Positions 1 to 64,000 of a DNA stretch of 64,000 nucleotides are shown one piece after another. Under the pieces are notes generated by a model, which searched no databases, was not told the origin of the DNA, and saw only the letters and a program-made list of their open reading frames with translations. The DNA lies in contig JAMSLZ010000012.1 in the NCBI GenBank assembly GCA_026027325.1, positions 124,001-188,000 of the forward strand, written 5' to 3'. Within the stretch, counting starts at the first letter, position 1. Every line of letters starts with the position of its first letter. This stretch comes from Actinomucor elegans (Eukaryota > Mucoromycota > Mucoromycetes > Mucorales > Mucoraceae). The position numbers and the translations under genes are program-made.

Positions 1-117
1 CTGATGTTATTCGGCGAATGAAATACGCGACAATTGTTAATAAGACAATGGCTGATCAGATTCGAGGTATTATTTGTAGCCTGGAAGTTCACAAAGCATT
101 CTGGTGTCTAGAACAAC

Positions 118-175
118 TGTCCTAACGACCAGAGCAGTCACCCTAGCAACCATAGCAGTCACCCTAGCAACTAGG
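118..175. repeat. short tandem repeat, 21-bp period, two units
   Basis: The motif AGCAGTCACCCTAGCAAC occurs at about 133-150 and again at 154-171, so the period is 21 bp. A weaker third unit may precede it. No coding role is visible. Confidence 0.6.
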
Positions 176-480
176 TGAATGTTCAGCTGTCAAGTCAATC
201 CCTGTAGTTGATTCAGGTAGAAACTTTGCCTCTACAAATTCCGAGGCTTTAATGGCATATAAAAGCTTTCTTTTATTGGCATGAAATTTTTTCATAAAGT
301 TATCTAGACATTTTGGTTATAAAGTGGGTGCACCCAATGTTGGAAAAAGAAAAAGAATAAATGGTGGTATAACATAAATTATATACAGGCTGTAATAGAA
401 TGAGCGGAAAATGAAGGATTTTTGAGTGGCATATGTTAAAAGAGTGTATGATGGTGCTCAGCACTTGGTGTAATTGATTT

Positions 481-860
481 CTATGCGTACATTGGACAGT
501 CGGAGGATGCGTGCTTTGTAGAACCGCAGAAATAACAAATTTTTTGGGTATCAGAGTGGCAAACCACTACAGGTGTAAGGATAACATTGGAGCTTGATTG
601 ATTTATAGGTTTCATTATAAGAAGTTTACATATATTTTTCAATATTATACAAGTTACGAGAAAGAAGAAGAAAGAAGCGAGAAACAAAAACCCTTTTTAT
701 GTGTGAAAAAAAGCCTGGGTGGTGTAACAGAACCAAGGCATAGTTTACGGTGGTCGAGATCGGCAATGGCTTTATAACCAGCTACACGTGGGATATGTCA
801 GATTGAGTACCCGTCACCAAAGTGATAGGACTATGGCACTTTAACAATCATATTTTAATA
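481..860 (-). pseudogene. relic of a retroelement gag/ORF1 with CCHC zinc knuckle
   Basis: The minus-strand frame at 481-687 ends in a Cys-X2-Cys-X4-His-X4-Cys knuckle (CYFCGSTKHASSDCP) followed by a stop. This knuckle is typical of gag or LINE ORF1 proteins that bind nucleic acid. Upstream on the same strand (about 690-860), other frames give short stretches that could be an older part of the same protein, but stops break them. I see no reverse transcriptase nearby. The reading as a retroelement is inferred from the knuckle alone; a host zinc-knuckle gene fragment is the alternative. Confidence 0.35.
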
Positions 861-879
861 TAGCACGGGCCACACTACA

Positions 880-1505
880 GTAATTGATTCACGTGTATAC
901 TAAGGATATTGTAGATGTGATAGCTCCTAAACAGCTCCTATATTTCATTGACATTCTACCACAGAGAAATGAACAGGCGCTAATGCAAAACAATCAATTA
1001 CCGCGTAAAGACGATTTGAATTGCCCCGCATGGCTGCAATTGAGTTCATTGGTAGACATGAAAGATAAAGAGCCTAAAAAAAAAAAAAAAAAAAAAAAAA
1101 AGAATGGGTCCTATATGCGGTTTAAATACTGTAATACAATCAATCAACAGGTATTCCTGATAATTATTAAATATAAATTACTATTGTACTGATCAATAGA
1201 TCTACTCCCGCCATTTTACTGCCTGTCATATATTTGTTAATCCTAAGGCATTTAAACTATAAGGTACTCTTACTCAATTGCACTTCAGGGTTCAATGAAA
1301 AAGAAAAAGATTTTCCTTGCATCAAATCAAAACTGCATCTATCCAAAAAAATAAAAAATAAAAATAAACTGCGTCGTTCTATGGTCCTTTTTTTTTCCCG
1401 GAAAATCGCGTTACAGCACTGCACCAGCAGTGGGATTCAATTTTTAAAACCAATTTTTCTCGGTCCAGTTTTCACATTTGGTTATAGTTCCTCCTTCATG
1501 ACCAA
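880..1505. other. intergenic, includes a 26-base poly-A run
   Basis: No convincing gene. Positions 1076-1101 are an uninterrupted A run, and short A/T tracts occur around 1345-1400. Small open frames here have no recognisable motif. The last part presumably holds the promoter and 5' UTR of the kinase-like gene that starts at 1506. Confidence 0.5.
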
Positions 1506-3109
1506 ATGAATAATAGCAGCCGTAATCGTAATCACCCTGATCATAAGTTAGAACAACAGATCCTGAAAACGGATCTTTGTCATACACTTATCACCGAGAT
1601 TCAGCAACTCGTAGTGGCTTTTGCCGCCGATTTCGACTTGGACTTTCTGCCTCAACGTCGACACAAGCAGCCTACCAATGGCATGGACTTGGCGGACGCT
1701 ATTGCTGAATTATACTCAAAAACAAAGTTAATGTATCAGAAAAGTTGTATTGAATTTGATAATCATTGGGTAAATCTATACAATTTAACAATAAGCATTC
1801 TCATTTTGACATTTTCTTGCTATAGAATTGGATTGTACCTTGGAGGCAAGCTATCAGCTTCGAAAGCTTATCTGAACTAGCCAATGACGATGTAAAGACC
1901 TTGATTACCTCTTTTCATCCCAAGAGCCATAACGCGTTAGTGGCTATTTTTAACCATGGGCTAGAGAGTTATATGCGTTGGTATCCTTGGCGTTGGTTTT
2001 CAGATCTCGTATTCTTGGGGGCTGGTGGGTTTTCTGCTATTTATGCAGCAGATGTGACTTTGCCATATGATGCACCAGAGAAAGGCAAAGCGTTTGGCAC
2101 ACAACGACGTGCTGTAGCCTTAAAAGTAGTAGATGAAAAGATATTGAATGAGGTTCGTAAACCTGTTAGCGTTATATGATCGAAACTAACTTTTCATATA
2201 GATAACTGTACAATCAAAAGCCTTTGTTGCTTTGCTATTCCATGGGATGACAGTATGCGAAAGTACAGGTGATTTAATGATGATCCTGACCTTAGCTGAA
2301 GACGGTAATTTGGATAGACAAATTGCTAAAGCAAGCCAAACAAGCTTTGCAAAAATTGCAGATATAGTTACCCGCCTTGCGCTCAACTTGGCCAGTTTAC
2401 ACGATGATATCGGCATGTGTCATCGTAATATTCATTCTGAAAACATATTATGTGTAGATGAGGATTATTTCTTGGTGGATTTTCGATTCTCAACTGCTAC
2501 CAACGAAGCAACTGAAGTGACCCGATCTTCGCAAGTGCACTACGGTAATATACATTATATTAACTAATCATGAGGAGTATAATTAATGAGTCTATAGGTC
2601 GAGTACCCTATATTGCACCCGAAATTCAGAAAGGAATATATACAGAAAAGTCGGATGTGTATAGTTTAGGAATCATTATGTGGCAATTGATATCAGGCGT
2701 TATATTTCCTACACCAGAAATCATTGCTACTGCACCCGATTTATATAGAATTGAATGGGTACCTGGTGTATCCAGATGGTATCAAGAAGTGGCAATGGCA
2801 TGTCTAGAACCTTTACCTGAAAATAGACCTACAGCTGAGGAAATTGGATTGATTATGCGCAAGATTGCCACTACTACTAGTAAAATCGCTTTAGCTGATG
2901 AAGGTTGGAGAGCTTATGTCAATAGCAGACGCCAAAAATGTGATGCGCATATACAACATTTTGTAAGCGATAGTCCGTCAACTGCATCTCGTGTATATAC
3001 CCTCAATGAATTTTCAAAAACAACCGAACTTTTGCTTAAAAACGTGCCATTTCATTACCGTCGTTTTGATGCTGATAGTATAGCTTTCAGTATTGAATCA
3101 TCAAAGTAA
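1506..3109 (+). CDS. protein-kinase-fold protein, probable pseudokinase
   Basis: Four exons fit: 1506-1769, 1826-2152, 2202-2544 and 2598-3109. They are joined by three GT-AG introns of about 50-56 bp and give 481 residues. The N-terminal ~165 residues are unassigned. A glycine-rich loop (LGAGGFSAIYAAD) and a VAIK-like lysine (AVALKVV) follow in exon 2. Exon 3 carries the catalytic loop as HRNIHSENIL, with Asn where active kinases have Asp, and the DFG site reads VDFRFS. Exon 4 has the APE motif (IAPEI), the SDVYSLGIIMWQL helix and the RP motif (NRPTAEEI), as in tyrosine-kinase-like families. Loss of the catalytic Asp and the DFG glycine argues for a pseudokinase or scaffold. The start is the first ATG of the frame; an upstream exon is possible. 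Confidence 0.8.
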
Positions 3110-6009
3110 ATCAATAAACTTATTTCTATTTATTCTGCAAGTTTTTGTCTTCTATTCTAAGTAGGCATGTATCTCAGTATATATTTTTGGTCAGGTTTCG
3201 GCACATTCTGTAAGAAATAGTTGCCAGAAACTTTGTATACAAACGCAACAGGCAAGATCATCTGAAATTTTTATTCGGTGTAAGTTAGTGGGCAGACACT
3301 ATTAATAATCAGCACAAACGCGTTTATTTCGCAAAACAAAAACGAAATAAGTCCAATTACTAAAGTCTACTCTTCAATAAATACCTTAACAGATGCAAAA
3401 ATAATACATTCTAAGTATGGACTACATATTAGATGGGCAATGATTGATATTAATCGAATGATTTGTTAATTATATTCAGATTATATGAAATTTACCTCTT
3501 TTACGTTGTGCTATTGATGAAAGTTATATACCAACCGTTGTACTGCAATTAAATGATAGTTTTGATAAATTCAGTGACTTGTTCTGATCAAGCATTTTAG
3601 AGTTAATCATCGAAATATGGTATACTCCTAGTACTTTAGTCAAGCAGTAATCCTAAAAAAGGCAATGTTCCCTTTTGGGTATGTACTGCTCATCTCATGC
3701 GACTTTAAACCGAACCCGGTTGAGAAATGTAACGTTGAGAATGGCATTATTTCTGAAGAATAATAAATGTGCCCTTATTTGGCCATATTTTTTAGTCTGT
3801 ATTTTGTGGGTCGCGATGACACTTTTAAACCATAGTCTATTAATTATCTACTAGTTTCTATTTTGCTTAGAGCATATTAATTGTTTTTATTAGATCTAGC
3901 ATTACGTCTGCCAATAGTAATCAAAAGTATACCATAGCAGCGGTATACATTTGAATCACTTTTTAATGACATTAAATAATTTCGAGGGATAGTTCATAAC
4001 AGTTATGTGTAATGGGGATTTATTTGTTACATGAAAACCATTGGAATCCAAATTATCCCTTTTTAAAAGCAGAAACACAACGACCGGATGAAGCATAATG
4101 TAGCAATCATAGTAGTACTTTGTGTGATTTTTCTTGTTAAAAATGACTTGGTAACCTGCTTCATATTGCTACAGCACCTGAGAGTCTTGGCTATCTAAAG
4201 TAATAATAGAGGGACAATAAGAATATAATTGCATAGAATGTAGGGCTTTATTTTATTGTAAAAGTTAAAAAGAAAATCCAAAGCTCTCTATCTGTACAGC
4301 TTGAGATATATTAAGCAGCATACGATTAAACGTCTGAATGACTTGACTGGTAATATCTCAATGTACTTCGAAAATGGGTTTAACCTGTGGATCTAAGAGA
4401 ACGTGCAGCAGAATAACTGCCAATTACCGAAATCCAATGAAAAAGATTACATTTTTACTTTGTTGCGTTTTTATTAGTATGATCTGATTTAATAAAAAAA
4501 GTCTGTTCAGCAAGGAGCATCAGGTCTATAGTAATTAATTTTAAGTAGCTATTTAAATAGATAAATAAGATTGCAGTCAATGATAGGTTACATCAGAAAA
4601 ATATTTTGAACTCTGGTTTGTATTGTTATTTAAAGGAGTAATTATAATCTATATAAATTCTTTGATGTCTAATGAGCAATTTAAGAGCTACAATATGTAA
4701 CTTGGCACGGTTTATAAAGAAACATTTCTTATTATGATATACTCAAATGTAAGAAGAATAAATTAAGGCGCAAGAACTGATTTATTAACAAGAGGCGAGG
4801 ATTAGAACTCAACCGTAACAACTTCTTAAACAACTCAGGGTACATTTTATTTAGATATTATTGGCATACTATTTTATAAACTATTCGTACATAAGCAAAT
4901 AAAATTTCGTCCAAGAGTAAATTAAAATTTGGCACAGAAGAAGGAAAAAAAATTCAAAAATCAGTTGGAGTGGGATATGCATCGTATAATATATATATGT
5001 TTATAAAAAAGAATCAGTCAACTATATCCAGGACTTTACACTAACATTTTTCATCGAATAAAACAAAAGCAAGTAAGGCAAGTAATAAATGATAAAAATA
5101 TGTTAATGCATATAACACACTAGTCTTTTTTTATCGTTGATATTACAAGATAAATTATTTCAGTCTGTTATAAGCGTTCTTGATTATATTAATAAAGATA
5201 ATATATTATATAGGTATTATTTCAAAGTATCAAACGTCTAGTGAGTAATAAATTAGACAGTTCAACCTGCTAGGTGAAGTAGTTTTGTACAGGTATCACC
5301 TAGATTTTTATAAAAATCTAGTTAAGAGCTAAACAAATAAGAATTAGACAGAAACCAAAATATAGTTTGTTTAGCTAGACGCCACCTATCTAGTTCAGGA
5401 AAATGGAAGTTATATTTAACGATATGACTATCTTTGTGAATAGCTTGAAGATGTAATCTATTATCGCATGTATCTAGAACACGAATAGCTGTATTAAATC
5501 AATAGCTGCTTATCGGATTATATAGAATTCAAGCAAATGCACATATCTTTATCATAACACATCACTAATTACGATATGTAATAATTTTTGAAATCAATAT
5601 AAAAGATATGTTAAGCTGAAGCCATCTTTCTTTTGCATTTTAAACAGTGGGTAATCTCCATTCAACAATTTGTAAAATCAAATTAAAGAGAAGCTGTTTC
5701 TGAAAAAAAAAATTAAGATATATAACTCAAGATATTTGTAATAAAGTACTTGTAAGTGGTCTGTATGGTTTTTATATGTACACCATGTCTATCTGATTCA
5801 AGCCAAATTATTTATTTAATCCCAATTTTATTTTTTTATAAGCCTAATTCTTTTTAGTTTCTATACCAAATATATTTCATTTTCTGTCCCTAATTTCATT
5901 TTTTTGAATTGTGCGCCAATAATTTCGGAAAACTGTTACCTGAATCACTTGAAAAAAAAAACTGTCAAGCTGCCTTGTGCTTCCTTTTAGATTTAATAAA
6001 AATACAAAA
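3110..6009. other. 2.9-kb AT-rich intergenic region
   Basis: No open frame longer than background, no tRNA-like fold and no transposon ends were recognised. The only structure I see is a cluster of three inverted repeats at 5270-5376, listed separately. The distal end includes a possible 5' UTR splice acceptor (CTTTTAG, about 5990) just before the helicase start. Confidence 0.5.
5270..5376. other. cluster of three consecutive inverted repeats
   Basis: Three stems follow one another. CTAGGTGA at 5270-5277 pairs with TCACCTAG at 5296-5303. A perfect 20-bp palindrome occupies 5301-5320. AGCTAAACAAA at 5327-5337 pairs with TTTGTTTAGCT at 5366-5376. They could form an RNA structure, a cruciform or the core of a small decayed element. 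No family is recognised. Confidence 0.5.
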
Positions 6010-7859
<1,850 letters not shown>

Positions 7860-7906
7860 GCAAATACTTTCTTTCTATTATATAAATGTTATTCGAACAT
7901 CTATTA

Positions 7907-8631
7907 TTATGAATCATAAGTGAACTTTCTAGAGTCTAATTCTAATGTGACAGGGCCTGATAGATTGGATTAATATATTATTATAATGAACATCCAGTCA
8001 ACTTACCATCATTTGTAATATCAACCAACATCATAGCACCAAATACACCATCTGTTCTGTATATTAGTCATAGTACTAATAAACTGTCGAACCTTATTAC
8101 CTTGAATCTTGAGTGGGTCATATGCTTTTCCAAGCTTTTGAAGAAACTGCTGGTACATTTCTTTGGCTGCATCACTTTTCATGGCTCGATGAAAGTCAGG
8201 TTTATTACCTATTATGATCTTTACTATTCAGCATATTCGTATTATTTATACAGTATATGTTTACCTTTGGTGGTTTGTCCCTGCAGCGTGAACTGAGACA
8301 CTATCAACCAATCAATCCACTAGTTGCGTAAAATCTTTCATTGAAAACTTACCGCACAATAGTTCCAAACCAGAATCTTTCACACCCTTTTTCCACATGA
8401 CACCATTTTCGTCAAACACTCTTACATTAAGAATTTTATTCACCATGTAGTCGACGTCCTTTTCTGTATCATCGGTGCCGATGCCGAGAAGCACACAGAG
8501 TCCCTTTTGTATAGATCCAACCACTTTTTCGTCAACTGAATTGCAAGTGTAAGCGCATAAACGAAAAACGAGTATTATACTGCTTTACCTGTAACGCTAG
8601 CTTTTGTAACTCTTTGAATGACAGCTCTCAT
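7907..8631 (-). CDS. DTD1: D-aminoacyl-tRNA deacylase (DTD)
   Basis: Read on the minus strand, six exons fit: 8631-8589, 8535-8353, 8300-8265, 8208-8101, 8051-8007 and 7956-7907, giving 154 residues, the usual DTD length. The protein begins MRAVIQRVTKASVTV, the classic DTD start. It contains the SQFTLQG motif of the active site and ends in GPVTLELDS. The enzyme hydrolyses D-amino acids (and glycine mischarged on tRNA-Ala) from tRNA in the cytosol as a homodimer. The GPVT segment corresponds to the Gly-cisPro-type motif that enforces chirality. The gene is convergent with the helicase, with 47 bp between stop codons, so transcript ends may overlap. All introns are short GT-AG introns. Confidence 0.92.
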
Positions 8632-9610
8632 TGTTTCTGTTAGTTGAAAAAAAGGTACCCGGGAAAAGGGACAGCGATTTCTATCATCATTAAATATCAT
8701 GGTGAGGTTTTTGATTGGTTGTCTATGATCACTTTGAAAAAGCGGCTAATTTTTTTGTCGATTTCGCTCTTAATACTTTAATATGCTAATGGGATATTTA
8801 GATAGATGCAAAGCATATCAACAAGATTCGCTCTTGTTTTGACTGCACTTTGAATGGTATAGCTTACATTAAATGGTTGAACTATTTTCAATACAAATGG
8901 GATTTTTCAATTTTTTGTTTCGTACCAACAAGTTAAGCTTCTAAAAAAAAATACAAAACATTTATACTGTTGGACTTGATTAATTAACAAGTATATATAT
9001 ATATATATATAATAAACCAAGTGTTCACAGTTTAACAATCAAAGATGAGAACTCCAAATTGGACACTTGTATGAAAATTAAGTTTAATTCACTGAATGCT
9101 GGACACAACATGTTGAAGCCAACACATATTCTAAGGCTTTTATTGGATATCGCCGATTAAACAATAGTGCAACAACAATCAATTGCAACAAAAAGCAAAT
9201 ACTAGCTTCGAAATCAAATATAAGTCATAATACTCTGAAAACAGTTTATTCAAAAAGTTGCTACCTATTAATATGGAGAGAATTATCAAATATGTTCAGT
9301 ATTTACTTTTGAAACGAATGATATAGACTTTTCTTGCTAGTTATGGCGCGCTTCTTTCATTCTTATGCGATTATCATGGTTTTTTATTTTATTGATGATA
9401 ACCTATTGTGTTTTGGTTCATTGTAAAAAAAAAAAAAAAAAAATAAAGATGAAAAGGCGTCAGTATATCTTTATATATGGATACAAAGATTCTTCTAAAT
9501 GAAAGTAAAAGGTACACCTCAGATGTATATTTTGTGACTGCTATCATCTCGCATGTCTTGCTGCAACATCAACATAACCTATTGATTCAAACCTTTTTCT
9601 GTTTGTTAAA
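8632..9610. other. divergent intergenic region between DTD and BRE1 genes
   Basis: No gene is supported. It holds a (TA)n microsatellite near 8992-9011, a short inverted run around 8885-8950 and a poly-A run at about 9426-9442. The two flanking genes point away from each other, so both promoters should lie here. I see no clear TATA box close to either start. Confidence 0.5.
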
Positions 9611-12600
9611 ATGGGCACACCAGAAAAGAGACCTCGCTTAATCGAGGAGGCAGGCGAACCTTCAGTTTCTGCTCCACCTTCGCGACCCCCATTAAAGAAA
9701 CGTTTCACGGGAACATTCAATATTCAGCCTGTTATTCCTCCTCCACCACCACCACTTCCTATCACCGAACCCGAGCCTGTAGTTGCTGCGCCTTCTCAAA
9801 CGAAAACTATTCAGCATTCTGTAAGTTTACTTCGTTAATTATCTGTACACGTTAATAATGTTTGTCAAACAGGACAATCTCGACGATTATACAAAGGATG
9901 AACTATTGCAACGTATGCATTCTGCCAAGGTAATCACAAAAAAAAAAAGAGAGAGATTCGAATCCATTTGACTCAATGTATTTATAGGAAGAAGCATCAC
10001 TACAGGAAAAGCGCTACGATATCATGAAAAAGAAATATTTGGACAAAGAAACGCGGCAAAGTCTAATTAGAATCGACTGGAATCTGGTATGGATATCTGA
10101 TTCCACTTGTATGTTTTGGTTTTCGCTCATGATTTGGTCAATGTATAGATTCAAGCCGAGATTGTCTTTATGGCCAAGATTTTGGTTGGTGTGGAGCTAC
10201 CTCAACCACCATGTGAGTATATTTGACTTATTTATTTCCATTCTGTATTGACAGATACTTTGATAGCACTCTCTATCCGTAAAATGAACATGGAGCAGCA
10301 GAAAGAATGGTGCTACCAGAACCAATTAGCGATTAAAGAACTAGGCACCAAAGCACTTACACGACTTGAAAGTTGGAGCAGACAGGCAGAGCTGATTGAG
10401 CGCAAATTTCGACTGGAAGATGACATTATGCTTAAACGCGTCATTGTTTCGGACTGGCTTAAGTCTGAAGTACAGGATTTGCAGTCCTCGTATATGCGTA
10501 GTGAGCAAGTGATGACGGAACTGCAAAAGAGTTTGGATAGTCTATTGGAACAAACCAATCTTGTCAAGGGAAATGTCAAACTGGCAGCAACTGAAGTAAC
10601 TGCAGCTATCGAGCGTTTAGATGACTGTATTCAAGAACTGAGTTTAGCTTGCAAACGCCAGGATCGTGCAAAGAGTAAATTGGTAGCGGCTTTAAGCTTT
10701 GGTGGGTTAGGTGATATGGCAGAGAGCAAGATGAAGGAAAATAATAATGGAGATAATGCGACCAAAGAAGAACTAGAGCAAGAACATCTACCTAAGAAAG
10801 AAGGCAAAAAGGAGTCATTAGAGGTATAGGACTGCGATGATTTCTTCAACTAAAAACTAACCTGTTTATTAGTCGGCTTCAATGGCAGAGCAAGCGATCA
10901 AGACTCAGTTGGAAGAACATAAGCTTATTTTATCAACCAGAGAAAAAGAGTTTGAAAACCTGAAGCGGGATCGACAAATGCTACTGAGAGATGAAGAAAG
11001 GTTAATGTCACTATTCACCATGGGCGAAGATCGATTAGCAGAAACAGAATACGTTAAAACGTTAAAGCTATCTATTGAACATTATCGCGATCGCTGCTAT
11101 CACCTAGAGCAAAGACGTATTGATATTGAACGTGATATGGATAAAATGTCTGCAACTCGACAGCAGTTAGTTGAGCAAGTCAAATCAGAGAAAATAGCTC
11201 AAGGAATCACTATGGAAGCTGAAATGCGTCGATTAGAAGGTGATCTCAACCGCATTCGTGGCCAGCGAGATCATTTTCAGTTACTAGTAGAGGAACAAAA
11301 GATTAAAGAAGGTCGCGAGAAAGAATCTCAAGAGAAAATCATCTCCTTTGCTAATCAAGGAAAGCTCAGAGTAGCTTCTCTCGAAGCGCGTATCAGTAAA
11401 CTAAAGACAGAGCAAGAAATGGCTGGACCATTCGCTAAAGAAGCAAATACATTTAATAGTCTCAAAGATAGTATACAGTAAGTACATTTGTTAATTGTAG
11501 CTTCTGTTTGCTAATATTGTCCTGCAGACATATGCACATACTACTATCAGCACTTGACATGATTGAAAAACGATCCGTATCCTCACATTCAAATTCAGTG
11601 AAAGCGTTGGAGCAACAATTGAAGAAATGGAAATCGTTTTCACTTATGGAAACTTTTGATTCTTTACTGGACGAATCACAAAAGTCAACGCTCATGATTG
11701 AGTTTCTAGAAAAAAATGAGAGTCATTTACTCGAAGAGATTGATCGTGTGGCTGGTATTTATGGCAAGCTGGAGGAACAGCAAAACAAAAAAGTTTTTGA
11801 TTTGACCCAAAAGCGCGACCAAGCCCTGAAACTACAAGCAGAGGTAACTGATTGATTTACCAAGTAAGACTCGCTTTAACATTTGAAGTATCGTAGAAAT
11901 CGAAGTACGCGCAAACATTTGCTTCTTTAATATCAGCCAAAGAAAAACAGCTACTTGCAGTGTCTTCCCTAAGAATGACAAAGGAAAAGCAACAAGAATT
12001 GATAAAACAATTGGAGGAAAAGGAAAAGTTATTGGAACTTCAAGTGGTAAGCGTTTATGTCAGTTTCACCTCAAAAAAAAAAAATATTAACGCATATATA
12101 CTATAGCATGAAAAAGAAAAAGATATCCGTAAACTATATAAAACAATTGAAGAAGACAGGACAGATTTAGAAGATATCAACCACCTGTGCGAAGATTACA
12201 AGATATCAATAGATCAAAACGAGATCATGTTGACTGAAGTAAGCGTTGACGGCTATTGTATACACTGTTTGCTAACAAAATCTTCAGTTACAGCGGATGC
12301 TCAAGGATAAGACCAAAATATTGGAAGAAGGAAAGCACTTACAAGAGCAAATGGAAGAAAGCTATGAAAAGATGAAGAAGAAATGGGACAAAATTACTCA
12401 AGGTGATAACCCAGCTGAGCAGCAGTTAATAGACGAATGCGAAGAACTGAGGGTATGGTATAGTATCTAGTGTGTTCTTATCATTAATTCCTCTATAGGC
12501 CCTTCTAAAATGTAGTACCTGCCGTCAAAGATTCAGAACTCATATTTTAACACGCTGTATGCATACATTTTGCAAGAATTGTATTGATGCAAGATTAGAG

Positions 12601-12672
12601 ACACGACAAAGAAGATGTCCTACTTGCAGTGAACCATTTGGCGCAAACGACGTTAAAAACTTTTACTTGTAA
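9611..12672 (+). CDS. BRE1: E3 ubiquitin-protein ligase BRE1 (histone H2B monoubiquitination)
   Basis: Eleven exons fit: 9611-9820, 9873-9929, 9988-10086, 10149-10212, 10255-10823, 10873-11477, 11528-11843, 11897-12046, 12107-12238, 12288-12452 and 12499-12672, giving 846 residues. The N-terminus is basic and proline-rich (KRPRL; a run of prolines near residue 50). The middle ~700 residues are almost entirely heptad-like Glu/Lys/Gln coiled coil. The last 58 residues hold a C3HC4 RING: CSTC, CMHTFCKNC, CPTC. This layout, RING at the extreme C-terminus behind a long coiled coil, is that of BRE1/RNF20-RNF40. With the E2 Rad6, these proteins monoubiquitinate H2B and so promote H3K4 and H3K79 methylation. 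Length is close to fungal orthologues. No frameshift or missing RING ligand is seen. Confidence 0.93.
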
Positions 12673-13235
12673 TCTCTATTATTTTACCTAATCACCTTTG
12701 TATAAACCTCTTGTATCATTCTATCCTAATCTATATAATAAACTTTTTTTTTTTTTTTGCATTGATGCGATAATTGGATGAATATGATTGGTATTTTCAA
12801 GACAATATGAGAATAGAATGAGGCTTGTAAAGATCCTTTATCCGGGTAGGGAGTTTCATAGCAAAACAGGTGTAGATGTCTTTTATATGAATTAGACTAC
12901 TTGTGGTTTATTGAACGTACCTTCAATTTACCTGGTTGCTTCTGGCATTATATGGGCTATAACAGAACGGTATCAATGTTCTATAAAAGAGTTGATCAGC
13001 TATATTGGAGTAAGCAATTCCGTGGCTGTCTGAAACCATGGTAACTTATTTACCCTCACCTGGGGGCTAGATGTCTTCACAGATGAATGATAGAGCTTTA
13101 TATAGTGAATGGTTCTTATTTTAATACAAAAAATTACCCACGCACCTTCTCCCCAACGAATACAAATACGCTCAGCCAATATAAGTTTATAAATAGTGGC
13201 TACATCTCTTTCAATAGTCTTTCAGCAGTCAACAA
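12673..13235. other. intergenic region with promoter of the ureohydrolase gene
   Basis: Just after the BRE1 stop, AATAAA-like signals (around 12736) precede a poly-T tract, consistent with 3' end formation. The remainder is non-coding, and the elements nearest the next gene are listed separately. Confidence 0.5.
13176..13195 (+). promoter_or_regulatory. CCAAT box and TATA box upstream of the ureohydrolase gene
   Basis: CCAAT occurs at 13176-13180 and TATAAATA at 13188-13195, the latter 41 bp before the ATG at 13236. A CT-rich stretch (CATCTCTTTCAATAGTC) follows, as often seen around fungal transcription starts. The motif and spacing are visible; use as a promoter is inferred. Confidence 0.5.
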
Positions 13236-14501
13236 ATGTTGCTTCGTCTCTCTACAATTATATTCCTAGCTAGTGTCTTGTCAAAAGGCATTCACAGCTC
13301 TGAAACTAAACAACAGAAACCGTTTATACCTCCTAATCCAGAATACAACATGTTTGGCGGTATCTCTACATTTGCTCACGTTCCTTATGAAAATTGTTGG
13401 GATCAAAATGCAGCCTTTGATATCGCCTTCTTGGGTATCCCGTTTGATACACGTAAAGATGTGTTAGAGGTACACTGCTATTTAATATACATACTCATCT
13501 ATTTAATGTATATAGTCACCAGCTTTCGTCCTGGAGCAAGATTTGGTTCTGCTGCTATTCGTGAAGGATCACGTCGCACTAAAGTCTGTGGAGGTTTTAA
13601 CACTCAGTTAGGAATGAATCCATTTACTACTGACTTGAAGATTGTTGACTGTGGCGATCTTCAGTTAGAGTAAGTACCACATATGTATCAGATACCAATG
13701 CAGTATGTAACGTTAATTATTTTGATAGTCGATTCAACAATGACCGTGCCATCAAAGAGATGCAAAAAGGGTATCAAGCGCTATTGTATCAAAACCCACA
13801 TAATCAGAAAAGTAAATTTCCAAGAGTAATTGCTCTAGGTGGCGACCATACTATCACACTGCCCATTTTACGTTCCATTCACGCTGCTTATGGTCCTGTA
13901 TCCGTCATCCACTTTGATTCGCATCTTGATACTTGGTCACCCTATGGTTATTATGATGACAGCCCAGATGAAGGCAGTTTAAATCATGGTACCTATTTTT
14001 ATTATGCTTCAGAAGAAGGCCTTATCAAAAAAGGCGAGTCTATTCACGCTGGTATTCGCAGCCCATTAGTAGAAGCAGATGATTACAAGGTACGTAGTTT
14101 GTTCTTTGAATTCAGATTAAAAACACTTATATTTATCATAATAGAATGATGATAAAGTTGGATTTACAAGAATCGATGCACGCGAAATTGATGAAATTGG
14201 TGCCCATGGTATCATTGAACGTATTCGTAAAACAGTTGGAAACAATTATGTCTATTTATCGCTAGATATAGATGTCTTGGATCCATCCTATGCTCCTGGA
14301 ACAGGCACACCTGAAACTGGTGGATGGACTACGCGCGAGCTGCGTCGTATTCTTCGTGGTTTGGATGGATTGAACATCGTAGGAGCAGATCTAGTAGAGG
14401 TATCCCCGCCTTATGATACAAACGCTCAGATTACAGCTTTGGCTGCTGCTGACTGTTTATATGAAATTTTAACTATTATGGTTAAAAACCCTCTTCATTA
14501 A
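13236..14501 (+). CDS. agmatinase-like ureohydrolase with signal peptide
   Basis: Four exons fit: 13236-13452, 13516-13669, 13729-14089 and 14145-14501, giving 362 residues. The arginase/agmatinase fold is clear: GIPFDT near residue 68, RPGARFG, GGDHTI (first Mn ligand His), HFDSHLDTW (Asp-His-Asp Mn ligands), and [23 protein letters not shown] (last two Mn ligands plus substrate loop). These enzymes remove urea from guanidino compounds such as agmatine or guanidinobutyrate using two Mn ions. The first ~22 residues ([21 protein letters not shown]) form a hydrophobic signal peptide, so the enzyme probably enters the secretory pathway, vacuole or cell wall rather than the cytosol. The first junction is the only ambiguous one: a donor at 13453 gives [17 protein letters not shown], which fits the family better than the donor at 13470. 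Substrate cannot be fixed from sequence alone. Confidence 0.9.
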
Positions 14502-15515
14502 TTATCAGTAAAGATATTAACAATGCTAAAATATATAATAGACAATTTTTGATTAATTGATGATCGCTTTAACAATATTATCGTTCAACAGCATTACATT
14601 GCTCATCTCTAGCCATTGAACGAAAGGAAAACGTAATTAGGATTTTACAGATACTACAATGCTTTTTCATATTTGTTCTACTGACTATCAAACAAAATGC
14701 ATAGCAAATAATAATGAGACATGACGAGCATCTTTCAATATTTAGATGCATGCTAAAATAAATTCTTAGTAGAAGAACATCCATTTATTCATTCATCGTA
14801 GCTATTAAAGCTGATATAAACAAGGCTGTTTAAGAGCTAGCATATATAGAAGTGCTTAATCCTTATGATATGCTACACATTTTATAGTCTTCAGTAATCA
14901 GTGGGTATAACAATATTATTGTTGTACTTGCTGACTAGTTACGTTATTCATTGATACTCTAAAATTATTGCGAAATTACTTTGTTTACTCATTTGGTGAT
15001 ACTACTATATTTAAAATATTAAAAAGCATCTTTACCAAGTAATTCTAAATAAAGTGAGTACTTGCCAGACCTTCAGCTTGGACTTGGATGTTAATCACTC
15101 TAAAAAAAACTAGTCAACCAGTTGCTGAATAAAAAGGGGGTAATGGGCCTTAAATTCTTACTATATGGAAAGAGAGGTAGATCCTTAAGCTCACTTATGA
15201 TCAATGGTCTACTGACTCATTTAAAACACAAAAAGAGCAGATGATCCGATATGGACTTTATTTTATAATAAAGCCCAGGTTCCTGCAAAATACATATGCG
15301 CTTTAGATGCTGTTAATATCTAGATAATGATATAAATTCAATGAGAAACAATATACTTTTAAGATGCCACATTTAGATATAGATCAAATCATAAAAAAAT
15401 TGAGTAATTCTGATAAATTACTATCTTTTAAACTTTAATAAATCAATTCACTTGATTTGTTACTTTGTAAACGAAACCCTTGATCCCCTTTATTTAGTAC
15501 AGAAAAAATACGGCT

Positions 15516-15551
<36 letters not shown>

Positions 15552-15697
15552 TTCATCAATATTCAAAAGGTGAAAATAGGCGCTTATACGTACATGTAAA
15601 AATAAGGCTCTATTAATATAAGCCATGAAAAAGTAAATTATATAAAGAGAAGGCTTTTTTCAGCTTCTCAAAAGTATATCTCTAATCCATTTTCAAT
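14502..15697. other. intergenic region with a poly-A run
   Basis: No gene is supported. An A run of about 28 bases lies near 15521-15549. A TATA-like TATATAAA at 15639-15646 stands 51 bp before the next ATG and is listed separately. Confidence 0.5.
15639..15646 (+). promoter_or_regulatory. TATA box of the small secreted protein gene
   Basis: TATATAAA, followed by AGAGAAGG and a T-rich stretch, sits 51 bp upstream of the ATG at 15698. This is a plausible core promoter by position; no experimental support is implied. Confidence 0.4.
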
Positions 15698-16137
15698 ATG
15701 AAAAAATTCTTTCAATCCACCGCTGTGCTCGCATTTATCCTCTTGCTTATCATTACGCAAGCTAGTGCTGCCCCAGTCAATGAGGGCCAACAGCAAGAAG
15801 ATGCTGCAACTATGGACGATAGCTCTGATATCCCAGTGATTTCAAATGAGGTATTACCTCAAGATTGGTTAGCTGATATCTACGATCAATACTATGACGC
15901 CTCTGAAATTGTCTCTCTCGCGTAAGTATCATCTTTCAATCAGAAATGAATACGTAATAGTTAATGAATCACCTATATAGAAGCAGCAATGATGTAAATG
16001 TTGCAGCCAGAAGACCACACGTTATTCCCTCTCCAATTCTTCCAGTCCCTCTCTTCCCTCCTTTCCCTCCATTTCCACCACCACCTACCTTCCCTCCATT
16101 CCCTCCATTCCCTCCTACAAATCGTAGACCATGGTAA
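15698..16137 (+). CDS. small secreted proline-rich protein
   Basis: Two exons (15698-15921 and 15981-16137) joined by one GT-AG intron give 126 residues. Residues 1-24 form a strong signal peptide (KK, then a hydrophobic core, then QASAA before PVNEG). Residues 25-80 are acidic and Gln/Asp-rich. The last ~40 residues are a repetitive Pro/Phe tract built of FPPFPP-like units, ending NRRPW. There are no cysteines, no catalytic motif and no membrane anchor. It may be a cell-wall or extracellular protein, or an effector-like product; function is unknown. It is the last host-type gene before the repeat island. Confidence 0.75.
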
Positions 16138-16254
16138 TTGAATATCACTGATTAAAATCCTCTATTGTTGCATTTTGCATTATTAGCATTCAGGTATCCA
16201 CTCTCTATCAATAAAAACTACTATAAAAATCAGTATTATCCAATATACGAGTCC

Positions 16255-16255
16255 C

Positions 16256-16285
<30 letters not shown>
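16255..16285. repeat. (TAA)n microsatellite
   Basis: About ten uninterrupted TAA units just beyond the small secreted protein gene. Confidence 0.9.
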
Positions 16286-16288
<3 letters not shown>

Positions 16289-16309
16289 AGTTCAAGGTTG
16301 AGGCTTTAA

Positions 16310-16456
16310 ATTGTTATATTCCCCCTACTATTTTCTAGCATCGACGCAATAATAAGGAATCAACTGTTCATTTATGTTATACACAGCCTCTGTCTGATAA
16401 CCGAATCAGACTAACGAGGCCTGCATAAATACAAGCGATGTGTCATCCTTAGGTCA
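16310..16456 (+). repeat. degenerate LTR1 fragment
   Basis: About 140 bp resemble the first part of LTR1 (for example the ATCAACTGTTCATTTATG and AACGAGGCCTGCATAAATAC blocks) but with many substitutions, so this is an older copy than the others. It runs into a sequence (about 16452-16480) that reappears inverted at about 19786-19815. Confidence 0.6.
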
Positions 16457-16675
16457 TTCACAAGCAGCCATCGACTGGAAGAAAATAAAAAATAAAAAAT
16501 ACGGATTAGGCTGAATAGTGTAACTATTTGGTTTGATGCAACGTTACGCGAGTTGCCTTTTTACAATTATTCGATAATAAAAAATAAAAAATAAAATAAA
16601 ATAAAGAAATACGAATGTAGAATAGAATTTACGTGAGTTACTAACGAGTCTTTTTTTCGCTTTAGAAAATATCTT

Positions 16676-17586
16676 TGTTGTAAACGCTCATGATTATATT
16701 AATAAGAGAATACTGTACAGATAGAAAATCGTATAGATATCCTTATATATAGCTGCAGAAGTGTATTAAGCATTATTACCAAGAACCAGAATGTAAATGA
16801 CTGTATTTGATTATATTAAAATATCTTTATTTATATATCACTCTGAGCAAGTAGACGCTAATTGATAAATACTATCTCTCACACCAAATATTACATCCAA
16901 TACTATTATCTTTGAATATAATGATCCCGACACTCCTTGCCGCTAATCTTGGTCCGCTCATTTGGTTATTATCCCTGGTCGTCATTATACGCAGTCCAAC
17001 CTTGTTCCTGGCAAATCGTAATATGAATTTAGAATTAAGCGCCGATCGTGAAAAAGTATATAAGATGTAATGTTTGTAAGGTATGATATGTATAACTAGA
17101 GCAAGTCTTTGATAAACCAAGTAGGCTTCTAGTTTATTGATAATGAGATAGTTTTCTAGTTATGAGTTTTACTCTGTATTTATATGTTTTCTAGCTTAGA
17201 TCATTTGCAATAGCGAATGTATCTTAGTGGTTAGATTATGTAGGGTATAATTGATTCATGGTTTTGTTCTCTATATTCAAGCCAAGATAACCATGGCTAA
17301 GTATTTCTTGTTCTTGATCTTGGTTAGTGTCAATCACTAATTGCCTAGTACCTTAATGCGGAAGGTTTATATATTATACTAGCCTAGGGCTGAAGATCAA
17401 TGGTCGCCTTTTATAGCTGAGTTAGTTAATCGGGGTGTCAATATCATATAAGGTCTATAATCACTACATAAGAGATGCGTTTTATTACCTTTTGACCAGG
17501 GAATCAATTCTTGATCTATTATAAAACTATCCACAGTTTTAAAAGTATTTCTATCTTCGAAATCTCCATCTACCACCTTTACAACA
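16676..17586 (-). repeat. solo LTR5 (Gypsy-2 family), interrupted
   Basis: This copy runs TGTTGTAAACGCTC to CCTTTACAACA, the reverse of the Gypsy-2 LTRs, and is flanked by a 5-bp TSD (ATCTT at 16671-16675 and 17587-17591). It is split by an unrelated solo LTR at 17066-17468. No internal gypsy sequence remains, so it is a solo LTR left by LTR-LTR recombination. Confidence 0.88.
17066..17468. repeat. solo LTR6 inside LTR5
   Basis: A 403-bp TG...CA segment (TGTAATGTTTG to ATCACTACA) flanked by a perfect 5-bp TSD TAAGA (17061-17065 and 17469-17473). It appears only once in the window. The TSD and TG/CA ends support an LTR; orientation is unknown. Confidence 0.75.
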
Positions 17587-17606
17587 ATCTTAATCAATTT
17601 TGAACA

Positions 17607-17753
17607 ATGACTGAAAAATACAATCGAGAAATCCAAGAACTCGAAGAGCTTAAAACCATTCATCTGGGACAATATCAACGTCTTATCAACGAAATCAGCA
17701 TTAACATGGAGCAACAAGACAAAGCTTTATTGCGGATCCTTAGACATCAGTAG
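17607..17753 (+). pseudogene. 48-codon coiled-coil-like ORF, fragment
   Basis: An ATG frame begins MTEKYNREIQELEELK and is rich in Glu, Gln and Leu. It stops at TAG at 17751-17753. The frame after the stop continues with similar composition into the LTR2 insertion point at 17777 and resumes after it until a TGA. It may be the start of a decayed gag or ORF1. No homologue is recognised. Confidence 0.3.
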
Positions 17754-17777
17754 GGATTAGCCGCTGAAGAACTACAG

Positions 17778-18145
17778 TGTTATATCGAATATAATAAAGA
17801 CTGTAAAAATAACCAGACTGATAAAACGAATTGATTTATTAAAGCATTAAAATGATGAGCTATTTATACAAAATTGAAGTTCGGATTTAACTTGATATTA
17901 TAGACGATTGAGTTTTAGTCAAAGACTGCGCTCATGGAGTTAACAAGGATTTATATAGTAATCCATTCTAGTACGACTTTATATTTGGTGATAGATAGTT
18001 TATGAAGGTTAGTTGCACTAAGCACTGATTTCCATATATATCTCTTAACCGACGTTACAAAGCTGTCAAAGCACAAGCTGAGTATAAGCATTGTCAAACA
18101 TTGACCTGATTGGTGACAGACACTGAACAAGTCATGTTTACAACA
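17778..18145 (-). repeat. solo LTR2
   Basis: A 368-bp element from TGTTATATCGAATATAAT to CATGTTTACAACA, flanked by 5-bp TSD TACAG (17773-17777 and 18146-18150). Other LTR2 copies lie at 46202, 55117 and 62588 in the window. No matching internal retroelement is present, so the coding partner of this family is outside the window. Confidence 0.88.
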
Positions 18146-18303
18146 TACAGTACAGCTTCATCGCAAGTGAGTTCGAAAGAGAAGCTGGATTTCCTATCAC
18201 TCATTCACTAGCTTTTTTTTTCGAATGGTATCTATGGTTTACGCGAACTAATAAGCACATATCGTGAACGATAACTTACTGCTCGAGAAAGGATGGAATA
18301 TTT

Positions 18304-18453
18304 TTAGTTTACTTTTTGGCCTGCTGCTTGATCTGCTACTTCTTTTTCCTCAACTGTTTGAGTAGGAGGCGCATCTCCATTTTCTTCATTGACCGGTGAC
18401 GGGGTTGAGATATTGTTAAGGAAAACCCATTGCTCATTGGTATTGTTGTTCAT
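18304..18453 (-). pseudogene. 49-residue ORF, unassigned
   Basis: A minus-strand ATG frame reads MNNNTNEQWVFLNNISTPSP and continues as an acidic, low-complexity segment to a TAA. It looks like the N-terminus of a retroelement ORF1 or gag, but there is no diagnostic motif. It may be chance. Confidence 0.25.
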
Positions 18454-18671
18454 AGTAGAAGGAAATTATTTGATAACGTGTATACAAAAGGCAAGTTTTA
18501 GAAAGAAATAATATGGATTGAAATAGAAAATAGGAGGACTGTAACTGAAAGCCTATGGATTTAAATGTTCAGTTTAGTATCCTAATTCGTAATTAAATTA
18601 TGACTTATCGATGGATCCATCGAATGGAGAAAATAAAATAAATTTTGCAGGTAAAATCCATTTTTGATATT

Positions 18672-19680
18672 TGTTATATCCGGTGCTAAAGACGAAGGAT
18701 ATAATTTAAAATACAATAATAAAAGAGTAGACAGTAAATGGAATCAGCTATCCTGATAGTAAAAGTTATTCTAATGTTTATTCACAATTCAAAATCAAGT
18801 CTTCTTTATATACATTTCATCAGAGCTTAATAGTGTAGCATTCAATCTATCAGCACGCATGGCCGTACAACGGAGTCCAATCCCAGCAGCCACTAATAAA
18901 CCTTTCAACCACGCATTGTTGTTGTTGTATTCCACCTACTATTTTGCATCGACATAATAGTAAGGAATCAACTGTTCATTTATGTCATACACGGACTCTA
19001 TCTGATAACCCAATCAGATTAACGAGGCCTGCATAAATACAAGCGATGTGTCATCCTTAGAACTATTAGCCAATAATCCTTACAAGAAACACGCGGCATC
19101 ATACTATCGAGTAGTATCGAGTGTATCTCAAGATAAGACCTGAATATCGAATAACGCGTGGGTTATACAATTACAACAATGCGTGGTTGAAAGGTTTATT
19201 AGTGGCTGCTGGGATTGGACTCCGTTGTACGGCCATGCGTGCTGATAGATATTGAATGCTACACTATTAAGCTCTTATGAAATGTATATAAAGAAGACTT
19301 GATTTTGAATTGTGAATAAACATTAGAATAACTTTTACTATCAGGATAGCTGATTCCATTTACTGTCTATTCTTTTATTATTGTATTTTAAATTATATCC
19401 TTCGTCTTTAGCACCGGATATAACAGTTGTAATTGTATAACCCACGCGTTATTCGATATTCAGGTCTTATCTTGAGATACACTCGATACTACTCGATAGT
19501 ATGATGCCGCGTGTTTCTTGTAATGATTATTGGCTAATAGTTCTAAGGATGACATATCGCTTGTATTTATGCAGGCCTCGTTAATCTGATTGGGTTATCA
19601 GATAGAGTCCGTGTATGGCATAAATGAACAGTTGATTCCTTACTATTATGTCGATGCAAAATAGTAGGTGGAATACAACA
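18672..19680 (-). repeat. solo LTR1 interrupted by a second, inverted solo LTR1
   Basis: The outer LTR1 runs from TGTTATATCCGG to GGTGGAATACAACA with TSD ATATT (18667-18671 and 19681-19685). Its two halves are separated by a complete LTR1 in the opposite orientation (18923-19425). Both are relatives of the Gypsy-1 LTRs. Confidence 0.9.
18923..19425 (+). repeat. inner solo LTR1
   Basis: A complete 503-bp LTR1 (TGTTGTATTCC to CGGATATAACA) with its own TSD GTTGT (18918-18922 and 19426-19430), inserted in the outer LTR1. Together the two form a long imperfect inverted repeat. Confidence 0.92.
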
Positions 19681-19785
19681 ATATTTATTATTTTTTTTAT
19701 TGTTTATTTAATTCAAAATGGATTTTTGTAAAACGTTTCATAAACTTCTAAACTTGCTATTATTCCCAATTTGTAATTAAATAAT

Positions 19786-19905
19786 TTCCAGTCGATAGCC
19801 GCTTGTGAATGACTTTAAAAAAATTACCATTCTAGGTCGAGAAAATTCTCTTAAGAATTGTTTGAGACCGCCAGAACAAAATAGGAAATGTTATTATTGT
19901 AGTGG
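19786..19905. repeat. terminal-type repeat of a DIRS-like element
   Basis: The segment TCGAGAAAATTCTCTTAAGA, followed by GAGACCGCCAGAACAAAATA and GGAAATGTTA, is the reverse complement of the block right after the tyrosine-recombinase ORF at 45528-45625. It also shares its left part, inverted, with 16452-16480. It probably marks an old DIRS-like insertion. Confidence 0.5.
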
Positions 19906-19954
19906 ACATAACTACTTTACATAGAATAGCAATAGAAGTGTGCCTGAATAGTTA

Positions 19955-20110
19955 ACTTGTGTAATCATGACTAGTTATATTTACTATATGTAACCACCAC
20001 CCAGCCTATTAATAATAGAAGGCGGGCAGTGGTAGAATAAATCTCTCTTGTTTTCTGTCTCGTTAATTAAACACGTACCTAACTAATTACGAACATCTCA
20101 GGAAACATCT
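19955..20110. repeat. degenerate repeat shared with the right end of the window
   Basis: A block containing TCTCGTTAATTAAACACGTA and CCTAACTAATTACGAACATC recurs in direct orientation at about 63180-63262 and, more diverged, inverted at about 63640-63790. An AATAAA signal precedes it, as in LTR R regions. The family is unknown. Confidence 0.45.
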
Positions 20111-20671
20111 CAGCTTTGACATCATTAACGTCATAAATTATCATAACTACGGAAAAAATGAAGCAATAATATGTAAAATTTCAACTACATCGCTATTATC
20201 GGAAACTGATATTTTCGCATAACTTAAAAATTTAATTATCAGCTATGACGTTGGAGTGACGTAAATAAACAAACTTAAAAGCTTACGGGGATATTATAAT
20301 CAATTTTGTGAATAGTTTTATAAAGTTATTTGAAAAGGTTAGCGTCATTTTCCATGAAGATATCCCCTAATAAAGTTTTGTGCATCAGTTATTTCCACCA
20401 CTGTACCAGGACAACTCACCCACTATTACCTCAGAATTGGATGCTATCCGTGTGGCAATTATCCGGAATAAACTAGAAAAAGCTAATTTAAACAAAGAGG
20501 ATTGATTATTATATTGAATAAATACTTAAAAAAATAAGACTGCTACAAATAATTTCAGAAATGTATAAAACATTATATGATTGTCAGTATTGCATTCTTT
20601 AATTATATTCTAAATCAAAATATGTTTATCAAAATCTAATATTACCTTCAAAATGTTTTTGGGATAATATA
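20111..20671. other. AT-rich spacer without recognisable features
   Basis: Repeated short motifs such as GACGTTGGAGTGACGTAA occur, but no ORF, LTR or TIR could be supported. It ends at the TA dinucleotide where Tc1-B begins. Confidence 0.4.
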
Positions 20672-20843
20672 CTGTATGCGAAAAAAGGGTTTCAATGTTT
20701 TCCAATTTTGAATATTTCATCATATAAGCAGCTTATAACTCTATAAAACAAACATGTTACTTAGAGAAAGTTGTAGAAGAAATGAAGGGCTTTCAGATGA
20801 TATATGCTTTGTTCTTAACAAACAAAAGTTTATTAGTACTTAT

Positions 20844-21152
20844 TGTTATAGAATAGGGACTATTGTATGAATAATAACTTATTCATTATCAATCTCATCT
20901 TTACGGAAGCACTTACGAGTTGATATGTTTAAGATTCATGTCTCAGATGGATATATATCTAGAACATAGACCTATAACATAACATCTTCTTAAATCCTCT
21001 TCACCACACTTAGATAGACGATTAGTATAAATAGGTTTAGTTTAGACATAGTTATAGGATCTTCATCTTTATATTCATCTTTGTTAATAAAGCACAGTCT
21101 CAAAAAGTACTCTTTTTAGTCTTCTTTATTATTTCACTGTGCAAACACAACA
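20844..21152. repeat. solo LTR3 inside Tc1-B
   Basis: A 309-bp segment with TGTTATAGAATAGG and GCAAACACAACA ends and 5-bp TSD CTTAT (20839-20843 and 21153-21157). Comparison with the second Tc1-B copy near 52380 shows the exact empty site. Confidence 0.88.
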
Positions 21153-21157
21153 CTTAT

Positions 21158-21276
21158 ATAAGTATAAAGTTAAAAAGTAAAAAATTAAGCTTGCTAAAAA
21201 GTACGGAAAAAAAATTAATAATTTGTTTGTTGACCTTTACTTTTTATAACAGTTTCAATTCTACCAGGCATGCTAT
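21158..21276 (-). pseudogene. 3' end of Tc1-B transposase, copy 1
   Basis: Minus-strand sequence at 21205-21276 encodes the C-terminal tail of the Tc1-B transposase (compare the tail at 52260-52329). It was cut from the rest by Gypsy-1a at a duplicated GCTAT. Confidence 0.85.
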
Positions 21277-21780
21277 TGTTATATCCGGTGCTAAAGACGA
21301 AGGATATAATTTAAAATACAATAATAAAAGAATAGACAGTCAATGGAATCAGCTATCCTGATAGTAAAAGTTATTCTAATGTTTTATTCACAATTCAAAA
21401 TCAAGTCTTCTTTATATACATTTCATCAGAGCTTGATAGTGTAGCATTCAATATCTATCAGCACGCATGGCCGTACAACGGAGTCCAATCCCAGCAGCCA
21501 CTAATAAGCCTTTCAACCACGCATTGTTGTAATTGTATAACCCACGCGTTATTCGATATTCAGGTCTTATCTTGAGATACACTCGATACTACTCGATAGT
21601 ATGATGCCGCGTGTTTCTTGTAAGGATTATTGGCTAATAGTTCTAAGGATGACACATCGCTTGTATTTATGCAGGCCTCGTTAATCTGATTGGGTTATCA
21701 GATAGAGTCCGTGTATGACATAAATGAACAGTTGATTCCTTACTATTATGTCGATGCAAAATAGTAGGTGGAATACAACA
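21277..21780 (-). repeat. 3' LTR of Gypsy-1a (LTR1)
   Basis: A 504-bp LTR with TGTT/AACA ends, which looks the same as the copy at 29430-29933. Confidence 0.93.
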
Positions 21781-21993
21781 TTGCCCCCTTCCAGATGAGG
21801 TCATCACCTTAGAAGTATCTTTGTATTAAAGATGTAATAATCATAAGAACGAAAGGATAGGATGTAAGCATTGTGTTAGATGTAAGATCGTGTGTAATGT
21901 AAACTGTCATAAAAAACCTTGTAAAAAACCATTATAGGAAAAAAGTAACATAAGGGAAAAGACAATTACACTTGCAGAGTGCAATTAAGCAAC

Positions 21994-24900
21994 TCAAGAT
22001 CTTGTATTATATGCTTTAGGTACAAACGATCTGCTGTGTTTATTACGAGCAGGTATTCTTCGCTTGTTGATAGTATTAGGCAGGGATCTACCTGTTGTGC
22101 TTGCAATGGTTGCTTGACGACGTGTCCAATAGTCTTGAATAGGTTTCTTCGAATCGAAGGTATCAACCGTCTGCCAAGTATTGTATTTTTCTTGGTCATC
22201 GTATCCAACCCAATGCACGTAATACTCGTATTCACCGTCTGGCAAGAGTCGATGGTTTACAATTGCTTGTACCTCATAATGTTTCTCGTTAAGTTCGCTT
22301 TCAGATCGTTGATCTCCTGATTGAATCAGTCTTATCTGATGCGTAGGTACATCACGAGATAATAAAGAGCCAGTGAGATCTTCTAAAATGTAACTACCAT
22401 GCTTGGTGTAGCCTTTAATGATAAAAGGACCTAACCATCTGGGCTGCAGTTTAGATGATTTGAGTACGTTCACGATCATAACTTTAGAATTAAGAGGGTA
22501 CTTTGTTTCAATGATCTTGTTATTCTTTTGGAATTTTAAATGATCGTTTAATTGTGTCTCTTTAATGCGTTTAGCAATAGAAGGAATAATGACATCTTTG
22601 ACATATTTCAGCTTCTTATCAATGAGTTTACTATCAGATTTCTCGATATTGATGGTAGGTTTTACATCCGTGTAGTCGATAAAGTCATTAGGCTGTCTAT
22701 TGAACATAACCGCAAAAGGACGAGATTTATGCAATCGCGAATACTGACAATTGACAGAGTATTGGATCACGTCTAAATACAAATCCCAAGATTCAGGTTC
22801 AACAGCATTAGCAGTTAACGCTTTGATAATACTACGTTTACAGATGCCAACATAGCTTTCTACTACACTGTTTCCAGTAGGAGTATAGGGCAAGCTAAGC
22901 CGTCTATCCATGCCACTCATTTGTATAAATTGTTTAACCACTTCATTCACAAATTCCATACCATTGTCATGCGTGATGATCCGAGGGAATCCGAACTGAC
23001 AACATATGTGAAGTAATTCTTTTGCTACACTGTAACTACTCTTGTCAGGGAGTGCACGTAGAATTGTAAATCGACTAAAGTAATCTACTACAACTAACAT
23101 AAAGTTATTACCACGAGATGATGTAGTATTGAAATCACCGAGATCTATACAGATATGATCGAAGACACCGTCAGGCAACACGCTTCTAGGAGGGTGATAA
23201 CCAACTCGATAGATACCATGTGCTTGGCAAGCTTCACAATCATTGATAACTCTTTGAATGTCTTGTCGCAAATTAGTCCAATGTAATTTGTAATCATTGT
23301 GAATAGTTTTCTCAATTGCATTTACGCCAAAATGGCCAAGCAAGTGTGCTTTCATAATAATAGAAACGCGATCCTTTTCAGGTGGTGTCATATAATCAGC
23401 ATATTGCATTGCGCGAGAAATAAGAGGTGTCTTATTGTAACTATCGAACGATGTAGTATTGGATGAGTCAATGTGGTTGGATGATGTATTGGTATTATCA
23501 TCGTAGTTTGTAGAAACTGTTGGGAAAGATGAAAAGGCGTAATTTCCTCTTGTTTTATTTTCAGTCCCGTTTCTAGCAGATAGTATTCTTTTGCGTGACT
23601 TGTTTTTATCTGTAGGATACCGTATTTGCAGTTTACGTTCAGAACGCGTGGTATTATATCTTTTCTTATGGTTCTCAAATATGTTTTGATGGTTAACAAT
23701 ATTTCCACCCTCCTCCAGACTGTTGGGTTCGTCATCAGAAAACAGTCGACTAAGAGTATCGGGAATGATGTTCTTAATTCCAGGAATATGAACAACATCG
23801 AACGTAAAAGAAAAAATAGTGTCCCACCAAGTCAGCATCAAGGTGTTGGGGGTGCTTTGATCATGTAAAAAGATAAGGCTTTTATGATCAGTATGCAAAG
23901 TGAATTTAATACCAAATAACCATTTATGATACTTAGTCAACATGTAGACAATAGCAAGTAATTCTCGTTTTGTTGTACTGTAATTCATTTCGGAGGTAGA
24001 TAGCTTGCGAGAAGCCATAGTCACATAATGAACCGTATCATTTTTGATATAGTAAATGACTCCACCAATACCAGTTTTAGACGCGTCAGTTGCGACATGG
24101 AAACGGTAACGAAAGTCAGGAGGAGATAACACGAGAGCAGACGACAAGGCTGCTTGCAAGTTGCGAAAAGCTTGCGTGTGTTTGTCAGACCATATAGCTG
24201 CAAGTGATTTACTACTGCGTAACTCATCAAGTGGAGCTGCTAAACGACTGTATCCAGGAATCGCAGAACGAAAGTAATTGAAGTAACCCAAGTATCGCAT
24301 AATGTCTTTACCCGTCTGAGGAAGAGGCCAGGTGTGTACATTTGATACTTTTCTTGGATCAGGCATCAATTTACCATCTACAATTGACCAACCCAAAATG
24401 TGAATACTTTTCTGAGCAAGTACAATCTTTTCTGGAGAAAGTTGAAGATTTGCGTTTGTGAGGCGACGGATAACTTCGGCTACACAATCAGTATGATGTG
24501 CTAGAGAATCATTGGTACTGATGCAAATGTCATCGATATAGATCGTTACGTAAGGAAGGTCACTGAACAAGTTAGTTAAGGTCCTTTGTACCAAATTAGC
24601 AATAAAGGACACACCGAAACATACTTTGCGAAAAGTATATTGCAAGTTAGTAAAAGGACACATAAAGTTTAACTTGCTTTTGTGAGCAGGGTCAACGAGG
24701 AAGCTAGTGAAGCAAGAATGGATATCGATACTAGTAATGATTTTGGCATTACTTAAGCGTTCATGGATGTCCGAAATGAGAGGTATATTGTACTTATCCG
24801 TACTAATAAGAATCGAGTTTAACTCACGAACGTCAGCTACTACTCTAGGCTTCTTAAACGAATAGATACCATCAGCATTTTTCTTACTAACACATAGAAG

Positions 24901-26856
24901 GGGAGAATTAAAGCCGGTGTGACTTTGTGCAACTTCTATTACACCTTCATTTTTCCAAGTTTCAATTTGATCTAATACGGATTGCTTGTAGGCAATAGGA
25001 ATTGGGTATGGCTTACGGTAAGCTACTTTACCGGGTTGCGTTTCCAATTGTACTATTGCGCCAGGCAAATTGCAGTAGGTATTCTTCAAATCGATATTAG
25101 CGTTTGCAGCTAACAGTGGTTTAAGTTTAGATTGCATCAATTGGCGTTCATCAGCAGTACCAAAAGGACTATTATTAGGTTTGATATCTTCAGGATCGAT
25201 TGGTGATGGCAATGCAGGACCAGTATGATCATCCCAAGTTGATACCAACCCAGTGATAGCGATGTTAAGAAGAGGCATAATGTCAAGACCAAATAAAATA
25301 GGCGCACTATCGTCCTCTGTATAGAAATCAAACAATTCAAATTTATGCTTCAATTGTATTTTATTGTACAAAATGTTCAAAGAAGTATAACCAATCCTAG
25401 GTTGTTGCGTGTTAACATGACCAAGCTGAACCGTACCAGATGAAGGCGTAAAGCCAACACCAAGAGAACGAAAGAAGCGAGGAGAACATATGCTGAACGT
25501 ACAGCCTGTATCCAAGTATGCGTAGACGCGAATGTTCTGCACAACAATAGGTAAAAGAATCGCATTAGATCTTTGTTTGGGTAAATTTGAAAATATGTTT
25601 GACTTACAAAGTTGTGCCTGGACGGCTGCGTGTTCATCGATATTCATGTGTTCCTGAACAGGAACAGCAGAAGATGAAGAGCTAACTTCGGAATTGAATG
25701 GAGTTACTGCGGGAGCAACTGTCGATAGGTTCGAGGCCGGAGCCAACGAAGCAGAAGATGATGCAATAGCACCAGAAGAACCAAAGGCACGAGAAGCAGC
25801 ACCTGCAATACTCATCATCCCAAAACGATGAGTTGGTCCTTGATTGGGATCGTTACGCACAGCAGTATTGCAACGATGCTGGCGTGTCCAACCAGGAGCT
25901 CCACACGAATGACAAGTACGATTGTTAATAGGAACTTGACTTGAAGAAGGCAAAGAACCGGAAGCAGCAGCAAGAGGTTGCTGGTTAGCAATAACAGATG
26001 ACGCACGAGAGATAGCCTTACAGTTGGCAGTATCATGGGTATTGACTTTGTGAAAAGAACAATATTTCCCAGTGGAAGCAGTAGAAGAAGGACGTTTGGC
26101 AACCTTACCAATAGACATGGCAGAAGAGGCAACACCAAGAGAAGAAGGAACAGCGTGACGAGACTTGTCACTTTCACGGTGCACATAGTTGGCAGCAGAA
26201 GGTATGTTTGACACACGCGAAGAAGAACCAGAAGCAGAAGAAACAGAAGCAGAGACACCAGGAAGACCTTTCTCTTTGTACAAGTCATTGTACAGTTCAC
26301 GAGCAAGACGCATCACTACATCCACATTCGACTTTTGATCCTTTGGTAAGGAAAGACGCGAAGTAATGACCTTGTCAGCAAATTCAGTGGGCAAAGCGTG
26401 TAAAAACTTATCCACAAGAATGGAGGCAGGTAAGCACTGGTCAACAGCACGACGACGGAGATCATTGAAGCGATCAATGAAAGCAAAAAGAGATTCACCT
26501 TTGGCTAACTTGATGTCAACAAGAGAGCGAGCACAGGCAGCACGATCTTCATCAACGGTTGTACCAAACCGAGAGAGGAACTCATTCTTGAACATGAGCC
26601 AAGTAGGGGAAGCAATACCAGCGGCACGAGCGTTCTGATGAAACTCAACTTCATACCAGGTAAGTTGAGCTTGCGACATTTGAGACAACACTAATCGTTC
26701 ATAGTTGGTGTCGAAGTCCAAACGATGAGCATACATTACGTTTTGAAAACGTGTCAAACAAGCAGCAGCATCGATAAAAATATGAGCGTTAGGCTCATGA
26801 ACTTCACCAACCCATTGAAGATAAGGCATGTTGTTGGGACACACACTAGAAACCTT
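21994..26856 (-). CDS. Gypsy-1a Gag(C-part)-Pol polyprotein with chromodomain
   Basis: This is one long frame of about 1616 codons. It covers most of gag, a zinc knuckle (CHSCGAPGW...HRC), an aspartic protease (LDTGCTFSIC), reverse transcriptase (YIDD active site), RNase H (VATDASKTG), integrase (HHCC finger, then D-D-E at IDLGDF, HDNGME and VVESYV) and a C-terminal chromodomain (YEVQAIVNH...YYVHWVGYDD). It matches the intact Gypsy-1b protein at nearly every residue; I count only a handful of substitutions. The first ~130 residues are separated by element C and lie at 29007-29384. The chromodomain places it among chromoviruses, whose integrases are thought to recognise methylated histone H3. 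Confidence 0.95.
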   Translation of the reverse strand, partial: KVSSVCPNNMPYLQWVGEVHEPNAHIFIDAAACLTRFQNVMYAHRLDFDTNYERLVLSQMSQAQLTWYEVEFHQNARAAGIASPTWLMFKNEFLSRFGTTVDEDRAACARSLVDIKLAKGESLFAFIDRFNDLRRRAVDQCLPASILVDKFLHALPTEFADKVITSRLSLPKDQKSNVDVVMRLARELYNDLYKEKGLPGVSASVSSASGSSSRVSNIPSAANYVHRESDKSRHAVPSSLGVASSAMSIGKVAKRPSSTASTGKYCSFHKVNTHDTANCKAISRASSVIANQQPLAAASGSLPSSSQVPINNRTCHSCGAPGWTRQHRCNTAVRNDPNQGPTHRFGMMSIAGAASRAFGSSGAIASSSASLAPASNLSTVAPAVTPFNSEVSSSSSAVPVQEHMNIDEHAAVQAQLCKSNIFSNLPKQRSNAILLPIVVQNIRVYAYLDTGCTFSICSPRFFRSLGVGFTPSSGTVQLGHVNTQQPRIGYTSLNILYNKIQLKHKFELFDFYTEDDSAPILFGLDIMPLLNIAITGLVSTWDDHTGPALPSPIDPEDIKPNNSPFGTADERQLMQSKLKPLLAANANIDLKNTYCNLPGAIVQLETQPGKVAYRKPYPIPIAYKQSVLDQIETWKNEGVIEVAQSHTGFNSPLLCVSKKNADGIYSFKKPRVVADVRELNSILISTDKYNIPLISDIHERLSNAKIITSIDIHSCFTSFLVDPAHKSKLNFMCPFTNLQYTFRKVCFGVSFIANLVQRTLTNLFSDLPYVTIYIDDICISTNDSLAHHTDCVAEVIRRLTNANLQLSPEKIVLAQKSIHILGWSIVDGKLMPDPRKVSNVHTWPLPQTGKDIMRYLGYFNYFRSAIPGYSRLAAPLDELRSSKSLAAIWSDKHTQAFRNLQAALSSALVLSPPDFRYRFHVATDASKTGIGGVIYYIKNDTVHYVTMASRKLSTSEMNYSTTKRELLAIVYMLTKYHKWLFGIKFTLHTDHKSLIFLHDQSTPNTLMLTWWDTIFSFTFDVVHIPGIKNIIPDTLSRLFSDDEPNSLEEGGNIVNHQNIFENHKKRYNTTRSERKLQIRYPTDKNKSRKRILSARNGTENKTRGNYAFSSFPTVSTNYDDNTNTSSNHIDSSNTTSFDSYNKTPLISRAMQYADYMTPPEKDRVSIIMKAHLLGHFGVNAIEKTIHNDYKLHWTNLRQDIQRVINDCEACQAHGIYRVGYHPPRSVLPDGVFDHICIDLGDFNTTSSRGNNFMLVVVDYFSRFTILRALPDKSSYSVAKELLHICCQFGFPRIITHDNGMEFVNEVVKQFIQMSGMDRRLSLPYTPTGNSVVESYVGICKRSIIKALTANAVEPESWDLYLDVIQYSVNCQYSRLHKSRPFAVMFNRQPNDFIDYTDVKPTINIEKSDSKLIDKKLKYVKDVIIPSIAKRIKETQLNDHLKFQKNNKIIETKYPLNSKVMIVNVLKSSKLQPRWLGPFIIKGYTKHGSYILEDLTGSLLSRDVPTHQIRLIQSGDQRSESELNEKHYEVQAIVNHRLLPDGEYEYYVHWVGYDDQEKYNTWQTVDTFDSKKPIQDYWTRRQATIASTTGRSLPNTINKRRIPARNKHSRSFVPKAYNTRS

Positions 26857-29006
26857 GGATGAATAATCAATTACGATTGAATAACATCTATGTATAATAT
26901 AATTTAATATTCCGTTAATTAAGTTTTATATATATTATGACATTTTTTATCGCTGAAATAATATATTTTTTTCTGTAAAATATTCATATATAATATCTTT
27001 TTCTGTAAAATCATTTTCTTTTACCCATGTATTTTCATTATGGTTATAATTCTTCCATTTAACATAAAACAAATAATTTTTATTTTCTATTTTATGTTCT
27101 ACTATCTTTTCAACTTCGTATATATTTTCATCTTTATCGACATCTCTAATTTTATAAATGTTTAATTTTTTATTATTAGATTTAGATTTTTTCTTTCGTT
27201 TTCTATTAGGTGTTTGATATTCAGGAAAATCAACGTCACTATTTATACCAGTATTATTATTAATATTATTATTTTCAATTTCATTATTATCAAAATCCAT
27301 TATAATATCATTGTCATTTTCACCTATTTGTAAATTTAATAATTGTTTTTGTAATTTATCTACCTGTTTTAATTTTTCGGATTGTTCAATTTCATTAGTA
27401 TATACTATATCTATAAGTCTTAAATCATTAGGAAAATCAAAGTTATCGTTTATCCACAGTTTATGATGTTCTTGGGTTATAATATTAAATTTATCAGAAA
27501 ATGTTTGAATATTTTTTAATAAAAATACAACCTTTAATTGTAAATTGATATATTTTATATCATCAGTTTTTAAAATAGAATTATTATTTGAAAATCTTTT
27601 AAATTTATTATGTAAATCCTTGAACTGATTTTCAACCAATGAACGAAAACTACCAAAAACCCTATTATAATGTTCTTCTTGAATATTTAATTTTACACCA
27701 TTTTCCTTACGAATAGGATAAAAGAAATTTTTATCATCTAGATTAATATTTTTACTTTTACATAAAGTCTCAAATTGTTTTATAAACAATGTATATCCAC
27801 CATCTAAAGCGATAATATCTTCTTCTTTAACTTTATTATAAATTTTCATATTCAGAAACATGCCACCATCACTACTAGAACCACATAATTCACTTTTGGA
27901 TAAATATATTATCATTTCGTTTATATCACATAATACTTGTGTTCTAATACCTGCTGATTTTAACTTGTAACTCCATTTTTTTTGCAAAGATATATCAGGT
28001 TTATCATATTCAATACTAGTATCGTGTCCATCTAACATTAATGTTATATTCTTGAAATTTTTAGGGTTTTTAATAAGTGCAGATAATACTCTAATTTTAA
28101 TATTACTAAACATATTTAACAAACAATAATCTACATATTTATTTAAATTTTCATAATTTGTTATCCAGAATTCCTTATAAACTGCATAAAAACTTGTATG
28201 AGGCATATATTTTTTTATATTTTTTGATGTGAAACCAGTTACCAATTGATACAATAATAGTAAACCTTTTTCTATTTCTAAATATGGACCTGGATATTCT
28301 TTATTTGTATATAAAACGCTTAAAAAGAAAAATACAGATATATATCCTAATTTATTTTTTAATTCATCTTTTATTTCTCTTATATATTTTAAATTTTTTA
28401 ATTCAGTCCTATGTTTATATATATTTAATACTTTTTCCCAATCTTTACTTAAAAATGTCCATTTCTCTAAAATTATTTTATTAATTTCATGCTTTAATTG
28501 CTTTCTATAATTGATAATATCTTCATTATTTTTATTGACATATTCGTCCATAATTTCTATATCACTTTCCATGTTGGTATAATCTTTTATATTATATATT
28601 AAATTCAATTTTATCATTTTATAAAAATACAGCCGAGATTTGATATATCATTTCAAACTCAACCATGGATTGTATTTTTATTTCATTAAAACGATTTTAT
28701 TAAAAATATGTGTATAGAACTAATATTATTGCAAATAATAATAATACTCTTTTTCTAAATTGTATATATTTATTAATATAATTTCTATTGTATAAAAGGT
28801 AAAACGTTATTATATAAGATAAGAATCTGAGATTAAAAATAAAAAATAAATAAATCATAAAATCTTTATATTTTCTATTTTAAACAATATATTAGGTTTA
28901 TCTAAAAACTTTATATTTTAAGAACTTTTTTCATTTTGAATTTAATTTAACATATAATTTTTTATATTATAATTAATACTATATTCTATTATTAATGTTT
29001 ATTCCC
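26857..29006 (-). mobile_element. Element C: chromodomain DDE transposon inserted in Gypsy-1a gag
   Basis: Comparison with intact Gypsy-1b shows a 2150-bp insertion. The shared sequence at the two borders is CCTTG, so the TSD is 3-5 bp; a 3-bp CTT leaves ends GGATGAATAATC and GGGAATAAACAT, which are similar over about 15-20 bp. There is no long TIR. The interior is extremely AT-rich and carries one transposase ORF. Confidence 0.88.
26947..28617 (-). CDS. DDE transposase with C-terminal chromodomain (element C)
   Basis: It has 556 codons from the first ATG; Met16 (MESDIEIMDEY) is an equally likely start. A Lys/Asn-rich N-terminal region is followed by the core: LMLDGHD (Asp196), IALDGGY (Asp272) and FGSFRSLVENQF (Glu329). 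The spacing D-76-D-57-E and the 'GGY' and 'E-N-x-F' contexts resemble the DDE_Tnp_4 domain of PIF/Harbinger elements. Residues ~495-550 form a chromodomain (IYEVEKIVEHK, YVKWKNYNHNENTWV) with the expected aromatic cage positions. Its codons are extremely AT-rich, unlike the surrounding Gypsy-1. A basic patch (NRKRKKKSKSNNKK) before the chromodomain may be a nuclear signal. No frameshift is seen, so it may be functional. Confidence 0.85.
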   Translation of the reverse strand: MIKLNLIYNIKDYTNMESDIEIMDEYVNKNNEDIINYRKQLKHEINKIILEKWTFLSKDWEKVLNIYKHRTELKNLKYIREIKDELKNKLGYISVFFFLSVLYTNKEYPGPYLEIEKGLLLLYQLVTGFTSKNIKKYMPHTSFYAVYKEFWITNYENLNKYVDYCLLNMFSNIKIRVLSALIKNPKNFKNITLMLDGHDTSIEYDKPDISLQKKWSYKLKSAGIRTQVLCDINEMIIYLSKSELCGSSSDGGMFLNMKIYNKVKEEDIIALDGGYTLFIKQFETLCKSKNINLDDKNFFYPIRKENGVKLNIQEEHYNRVFGSFRSLVENQFKDLHNKFKRFSNNNSILKTDDIKYINLQLKVVFLLKNIQTFSDKFNIITQEHHKLWINDNFDFPNDLRLIDIVYTNEIEQSEKLKQVDKLQKQLLNLQIGENDNDIIMDFDNNEIENNNINNNTGINSDVDFPEYQTPNRKRKKKSKSNNKKLNIYKIRDVDKDENIYEVEKIVEHKIENKNYLFYVKWKNYNHNENTWVKENDFTEKDIIYEYFTEKNILFQR

Positions 29007-29384
29007 CTTGATGGGTGCCTTGGGATCAACAACAGCGCGAGCATACTTGACAGAGTCAGCATTGGATTTCTCAATTAAGGCTTTGGTAGCGATAACAGCC
29101 TTAAGAACACTATCCTTCTGCAAGTATTCAGCCTGGAAATCATCGAGATTATCACCAGACAAAGGAGACGAGAGACGAGCAGCAAGAATGGTTAACTCAA
29201 TAGTGAGTTGGTTGATAGTATCTTGCATACTACGGAGAGATTCTTCAGCTTGCACTTGTCGATCAACAAAAGAAGCAGCAGAACCAGAAGATTCTTCCAT
29301 GGATGCATCAAGAACAGGTAAGTTGGCTTGAGCAACAGAAACAGTAGGTTCACCAGAGTGAATGGAGGCAGCAGGAGAAGACAT
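29007..29384 (-). CDS. N-terminal Gag fragment of Gypsy-1a
   Basis: It starts MSSPAASIHSGEPTVSVAQA and is the same as the first ~130 residues of Gypsy-1b Gag apart from a few substitutions. It is cut off after PKAPIKG by element C. It lies directly downstream of the 5' LTR (29430-29933). Confidence 0.92.
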
Positions 29385-29429
29385 TGGTAATAAGATTGTA
29401 ATTGTTGGAAAAAGCTTGATTCAAAAAAA

Positions 29430-29933
29430 TGTTATATCCGGTGCTAAAGACGAAGGATATAATTTAAAATACAATAATAAAAGAATAGACAGTCAATGGA
29501 ATCAGCTATCCTGATAGTAAAAGTTATTCTAATGTTTTATTCACAATTCAAAATCAAGTCTTCTTTATATACATTTCATCAGAGCTTGATAGTGTAGCAT
29601 TCAATATCTATCAGCACGCATGGCCGTACAACGGAGTCCAATCCCAGCAGCCACTAATAAGCCTTTCAACCACGCATTGTTGTAATTGTATAACCCACGC
29701 GTTATTCGATATTCAGGTCTTATCTTGAGATACACTCGATACTACTCGATAGTATGATGCCGCGTGTTTCTTGTAAGGATTATTGGCTAATAGTTCTAAG
29801 GATGACACATCGCTTGTATTTATGCAGGCCTCGTTAATCTGATTGGGTTATCAGATAGAGTCCGTGTATGACATAAATGAACAGTTGATTCCTTACTATT
29901 ATGTCGATGCAAAATAGTAGGTGGAATACAACA
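29430..29933 (-). repeat. 5' LTR of Gypsy-1a (LTR1)
   Basis: Pairs with 21277-21780. It is followed on the coding strand by a T-rich leader and then the gag ATG at 29384. I could not match an obvious tRNA primer site; self-priming as in Tf1-like chromoviruses is possible. Confidence 0.93.
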
Positions 29934-31203
29934 GCTATCAATCTATTTCAGGCAGTCCTCCTTAGTAAATTTATACCACTCTATATTGATCCTCTTTTCT
30001 AGTTCTTCTACAGTATGAGGTTTAGTTGGGTACTGTCCCAAACGGTTTTTCAATTGGTGCCACATATGTTCAATTGGGTTCAAATCCGGGCTTTGCGGTG
30101 GCCAGTTATAAATTTGGTCCACATTGAACTTGTTTTTGGGAAACAACTTTTTAGCAATAGTTGATCTATGAGGAGTGGCCTTGTCTCGTTGAAAACAAAC
30201 ATGTTTTGAATCCAAGTCATAGTAGTAGTCTAAGGTATCTTTAAGTGATGACTGAAGTATTTCAACGTACAAAGATGAATTTATCGTGCCTTCAATGATT
30301 GTAGTACCATAACCAGGGCCTTTCGCTGTTATACAAGTCCAAAACATGACACTACCCCCTTCCTACTGAATTTGGAGATCTAAATAGTGAGGGCGAACAA
30401 CATCATTTAGCTGAGACCAATAGTACTTAATGCGGTAAAAATTGAATAAAAAGCGAGTGAATCAGTTAGAACCGTTTTATGGGGTTTTATTGATTCAAAG
30501 TGAGTTAAGTTTTTCTATCTAGCTTGTATCTCTTGTATTTATACTTCCAAAGAAATGGTCTCTTAGTAACAATCAAAGGTCTTTTTAATCTATGTTCATT
30601 CTTCATTAATTGTATTTTCAGCGGTGATTCAAAACTCCCTCTTTTGATGGATAGTTATTAAATGAATCCCGTCTTTTTAATATAATGTAGAATGTTATAT
30701 GTGGATTTCACCACACTTAATACCGTCTGAAGCCCAAATGTTAACCTTTGTTTTGTCTGAAAATATCCACTTACGCCAGTCGTCCTTGGCTAACACCCTA
30801 TGTTGTTTAGCCCACGCAAGTCGCTTTTTTCTATTGCTTTCGGAGATGAAATCAGACTCTTGCTTTCTTTTTGCTTTGAAGCCCATAGAATGAAGCATTA
30901 ACTAAATGTTCCTGATTGTCATATTAATTCCAACTGAAATAAGATAAGCCTTTATATCTTGTGGTGATTTGAATTGACCAGCTTTCATCTTATTTCGAAT
31001 CTATTTCTTTGTTGTATTGCTTATTGAACATGGCCTTCCAGTGATAGCTCAGGCTTCGTAGTAGGAAAAAACTTTGTTTTATATCTACTAATAGTGGCTA
31101 GAGAAATATTTGGTAGTTGTTTCTGGATCCTTGAGTATGGAGTGTTTGTTGACAACAGTGACTTGAGAGTGTCTTGCTTATCTTTAGTAATAGAACGAAT
31201 CAT
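29934..31203 (-). pseudogene. Tc1/mariner transposase of Tc1-B copy 1, interrupted
   Basis: The N-terminus is at 31203 (MIRSITKDKQDTLKSLL). The helix-turn-helix, the catalytic region FSDKTKVNIW (Glu of the usual SDET replaced by Lys) and the DD34E region (RDKATPHRS, then PQSPDLNPIEHMW) follow on the minus strand. LTR4 (30431-30715) cuts it once and Gypsy-1a removes the tail. There are also an in-frame TAG near 30900 shared with copy 2, and another early stop. It is inactive. Confidence 0.88.
30431..30715. repeat. solo LTR4 inside Tc1-B transposase
   Basis: A 285-bp insertion with TGCGGTAAAA and TTTCACCACA ends and 5-bp TSD CTTAA (30426-30430 and 30716-30720). A partial second copy lies at 54213-54466. 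Confidence 0.88.
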
Positions 31204-31604
31204 GATGTTAATTTTTTTATAAAAAAAAAAGTGATGAAAATATTCAATTTGGACAGGACGAGCCAGCTTCTTTTATTCTTTATTTTAATTTTCCTATTCA
31301 TAAAGAACGTCCCATTGTTTTGGAACATGTTTTAAATTTCTTCGATAGCTCAATTTAAAATAATTTTATGCGACGCTAAGTAATGACGAATTTTGAAAAA
31401 TCAAAAAATCAAAATTTCTCAAATTCGCCTTAGCTCCGTAGTGTTAAATAGAGTTCGCAATAAAGGAAAACCTATAGGAAAAAAGGCCAAAGTTTTAGCC
31501 CTCTATTGATACTAACATCAACCGCATAGGTTTATTTTAGACAGCTGTGTAAAGAGAAAAAGGTTAATTTATAAAACATTGAAACCCTTTTTTCGCATAC
31601 AGTA

Positions 31605-31745
31605 TATAAAATATCATAATTGTTAAAAATAAATAGAATTATATTAACTAATTTAAAATATTATATTTGAATTTTAACTTTAATAATAATGGTTTTAACT
31701 TTCTTATAATAATTGATCGTCAAACTGGCTACTCAAGATTTGCTT
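31605..31745 (+). pseudogene. left end of a tyrosine-recombinase (YR) ORF, cut by Gypsy-2
   Basis: The frame LIVKLATQDLL at about 31708-31745 joins exactly onto LNQKLAPN at 44553 when Gypsy-2 and one TGCTT are removed. Two stops precede it, so the true N-terminus is lost or lies in an upstream exon. Confidence 0.65.
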
Positions 31746-32251
31746 TGTTGTAAAGGTGGTAGATAAAGATTTTGGAAGATAGAAATACTTTTAAAACTGT
31801 GGATAGTTTTTTATTAGAGATCAAGAATTGATTAACTGGTCAAAAGGTGATAAAACGCATCTCTTATATACTTTTTCTCGGTCGGTACTTGATTCTAAAT
31901 TCATATTACGATTTGCCAGGAACAAGGTTGGACTGCGTATAAAGAAGACCAGGGATAATAACCAAATGAGCGGACCAAGATTAGCGGCGAGGAGTGTCGG
32001 GATCAATATATCCAAAGGTAATAGTATTGAATGTAATATTTGGTGTGAGAGATAGTATTTATCAATTAGCGTCTACTTGCTCAGAGTGATATATAAATAA
32101 AGATATTTTAACATAATCAAATACAGTCATTTACATTCTGGTTCTTGGTAATAATGCTTTATACACTTCTGCAGCTATATATAAGGATATCTATACGATT
32201 TTCTATCTGTACAGTATTCTCTTATTAATATAATTATGAGCGTTTACAACA
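31746..32251 (-). repeat. 3' LTR of Gypsy-2 (LTR5)
   Basis: Runs TGTTGTAAAGGTGG to GCGTTTACAACA and looks the same as 44047-44552. Other copies: the solo LTR at 16676-17586 and a fragment at 62292-62587. Confidence 0.93.
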
Positions 32252-32434
32252 TTATCCTCCACCAGAATCAAACAAACTTGTATTGATTCGGCAAGTGCGT
32301 CAGTTCCACCAAATAGTACATTCATGCGGCTGAGTTTTGATTAACACGCTCAGGTATACCTCCTTTTACGCACCAATTCAGGGTCTTTTCTTGCATCGTG
32401 GCTTTTCTTGGTTCTTGTTTCATAACTTGCCTAC

Positions 32435-35119
32435 TTATTCTATCTTTCTTTTCTTGTTTGAACGTCTATTCAGTATTCTCTCTTCTCTACTCGTAGTGGC
32501 TGCAATATTTGCTCTTTTGTTTTTCGACATCTCGATCGCTACATTTGACATCTCATTCCCATTGCATTTAGGAATCTTGGAAGTTCCAACTTTTTTGCGT
32601 CTGTTAGGTTCAGAGTTTTGAATTGACTGTTCGACTCTAGTTTGCTCTAAACGTCGTAATTCTCTTTGCTTATTCCAGTACCGTTGAATGATAGTTGGAT
32701 CGGTGAAATCACTTGCTTTTTGCCAAGTATTTTCTTTCTCAGAATAACCTTTCCACTTAATCAAGTATTCTCGATGACCTTCTTCACCTCGATGATCACG
32801 GATACCTTCGACTTCGTAGTATTCTTCTTCGATACTAGACTCATCCAGGGTAACTACTTTCAATTCCGACGGTACATAGTTTCGGGATAATAATTCATTC
32901 TGTTCATCCTTTAGTTCATACGATCCACCAGTATTTCTTCGAACAACAGTGTAAGGTCCCTCATAAATCGGAGCTAACTTACTAGATCGATTCTGTAATC
33001 TGATCATGACATGCGTTCCAACTGGAATGTCGACAAGAACACTCTTTTGATTGAACTTTTTGTTATATTCCTCATTTATCTTCTGAGTTCTTTCGAGGAT
33101 GGCTGGGAATACGATCTTATCCATGTAATCTACGCGTTCTTCCAACTCTCGCATGGTCATAGACTCAATGGGTAGTTTGAACTTCTTCTCGTTCCCGTAG
33201 TCATCAGGTAAGTTGACTCTACGTGCAAACATCAAGGAGAAGGGAGAACTCATAGTTTTTGCTTTAATGTGTCGGTTCATGCAGAGCTGTATGATAGGAA
33301 GATAATACGCCCAACTATGACTGTCTGACTTCATCATTTTTCTTAACGTGTTAGTTGCGGTACGAACTGCATTTTCCGCTGCTCCATTTGCTCGAGGATG
33401 ATATGGCGTAGTGTATCTTCTATCAATTCCTAGGTTCTTCGAAATACTGTTCATCACAGCATTCTTGAACTCTAGACCATTATCAGACTGGCAAATACGT
33501 GGAACACCAAAATCACCATAGACTTTGACCAACTCTTTTGCAACAGTATCGGATTGTTTGTTCTTCAGAGGTCTGAGAATAACGAATTTCGAACAAATAT
33601 CTGTTATAACCAACATGTAAACATATCCTTCTTCAGTTACGTCAAAAGGTCCAGCCAAGTCGATAGCAATATGATCAAATGGTCGGTTGGCTACAACATT
33701 AGATAATGGGTGATAACCTCTCTTACTGATGTTGTGCTTTTGACATTCAACACACGAACTAACAATGTCTTTTGCTTCTGCGTAGATATTCGCCCAATGG
33801 AGACCTTGTGAATGTAAATCTCGCACAATTGCTTGCGATCCAAAGTGTCCAAATGCATGCGCTTCTTTCAACAGAGCATCTCTCTCTTCTTCAGGAGGAG
33901 TCATATAGTCAGTCAGCTCATCTTTTCTTTCAACTAGTTTAGTCGCGAGTACGTTAATCGTTTTATCTCGGCTAAATCGCTTTTTTCTAATGATGGCTTT
34001 CTTTTTAGGGCTTCGTCTGATGATTTTGCTCGTAACACTATCCTCCACCAGTTTGTTTTCATCTTCTAAAGGTGAATACAAACGGCTCAGAATATCAGGC
34101 AATTTGTTCAATATACCGGGGATGTGCACTACATCAAAATCAAAATCCAGAAGAGTCTCGATCCATCCAATTAACATGGGATTTGCGATCTTTTGCGTAT
34201 GTAAGTATACTAGTGCCTTGTGATCTGTAAATACAGTGAACTTTTTGCCCCATATATACTTGCGAAACTTCAGTAATGCTAACACGACTGCATACAATTC
34301 TCTTTTAGTAGTGCTCCAACGGCGTTGTGAAGGTGACAAGGAGCTCGATACAAATCCTATGTAAAGATCTTGGCCGGCCTCATTCTTTTGAAACAACACT
34401 GCCGCGACACCATAAAGTGATGCGTCTGTAGCTACGTAAAACTGTTTTGACAAATCCGGATAATGCAGCATCATCTTCGACTGCAAAATCTCTTTGATAG
34501 TTTCAAAGCTCTTAGTGTGACGATCGGTCCACAGCTCTTCCACATTCTCTGCATTCACTAAACTGGTGAGTGGTTCTGCTACTCTGGAAATCATCGGAAC
34601 GAATTCTCTCAGGTAATTGACCAAACCCATAAATTGCTGGATGTGTTTCTTATTTTTATTTGGAAGTGGCCACTTTGAAACATTGGTAAGTTTTGATTGA
34701 TCCACACGAACTCCTGAAGCGTCCACTACAAATCCCAACATACGAACTGAATGTTGAAACCATGAACACTTGGATTCTTTCAGGATTAAATTTGCGGAAT
34801 TTAATCTGTCAATCACAAACTTTACATCTTTTGCATGCTGTTCGATACTTTCACTGGCAACAATACAGTCATCCACGAAGTTCTGAACGCAATCAATACC
34901 TTCAAACAAGGTTGCCATGACCTTTTGAAATTGCGAGGTTAGCATTTTCACTCCAAAGCACGCTTTTTGAAAGGAAAAGCCATTGCCATTATAAGTAAAC
35001 GATAACTTGTGTACATCCTCGGGTGCCACTTTGAATCGATGATATGCATTCGACAAATCCAAAGTTGTAAACACTTTTTTACCGGCCAAGTTATCAAAGA
35101 TATCCTTAACCAAAGGTAC
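32435..35119 (-). CDS. Gypsy-2 Pol (RT to chromodomain), C-terminal part
   Basis: About 892 codons in one frame. Reverse transcriptase continues from PLVKDIFDNL with the active site FVDD. Then come RNase H (VATDASLYG; TDHKALVYL), integrase (HHCC finger FGHFGSQAIV...CVECQKH; D-D-E at IDLAGPF, SDNGLEF and GAAENAV) and a chromodomain (YEVEGIRDHR, YLIKWKGYSEKENTWQ) followed by a basic tail. No stop or frameshift is visible, so the only defect is the A+B insertion at its start. It differs clearly from Gypsy-1 but has the same domain order. Confidence 0.94.
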   Translation of the reverse strand, partial: VPLVKDIFDNLAGKKVFTTLDLSNAYHRFKVAPEDVHKLSFTYNGNGFSFQKACFGVKMLTSQFQKVMATLFEGIDCVQNFVDDCIVASESIEQHAKDVKFVIDRLNSANLILKESKCSWFQHSVRMLGFVVDASGVRVDQSKLTNVSKWPLPNKNKKHIQQFMGLVNYLREFVPMISRVAEPLTSLVNAENVEELWTDRHTKSFETIKEILQSKMMLHYPDLSKQFYVATDASLYGVAAVLFQKNEAGQDLYIGFVSSSLSPSQRRWSTTKRELYAVVLALLKFRKYIWGKKFTVFTDHKALVYLHTQKIANPMLIGWIETLLDFDFDVVHIPGILNKLPDILSRLYSPLEDENKLVEDSVTSKIIRRSPKKKAIIRKKRFSRDKTINVLATKLVERKDELTDYMTPPEEERDALLKEAHAFGHFGSQAIVRDLHSQGLHWANIYAEAKDIVSSCVECQKHNISKRGYHPLSNVVANRPFDHIAIDLAGPFDVTEEGYVYMLVITDICSKFVILRPLKNKQSDTVAKELVKVYGDFGVPRICQSDNGLEFKNAVMNSISKNLGIDRRYTTPYHPRANGAAENAVRTATNTLRKMMKSDSHSWAYYLPIIQLCMNRHIKAKTMSSPFSLMFARRVNLPDDYGNEKKFKLPIESMTMRELEERVDYMDKIVFPAILERTQKINEEYNKKFNQKSVLVDIPVGTHVMIRLQNRSSKLAPIYEGPYTVVRRNTGGSYELKDEQNELLSRNYVPSELKVVTLDESSIEEEYYEVEGIRDHRGEEGHREYLIKWKGYSEKENTWQKASDFTDPTIIQRYWNKQRELRRLEQTRVEQSIQNSEPNRRKKVGTSKIPKCNGNEMSNVAIEMSKNKRANIAATTSREERILNRRSNKKRKIE
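35117..35119. other. 3-bp target-site duplication of the A+B insertion
   Basis: TAC at 35117-35119 is repeated at 41758-41760. Removing everything between and one TAC restores the Gypsy-2 frame across the reverse transcriptase (NFPV then PLVKD). Confidence 0.8.
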
Positions 35120-36924
35120 GGAAAATATACATGCTATTCATATACCTATGTATCTTTAAAAAATATTCGTAAAATTTATAATCATATATATATATATAAA
35201 ACAAAAAAAAATTACAAAATCTTTTTTATTTTTTAAGTCATGTGACATCATGATACGTATCCCTTAAGTTTAAAGGTTATCTAACCCAGCATGATATTCA
35301 TCAATTATTTCTCTATCATTAAATGCGTCTTCCCATATCCAACTATTGTAGCTATCATCATAATTTTTCCATTTAATAAAATATTTTGTTCTTTTTTTAT
35401 ATTTTCTATGATTTAATATTTTTTCTATTTCATATGAATCATTTTCTATGTATTCTATATTTTCGTCAATTATCATTTCACTTTTATTTAGCATATCATT
35501 AATAAATGAGTTTTGTTTATTTCTCATATTAATGACTCTACAATATTCAAAAGTTTCAGTAAATGCATCTTCATTATGATTTTTGTTACTTGGATAATTA
35601 AATTTATCTTGTATCCATAATCCATAATAATCTTTAATTGGAATATTTTGAAGCTCAACAAATTTTTGGATGTTACTTAATAATAATGCCATTTTTAACT
35701 GTAAATTATATATTCTTATATTATCAATTTTAAGAACTTTATTACTATTATCAAATCTTTGGAATTTATCACCTAATCGTCCAAATTTATTTTCAATGAT
35801 GCTTCTAAAACTTCCAAAAGTATTATTGAATTCAATTTCATTATCACTTAACTTAATTCCTTTTTTTTTTCTAAATGGAAATATAAAATTATCGTTATTG
35901 ATTTTATCATTTCCATATTTACTACAATTCTCTAAGAAGTCTTCTATAAATAAATTATAACCTCCATCAACTGCTATACAATCATTTTCATTTAATTTAT
36001 TTTCTAGTTTCATTGCTAAAAACATTTTACCATCATTATATTTTTTACATGGTAAACTATCTGATACATAAATAGCTATTTCATTAACATCAATTATTAC
36101 TTGGGTTCTAAATCCTGATTTTTTAAATTTATATGAATACATATCTTTACTTTTAATTTTCAAATCTGTATAGTTAACTCTACTATCATGTCCATCCAAA
36201 AGTAAAGTAACATGCTTAAAATGCTCAGGATTAAGTCTATTAGCATAATATATTCTTAATAAAATTGTGCTAAACATATTTTCTAATAGTTTATTACATG
36301 TTTTATGTAGCTCATTTAAGTTTACATCCCAGAAACTTTTATATATTTCATGAAATGATGAATAGGGTATGTAATCATTCATTTCTCTTATGCTTTTACC
36401 TGTAATTAAGTGATATATTATTAGTAATCCTTTTTCAATATCTCTATATGGAGTTTTATATTTATAATTTACAAATATATTATTTAAAAAGAAAAATATA
36501 GGTATTATGCCTAATTTGTTTTGTAATTCAACCTTAATTTCTTCAATATTTTTTACATCTTTTAGTTCTGTTCTATGTTTATACTCATCTTCTTTTATTT
36601 TCCATTCCTCATCTAAAAAATTCCAGTAACTATGTTTTATTTTATTTAATTCTTCGTATATAAGTTTATCCATTTTATGTTTTTTATATATGTTTTTTTC
36701 AATTTTTATTTCATTTTAGCATTTAATGATAGAGAAATAATTGATGAATATCATGCTGGGTTAGATAACCTTTAAACTTAAGGGATACGTATCATGATGT
36801 CACATGACTTAAAAATAAAAAAGATTTTGTAATTTTTTTTTGTTTTATATATATATATATGATTATAAATTTTACGAATATTTTTTAAAGATACATAGGT
36901 ATATGAATAGCATGTATATTTTCC
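35120..36924 (-). mobile_element. Element A: chromodomain DDE transposon with ~210-bp TIRs
   Basis: A 1805-bp element with nearly perfect terminal inverted repeats at about 35120-35330 and 36714-36924, starting GGAAAATATACATGC. The left TIR extends into the 3' end of the transposase gene, so the last ~20 codons exist twice in inverted orientation. It is separated from element B by a 40-bp spacer. Confidence 0.88.
35270..36673 (-). CDS. DDE transposase with C-terminal chromodomain (element A)
   Basis: 467 residues, homologous to the transposase of element C throughout. Core residues: LLLDGHD (Asp160), IAVDGGY (Asp236) and FGSFRSIIENKF (Glu294), spacing 76 and 58. A conserved upstream block (EYKHRTELKDVKNIEEIK, PYRDIEKGLL, YIPYSSFHEIYKSFW) is shared with C and D and may bind DNA. 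Residues ~412-460 are a chromodomain (YEIEKILNHRKYK, YFIKWKNYDDSYNSWIW). Codon use is extremely AT-rich. Intact and possibly active. Family reading (PIF/Harbinger-like) rests on the DDE context and 3-bp TSD. Confidence 0.85.
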   Translation of the reverse strand: MDKLIYEELNKIKHSYWNFLDEEWKIKEDEYKHRTELKDVKNIEEIKVELQNKLGIIPIFFFLNNIFVNYKYKTPYRDIEKGLLIIYHLITGKSIREMNDYIPYSSFHEIYKSFWDVNLNELHKTCNKLLENMFSTILLRIYYANRLNPEHFKHVTLLLDGHDSRVNYTDLKIKSKDMYSYKFKKSGFRTQVIIDVNEIAIYVSDSLPCKKYNDGKMFLAMKLENKLNENDCIAVDGGYNLFIEDFLENCSKYGNDKINNDNFIFPFRKKKGIKLSDNEIEFNNTFGSFRSIIENKFGRLGDKFQRFDNSNKVLKIDNIRIYNLQLKMALLLSNIQKFVELQNIPIKDYYGLWIQDKFNYPSNKNHNEDAFTETFEYCRVINMRNKQNSFINDMLNKSEMIIDENIEYIENDSYEIEKILNHRKYKKRTKYFIKWKNYDDSYNSWIWEDAFNDREIIDEYHAGLDNL

Positions 36925-36964
36925 TTATAATAATAACAGTCAAATTTACTGTAATACTTATTAA
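36925..36964. other. 40-bp spacer between elements A and B
   Basis: An imperfect palindrome: TTA...ACAGT, a 7-base loop, ACTGT...TTAA. It belongs to neither Gypsy-2 nor the two TIRs. It could be a footprint of earlier transposition or host sequence carried with the pair. Confidence 0.5.
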
Positions 36965-37288
36965 GGAGAACATGTTTGTGCATTTAAGCATAAAAATTTA
37001 ACAATTTACATAGATTTCATGAATTATATAAATGTTAGGGTTAATTTTAAAATCACGTGATTGTTAAAATGCCCCTAAATTTATGAATTTCATTTTTTTC
37101 AGCTTTTTTTTAGAATACCAAGACATTTTTAGAAATCACATGATATGATAGCTATAAAACATACTAATTCATTTTACTATCATTATATGTTTAATGGATA
37201 GGGATGTATTATATTAAGAGTCTCGTATTTTATTATTAATTAAATAAAAGGATTCAAAAAATTATTTATATTAAAATATATATTGACT

Positions 37289-37873
37289 TTATTTAATATT
37301 TAATTTATTAAATATATTAATAGCATCATCATAATTTATATCCTCATCTTTTATCTCGTTATTTATTTTAATAAAACCTGTTTTAATTGTAAAATTTATA
37401 TATATCTTACCATTACTAATATTTATAGATGGTGAAAATAATGATGGATAAATAGAAAAACATTTATTTTTAATATCATCAATACTTAAATTTTGATTAT
37501 TTTCTATATTTTTAAATTTGGATATATTAGTTAATACCAAATACATAATTTTTGTATTTTCTTTTGAATTCGATTCTATTAAAGGATTTAATAATTCTAC
37601 ATTCATAATTTTATTTCTTCTACAATACATATTTATTTCATTTATTAAAACATTTATAAAACTTTCAAAATCAATATGTTCATTACTAGTAATGTCTAAA
37701 TCTATCTTTATTTTATATGGTTTTTTTTCAATCCATAATTGACTATCTTCAAATGCAATCTTTGTATCAATTATGAAATTATGACCATTATACAATACAT
37801 TGTATTTGTCATCCTTAAATTTCTCTATTAAAAAAGCATTTTTATCATATTCTGTTAATGTTATTACAGGCAT
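37289..37873 (-). CDS. unknown 194-residue protein of element B
   Basis: Minus-strand ORF starting MPVITLTEYDKNAFLIEKF, Asn/Ile/Lys-rich, without cysteine clusters, membrane segments or recognisable catalytic motif. The alternating strand-like pattern (KIKIDLDI, KIYINFTIKTGFI) suggests a compact beta-rich fold. It lies between the left TIR and the transposase genes in the same orientation, so it may be an accessory protein. I do not recognise a family. Confidence 0.55.
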   Translation of the reverse strand: MPVITLTEYDKNAFLIEKFKDDKYNVLYNGHNFIIDTKIAFEDSQLWIEKKPYKIKIDLDITSNEHIDFESFINVLINEINMYCRRNKIMNVELLNPLIESNSKENTKIMYLVLTNISKFKNIENNQNLSIDDIKNKCFSIYPSLFSPSINISNGKIYINFTIKTGFIKINNEIKDEDINYDDAINIFNKLNIK

Positions 37874-38269
37874 ATTTATTTTAATGTATGTTTTTCAATT
37901 TATGTTAAATAAATTAAAATTGGAAATATAAGAGTAATCGGGTGATTACCAAACGAGGTCTCAGATTTAATTTATACTAATAATACATAATATTTTATTT
38001 TACACTTCATAGGGAAATGCTTAACATTTTTTGTTTTTTAAGCTTTTAATATGACCAATAAATATATCAAAAAGTATTTAAATAATTACTATTACTAATT
38101 TCTAAAATAATTCTTTTTTTCATATTTTTATCATAAATTCTACTTTTTCCTTTATTTTCAATATTTTATTTTGTTTTTCTATTAAAACTATTTAATTTTA
38201 TATATCAAGTAATAGATAATAAAAATATTAATTAAAAATATATAATAACAATAAAATTATATTTAAAAT

Positions 38270-38441
38270 GTTTCTCATATGATGAATATAATGAAAATTT
38301 ATTAGAAATAGATATTGTGAAGGAAGAAATAAAAAACTTAGAAAATAAAAATTTAATTTAGATAATAATTATCAGCATGATATAAATGTTAAAATTAATG
38401 GAATATATATTGAAAAATTTAATTTAGAAAATATATTTAAA
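38270..38441 (+). pseudogene. decayed AT-rich coding relic in element B
   Basis: Short plus-strand frames (EIDIVKEEIKNLENKN and INVKINGIYIEKFNLENI) separated by a stop suggest a broken protein. A similar NFNIEKL pattern occurs in the relic at 45884-46201. Function unknown. Confidence 0.3.
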
Positions 38442-38738
38442 TTATAATTTAAGTTTTTTCATGATGGGTGCGATTTCATCAAGTATCATATTATTCTTAT
38501 TATCTAATGTTTTTCTTTTTATACCTTTGTTTTTATCTTTATTATATGTCTTAAATTCATATACTTTTCTTAATCTTTTATTTGAACCATTTTTTTTCAT
38601 GTAGATTTCATAACACCCATCTTTTTGCTTTATTTTGTATTCTGCTAAATCATATTTTTTCATATCTTTTATAATTATACTTCGTTTAATATTGTATTTA
38701 TATTTATCATCTACAATAATATTAAATATTTCATCCAT
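38442..38738 (-). CDS. 98-residue lysine-rich ORF of element B
   Basis: Starts MDEIFNIIVDDKYKYNIKRS and ends APIMKKLKL; strongly basic C-terminal half. Its first ~65 codons lie in the 1485-bp duplicated unit, so a second copy occurs at 40223-39903, where it runs into the N-terminal sequence of the transposase instead. Possibly a DNA-binding accessory protein; no family recognised. Confidence 0.45.
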   Translation of the reverse strand: MDEIFNIIVDDKYKYNIKRSIIIKDMKKYDLAEYKIKQKDGCYEIYMKKNGSNKRLRKVYEFKTYNKDKNKGIKRKTLDNKNNMILDEIAPIMKKLKL

Positions 38739-39009
38739 TTCTTTTTTATATTATTACTTTTTCAATTTTTTTTATTTTTTTATAATAGATATATTTAATC
38801 CCACTCATAATGTAATACCCAATTGTCTCTGATCTATTACATAATCATTGTGTCTTAAATAGGCTAGTTTACTGACTTAGTCAGGTCCTTGTAATAAGAA
38901 TAATGAATATCAAATATGCATTTCACATTTATAACTATCAATATATTTTCTATCATATTTTTAATAAATATAAAAATTCAATTTTTTGCATTTTTTATGT
39001 AAATTAAAA

Positions 39010-39897
39010 TTAATCCTTTAAAAACTTTTTCCATACGTTATACTCTCTATTTTTCTTACGCCATTGATATTCTTTTAAATACAATACTATATCTTTTTTA
39101 TTTCTATTTCGTGGTATTATACTTTGCTTTAAGCCATTCCATGTGCCTTCAATTGTATTTGTATGCACACCTGTATTTGGATCTTTAAAATGCTTTGAAT
39201 GATTTACAGTTAAATGTTTGTATCCTATATTTTTCAAGTTATTATACCCTTTCCATAAATCCGTATATATTGTTGTACCTTTTTTTACATATCTTTTTAT
39301 AATTAAATCAATATTATCAACATTTCTTTCTTCAATGGGTAATAAAAACATTTTTTTGTTTTCATTTTTTATTTTATTTTTTAGCATACTTCTTTCGATA
39401 CCACCAATTACCCAAGCACCTTCTACCTTATGCCCCTTATTATATTTTCTTTTTGCAATTTTACTTTCATCGATTTCTACAATTTTATTTCTACCTCCAA
39501 TTTTAATATTTCTGTTACCTAACAATTGTTTATTTTTCAAGTATTTTCTGAATATTTTATTGTATGATGACACTGTATTTTTGCTAATTTGCAAACTTGA
39601 TGCTATAAAGGAAGAAGGTGCTTTTCCAAGAAAAAGATATAATATGTGTAATTGAGTATTTAAAGGTAAAGTTAAATTATTAAAAATTGTTCCTTTCAAT
39701 GGTGATATTGCTTTCCTACATTTATAATATCTACAAACATATAATTTTTTATTTAAGTTTAATTTAGTTTCATGTTCACATTTATTACACTTTATATGTT
39801 TATTAACGTAATCATTACTAATTAAATATAATAGTGCTTCTTTTTCATCGTCGAATATTTTTTTTAAAGATTTATATGGTTCTATAAACATCTGCAA
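39010..39897 (-). CDS. IS1595/Merlin-like (ISXO2) transposase, copy 1
   Basis: 295 residues. The N-terminal zinc ribbon (CNKC, then CRYYKC) is followed by a helix-turn-helix-like segment (ASSLQISKNTVSSYNKI). The ISXO2-like DDE core has VEIDESKIAKRK (Asp143), IYTDLWKGY (Asp213) and VHTNTIEGTW (Glu250). This is the layout of bacterial IS1595 and eukaryotic Merlin transposases. In this copy an A run near 39930 has one base fewer than in copy 2, so the upstream N-terminal extension is out of frame and translation would start at MQMFIEPYKS. Confidence 0.88.
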   Translation of the reverse strand: MQMFIEPYKSLKKIFDDEKEALLYLISNDYVNKHIKCNKCEHETKLNLNKKLYVCRYYKCRKAISPLKGTIFNNLTLPLNTQLHILYLFLGKAPSSFIASSLQISKNTVSSYNKIFRKYLKNKQLLGNRNIKIGGRNKIVEIDESKIAKRKYNKGHKVEGAWVIGGIERSMLKNKIKNENKKMFLLPIEERNVDNIDLIIKRYVKKGTTIYTDLWKGYNNLKNIGYKHLTVNHSKHFKDPNTGVHTNTIEGTWNGLKQSIIPRNRNKKDIVLYLKEYQWRKKNREYNVWKKFLKD

Positions 39898-39902
39898 TTT
39901 TA

Positions 39903-40223
39903 TTAAATCCTTTTTATTTTTAATTTTAATTTGTAAAAAAATTCAATTTTTTCATATAACAATAAAATTTGTGGTAGTAGGAGTTTCAATATGGACCTGA
40001 GAGTTCCTTTGGGATACATCCCTTTATTATATGTCTTAAATTCATATACTTTTCTTAATCTTTTATTTGAACCATTTTTTTTCATGTAGATTTCATAACA
40101 CCCATCTTTTTGCTTTATTTTGTATTCTGCTAAATCATATTTTTTCATATCTTTTATAATTATACTTCGTTTAATATTGTATTTATATTTATCATCTACA
40201 ATAATATTAAATATTTCATCCAT
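39903..40223 (-). pseudogene. fusion ORF at the duplication junction
   Basis: 106 codons: the beginning of the 98-codon protein (MDEIFNII...) joined at the tandem junction to the leader of transposase copy 1 (GMYPKGTLRSILKLLL), then frameshifted to a stop. It is a by-product of the duplication rather than a real gene. Confidence 0.6.
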
Positions 40224-40493
40224 TTCTTTTTTATATTATTACTTTTTCAATTTTTTTATTTTTTTATAATAGATATATTTAATCCCACTCATAATGTAAT
40301 ACCCAATTGTCTCTGATCTATTACATAATCATTGTGTCTTAAATAGGCTAGTTTACTGACTTAGTCAGGTCCTTGTAATAAGAATAATGAATATCAAATA
40401 TGCATTTCACATTTATAACTATCAATATATTTTCTATCATATTTTTAATAAATATAAAAATTCAATTTTTTGCATTTTTTATGTAAATTAAAA

Positions 40494-41504
40494 TTAATCC
40501 TTTAAAAACTTTTTCCATACGTTATACTCTCTATTTTTCTTACGCCATTGATATTCTTTTAAATACAATACTATATCTTTTTTATTTCTATTTCGTGGTA
40601 TTATACTTTGCTTTAAGCCATTCCATGTGCCTTCAATTGTATTTGTATGCACACCTGTATTTGGATCTTTAAAATGCTTTGAATGATTTACAGTTAAATG
40701 TTTGTATCCTATATTTTTCAAGTTATTATACCCTTTCCATAAATCCGTATATATTGTTGTACCTTTTTTTACATATCTTTTTATAATTAAATCAATATTA
40801 TCAACATTTCTTTCTTCAATGGGTAATAAAAACATTTTTTTGTTTTCATTTTTTATTTTATTTTTTAGCATACTTCTTTCGATACCACCAATTACCCAAG
40901 CACCTTCTACCTTATGCCCCTTATTATATTTTCTTTTTGCAATTTTACTTTCATCGATTTCTACAATTTTATTTCTACCTCCAATTTTAATATTTCTGTT
41001 ACCTAACAATTGTTTATTTTTCAAGTATTTTCTGAATATTTTATTGTATGATGACACTGTATTTTTGCTAATTTGCAAACTTGATGCTATAAAGGAAGAA
41101 GGTGCTTTTCCAAGAAAAAGATATAATATGTGTAATTGAGTATTTAAAGGTAAAGTTAAATTATTAAAAATTGTTCCTTTCAATGGTGATATTGCTTTCC
41201 TACATTTATAATATCTACAAACATATAATTTTTTATTTAAGTTTAATTTAGTTTCATGTTCACATTTATTACACTTTATATGTTTATTAACGTAATCATT
41301 ACTAATTAAATATAATAGTGCTTCTTTTTCATCGTCGAATATTTTTTTTAAAGATTTATATGGTTCTATAAACATCTGCAATTTTATTAAATCCTTTTTA
41401 TTTTTAATTTTAATTTGTAAAAAAAATTCAATTTTTTCATATAACAATAAAATTTGTGGTAGTAGGAGTTTCAATATGGACCTGAGAGTTCCTTTGGGAT
41501 ACAT
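40494..41504 (-). CDS. IS1595/Merlin-like (ISXO2) transposase, copy 2
   Basis: The 295-residue core looks the same as copy 1, including Asp, Asp and Glu of the catalytic triad. Here the frame extends upstream to MYPKGTLRSILKLLLPQILL, giving 336 residues. The hydrophobic extension may be natural or an accident of the duplication border at 41506, since the ATG lies only 2 bp inside the unit. Confidence 0.87.
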   Translation of the reverse strand: MYPKGTLRSILKLLLPQILLLYEKIEFFLQIKIKNKKDLIKLQMFIEPYKSLKKIFDDEKEALLYLISNDYVNKHIKCNKCEHETKLNLNKKLYVCRYYKCRKAISPLKGTIFNNLTLPLNTQLHILYLFLGKAPSSFIASSLQISKNTVSSYNKIFRKYLKNKQLLGNRNIKIGGRNKIVEIDESKIAKRKYNKGHKVEGAWVIGGIERSMLKNKIKNENKKMFLLPIEERNVDNIDLIIKRYVKKGTTIYTDLWKGYNNLKNIGYKHLTVNHSKHFKDPNTGVHTNTIEGTWNGLKQSIIPRNRNKKDIVLYLKEYQWRKKNREYNVWKKFLKD

Positions 41505-41757
41505 CCGAGTAATCTAGTTTTTATACATATATTAATTGGATGACATTGTTGTTATATAGTATGTTTTATAGCTATCATATCATGTGATTTCTAAAAATGT
41601 CTTGGTATTCTAAAAAAAGCTGAAAAAAATGAAATTCATAAATTTAGGGGCATTTTAACAATCACGTGATTTTAAAATTAACCCTAACATTTATATAATT
41701 CATGAAATCTATGTAAATTGTTAAATTTTTATGCTTAAATGCACAAACATGTTCTCC

Positions 41758-44001
41758 TACGGGAAAATTGAATGTTGGAGGTAGAATTTGATTCAACGAT
41801 CTCACATCTAAACACGCTCTATGGCTCACAATCTCACCATCTTTGTTACGTTTAGGAACAAGCAGTAATGGACTGTTGAATGACGTGTTTACTCGGGATC
41901 GAATGATTGTACCTGTTTCCAACCATTCTTTTATTTGCTTATCGAGAACTGGTCTTAATGCATAAGGGATGGGGTATTGACGTCTATACGCCGTTGCACC
42001 CTCTTTCGTAGGTAATCGAACAATGGATTCAGGCAAAGGACATGAAGATGTTATGGGTATGCTCTGATTAATCTCTAGTGATTCTTTAATTATACTCATG
42101 AACTCTGCTCTTTGCTCAGGCGTACCAGCAGGCGAATTGTCAGGTTCATGTTTTCTTTCACGTTCAATGTTCAAGTTTTCAAAAATAGCTTCATCACTCA
42201 AGGCAGCGTCAGAATGTGCATGATCATCTTTGATGCGAAAAGCCACTCCAGTTAATCCGATATTCATTTTGGGAAGAATATCTGTGCCAAGAAGAATATC
42301 AAACTCGAATCCGTCGTTAAAGTTCATTACTTCAAATGAGTGTTTGAACTTAATGCCATTTGCATACTTTATTTCCAAAGGATCGGTGATACCAATTCTC
42401 TTTGCAGTATTTTGATGAGACAAGAAATTATAAGAACCAGGTAATTTATGTACTTTATTTATATGAAGTTTATTCTTCAAAGAAGACAAACTAACAAAGC
42501 TACAACTACTTCCTGTATCTACGCGTCCCAGGAGACGTTCAGACTCTACAATCAACGGTGTACATAAATTAAATGCGTCATTAGCCTTTAATTTGTCACT
42601 CTTCTTGTTCTCATTCAGGTACTTACATTGATAGCTCTGATTCTCAATCTCGGAGTCGGCCATCTCCAAGTCCTCTTGAACTTGCTGCTCAATTGACTTC
42701 TCACTCGAGGAAGCCGCAGGCATCACAGCCAAGACAGTACTGCTACTACTGCTTTCAGCAGCACCACAACGATGACCAGGACGCCATGGAGACACACCAC
42801 AAGTCCAACACTCTTTACCCTTCGCCTTCTTCACAGAAGGAGGGCGTTCAGCTCTTCTCTTAGCGAGAAAACAATCCTTGGTGTCATGGGTCGCATTGTT
42901 ACCATGATGGATGCACGAAAAGGGTTTCGCCACCTTACTCGCCTTTTGCACCCGACGAGCTGCATTCTTGTGATGATGGTGATAGGGGGCCTTTTCTTTG
43001 CGTCGCTCAACAACAGGCGCACCAGGAAGAAGAGAAACAGCCTCATTATACGACGTATGGTCGTCACCAAGAATATCACGACCAATCTGTGCGATTTGAT
43101 CGACAGTGTATTCAGCATTCTCACCAGAAGATCCAGCCTTCACTGAATTCATTGCAACTCTGATCAGCGTCTGAACAGGTTTAGTCAGCGAGGCCAAAAA
43201 ACGATCAGCTACTCTAGGACACTCTCTAGGTAGGCCTGCATCAAACATTGCTGTTTGAAAACGCTTAGCATAGTCGCCCACCGACTCATTGTTTTCCATT
43301 ACCATGGTAAACACAAGGTCAGTATATCTTCTCAACACAAGGGAAGAACCGTGCTGCTTCTTAAACTCTCTACGAGCATCTGCCCATAGGGTACAACCTC
43401 TACTCAGCTCATCTTTCACCCATGCTTTATCGCCATGGGGAAGGCAAAGGGGTAAGAAGTTCTTCCACACCTCATCAATGGACATGGAAGAAGACTCAAC
43501 TACATCCTCAAATTCTCTCAAAAAATGCTCAACAGACTCGAAGGCTTCGTAACCTGGAAAAGGTTTGACAGCCGAGGTCAAGAGTTGGAACTTGGGCAAG
43601 TCGCGACGATTCAATGTCAAACCAGTAGGTGGCTTAACACGATCAACCTCACCGATCAATGAACTGCACTCTTGGATCTCACGGAGCATCCTCTTGGAGC
43701 GTTCAAGGGCCAACAAGGCTTCATCAGCCGCTACGTCATCTCTGACTACACGAGCACGACTAAACGCTTGAAGGTATCGGGTAATATCTGCACGGAGCCC
43801 GGCGATATTTGTGTCAATCAGTTGTGGGTCAGTCATGTCAGCAACAGCATGCTCAGCCGACTCAGACAACAAAGAACTAGCACCAGGAGACTTGATAAAC
43901 TCATCAAGGTTGCTTGACAAGGTCGATTCATCAAACATGGGGGTGTCAGGGTTAACACCACAGTTGGCAGAAGAAGAACCAGAAACGTTGTTGGAAGCCA
44001 T
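41758..44001 (-). CDS. Gypsy-2 Gag-protease-RT, N-terminal part
   Basis: About 750 codons of the real polyprotein. It starts MASNNVSGSSSANCGVNPD and carries a retrotransposon Gag domain, a basic His-rich linker, a zinc knuckle (CWTCGVSPWRPGHRC), an aspartic protease (GRVDTGSSCSFVSL) and the first reverse transcriptase blocks (LLVPKRNKDGE, ACLDVRSLNQILPPTFNFPV). The open frame runs about 30 codons further into element B before stopping, giving an apparent 779-residue protein; those last residues are not gypsy sequence. The remainder of Pol is at 32435-35119. Confidence 0.93.
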
Positions 44002-44046
44002 ATCGATAAAAGTAAGGAAAATAGGACAGTAATTAAAAGTAAAAAA

Positions 44047-44552
44047 TGTTGTAAAGGTGGTAGATAAAGATTTTGGAAGATAGAAATACTTTTAAAACTG
44101 TGGATAGTTTTTTATTAGAGATCAAGAATTGATTAACTGGTCAAAAGGTGATAAAACGCATCTCTTATATACTTTTTCTCGGTCGGTACTTGATTCTAAA
44201 TTCATATTACGATTTGCCAGGAACAAGGTTGGACTGCGTATAAAGAAGACCAGGGATAATAACCAAATGAGCGGACCAAGATTAGCGGCGAGGAGTGTCG
44301 GGATCAATATATCCAAAGGTAATAGTATTGAATGTAATATTTGGTGTGAGAGATAGTATTTATCAATTAGCGTCTACTTGCTCAGAGTGATATATAAATA
44401 AAGATATTTTAACATAATCAAATACAGTCATTTACATTCTGGTTCTTGGTAATAATGCTTTATACACTTCTGCAGCTATATATAAGGATATCTATACGAT
44501 TTTCTATCTGTACAGTATTCTCTTATTAATATAATTATGAGCGTTTACAACA
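44047..44552 (-). repeat. 5' LTR of Gypsy-2 (LTR5)
   Basis: 506 bp, which looks the same as 31746-32251. It is followed on the minus strand by a T-rich leader and the gag ATG at 44001. Confidence 0.93.
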
Positions 44553-45515
44553 TGCTTAATCAAAAACTGGCTCCTAACCCGACCAACAAAGCATACCGCA
44601 AAAACCAGCTGCGTTTTCTGGAATGGGCCATTAAAAATCAGGTATCGTATACGTCCTTCTCCGGTTCAGATATAGTAAACTTCCTAGCGACCATCCAGCA
44701 AACGCATAATCTTCAAGTGCCCACGCTCAAGACGATTCGTGCAGCAGTTGCTCATCTCCATGATCACCCTTCCAGCATCAGTGAGGATCCATTGATAAAT
44801 TCCTACCTGGACAGTCTGTCTAGATAAGCTCCTCCGGTATCAATTCATCGGGAACAAGTGGATATTGACTCCTTCATTAGAAGAATATGCTCGTTCTATT
44901 CCCTCTAGACCGGTCACTCCTATTAAGCTGTTACAGCAAAAATTGGCTTTTCTCTTGGCTATGGCTGCATTTTTAAGACCTTCTGACTTGGCCCGAATTC
45001 CCTTCTCTTCTTGCGAAATAGGTGAAGCCGATGGATGTTTCAAATTTCAAGTGATCTCTCCCAAAGAAACTCGCAAGAAACGACGCATAATAAAACCTTT
45101 TACTATTCACCCACATGCAAGCGATCCAGAACTGTGTCCTGTCCAATGTTTCAAAGCATTAAGAGATCATCCCGACCTGCATGCTCGTCCGGCAAATTCT
45201 CAACTATTCATAAAGTCCAACAATATTCAACAACCGTTATCTGCAAGTACTTTGTCTTCTTGGCTCCATCGAGAGTTTATTTCCTTGTCCATTAAGGAAT
45301 CTCGAGTTTCTATCCGTTCTTTGGCATCCTCTAGAGCTTTAGATCAAGGTGTCTCTATAGACCACATCACGACTCTTGGTAACTGGGCTTCAGCAAGTAC
45401 TTTTCAGGAACACTATCAACGCAATCAAATGGCTATGATAGATTTTACTTCCACGGTTCTTTCTGGTTCTAATGATGATGAATTATTCGACATGCCCAAG
45501 ATAACTTTACTCTAG
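44553..45515 (+). pseudogene. DIRS-like tyrosine recombinase, broken
   Basis: Frame 1 (LNQKLAPNPTNKAYRKNQLR... to 44826) is a core-binding, SAM-like N-terminal domain. It ends at TAA. The catalytic domain follows in another frame (about 44865-45515): FLRPSDLARIP, PVQCFKAL, then RVSIRSLASSRAL (Arg), TLGNWASASTF (Trp) and the EHYQRNQ region with the Tyr nucleophile. This pattern is that of DIRS/Ngaro-type YR retrotransposons; a Crypton is the alternative. Gypsy-2 cut off the start. A homologous fragment lies at 54467-55056. Confidence 0.8.
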
Positions 45516-45527
45516 ATTAGCATAATA

Positions 45528-45625
45528 ACATTTCCTATTTTGTTCTGACGGTCTCAAACAATTCTTAAGAGAATTTTCTCGACCTGGAATTGATATTTAG
45601 ACCTGAAGAACAAAATAGGAAATGT
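45528..45625. repeat. near-palindromic DIRS-like repeat
   Basis: AACATTTCCTATTTTGTTCT at the left and its complement at the right enclose ~60 bp with an inner palindrome (TTCTTAAGAGAA). Located just after the YR stop codon; related copies are at 19786-19905 and about 45825-45880. This fits DIRS inverted or internal complementary repeats. Confidence 0.6.
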
Positions 45626-45824
45626 TAATTATCCTCACCCTTCAATTATTTTATTATATTATTATTATATATTTTCATGTCACTTCCCCTCCCTTCTTTT
45701 ACTTTTACAATATGACCGAACTCAAATTCGATTGAGGTTATAAAAGTTTTCGTTAATCAACCTCTTATATATCTTTGAATTCGCTATTAAATAAAGGTTC
45801 AAGAAGATTCTAGCATAATAACAT

Positions 45825-45883
45825 TTCCTATTTTGTTCTTCAGGTCTAAATATCAATTTTCACCATTTTATCTTTTTCAATAT
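45825..45883. repeat. second DIRS-like terminal repeat copy
   Basis: Repeats TAACATTTCCTATTTTGTTC and the AGGTCTAAATATCAATTTT block of 45590-45625 in inverted order. It borders AT-rich foreign sequence at about 45884. Confidence 0.55.
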
Positions 45884-46201
45884 TTACATTATTTTCCATA
45901 TATAAGATTCATTTTTGCCTTGATTTATGTTATAATTTCTTTCATCATTATTTTTTGAACAATCACTATTGCATGAAGCGTTTTCATCGGAAAGTTCATT
46001 AAAGCAATTTGTATTTTCAGAATCTATGTTAGTATTAATTTCCAAATTTTTTGAATTTTTATTTTTTCTTGATACAGATTTATTTCTCCTTCTTTTAATT
46101 TTATATTTAAAGAAAGGATTATTATCTTTTATAAATTTTATTTCAAATGACTTTATGTCATTATTATATACTATATGTAATTTTTCTATATTAAAATTTT
46201 C
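45884..46201 (-). pseudogene. AT-rich ORF fragment truncated by LTR2
   Basis: About 105 minus-strand codons (FNIEKLHIVYNNDIKSFE, then a basic KIKRRRNKS patch and an Asn/Ser/Glu-rich tail) with no start, ending TAA at 45884-45886. Its composition matches the AT-rich A-D elements, and it is probably a fragment of a related element. Function unknown. Confidence 0.4.
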
Positions 46202-46898
46202 TGTTATATCGAATATAATAAAGACTGTGTTATATCCGGTGCTAAAGACGAAGGATATAATTTAAAATACAATAATAAAAGAATAGACAGTAAATGGAAT
46301 CAGCTATCCTGATAGTAAAAGTTATTCTAATGTTTATTCACAATTCAAAATCAAGTCTTCTTTATATACATTTCATAAGAGCTTAATAGTGTAGCATTCA
46401 ATATCTATCAGCACGCATGGCCGTACAACGGAGTCCAATCCCAGCAGCCACTAATAAGCCTTTCAACCACGCATTGTTGTAATTGTATAACCCACGCGTT
46501 ATTCGATATTCGGGTCTTATCTTGAGATACACTCGATACTACTCGATAGTATGATGCCGCGTGTTTCTTGTAAGGATTATTGGCTAATAGTTCTAAGGAT
46601 GACACATCGCTTGTATTTATGCAGGCCTCGTTAATCTGATTGGGTTATCAGATAGAGTCCGTGTATGACATAAATGAACAGTTGATTCCTTACTATTATG
46701 TCGATGCAAAATAGTAGGTGGAATACAACAGACTGTAAAAATAACCAGACTGATAAAACGAATTGATTTATTAAAGCATTAAAATGATGAGCTATTTATA
46801 CAAAATTGAAGTTCGGATTTAACTTGGTATTATAGACGATTGAGTTATTCAAAGACTGCGCTCATGGAGTTAACAAGGATTTATAGTAATCCATTCTA
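46202..46898 (-). repeat. LTR2 copy, split by solo LTR1 and truncated
   Basis: Starts TGTTATATCGAAT at 46202, is interrupted by LTR1 at 46228-46730, resumes at GACTGTAAAAATAACC, and ends abruptly at ATTCTA (46898) where Tc1-B copy 2 begins. The last ~190 bp of LTR2 are missing. Confidence 0.85.
46228..46730 (-). repeat. solo LTR1 inside LTR2
   Basis: 503 bp with TSD GACTG (46223-46227 and 46731-46735). Confidence 0.93.
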
Positions 46899-47328
46899 CT
46901 GTATGCGAAAAAAGGGTTTCAATGTTTTATAAATTAATCTTTTTCTCTTCATATACAGTGACCAGCAAAACTGTTACAATGTTTTCAGTTTTTGAACATA
47001 ATCGCTTATATCTCCACAAGATCGCATTCATACTAAATGAGAAATAGCTTATTCTGAAGCCCAAGTTATCGGCTTTATTAGGAATGTTTCGGATTTGTGA
47101 CTGCGTTAGTATTTTCGGAGAAACAGATTGAGAAATGAGAGGACAACATTGTAACAGTTTTGCTGCTATCATGAAAAATTAAAAAAATGGAATACCACAA
47201 CTTGGCTATTCCTTTTAGAGCCCACAGATTCAAGCCGAATACTTTTAAAATCGTTAAAAACACTGTACTATAACTTTGGGTTTTTTTACTCAGTAAATTT
47301 GTGATTTTATAACAACTTAACTCTACCT

Positions 47329-48160
47329 ATGCGCGCAATCTCTGTCTCTCAACGTAATCGCATTGTTTCTCTTTTGAAATCAGGCGAAACTATTCGGGAA
47401 GTATCCCAAAAGGTCGGCCTTAGTACCGCTACTGTGTGCCGAATCGGAAAGCAAGCTTGTTCGGACCGTAAAATGAACAAAGGCGGCAGACCACAAGCCC
47501 TGTCACATGCCGATGAAAGGTATTGCTCGCGCCAAATCACCACAGGGAAGTTGGATAACGCTGTGAAGGTCAAGAAAGCATTAAAAAAGGACCTTGGTAT
47601 CCTTGTGAGCCCCGATACGATTAGAAGAGCCCTTCGTAGAGCAGGCTTGGGTGCTATTGAGAAGCCTAAGAAGCCATTGCTTAGCAAGAAGAACATCCGC
47701 AAGAGGCTTGAGTGGTGCAAAGCCCACCGTGACTGGACCGTTGATGACTGGAAACGGGTTATTTGGTCTGATGAGACCAAAATCAATCGATTTAACTCGG
47801 ATGGCCGTGTCTGGGCTTGGATTAGGGACGGGGAGCAGCTTCAACCTAAACATGTCAAAGTTACAGTCAAACACGGTGGTGGTAGTATCATGATCTGGAG
47901 TGCCTTAACTTATGCTGGAACGGGTTGGATGTGCAAAATTGATGGTAATATGGACAAAACACTGTACAAAGAGATCTTACAAGACGAGCAAGATCGGACA
48001 ATCAACTTTGCGGCAGAAGAATTGAATCTTAGGCGCGACCAGATGGTATTCCAGCATGACGATGATCCTAAGCATACGTCGAATTTGGTACAAGAATACC
48101 TCAAAAACCAAGAATATCAAGTATTAGAGTGGCCCCCACAATCACCAGACCTCAACCCAA
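47329..48160 (+). pseudogene. Tc1/mariner transposase of Tc1-A, N-terminal part
   Basis: Starts MRAISVSQRNRIVSLLKSGE with a paired helix-turn-helix DNA-binding region (ETIREVSQKVGLSTATVCRI), then the catalytic VIWSDETKIN (first Asp ~148), VKHGGGSIMIW, FQHDDDPKHTS (second Asp ~244) and WPPQSPDLNP. Element D interrupts it right before IENMW, which carries the catalytic Glu. The open frame continues ~25 codons into element D. Apart from the insertion no defect is visible. Confidence 0.93.
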
Positions 48161-48391
48161 GACGGATATCTACAATTAATATATCTTTTAAATCTATTGT
48201 ATATGTCCTATTTTTTTTAATATATCCATATATTTTATAATTTATAACTTTTTTTCATGAATTAAAATTATTATTAAGTATAATAAACATTATCAAGAAG
48301 GCAACTGTTCCATTTTGCATGAAAAAGCAATATTATATTTATGCTTTCTCCTAATATACGTACCAAATTTATATGAAACAAGATGTCCGTC
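48161..48391. repeat. left direct repeat of element D (MITE-like)
   Basis: Runs GACGGATATCTACAATTA to ACAAGATGTCCGTC; looks nearly identical to 50267-50498. Confidence 0.9.
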
Positions 48392-48412
48392 TTCTATAAC
48401 ATTTTAAATTAG

Positions 48413-49884
48413 TTACTTACTATTCCAATATATATTAATACAATCAAAACTATTAAATTTACTGTAATGTATCCATGAATTATCCTCATCACTGTAGTTT
48501 TGCCATTTCACAAGGTAATAACTATCTTCGACTATTAACCCTTTATGATCCAAAATAGTTTCAATTTCATAACTTTCATTATTATCTATATCTATTTCCA
48601 AGTCCATTTTCTCATTATTATAAATATTATTATTTTTAAAATGAGCAATATTTGATAATTCTAATCCTAAAAATTGTTGCTGTAATAATTTCATTTTATC
48701 TAAATTGTTTATTCTTTCATTTAACTTTGGAAGTGATTTATAATTTTCATTATTATTCAAAATATCATTTTTGTATTTAAAATCAAAGCTATCATTAATC
48801 CAATATGAATGAAAATCACTATGTTCTATATTGTTTAGTTTAATATATTTTTTTAAATTAAAAAGGACACATGCAATTTTTAGTTGAATATTATATATAT
48901 TTATATTAGTAGTTAAAAAAGGTTTTTTGTTATTTAATCTTTTAAAGATACATCCCAAATCTGAGAAAGTTTTTTCCATTTTAGACCGAAAACTTCCAAA
49001 TTGATCGTTATAATTTATTTCAATTTCATTTAAGTTTATATTTTTATCTTTTCTGATAGGATATACGAAGTTATAGTCATTTAGATCAGAACTATTTATT
49101 ATATTATCTACGTATAGGCTATATCCTCCATCTAATGCAATACAATCCATCAAATTTAGTTTATTTTCAATATTCATATTTATAAGCATAGATCCATCAT
49201 TATTAGTACTACATGGTTGACTGTCTGATACAAATAATACCATACCATTTGTATCTATTGCAACTTGTGTTCTAAACCCATTTTTTTTAAGTTTGTAACT
49301 ATAATATATGGATTTATCTTCTGCACCATATACCATACCTCTTTTATCATGGCCGTCTAAATGTATTGTTACTTGATTAAACAAATCTGGATTCTCTATC
49401 ATTCCATTTAAAAGTCTAATTTTATATTTGAAAACATGTTTTGTAAAGAAAAACTTAAAATCTTATTTAATTTTAACATTCTATCTGATGAATAAAATTG
49501 TCTGTATATTTGATGAAAAGTACTTTTTGATATATAATCATCCATATCTTCAATTGATATATTCTCTACTATAAAATATAATATCAATAAGCCTTTTTCT
49601 ATATTATTATATGGTCCTCTATAATCTCTATCTCCAAATAATATAACTAGGAAGAAATAAACAGGTATTATTCCTAACTTTTCTAATAAAATCTTTTTAA
49701 TTTCTTTGATCTTTTTAATAGATATAATCTTTTTAGTGTGATATTTTTTTTGTTCAATCTCTGGCCAACCATAATTTAAAAATTTCCAATAATCATTTGT
49801 TAGAATCTGATACTCCATTAATAAAGTATCCTTAACATTATTAATATTATCCATTTGTTCTTTTTTATATTGAGATAAATTCAA
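48413..49884 (-). pseudogene. DDE transposase with chromodomain (element D), frameshifted
   Basis: Two minus-strand frames: 49884-49408 (MNLSQYKKEQMDNINNVKD...) and 49402-48413 (MIENPDLFNQVTIHLDGHD...). Together they match the A and C transposases along their whole length. The break is near 49424, where an A run is one base shorter than the frame needs. The core residues are in the second part: IHLDGHD, IALDGGY and FGSFRSKMEKTF. The chromodomain is at the end (YEIETILDHKG, YLVKWQNYSDEDNSWI). Codons are very AT-rich. One recent indel makes this copy inactive unless slippage occurs. Confidence 0.85.
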
Positions 49885-50266
49885 TTTTTTATAACTTAAA
49901 ATAAAATTAATAATAATATATATACATTATTATGTTTTAGAAAACATTTTTTATTTTGAAAAGTTTGAAGTAATTCTAAAATTTATTAATTTTATATTTT
50001 GCTTAGTCAGCAAAATTGTAAAATCAATTATTTTTTTTGAACTTTTTATTAATAGACAGATTTATAAATATTTTGTGTTACACAAAATATAATAAATCCT
50101 AATTGTTTTAAAGAAATAGAAAATATAAAAAGTTCACAAATTGTGAACATTTTTAATTTTCATGGAATGACAAACAAATTGATAATTTGAAAAGAATTGT
50201 AGTGTTAAGCTGATTTTATAATTCAGAATTTTATAGCAACAGAAACATTTCTCTATGGTTATAGTA

Positions 50267-50498
50267 GACGGATATCTACAATTAATATATCTTTTAAATC
50301 TATTGTATATGTCCTATTTTTTTTTAATATATCCATATATTTTATAATTTATAACTTTTTTTCATGAATTAAAATTATTATTAAGTATAATAAACATTAT
50401 CAAGAAGGCAACTGTTCCATTTTGCATGAAAAAGCAATATTATATTTATGCTTTCTCCTAATATACGTACCAAATTTATATGAAACAAGATGTCCGTC
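50267..50498. repeat. right direct repeat of element D (MITE-like)
   Basis: Same orientation as the left copy, differing mainly by one or two T in a run. Confidence 0.9.
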
Positions 50499-50501
50499 CA
50501 A

Positions 50502-50701
50502 TCGAGAATATGTGGCGGTTGTTAAAAATAAGGTTGAACGAGTATGATACTCCTCCTAAGGGCATGCAAGAGCTTTATGAGAGAGTCACCAAGGTTTGGT
50601 ACGACGTTATAGACAAGGAAGAGTGCCGAAATGTCATACATAGCATGCCACGTCGTATTGAACAATGTATCAGAAGAAAAGGGCACTGGACTGACTATTA
50701 A
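50502..50701 (+). pseudogene. Tc1-A transposase, C-terminal part
   Basis: Continues with IENMWRLLKIRLNEYD (catalytic Glu) to a normal stop at 50699-50701 (HWTDY). The apparent upstream ATG at 50480 lies in element D and is an artefact. Confidence 0.9.
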
Positions 50702-51297
50702 AATTGAATAAAGTGACTTAGTATAATAATGAGCCTAGCCGTGCAAAACTGTTACAATGTTGTCCTCTCATTTCTCAATCTGTTTCTCCGAAAATACTAA
50801 CGCAGTCACAAATCCGAAACATTCCTAATAAAGCCGATAACTTGGGCTTCAGAATAAGCTATTTCTCATTTAGTATGAATGCGATCTCGTGGAGATATAA
50901 GCGATTATGTTCAAAAACTGAAAACATTGTAACAGTTTTGCTGGTCACTGTAGCTGTCTAAAATAAAACTATGCAGTTGATGTTAGTATCAATAGAGAGC
51001 TAAAACTTTGGTCTTTTTTTCTATATAGCTTTTTCTTCATTCTGAACTGTATTTAAAACTAGGGAGTTAAGGAGAAGTTGAGAATTTTTGATTTTTTGAT
51101 TTTTCAAAATATGTCGTTACTTAACATCGCATAAAATTATTTTAAATTGAGCTATCGAAGAAATTTAAAACATGGTCCAAAACAATGGGACATTCTTTAT
51201 GAGTAGGAAAATTAAAATAAAGAATAAAAGAAGCTGGCTCTTCCTGTCCAAATTGAATATTTTCACCACTTTTTTTTTTATAAAAAAAATTAACATC

Positions 51298-52329
51298 ATG
51301 GTTCGTTCTATTACTAAAGATAAGCAAGACACTCTCAAGTCACTGTTGTCAAGAAACACTCCTTACTCAAGAATTCAGAAACAACTACCAGACATTTCTC
51401 TAGCCACTATTAGTAGATATAAAACAAAGTTTTTTCCTACTACGAAGCCTGCTATCACTGGAAGGCCATGTTCAGTAAGCAATACAACAAAGAAATACAT
51501 TCAAAATAAAATGAAAACCGGTCAATTCAAATCACCACAAGATATAAAGGCTTATCTTATTTCAGTTGGAATTAATATGACAATCAGGAACATTTAGTTA
51601 ATGCTTCATTCTATGGGCTTCAAAGCAAAAAGAAAGCAGAAGTCTAATTTCATCTCCGAAAGCAACAGAAAAAAGCGACTTGTGTGGGCTAAACAGCATA
51701 GGATGTTAACCAAGGACGACTGGCGTAAGTGGATATTTTCAGACGAAACAAGGGTGAACATATGGGATTCAGACGGTATTAAGTACTATTGGTCTCAGCC
51801 AAATGATGTTGTGCGCCCTCACCATTTAGATCTTCAAGTTCAGCAGGAAGGCGGTAGTGTCATGTTTTGGAGCTGCATAACAGCGAAAGGCCCTGGTTAT
51901 GGTACTACAATCATTGAAGGCACGATAAACTCATCTTTATACGTTGAAATACTTCAGTCATCACTTAAAGATACCTTAGACTACTATGACTTGGATTCAA
52001 AACATGTTCGTTTTCAACAAGACAAGGCCACTTCTCATAGATCAACTATTGCTAAAAAGTGGTTTACCAAAAACAAGTTCAATGTGGACCAAATTTATAA
52101 CTGGCCACCACAAAGTCCGGATTTGAACCCAATTGAACATATATGGCACCAATTGAAAAACCGTTTGGGACAGTATCCCACTAAACCTCATAATGTAGAA
52201 GAACTAGAAAAGAGGATCAATACAGAGTGGTATAAATTTACTAAGGAGGACTGCCTGAAATACATTGATAGCATGCCTGATAGAATTGAAGCTGTTATAA
52301 AAAGTAAAGGTCAACAAACAAATTATTAA
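51298..52329 (+). pseudogene. Tc1/mariner transposase of Tc1-B copy 2
   Basis: Frame from MVRSITKDKQDTLKSLLSRN, helix-turn-helix (YSRIQKQLPDISLATISRY), an in-frame TAG at 51595-51597, then LMLHSMGFKAKRK onward to 52329. Catalytic motifs are intact: FSDETRVNIW, FQQDKATSHRS, PQSPDLNPIEHIW (DD34E). The same TAG is in copy 1. ATG choice: 51298 follows a T/A run and matches copy 1; a longer in-frame start at 51172 is less likely. Confidence 0.9.
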
Positions 52330-52506
52330 TTTTTTTTCCGTAATTTTTAGCAAGCTTAATTTTTTACATTTTAACTTTACACTTATATAAGTACTAATAA
52401 ACTTTTGTTTGTTAAGAACAAAACATATATTAATCTGAAAGCCCTTCATTTCTTCTACAACTTTCTCAAAGTAACATGTTTGTTTTATAGAATTATAAGC
52501 TGCTTA

Positions 52507-54157
52507 CAGTGGGTGGAAAAATGGTTCGGGTGTTTTCCAAAATTTTATATAATCTGGAATAAAACAAGAACTACTAATCTGATCAATGTAAAACTAACTT
52601 TGTTAGAAAGCTGAAGTCAATATCAATTATATGTCGGAATATGATAGCCCTATATTAGCGGAGGTTTATTTAAATTGAGATTAAAAAAATAGTATGCACC
52701 CGAACCATTTTTCAGGGTCGATGCTAATCATAGCTAGTACTTAGTATATCCACATTTTGCTTTAATAACTGCTTCGATTCTTTTTGGCATACTATAAATA
52801 TAATTTCGGCAATCCTCTTTTGTAAAAGTATCCCATTCTTTTTTAACTCTTTCCCACAAATTATGGACTCCTTTGGCCCTATCCGGACAAGCGCTAAGTT
52901 TGAGCTTTAGGTGATGCAAAACATGCTCGATTGGGTTTAAATTAGGGCTTTGGGGTGGCCGACTATATGTCCAATCAAGGTTAAAACCACCGGTCCTTGA
53001 ACCATTGATGCTTTGTAGCCTTGGCAGTATGCTTTGGGTCCTTGTTTTGTTGGGGAAGTAGACTTCTTTGGGTCATATCCATACCACTCCATGGCATCCT
53101 TTAAAATTGTCTCTAGGATATGGATGTAGTCCTCCTTCTTCATAGTACCATCAAATATCTGGCAGGCATATCCAGGACCATCGTAAGTGATGCATCCTCA
53201 CATCATTAAGCTTCCACCACCATGCTTCACAGTAAGATCCAAATGATGGAACTGGAGCTTATCATCAGGTCTTCTCCAGAAATACTTGCAGCTGTCGGAG
53301 CCCCAAACATTGATCTTGGTCTCGTCGGAGAAAACCATTCGCCTCCAGTCATCGCTAGTCCAACTTCTATGGGCTTTGGCCCAGTTTAACCTTCGAACCA
53401 TGTGCTTTTTGCTAAGGAAAGGTTTTTTTTTAATCTCGGCTTGGAAATGCATCGATCTGAGCAACTTCAAGTATCCAGAGTAGCTTATTTTCATTCCCAG
53501 ATCATCAAGATGCCTTTCTACATCCTTGAAAGTTTTAAAAGTTCCAAGTATAAACTTCCTGCGAATGTAATTGCGACTTGTAGCATTTACAATGGCATGA
53601 CGACCAGATGGCAATGGCTTCATATCTGGAAACCACTTGCGTTTATAACTATTGATCGTAGTTTTTTTGACTCCAGGGATACGCTTCATGATTTGGGAGT
53701 AAGAATAGCCAGATTCCAACAAGTTTTTGATGTTGTTTTGAGTATCTTTGGGAATGCAGCGTGTCATAGTTGAAAAATGAAAAAATTGAAAATTGGTGAG
53801 CTTATCTCTCAGCAAAAACGCTTCTTTTTATACTTTTTTTTAAATTTGAGACGCAACATAGTGATTATTAATCACAAATATTAATTAGTAATCCATTGGG
53901 GCCTTTTTATCCTGAGATTTCTAGAAGTTTCGATTTCTAAGCTTGACCCTGAAAAATGGTTCGGGTGTACCTTATATTTTTACTCTCTGATATATACAAA
54001 CTCAGTTATCCAATCAGTACAAAATTAAGAAAATATATTAATAATAGTTTGTGCTTTCTAATAAAGCTAGTTTGGCGTTGATAGGATTCGTAGTTCCCTG
54101 TATATTCCTTTTTTTGTAAAATTTTGGAAAACACCCGAACCATTTTTCCACCCACTG
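52507..54157 (-). mobile_element. Tc1-C complex: outer Tc1-like TIRs
   Basis: Ends CAGTGGGTGGAAAAATGG and complement, bordered by TA, inserted in Tc1-B copy 2 (empty site visible in copy 1 at about 20725). Inside it, a second pair of inverted repeats (CACCCGAACCATTTTTCAGG at 52698 and complement ending 53967) brackets the transposase gene. The inner and outer TIRs share the block AAAAATGGTTCGGGTG. Confidence 0.82.
52734..53773 (-). pseudogene. Tc1/mariner transposase of Tc1-C, degraded
   Basis: N-terminus at 53773 (MTRCIPKDTQNNIKNLLESG), helix-turn-helix (YSYSQIMKRIPGVKKTTINS), and first catalytic motif FSDETKINVWG. After GGGSLMM a TGG-to-TGA change stops the frame (53198-53200). Further on, at least one frameshift lies around 52980-53050 in the region of the second Asp. 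The C-terminal part PNPIEHVLHHL to the stop at 52734 is recognisable. Inactive. Confidence 0.88.
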
Positions 54158-54212
54158 TATATGATGAAATATTCAAAATTGGAAAACATTGAAACCCTCT
54201 TTTCGCATACAG

Positions 54213-54466
54213 TATATTAAAAAGACGGCATTCATTTAATAACTATCCATCAAAAGAGGGAGTTTTGAATCACCGCTGAAAATACAATTAATGAAGAATG
54301 AACATAGATTAAAAAGACCTTTGATTGTTACTAAGAGACCATTTCCTTTGAAGTATAAATACAAGAGATACAAGCTAGATAGAAAAAACTTAACTCACTT
54401 TGAATCAATAAAACCCCATAAAACGGTTCTAACTGATTCACTCGCTTTTATTTAATTTTTACCGCA
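54213..54466. repeat. partial LTR4
   Basis: Matches LTR4 (30431-30715) in inverse orientation from the TATTAAAAAGACGG block to the CA end at 54466; its first ~30 bp are missing because Tc1-B copy 2 begins there. Confidence 0.85.
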
Positions 54467-55056
54467 GAGACATCCGGAAGTACTTCTTGTGCATCATCAT
54501 TGTCTTCTTCAGTGTCAAACTCTGGGATGTTAGTGATTTGTACCGTGGCGCTTGCTGTGTTAAGAACGGCTGTTGTAAAGTCGACCATGGACATGCGTTC
54601 CCTTCTATGGTGATTATGGAAGGTTTCGCTGGACCTCCAATTACCCAGAGTGACAATATCCTCAACCGAAATACCTTGACGAAGAGCTTGAGACGAACCA
54701 AGTTTGTGAGAACGGACGGAGACACGAGGTTCATTGGTACTAAGCTTAATTAAACGGCGGAGCCAGGAGCTTATAGTAGATGGACGAACCGGTTCGGAAG
54801 GTTGGTACTGCTTGATGAAAAGATAGTTACCATCACGCTGATGGTAGGACGAGTGTGATAGAATGCTCTGCAAATAATGAACTGGACAAATTCGCTTATT
54901 CGGGTGCGGATGAACAGTAAAAGGTTTGACGATTCGGACCTGTTGTCTACGTTCCTTGGGAGCCACAACTACAAACGAGAGAATACCGGATGATGGATTG
55001 ATACTAATAGAGTTGAGAGGGATTCGCTGTAAATTCGAAGGACGTAAGAATGCCAC
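54467..55056 (-). pseudogene. DIRS-like tyrosine recombinase fragment, second copy
   Basis: Minus-strand frame with FLRPSNLQRIPLNS, KPFTVHPHPNKRICPVHY, RPSTISSWLRRL, RVSVRSHKLGSSQAL (Arg), TLGNWRSSETF (Trp) and NHHRRERMSM. It matches the YR catalytic domain at 44865-45515 but lacks the N-terminal domain, removed where LTR1 begins at 55057. At the other end the stop codon lies in the LTR4 fragment. The apparent start MSMQNSRW comes from LTR1. The position of the usual YR Tyr reads His, or lies next to it, unlike HYQRN in the other copy. Confidence 0.8.
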
Positions 55057-55116
55057 TGTTGTATTCCACCTACTATTTTGCATCGACATAATAGTAAGGA
55101 ATCAACTGTTCATTTA
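55057..55116 (+). repeat. first 60 bp of an LTR1 copy
   Basis: TGTTGTATTCCACC up to CATTTA, then an abrupt switch to LTR2. It may be the displaced start of the Gypsy-1b 5' LTR. Confidence 0.8.
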
Positions 55117-55480
55117 TGTTATATCGAATATAATAAAGACTGTAGAAATAACCAGACTGATAAAACGAATTGATTTATTAAAGCATTAAAATGATGAGCT
55201 ATTTATACAAAATTGAAGTTCGGATTTAACTTGATATTATAGACGATTGAGTTAGTCAAAGACTGCGCTCATGGAGTTAACAAGGATTTATAGTAACCCA
55301 TTCTAGTACGACTTTATATTCGGTGATAGATAGTTTATGAAGGTTAGTTGCACTAAGCATTGATTTCCATATATATCTCTTAACCGACGTTACAAAGCTG
55401 TCAAAGCACAAGCTGAGTATAAGCATTGTCGAACATTGACCTGATTGGTGACGGACACTGAACAAGTCATGTTTACAACA
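55117..55480 (-). repeat. LTR2 copy without TSD
   Basis: A complete LTR2 (TGTTATATCGAAT to GTTTACAACA). Its 5-bp flanks (ATTTA and GGCAT) differ, and LTR1 does not resume after it, so the locus was rearranged after insertion. Confidence 0.85.
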
Positions 55481-55994
55481 GGCATATCGTTGGTCATGTA
55501 ATACCCATCTTACCTCTATAAGAACCAGCGACTTTTTCACCATAAGTATGGAATTGTTGCCAGCTGGTAGGGAATCGTAAAGGAGGGAGAAGCCAGGTTT
55601 CGGTAATAAAAATGAGTGAAGAGTCATAGAGGTAATCGGTAACTGTAGAAATGGCTTGACGAGCCATACCATTAGCGTTCCATATGGTTAAGGAGAGAGA
55701 GTTGGCGCAAGGAGTAAAAGGAGCGGAATGGGTTTCATAAGAGCGGTCATCCAGTGACTCACTCATTATTCAATGTTAACTGGTTCACCACCACCAGTTA
55801 AGGGCATAGATCCAAGAGAAGAAGCAATGTCATCACCTTCTGACATAGCGTCATCTTCGTTGGGGACATCCTCCAGGGAACCACCAGCCAAAAGTACCTT
55901 CACCTGTTCAAGAGTCAAGAAACCTTGAAGCACAAAATCATGTGCTATCGAACCTCGTACATGTGAACGGATGTATTTGAGACCTCGAGCAAGA
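55481..55994 (-). pseudogene. LINE fragment: end of ORF1 and start of ORF2 (endonuclease)
   Basis: On the minus strand, an acidic ORF1 tail (FLTLEQVKVLLAGGSLEDVP..., stop TAA at 55768-55766) overlaps the ORF2 ATG (55766-55764) as TAATG. ORF2 then reads LTIWNANGMARQAI and IFITETWLLPP, the N-terminal motifs of an APE-type endonuclease of LINE elements. ORF2 ends after ~90 codons near LTR2. The beginning of ORF1 is cut by the LTR1 remnant. Confidence 0.7.
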
Positions 55995-56293
55995 CTCAAG
56001 ATAAGACCTGAATATCGAATAACGCGTGGGTTATACAATTACAACAATGCGTGGTTGAAAGGCTTATTAGTGGCTGCTGGGATTGGACTCCGTTGTACGG
56101 CCATGCGTGCTGATAGGTATTGAATGCTACACTATTAAGCTCTGATGAAATGTATATAAAGAAGACTTGATTTTGAATTGTGAATAAACATTAGAATAAC
56201 TTTTACTATCAGGATAGCTGATTCCATTTACTGTCTATTCTTTTATTATTGTATTTTAAATTATATCCTTCGTCTTTAGCACCGGATATAACA
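55995..56293 (+). repeat. truncated 5' LTR of Gypsy-1b (LTR1)
   Basis: The last ~299 bp of LTR1, from CTCAAGATAAGACC to CGGATATAACA. About 146 bp between the 60-bp piece at 55057 and this point are missing and replaced by LTR2 plus the LINE fragment. Confidence 0.88.
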
Positions 56294-56338
56294 TTTTTTT
56301 GAATCAAGCTTTTTCCAACAATTACAATCTTATTACCA

Positions 56339-59300
56339 ATGTCTTCTCCTGCTGCCTCCATTCACTCTGGTGAACCTACTGTTTCTGTTGCTCAAGCCAA
56401 CTTACCTAGTCTTGATACATCCATGGAAGAATCTTCTGGTTCTGCTGCTTCTTTTGTTGATCGACAAGTACAAGCTGAAGAATCTCTCCGTAGTATGCAA
56501 GATACTATCAATCAACTCACTATTGAGTTAACCATTCTTGCTGCTCGTCTCTCGTCTCCTTTGTCTGGTGATAATCTCGATGATTTCCAGGCTGAATACT
56601 TACAAAAGGATAGTGTTCTCAAGGCTGTCATTGCTACCAAAGCCCTCATTGAGAAATCCAATGCTGACTCTGTCAAATATGCTCGCGCTGTTGTTGATCC
56701 CAAGGCACCCATCAAGGTTTCTAGTGTGTGTCCCAACAACATGCCTTATCTTCAATGGGTTGGTGAAGTTCATGAGCCTAGTGCTCATATTTTTATCGAT
56801 GCTGCTGCTTGTTTGACACGTTTTCAAAACGTAATGTATGCTCATCGTTTGGACTTCGACACCAACTATGAACGATTAGTGTTGTCTCAAATGTCGCAAG
56901 CTCAACTTACCTGGTATGAAGTTGAGTTCCACCAGAACGCTCGTGCCGCTGGTATTGCTTCTCCTACGTGGCTCATGTTCAAGAATGAGTTCCTCTCTCG
57001 GTTTGGTACAACCGTTGATGAAGATCGTGCTGCCTGTGCTCGCTCTCTTGTTGACATCAAGTTAGCCAAAGGTGAGTCTCTTTTTGCTTTCATTGATCGC
57101 TTCAATGATCTCCGTCGTCGTGCTGTTGACCAGTGCTTACCTGCCTCCATTCTTGTGGATAAGTTTTTACACGCCTTGCCCACTGAATTTGCTGACAAGG
57201 TCATTACTTCGCGTCTTTCCTTACCAAAGGATCAAAAGTCGAATGTGGATGTAGTGATGCGTCTTGCTCGTGAACTGTACAATGACTTGTACAAAGAGAA
57301 AGGTCTTCCTGGTGTCTCTGCTTCTGTTTCTTCTGCTTCTGGTTCTTCTTCGCGTGTGTCAAACATACCTTCTGCTGCCAACTATGTGCACCGTGAAAGT
57401 GACAAGTCTCGTCACGCTGTTCCTTCTTCTCTTGGTGTTGCCTCTTCTGCCATGTCTATTGGTAAGGTTGCCAAACGTTCTTCTTCTACTGCTTCCACTG
57501 GGAAATATTGTTCTTTTCACAAAGTCAATACCCATGATACTGCCAATTGTAAGGCTATCTCTCGTGCGTCATCTGTTATTGCTAACCAGCAACCTCTTGC
57601 TGCTGCTTCCGGTTCTTTGCCTTCTTCAAGACAAGTTCCTATTAACAATCGTACTTGTCATTCGTGTGGAGCTCCTGGTTGGACACGCCAGCATCGTTGC
57701 AATACTGCTGTGCGTAACGATCCCAATCAAGGACCAACTCATCGTTTTGGGATGATGAGTATTGCAGGTGCTGCTTCTCGTGCCTTTGGTTCTTCTGGTG
57801 CTATTGCATCATCTTCTGCTTCGTTGGCTCCGGCCTCGAACCTATCGACAGTTGCTCCCGCAGTAACTCCATTCAATTCCGAAGTTAGCTCTTCATCTTC
57901 TGCTGTTCCTGTTCAGGAACACATGAATATCGATGAACACGCAGCCGTCCAGGCACAACTTTGTAAGTCAAACATATTTTCAAATTTACCCAAACAAAGA
58001 TCTAATGCGATTCTTTTACCTATTGTTGTGCAGAACATTCGCGTCTACGCATACTTGGATACAGGCTGTACGTTCAGCATATGTTCTCCTCGCTTCTTTC
58101 GTTCTCTTGGTGTTGGCTTTACGCCTTCATCTGGTACGGTTCAGCTTGGTCATGTTAACACGCAACAACCTAGGATTGGTTATACTTCTTTGAACATTTT
58201 GTACAATAAAATACAATTGAAGCATAAATTTGAATTGTTTGATTTCTATACAGAGGACGATAGTGCGCCTATTTTATTTGGTCTTGACATTATGCCTCTT
58301 CTTAACATCGCTATCACTGGGTTGGTATCAACTTGGGATGATCATACTGGTCCTGCATTGCCATCACCAATCGATCCTGAAGATATCAAACCTAATAATA
58401 GTCCTTTTGGTACTGCTGATGAACGCCAATTGATGCAATCTAAACTTAAACCACTGTTAGCTGCAAACGCTAATATCGATTTGAAGAATACCTACTGCAA
58501 TTTGCCTGGCGCAATAGTACAATTGGAAACGCAACCCGGTAAAGTAGCTTACCGTAAGCCATACCCAATTCCTATTGCCTACAAGCAATCCGTATTAGAT
58601 CAAATTGAAACTTGGAAAAATGAAGGTGTAATAGAAATTGCACAAAGTCACACCGGCTTTAATTCTCCCCTTCTATGTGTTAGTAAGAAAAATGCTGATG
58701 GTATCTATTCGTTTAAGAAACCTAGAGTAGTAGCTGATGTTCGTGAGTTAAACTCGATTCTTATTAGTACGGATAAGTACAATATACCTCTCATTTCGGA
58801 CATCCATGAACGCTTAAGTAATGCCAAAATCATTACTAGTATCGATATCCATTCTTGCTTCACTAGCTTCCTCGTTGACCCTGCTCACAAAAGCAAGTTA
58901 AACTTTATGTGTCCTTTTACTAACTTGCAATATACTTTTCGCAAAGTATGTTTCGGTGTGTCCTTTATTGCTAATTTGGTACAAAGGACCTTAACTAACT
59001 TGTTCAGTGACCTTCCTTACGTAACGATCTATATCGATGACATTTGCATCAGTACCAATGATTCTCTAGCACATCATACTGATTGTGTAGCCGAAGTTAT
59101 CCGTCGCCTCACAAACGCAAATCTTCAACTTTCTCCAGAAAAGATTGTACTTGCTCAGAAAAGTATTCACATTTTGGGTTGGTCAATTGTAGATGGTAAA
59201 TTGATGCCTGATCCAAGAAAAGTATCAAATGTACACACCTGGCCTCTTCCTCAGACGGGTAAAGACATTATGCGATACTTAGGTTACTTCAATTACTTTC

Positions 59301-61576
59301 GTTCTGCGATTCCTGGATACAGTCGTTTAGCAGCTCCACTTGATGAGTTACGCAGTAGTAAATCACTTGCAGCTATATGGTCTGACAAACACACGCAAGC
59401 TTTTCGCAACTTGCAAGCAGCCTTGTCGTCTGCTCTCGTGTTATCTCCTCCTGACTTTCGCTACCGTTTCCATGTCGCAACTGACGCGTCTAAAACTGGT
59501 ATTGGTGGAGTCATTTACTATATCAAAAATGATACGGTTCATTATGTGACTATGGCTTCTCGCAAGCTATCTACCTCCGAAATGAATTACAGTACAACAA
59601 AACGAGAATTACTTGCTATTGTCTACATGTTGACTAAGTATCATAAATGGTTATTCGGTATTAAATTCACTTTGCATACTGATCATAAAAGCCTTATCTT
59701 TTTACATGATCAAAGCACCCCCAACACCTTGATGCTGACTTGGTGGGACACTATTTTTTCTTTTACATTCGATGTTGTTCATATTCCTGGAATTAAGAAC
59801 ATCATTCCCGATACTCTTAGTCGACTGTTTTCTGATGACGAACCCAACAGTCTGGAGGAGGGTGGAAATATTGTTAACCATCAAAACATATTTGAGAACC
59901 ATAAGAAAAGATATAATACCACGCGTTCTGAACGTAAACTGCAAATACGGTATCCTACAGATAAAAACAAGTCACGCAAAAGAATACTATCTGCTAGAAA
60001 CGGGACTGAAAATAAAACAAAAGGAAATTACGCCTTTTCATCTTTCCCAACAGTTTCTACAAACTACGATGATAATACCAATACATCATCCAACCACATT
60101 GACTCATCCAATACTACATCGTTCGATAGTTACAATAAGACACCTCTTATTTCTCGCGCAATGCAATATGCTGATTATATGACACCACCTGAAAAGGATC
60201 GCGTTTCTATTATTATGAAAGCACACTTGCTTGGCCATTTTGGCGTAAATGCAATTGAGAAAACTATTCACAATGATTACAAATTACATTGGACTAATTT
60301 GCGACAAGACATTCAAAGAGTTATCAATGATTGTGAAGCTTGCCAAGCACATGGTATCTATCGAGTTGGTTATCACCCTCCTAGAAGCGTGTTGCCTGAC
60401 GGTGTCTTCGATCATATCTGTATAGATCTCGGTGATTTCAATACTACATCATCTCGTGGTAATAACTTTATGTTAGTTGTAGTAGATTACTTTAGTCGAT
60501 TTACAATTCTACGTGCACTCCCTGACAAGAGTAGTTACAGTGTAGCAAAAGAATTACTTCACATATGTTGTCAGTTCGGATTCCCTCGGATCATCACGCA
60601 TGACAATGGTATGGAATTTGTGAATGAAGTGGTTAAACAATTTATACAAATGAGTGGCATGGATAGACGGCTTAGCTTGCCCTATACTCCTACTGGAAAC
60701 AGTGTAGTAGAAAGCTATGTTGGCATCTGTAAACGTAGTATCATCAAAGCGTTAACTGCTAATGCTGTTGAACCTGAATCTTGGGATTTGTATTTAGACG
60801 TGATCCAATACTCTGTCAATTGTCAGTATTCGCGATTGCATAAATCTCGTCCTTTTGCGGTTATGTTCAATAGACAGCCTAATGACTTTATCGACTACAC
60901 GGATGTAAAACCTACCATCAATATCGAGAAATCTGATAGTAAACTCATTGATAAGAAGCTGAAATATGTCAAAGATGTCATTATTCCTTCTATTGCTAAA
61001 CGCATTAAAGAGACACAATTAAACGATCATTTAAAATTCCAAAAGAATAACAAGATCATTGAAACAAAGTACCCTCTTAATTCTAAAGTTATGATTGTGA
61101 ACGTACTCAAATCATCTAAACTGCAACCCAGATGGTTAGGTCCTTTTATCATTAAAGGCTACACCAAGCATGGTAGTTACATTTTAGAAGATCTCACTGG
61201 CTCTTTATTATCTCGTGATGTACCTACGCATCAGATAAGACTGATTCAATCAGGAGATCAACGATCTGAAAGCGAACTTAACGAGAAACATTATGAGGTA
61301 CAAGCAATTGTAAACCATCGACTCTTGCCAGACGGTGAATACGAGTATTACGTGCATTGGGTTGGATACGATGACCAAGAAAAATACAATACTTGGCAGA
61401 CGGTTGATACCTTCGATTCGAAGAAACCTATTCAAGACTATTGGACACGTCGTCAAGCAACCATTGCAAGCACAACAGGTAGATCCCTGCCTAATACTAT
61501 CAACAAGCGAAGAATACCTGCTCGTAATAAACACAGCAGATCGTTTGTACCTAAAGCATATAATACAAGATCTTGA
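56339..61576 (+). CDS. Gypsy-1b Gag-Pol polyprotein with chromodomain
   Basis: 1745 residues in one frame, so Gag and Pol are fused without a frameshift. In order: Gag (~140-340; TRFQNVMYAH, TWLMFKNEFLSRFG), Ser/Ala-rich linker, zinc knuckle (~440, CHSCGAPGW), protease (~575, LDTGCTFSIC), reverse transcriptase (YIDD ~900), RNase H (~1046, VATDASKTG), integrase finger (~1294, H...H...CEAC) and D-D-E (about 1361, 1420, 1457), then chromodomain (~1651, YEVQAIVNHRL, YYVHWVGYDD) and a basic tail. All catalytic residues are present, so the product may be active, but its 5' LTR promoter is truncated. Confidence 0.96.
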   Translation: MSSPAASIHSGEPTVSVAQANLPSLDTSMEESSGSAASFVDRQVQAEESLRSMQDTINQLTIELTILAARLSSPLSGDNLDDFQAEYLQKDSVLKAVIATKALIEKSNADSVKYARAVVDPKAPIKVSSVCPNNMPYLQWVGEVHEPSAHIFIDAAACLTRFQNVMYAHRLDFDTNYERLVLSQMSQAQLTWYEVEFHQNARAAGIASPTWLMFKNEFLSRFGTTVDEDRAACARSLVDIKLAKGESLFAFIDRFNDLRRRAVDQCLPASILVDKFLHALPTEFADKVITSRLSLPKDQKSNVDVVMRLARELYNDLYKEKGLPGVSASVSSASGSSSRVSNIPSAANYVHRESDKSRHAVPSSLGVASSAMSIGKVAKRSSSTASTGKYCSFHKVNTHDTANCKAISRASSVIANQQPLAAASGSLPSSRQVPINNRTCHSCGAPGWTRQHRCNTAVRNDPNQGPTHRFGMMSIAGAASRAFGSSGAIASSSASLAPASNLSTVAPAVTPFNSEVSSSSSAVPVQEHMNIDEHAAVQAQLCKSNIFSNLPKQRSNAILLPIVVQNIRVYAYLDTGCTFSICSPRFFRSLGVGFTPSSGTVQLGHVNTQQPRIGYTSLNILYNKIQLKHKFELFDFYTEDDSAPILFGLDIMPLLNIAITGLVSTWDDHTGPALPSPIDPEDIKPNNSPFGTADERQLMQSKLKPLLAANANIDLKNTYCNLPGAIVQLETQPGKVAYRKPYPIPIAYKQSVLDQIETWKNEGVIEIAQSHTGFNSPLLCVSKKNADGIYSFKKPRVVADVRELNSILISTDKYNIPLISDIHERLSNAKIITSIDIHSCFTSFLVDPAHKSKLNFMCPFTNLQYTFRKVCFGVSFIANLVQRTLTNLFSDLPYVTIYIDDICISTNDSLAHHTDCVAEVIRRLTNANLQLSPEKIVLAQKSIHILGWSIVDGKLMPDPRKVSNVHTWPLPQTGKDIMRYLGYFNYFRSAIPGYSRLAAPLDELRSSKSLAAIWSDKHTQAFRNLQAALSSALVLSPPDFRYRFHVATDASKTGIGGVIYYIKNDTVHYVTMASRKLSTSEMNYSTTKRELLAIVYMLTKYHKWLFGIKFTLHTDHKSLIFLHDQSTPNTLMLTWWDTIFSFTFDVVHIPGIKNIIPDTLSRLFSDDEPNSLEEGGNIVNHQNIFENHKKRYNTTRSERKLQIRYPTDKNKSRKRILSARNGTENKTKGNYAFSSFPTVSTNYDDNTNTSSNHIDSSNTTSFDSYNKTPLISRAMQYADYMTPPEKDRVSIIMKAHLLGHFGVNAIEKTIHNDYKLHWTNLRQDIQRVINDCEACQAHGIYRVGYHPPRSVLPDGVFDHICIDLGDFNTTSSRGNNFMLVVVDYFSRFTILRALPDKSSYSVAKELLHICCQFGFPRIITHDNGMEFVNEVVKQFIQMSGMDRRLSLPYTPTGNSVVESYVGICKRSIIKALTANAVEPESWDLYLDVIQYSVNCQYSRLHKSRPFAVMFNRQPNDFIDYTDVKPTINIEKSDSKLIDKKLKYVKDVIIPSIAKRIKETQLNDHLKFQKNNKIIETKYPLNSKVMIVNVLKSSKLQPRWLGPFIIKGYTKHGSYILEDLTGSLLSRDVPTHQIRLIQSGDQRSESELNEKHYEVQAIVNHRLLPDGEYEYYVHWVGYDDQEKYNTWQTVDTFDSKKPIQDYWTRRQATIASTTGRSLPNTINKRRIPARNKHSRSFVPKAYNTRS

Positions 61577-61788
61577 GTTGCTTAATTGCACTCTGCAAGT
61601 GTAATTGTCTTTTCCCTTATGTTACTTTTTTCCTATAATGGTTTTTTACAAGGTTTTTATGACAGTTTACATTACACACGATCTTACATCTAACACAATG
61701 CTTACATCCTATCCTTTCGTTCTTATGATTATTACATCTTTAATACAAAGATACTTCTAAGGTGATGACCTCATCTGGAAGGGGGCAA

Positions 61789-62291
61789 TGTTGTATTCCA
61801 CCTACTATTTTGCATCGACATAATAGTAAGGAATCAACTGTTCATTTATGTCATACACGGACTCTATCTGATAACCCAATCAGATTAACGAGGCCTGCAT
61901 AAATACAAGCGATGTGTCATCCTTAGAACTATTAGCCAATAATCCTTACAAGAAACACGCGGCATCATACTATCGAGTAGTATCGAGTGTATCTCAAGAT
62001 AAGACCTGAATATCGAATAACGCGTGGGTTATACAATTACAACAATGCGTGGTTGAAAGGCTTATTAGTGGCTGCTGGGATTGGACTCCGTTGTACGGCC
62101 ATGCGTGCTGATAGATATTGAATGCTACACTATTAAGCTCTGATGAAATGTATATAAAGAAGACTTGATTTTGAATTGTGAATAAACATTAGAATAACTT
62201 TTACTATCAGGATAGCTGATTCCATTTACTGTCTATTCTTTTATTATTGTATTTTAAATTATATCCTTCGTCTTTAGCACCGGATATAACA
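61789..62291 (+). repeat. 3' LTR of Gypsy-1b (LTR1)
   Basis: 503 bp complete LTR with TGTTGTATTCC and GGATATAACA ends. Confidence 0.93.
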
Positions 62292-62587
62292 ATAGAGATT
62301 CTGAAAGATAGAAATACTTTTAAAACTGTGGATAGTTTTTATTATGGATCAAGAATTGATTAACTGGTCAAAAGGTGATAAAACGCATCTCTTATATACT
62401 TTTTCACGATCGGCACTTAATTCTAAATTCATATTACGATTTGCCAGGAACAAGGTTGGACTGCGTATAAAGAAGACCAGGGATAATAACCAAATGAGCG
62501 GACCAAGATTAGCGGCGAGGAGTGTCGGGATCAATATATTCAAAGGTAATAGTATTGGATGTAATATTTGGTGTGAGAGATAGTATT
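62292..62587 (+). repeat. LTR5 fragment
   Basis: Matches the middle of LTR5 from the GAAAGATAGAAATACTTTT block to GAGATAGTATT; both ends are cut, by Gypsy-1b at the left and by LTR2 at the right. Confidence 0.85.
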
Positions 62588-62952
62588 TGTTGTAAACATG
62601 ACTTGTTCAGTGTCCGTCACCAATCAGGTCAATGTTCGACAATGCTTATACTCAGCTTGTGCTTTGACAGCTTTGTAACGTCGGTTAAGAGATATATATG
62701 GAAATCAATGCTTAGTGCAACTAACCTTCATAAACTATCTATCACCGAATATAAAGTCGTACTAGAATGGATTACTATAAATCCTTGTTAACTCCATGAG
62801 CGCAGTCTTTGACTAACTCAATCGTCTATAATATCAAGTTAAATCCGAACTTCAATTTTGTATAAATAGCTCATCATTTTAATGCTTTAATAAATGAATT
62901 CGTTTTATCAGTCTGGTTATTTTTTACAGTCTTTATTATATTCGATATAACA
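62588..62952 (+). repeat. LTR2 copy without TSD
   Basis: Complete LTR2 (TGTTGTAAACATG to TCGATATAACA), inverted relative to the copy at 55117. Flanks GTATT and CTTTT differ and LTR5 does not resume after it. Confidence 0.87.
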
Positions 62953-64000
62953 CTTTTTATTTTTTGTGAACGAAATTTTTATTTTTTTGTGAACGAATAA
63001 TTTCTGAAAATAGTGTAGAGATCTTGGTCTTTTCTTTTACATTAATAAATAAACCGCACGGTCAGCGTGATCGAATTGTTATAGTCCCTTTTGTAGTAGA
63101 AATCAACATATATATTCCATATAACTCTCACACCCCAACCTTTGCTATTAGGATGGCTGATTCCATTTACTGTATAACACTAGCAGGAGTAGAAAAAATC
63201 TCTCTTTTGTTTTCTGTCTCGTTAATTAAACACGTACCTAACTAATTACGCATCTCAGGAAAAATCTCAGAAATCAAGCTATATTCCATATAACTCTCGT
63301 ATTCAACATTTGAAGCTTCTCACTTAAGGTCAAGGTTGTTGGGCTCTTTGTCTTAGCGATGGAAGCATTAAAGTCTGCAAGAATTTGTTCCATTTTCTTT
63401 CTCGTGATTTACGATTTCCACCATTTTAGCTTCGTTTTTAGCCTTAGTGTTCATTAGTTCAAGTGTATTGCTGTATTTTGCCATGTTTTTCATTTTAAAT
63501 GTGTAGCATCTACGATCCAGGTCAATATTGACGCGATGTTTTTCAGGAACTGAAATGATATCGCTGTTGATATTAATTTTTATGTTGATTTTAGTGTTAG
63601 AATTAGTTTCTGACTGAATTCATTAAAAAAGAATTTTTCCTGAGATGTTTGTAATTAGTTAGGTATGTACTCAAGTAATAAGATAGAAAACAACAAAGAG
63701 CTTTATTCTACTTCCAACCCTCTGTTATTAGTAGGTTGTATCGTAGTTTCATAGAGTAATTATATAAATAGTCACGATACTCAAATGACCTATTTTAGTT
63801 CACTTTTATTACTACTCTATGTAAAAAGGCTATATCCACCACAACACAGCTCGTGTTTTTCTGGAAAAATGGACCAAAGTAGCTGTTTTCAATATGAGGC
63901 AACCACGGAGCAGGCAAGTGGCTATATAAGTAGATAACTACTGCAAATCGAATACGTTTTCAAACTAAGGTTCGCTGCAGTTTCATTTGGAATCGTCAAT
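62953..64000. other. right-end non-coding region with degenerate repeats
   Basis: No gene is supported. A copy of the 19955-20110 repeat occurs at about 63180-63262, and a diverged inverted copy at about 63640-63790. A short piece around 63145-63177 resembles the GATGGCTGATTCCATTTACT block of LTR1. The two inverted blocks could be ends of a decayed element. Confidence 0.45.

Follow-up and report, generated by a model that had tools for sequence, protein, structure and literature searches.

The window, a stretch of 64,000 nucleotides from Actinomucor elegans, contains DNA transposons (elements A, C and D) whose single transposase, as judged from sequence, joins a DDE_Tnp_4 (PIF/Harbinger-clan) core to a C-terminal chromodomain; the fusion is real. 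We think it likely that these elements represent a diverse cut-and-paste lineage of Mucoromycota and Mortierellomycota, with a chromodomain-tethered DDE_Tnp_4 transposase, a 3-bp target duplication (TSD) and composite ends. The fusion, ends, target duplications, empty sites, solo units and identical copies can each be read directly in the genome. Nine related families were read in the A. elegans genome, eight of them carrying the chromodomain, and the many recent copies present agree with the proposal of an earlier note on this DNA that a family of many copies is involved.

Elements A, C and D in the window

Element C (26858–29007, minus strand, 2150 bp) lies in the gag gene of a chromovirus between perfect TTG duplications (26855–26857 and 29008–29010), and its empty site (60/60) was found at 56683 and in three loci (L028, L033 and L049). 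Its transposase (26947–28617, minus strand, 556 aa; ORF list and Pfam) carries the chromodomain at residues 500–547 (26977–27120; Pfam), and no long terminal repeat was found in the element. Element D (48161–50498, minus strand, 2338 bp) lies in a Tc1 transposase ORF between perfect CAA duplications (48158–48160 and 50499–50501), with an empty site (60/60) in L031; the boundaries first proposed for C and D were right to within one base. The left terminal direct repeat of D (48161–48391) has its own short inverted ends (GACGGA..), and the right one (50267–50498, 232 bp) was delimited by repeat comparison and genome copies. The copy in the window is broken: the C-terminal part of the transposase (48413–49402, minus strand, 329 aa), with the catalytic core and a chromodomain at residues 278–326 of this part (48425–48571; Pfam), and the N-terminal part (49408–49884, minus strand; ORF list) lie in different frames. 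That D encodes one protein is accordingly not true of this copy and is true of the intact 480-aa copies elsewhere in the genome (L039–L042).

Element A proved longer than had been described. The complete element spans 35120–41757 on the minus strand, as established from the common flank in other copies, alignment to L031–L033, the target duplication and the empty site, and measures 3063 bp without a nested insertion. It lies in the pol gene of a chromovirus between TAC duplications (35117–35119 and 41758–41760), and its joined flanks are intact (60/60) at 37 other places. Position 36924, taken in the earlier note as the end of A, is an inner end past which the same sequence continues in 14 of 15 A loci, the fifteenth (L015) being a fragment with the outer end only; the extra sequence lies 5' of the ORF in 10 of the 14 copies and 3' in 4. 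A reading of A as a 1.8-kb transposon with long terminal inverted repeats (TIRs) was ruled out by the continuation of the common sequence to 41757. The transposase (35270–36673, minus strand, 467 aa; catalytic D160, D236 and E294), with its chromodomain at residues 414–461 (35291–35434; cage residues Y, W, Y), is not the only protein that A encodes, as had been supposed, because a second ORF of 194 aa (37289–37873, minus strand; 17 match rows in the genome) also belongs to it. The left arm of a first inverted repeat (35117–35326) pairs with 36719–36927, and that of a second (36964–37166) with 41557–41758.

Nested in A, and not part of it, is a Merlin/IS1595-like insertion (37940–41506) comprising a tandem 1485-bp repeat with two transposase ORFs, flanked by its own 8-bp duplication, GAGTAATC (37932–37939 and 41507–41514). 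Since the insertion, present in L032, is missing from L031 and L033 and has its own 8-bp TSD, a reading of A and the IS1595-like ORFs as a single two-transposase element was rejected.

The fusion protein and the role of the chromodomain

A DDE core followed by a C-terminal chromodomain, as the earlier note had proposed, was recovered by Pfam above the gathering score in all three proteins (DDE_Tnp_4 and Chromo E-values of 1.2e-9 and 1.3e-10 in A, 4.5e-11 and 3.6e-10 in C, and 1.4e-10 and 1.6e-7 in D). The conserved N-terminal block (YKHRTELK...) is common to A, C and D, and the catalytic triad D, D, E was located in 9/9 families. The triad spacing, counted as residues between, comes to D-75-D-57-E (A) and D-75-D-56-E (C), which is the D-76-D-57/58-E given previously as position differences (76/58 in A, 76/57 in C). 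A chance or artefactual origin of the fusion was ruled out: the two domains exceed their curated thresholds, and the elements have both empty sites and target duplications at their borders.

Structure prediction, suggested earlier as a check and carried out on A, yielded matches to Tn5-like transposases and to H3K9me3-reading chromodomains, and the chromodomain model superposes on H3K9me3-bound chromodomains; both folds are supported by the models. The matches listed in the structure search (VIA-align) included no PIF/Harbinger structure, which is not evidence against PIF/Harbinger. Almost all of 93 deeply diverged chromodomains retain an aromatic cage, and the domain is a chromodomain by profile, fold and cage alike. 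In this reading the transposase consists of a helical N-terminal part, which may bind the element ends, a Tn5-like DDE core (DDE_Tnp_4, of the PHIS kind) and, after a linker that varies, the C-terminal chromodomain; the methyl-lysine cage of this domain is intact, and it presumably binds a histone. Cutting would occur at the short inverted ends, all of which start 5'-GR in a by-eye reading, and a staggered 3-bp cut at insertion would duplicate almost any AT-leaning sequence.

For the chromodomains of chromoviral integrases, tethering to H3K9-methylated chromatin has been proposed. By analogy, the chromodomain described here most likely tethers the transposase to such chromatin, so that new copies would land in silent repeat islands. 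Chromoviruses (Ty3/gypsy), present in the window, likewise bear a C-terminal chromodomain on a DDE enzyme and occupy the same genomic islands; they differ in being retrotransposons with an rve integrase, unrelated in catalytic domain and replication. Retention of the aromatic cage by almost every member makes a targeting role, as first suggested, plausible; the genomic distribution gave it no support. The 121 chromo-type places (some of them fragments, and with the chromodomain-less family F3 included) were not significantly nearer to located chromoviruses than were Tc1 and Merlin elements (Fisher p 0.28, 0.41 and 0.82 at 10, 25 and 50 kb), the chromoviruses located being those related to one family of the window. 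The comparison used 114/132 Tc1, 117/134 Merlin and 51/53 gypsy rows, pieces of one copy being merged by hand and some rows left out, and the random control covered 11/27 contigs. Clustering near chromoviruses specific to the chromodomain was therefore not found relative to Tc1 and Merlin, and the clustering needs no chromodomain.

The same result favors a role of the chromodomain other than targeting, in regulation, dimerisation or multimer assembly, with clustering reflecting selection against insertions elsewhere: Tc1 and Merlin, which lack the domain, are found in these islands just as much, and chromodomain-less clades persist. Against such a role stand the conservation of a methyl-lysine-reading cage over deep divergence and the superposition on H3K9me3-bound chromodomains, and we hold it to be possible rather than probable. 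If the chromodomain does steer insertion, the elements would be a DNA-transposon counterpart of chromovirus integration, in which a single conserved cage could be mutated and sister families that lack the domain would serve as natural controls.

Terminal direct repeats and second genes

The most unusual feature of these elements, absent from the earlier note, is their direct-repeat ends. Six families (D, F3, F4, F6, F7 and F8) have terminal direct repeats of 220–403 bp, each with its own inverted ends and the two within one copy being ~97–100% identical; A and F2 have other end arrangements, and C has no direct repeats. The terminal repeat of D has at least 40 copies in the genome, all listed at 100% (40 of 111 candidates scored), and these listed units include 12 pairs at different sites. 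Solo end units with a TSD were seen for D, F6 and F2.

A similar plan is known from KolobokP, in which long terminal direct repeats, each bearing short TIRs of its own, enclose an internal transposase region, single repeats occur alone with a TSD, and a small accessory gene is carried internally, as in some families here; its authors called the plan "unlike any other DNA transposons" (PMC9587614). KolobokP, as described there, is found in animals and has a Kolobok transposase, a His-Me nuclease and repeats of ~450 or ~660 bp (PMC9587614), whereas the present elements are fungal, with a DDE_Tnp_4 core, a chromodomain and repeats of 220–403 bp. No Pfam hit to a His-Me finger nuclease was present among the matches listed for the second ORFs. 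Our elements work like KolobokP at their ends, yet they are not members of it, because the transposase is DDE_Tnp_4 and no His-Me hit is among those matches.

The repeats could instead be accidental composites, in which two small non-autonomous copies came by chance to lie on either side of a transposase and no architecture is maintained. The near-identity of its two repeats would allow any one composite to be young, and C, A and F2 are built otherwise. However, six families show this plan although their transposases have diverged and their unit sequences differ, many D copies keep it at different sites, and KolobokP indicates that it can be stable (PMC9587614); we consider accident rather doubtful. 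In the reading we favor, each direct repeat is itself a small complete unit bounded by two inverted ends, so that the same transposase could mobilise either the whole composite or a single end unit, and solo units would arise by transposition of end units rather than by recombination. Terminal direct repeats of this mini-element type in a second superfamily suggest more than one origin of composite-like DNA transposons among eukaryotes, and how composites stay intact becomes testable because intact, identical copies share one genome. Recombination between the direct repeats could also yield solo units.

A second ORF occurs in four families: 194 aa in A, 556 aa in the long form of F2, and ~123 aa in F3 and F4; in C, D, F6, F7 and F8, no second ORF longer than 61 aa was found in the gaps scanned. 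As a general statement, the claim that no separate partner is encoded is not supported: it fails for A, with its 194-aa second gene, and F2, F3 and F4 also carry a second gene. Pfam gave no convincing Myb/SANT hit for any of these second ORFs, a test that is insensitive because the partner ORF (L067) of a canonical-type element also lacks a Pfam hit; among the matches listed for homologues of the F2 ORF (25/30 families), 1/48 had a SANT hit, at 0.11. No known domain was found by Pfam in the A ORF, no convincing Pfam or PDB match for the ~123-aa ORF, and no match in PHROGs for the A ORF or for 458 aa of the F2 ORF searched as a segment. The F2 ORF gave a weak structural match to the Rep fold of pT181-type rolling-circle initiators (RepD/RepDE; 4cwe, 4cij), a likeness that concerns this accessory ORF only, and no PF02486 (Rep_trans) sequence match was among those listed. 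By eye, the small F3/F4 ORF seemed to resemble a Rep endonuclease and the F2 ORF to resemble Rep_trans in its motifs; we do not take these resemblances as evidence.

The second gene, different between families, probably encodes an accessory protein that binds or nicks DNA in the several families that have it. We tentatively suggest that the elements form a new composite-like lineage of early-diverging fungi, independent of KolobokP, in which the transposase reads histones and moves the complete element or one self-contained end unit, and an exchangeable accessory rebuilds the composite. The accessory so imagined might nick or copy end units, and in one branch might be replication-initiator-like and conserved across Mucoromycota and Mortierellomycota.

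Affiliation and history of the fusion

With PIF/Harbinger and PHIS (PMC4482050), the elements share the DDE_Tnp_4 domain, a 3-bp TSD, inverted ends with an initial G, often two ORFs and a length of 2–4 kb; they depart from PIF/Harbinger in the fused chromodomain, the direct-repeat ends, the target duplications and the lack of a detected Myb/SANT partner. No chromodomain was seen in two canonical-type loci of the same genome (L066 by Pfam and ORFs, L067 by ORFs). HarbingerS (SET-domain) and the TET-bearing PHISTA are also Harbinger-clan elements with a chromatin- or methylation-related protein; these enzymes are described as accessory genes (PMC12730594), whereas here a histone-reader-type domain is part of the transposase itself.

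Among 21 complete copies, 18 have a 3-bp target duplication and 3 do not. The duplications have the length typical of PIF/Harbinger proper, and two of the 18 fit its TWA (TTA/TAA); four fit the ANT of Pangu, one the CWG of NuwaI and two the TNA of NuwaII, and as a set they fit no described PHIS consensus. The stated rule for PHIS membership is that transposases align over the whole catalytic region with E < 1e-4 (PMC4482050). The A transposase aligned weakly to canonical-type Harbinger L066 (BLASTP E 0.01 over 42 residues), and hhalign gave E 0.012 and probability 3.5 over 124 columns with a template of two sequences only. Because this alignment is weak, the assignment to PIF/Harbinger is at clan level only.

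The weak similarity within one genome and the unmatched target duplications might mean that the core is another DDE superfamily, DDE_Tnp_4-like in its catalytic motifs only. We find this unlikely: PF13359 is above its cut-off of 24.8 bits in 9/9 families (26–45 bits, against 107 bits for L066), and the motifs DG[HT], D[GS][GA]Y and R..IEN.FG are in register with canonical-type Harbinger (hhalign). Two of the outcomes that the earlier note had named as fatal to its reading, a core matching another DDE family and a failed chromodomain profile, did not occur, Chromo being above its cut-off in 8/9 families.

A further view, that the elements are ordinary PIF/Harbinger whose chromodomain is a recent fusion artefact of nested insertion into chromoviruses, draws on the location of A and C inside such chromodomain-bearing elements and on one window chromovirus outscoring HP1 with the transposon chromodomain profile (59.9 against 49.3 bits; the other, 43.4), but is highly improbable given a domain that is in frame at numerous sites and in all eight of the diverged families that have it, its presence in annotated Mucor, Entomortierella and Circinella proteins and its age on the tree, and target duplications that enclose the whole element. 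While a recent artefact is refuted, ancient capture from a chromovirus is possible. Chromovirus gy1 of the window beats HP1 for 7/8 family chromodomains, A being the reverse, and the second chromovirus (gy2) for only 3/8, ~50 residues being too few to fix the origin of the domain.

A text search of the open literature (Repbase/Dfam being outside its scope) found no paper naming a chromodomain transposase and no description of one combined with mini-element ends. Among prokaryotic genome contigs, a pattern search gave 36 matches, and no relative was encoded at any of them. Homologues with a name, few in number, come from Mucoromycota and Mortierellomycota fungi, and the chromodomain is present in 85/120 homologues among the matches listed. 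On the tree the domain is old and was lost repeatedly, F3 being the family without it in A. elegans and other clades without it also persisting.

The chromodomain fusion across families and relatives

The earlier note had claimed a chromodomain fused to a Harbinger-like transposase in elements A, C and D. This was borne out, and the fusion extends beyond the window: in the A. elegans genome (36.5 Mb, 27 contigs), a chromodomain accompanied the DDE_Tnp_4 (PF13359) transposase in eight of the nine families read (A, C, D and the related F2, F3, F4, F6, F7 and F8), F3 stopping without one, just short of its terminal repeat. Further families exist, and genome matches numbered at least 94 to the A protein, at least 125 to the D protein and at least 131 to PF13359, counts that are lower bounds for families of this size. 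Nine full-length A matches and 17 D-core matches showed 100% protein identity, and such identical copies in several families indicate recent movement. Canonical-type Harbinger elements were present in the same genome (L066:1399-2712, with DDE_Tnp_4 at 107 bits, and L067:1416-4226), one of them having a convergent 369-aa partner ORF that gave no match in a Pfam search.

A search of 5.8 billion proteins yielded 167 relatives, 120 of which were listed. Most were nameless; the named genera among those listed were Mucor, Circinella, Entomortierella, Gamsiella, Mortierella, Linnemannia and Dissophora. These genera belong to Mucoromycota or Mortierellomycota, Mortierella being assigned to the latter; Rhizomucor is assigned to Mucoromycota. 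A chromodomain profile based on eight families detected the domain in 85 of the 120 listed relatives. A tree was built from 118 cores, namely those of the nine families and of 109 listed homologues no shorter than 400 aa. In it the chromodomain occurred to either side of the midpoint, and its distribution needed 7 changes, compared with 25 in shuffles. On its simplest reading, this pattern would reflect an old gain followed by several losses, part of the apparent losses being truncated frames (e.g. protein P0120).

Searches of the open full-text literature, covering titles, abstract openings and some passages, yielded no description of a chromodomain fused to a PIF/Harbinger-type transposase. 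In the accessible text of two sources, fungal transposon chromodomains are assigned to Maverick and chromoviruses (PMC10799480), and PIF/Harbinger is listed for Mucorales with no word starting "chromo" (PMC7928374).

Extent of element A and accessory ORFs

Element A had been placed at 35120-36924, boundaries that locus comparison refuted. Sequence beyond the inner "TIR" was common to 14 of 15 A loci, lying on the 5' side of the transposase in ten of them and on its 3' side in the other four, L009, L012, L013 and L014. Comparison with three other copies gave the true A as 35120-37939 plus 41507-41757, flanked on both sides by TAC, and its joined flanks occurred uninterrupted at 37 other places (60/60 bases) and at two more at 88%. 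The element is made up of two segments placed back to back, and inverted arms of ~200 bp bound each of them. In the same four copies the two gene segments are inverted with respect to the short spacer that separates them, compared with the ten others, so A exists as two isoforms. Nor did A prove to be without a partner, as previously stated: a second ORF (37289-37873, 194 aa) had 17 match rows in the genome (whole or pieces), each adjoining an A copy, and a Pfam search gave it no convincing match.

The sequence interrupting A (37940-41506) is a 3.6-kb Merlin/IS1595-like tandem insertion with two 1485-bp repeats, two transposase ORFs and an 8-bp target duplication. It was present in A copy L032 and absent from L031 and L033; Merlin-like elements gave 134 match rows in the genome.

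Two other ORFs were observed among the genomic loci. A 556-aa accessory protein (L053:2201-3871), conserved in Mucoromycota and Mortierellomycota transposons, belongs to no Pfam family; its model is confident and bears a weak resemblance to rolling-circle initiators. A ~123-aa ORF of F4 recurred at 16 places at 70% identity (for example G000:C3:188207-188500, on a genome contig) and at one at 67%, each with one internal stop; these places may represent a further transposon family, or else an intron.

Direct-repeat ends and target duplications

The most unusual feature, missed by the earlier note, is that composite ends made of direct repeats occur in a second lineage of transposons. Terminal direct repeats were found in D (231/232 bp), F4 (221 bp), F3 (about 288 bp, two copies read), F6 (about 403 bp), F7 (about 220 bp, one copy) and F8 (about 293 bp, one copy). 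They were 97-100% identical inside each copy, and in all six families every repeat had its own inverted ends. A has inverted arms, and no long terminal repeat was found in C. F2 carries a 283-bp quasi-palindromic unit at both ends; its copies differ in whether these units stand in direct or inverted orientation (L016-L028), as if the units flip. The direct-repeat plan is that of KolobokP, described by its authors as differing from every other DNA transposon (PMC9587614), but here the transposase lineage is unrelated.

Among 40 listed D units, 24 formed 12 pairs 2.0-2.25 kb apart. Three of six unpaired places fetched held a solo D unit with a target duplication, the other three abutting internal sequence; solo units with target duplications were also found for F6 (two) and F2 (one). 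One solo D unit (L068:198-429) lies in a 73%-identical Tc1 copy at the same codon as D in the window (48160), which may reflect a preferred target or chance.

A 3-bp target duplication flanked 18 of 21 distinct complete copies, against a chance expectation of about 0.3-0.4 (21 x 1/64, slightly higher in AT-rich DNA); the exceptions were L039 (D), L020 (F2) and L046 (F6). The 18 duplications were 74% A+T and included few fits to TWA (2), ANT (4), CWG (1) or TNA (2), so that no PHIS target class described in the accessible part of PMC4482050 applies. Harbinger targets are given as TNA and ANT in the text seen of PMC12477816.

Location relative to chromoviruses and other window features

Located chromoviruses lay within 25 kb of 39% of chromo-type places (sites of the chromodomain-transposase families), 32% of Tc1 and 36% of Merlin elements, and 8% of random points drawn on 11 contigs. 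The excess over random was strong, but Tc1 and Merlin elements, which carry no chromodomain, shared it (p between 0.28 and 0.82). Because these are old insertions filtered by selection, which cannot reveal integration preference, location counts neither for nor against the targeting model.

Elsewhere in the window, two opposite-strand ORFs (44865-45515 and 54448-55089) resemble, by eye, the ends of Crypton- or DIRS-like tyrosine recombinases, and at 45518-45858 copies of a 40-base repeat, both direct and inverted, adjoin a recombinase-like ORF.
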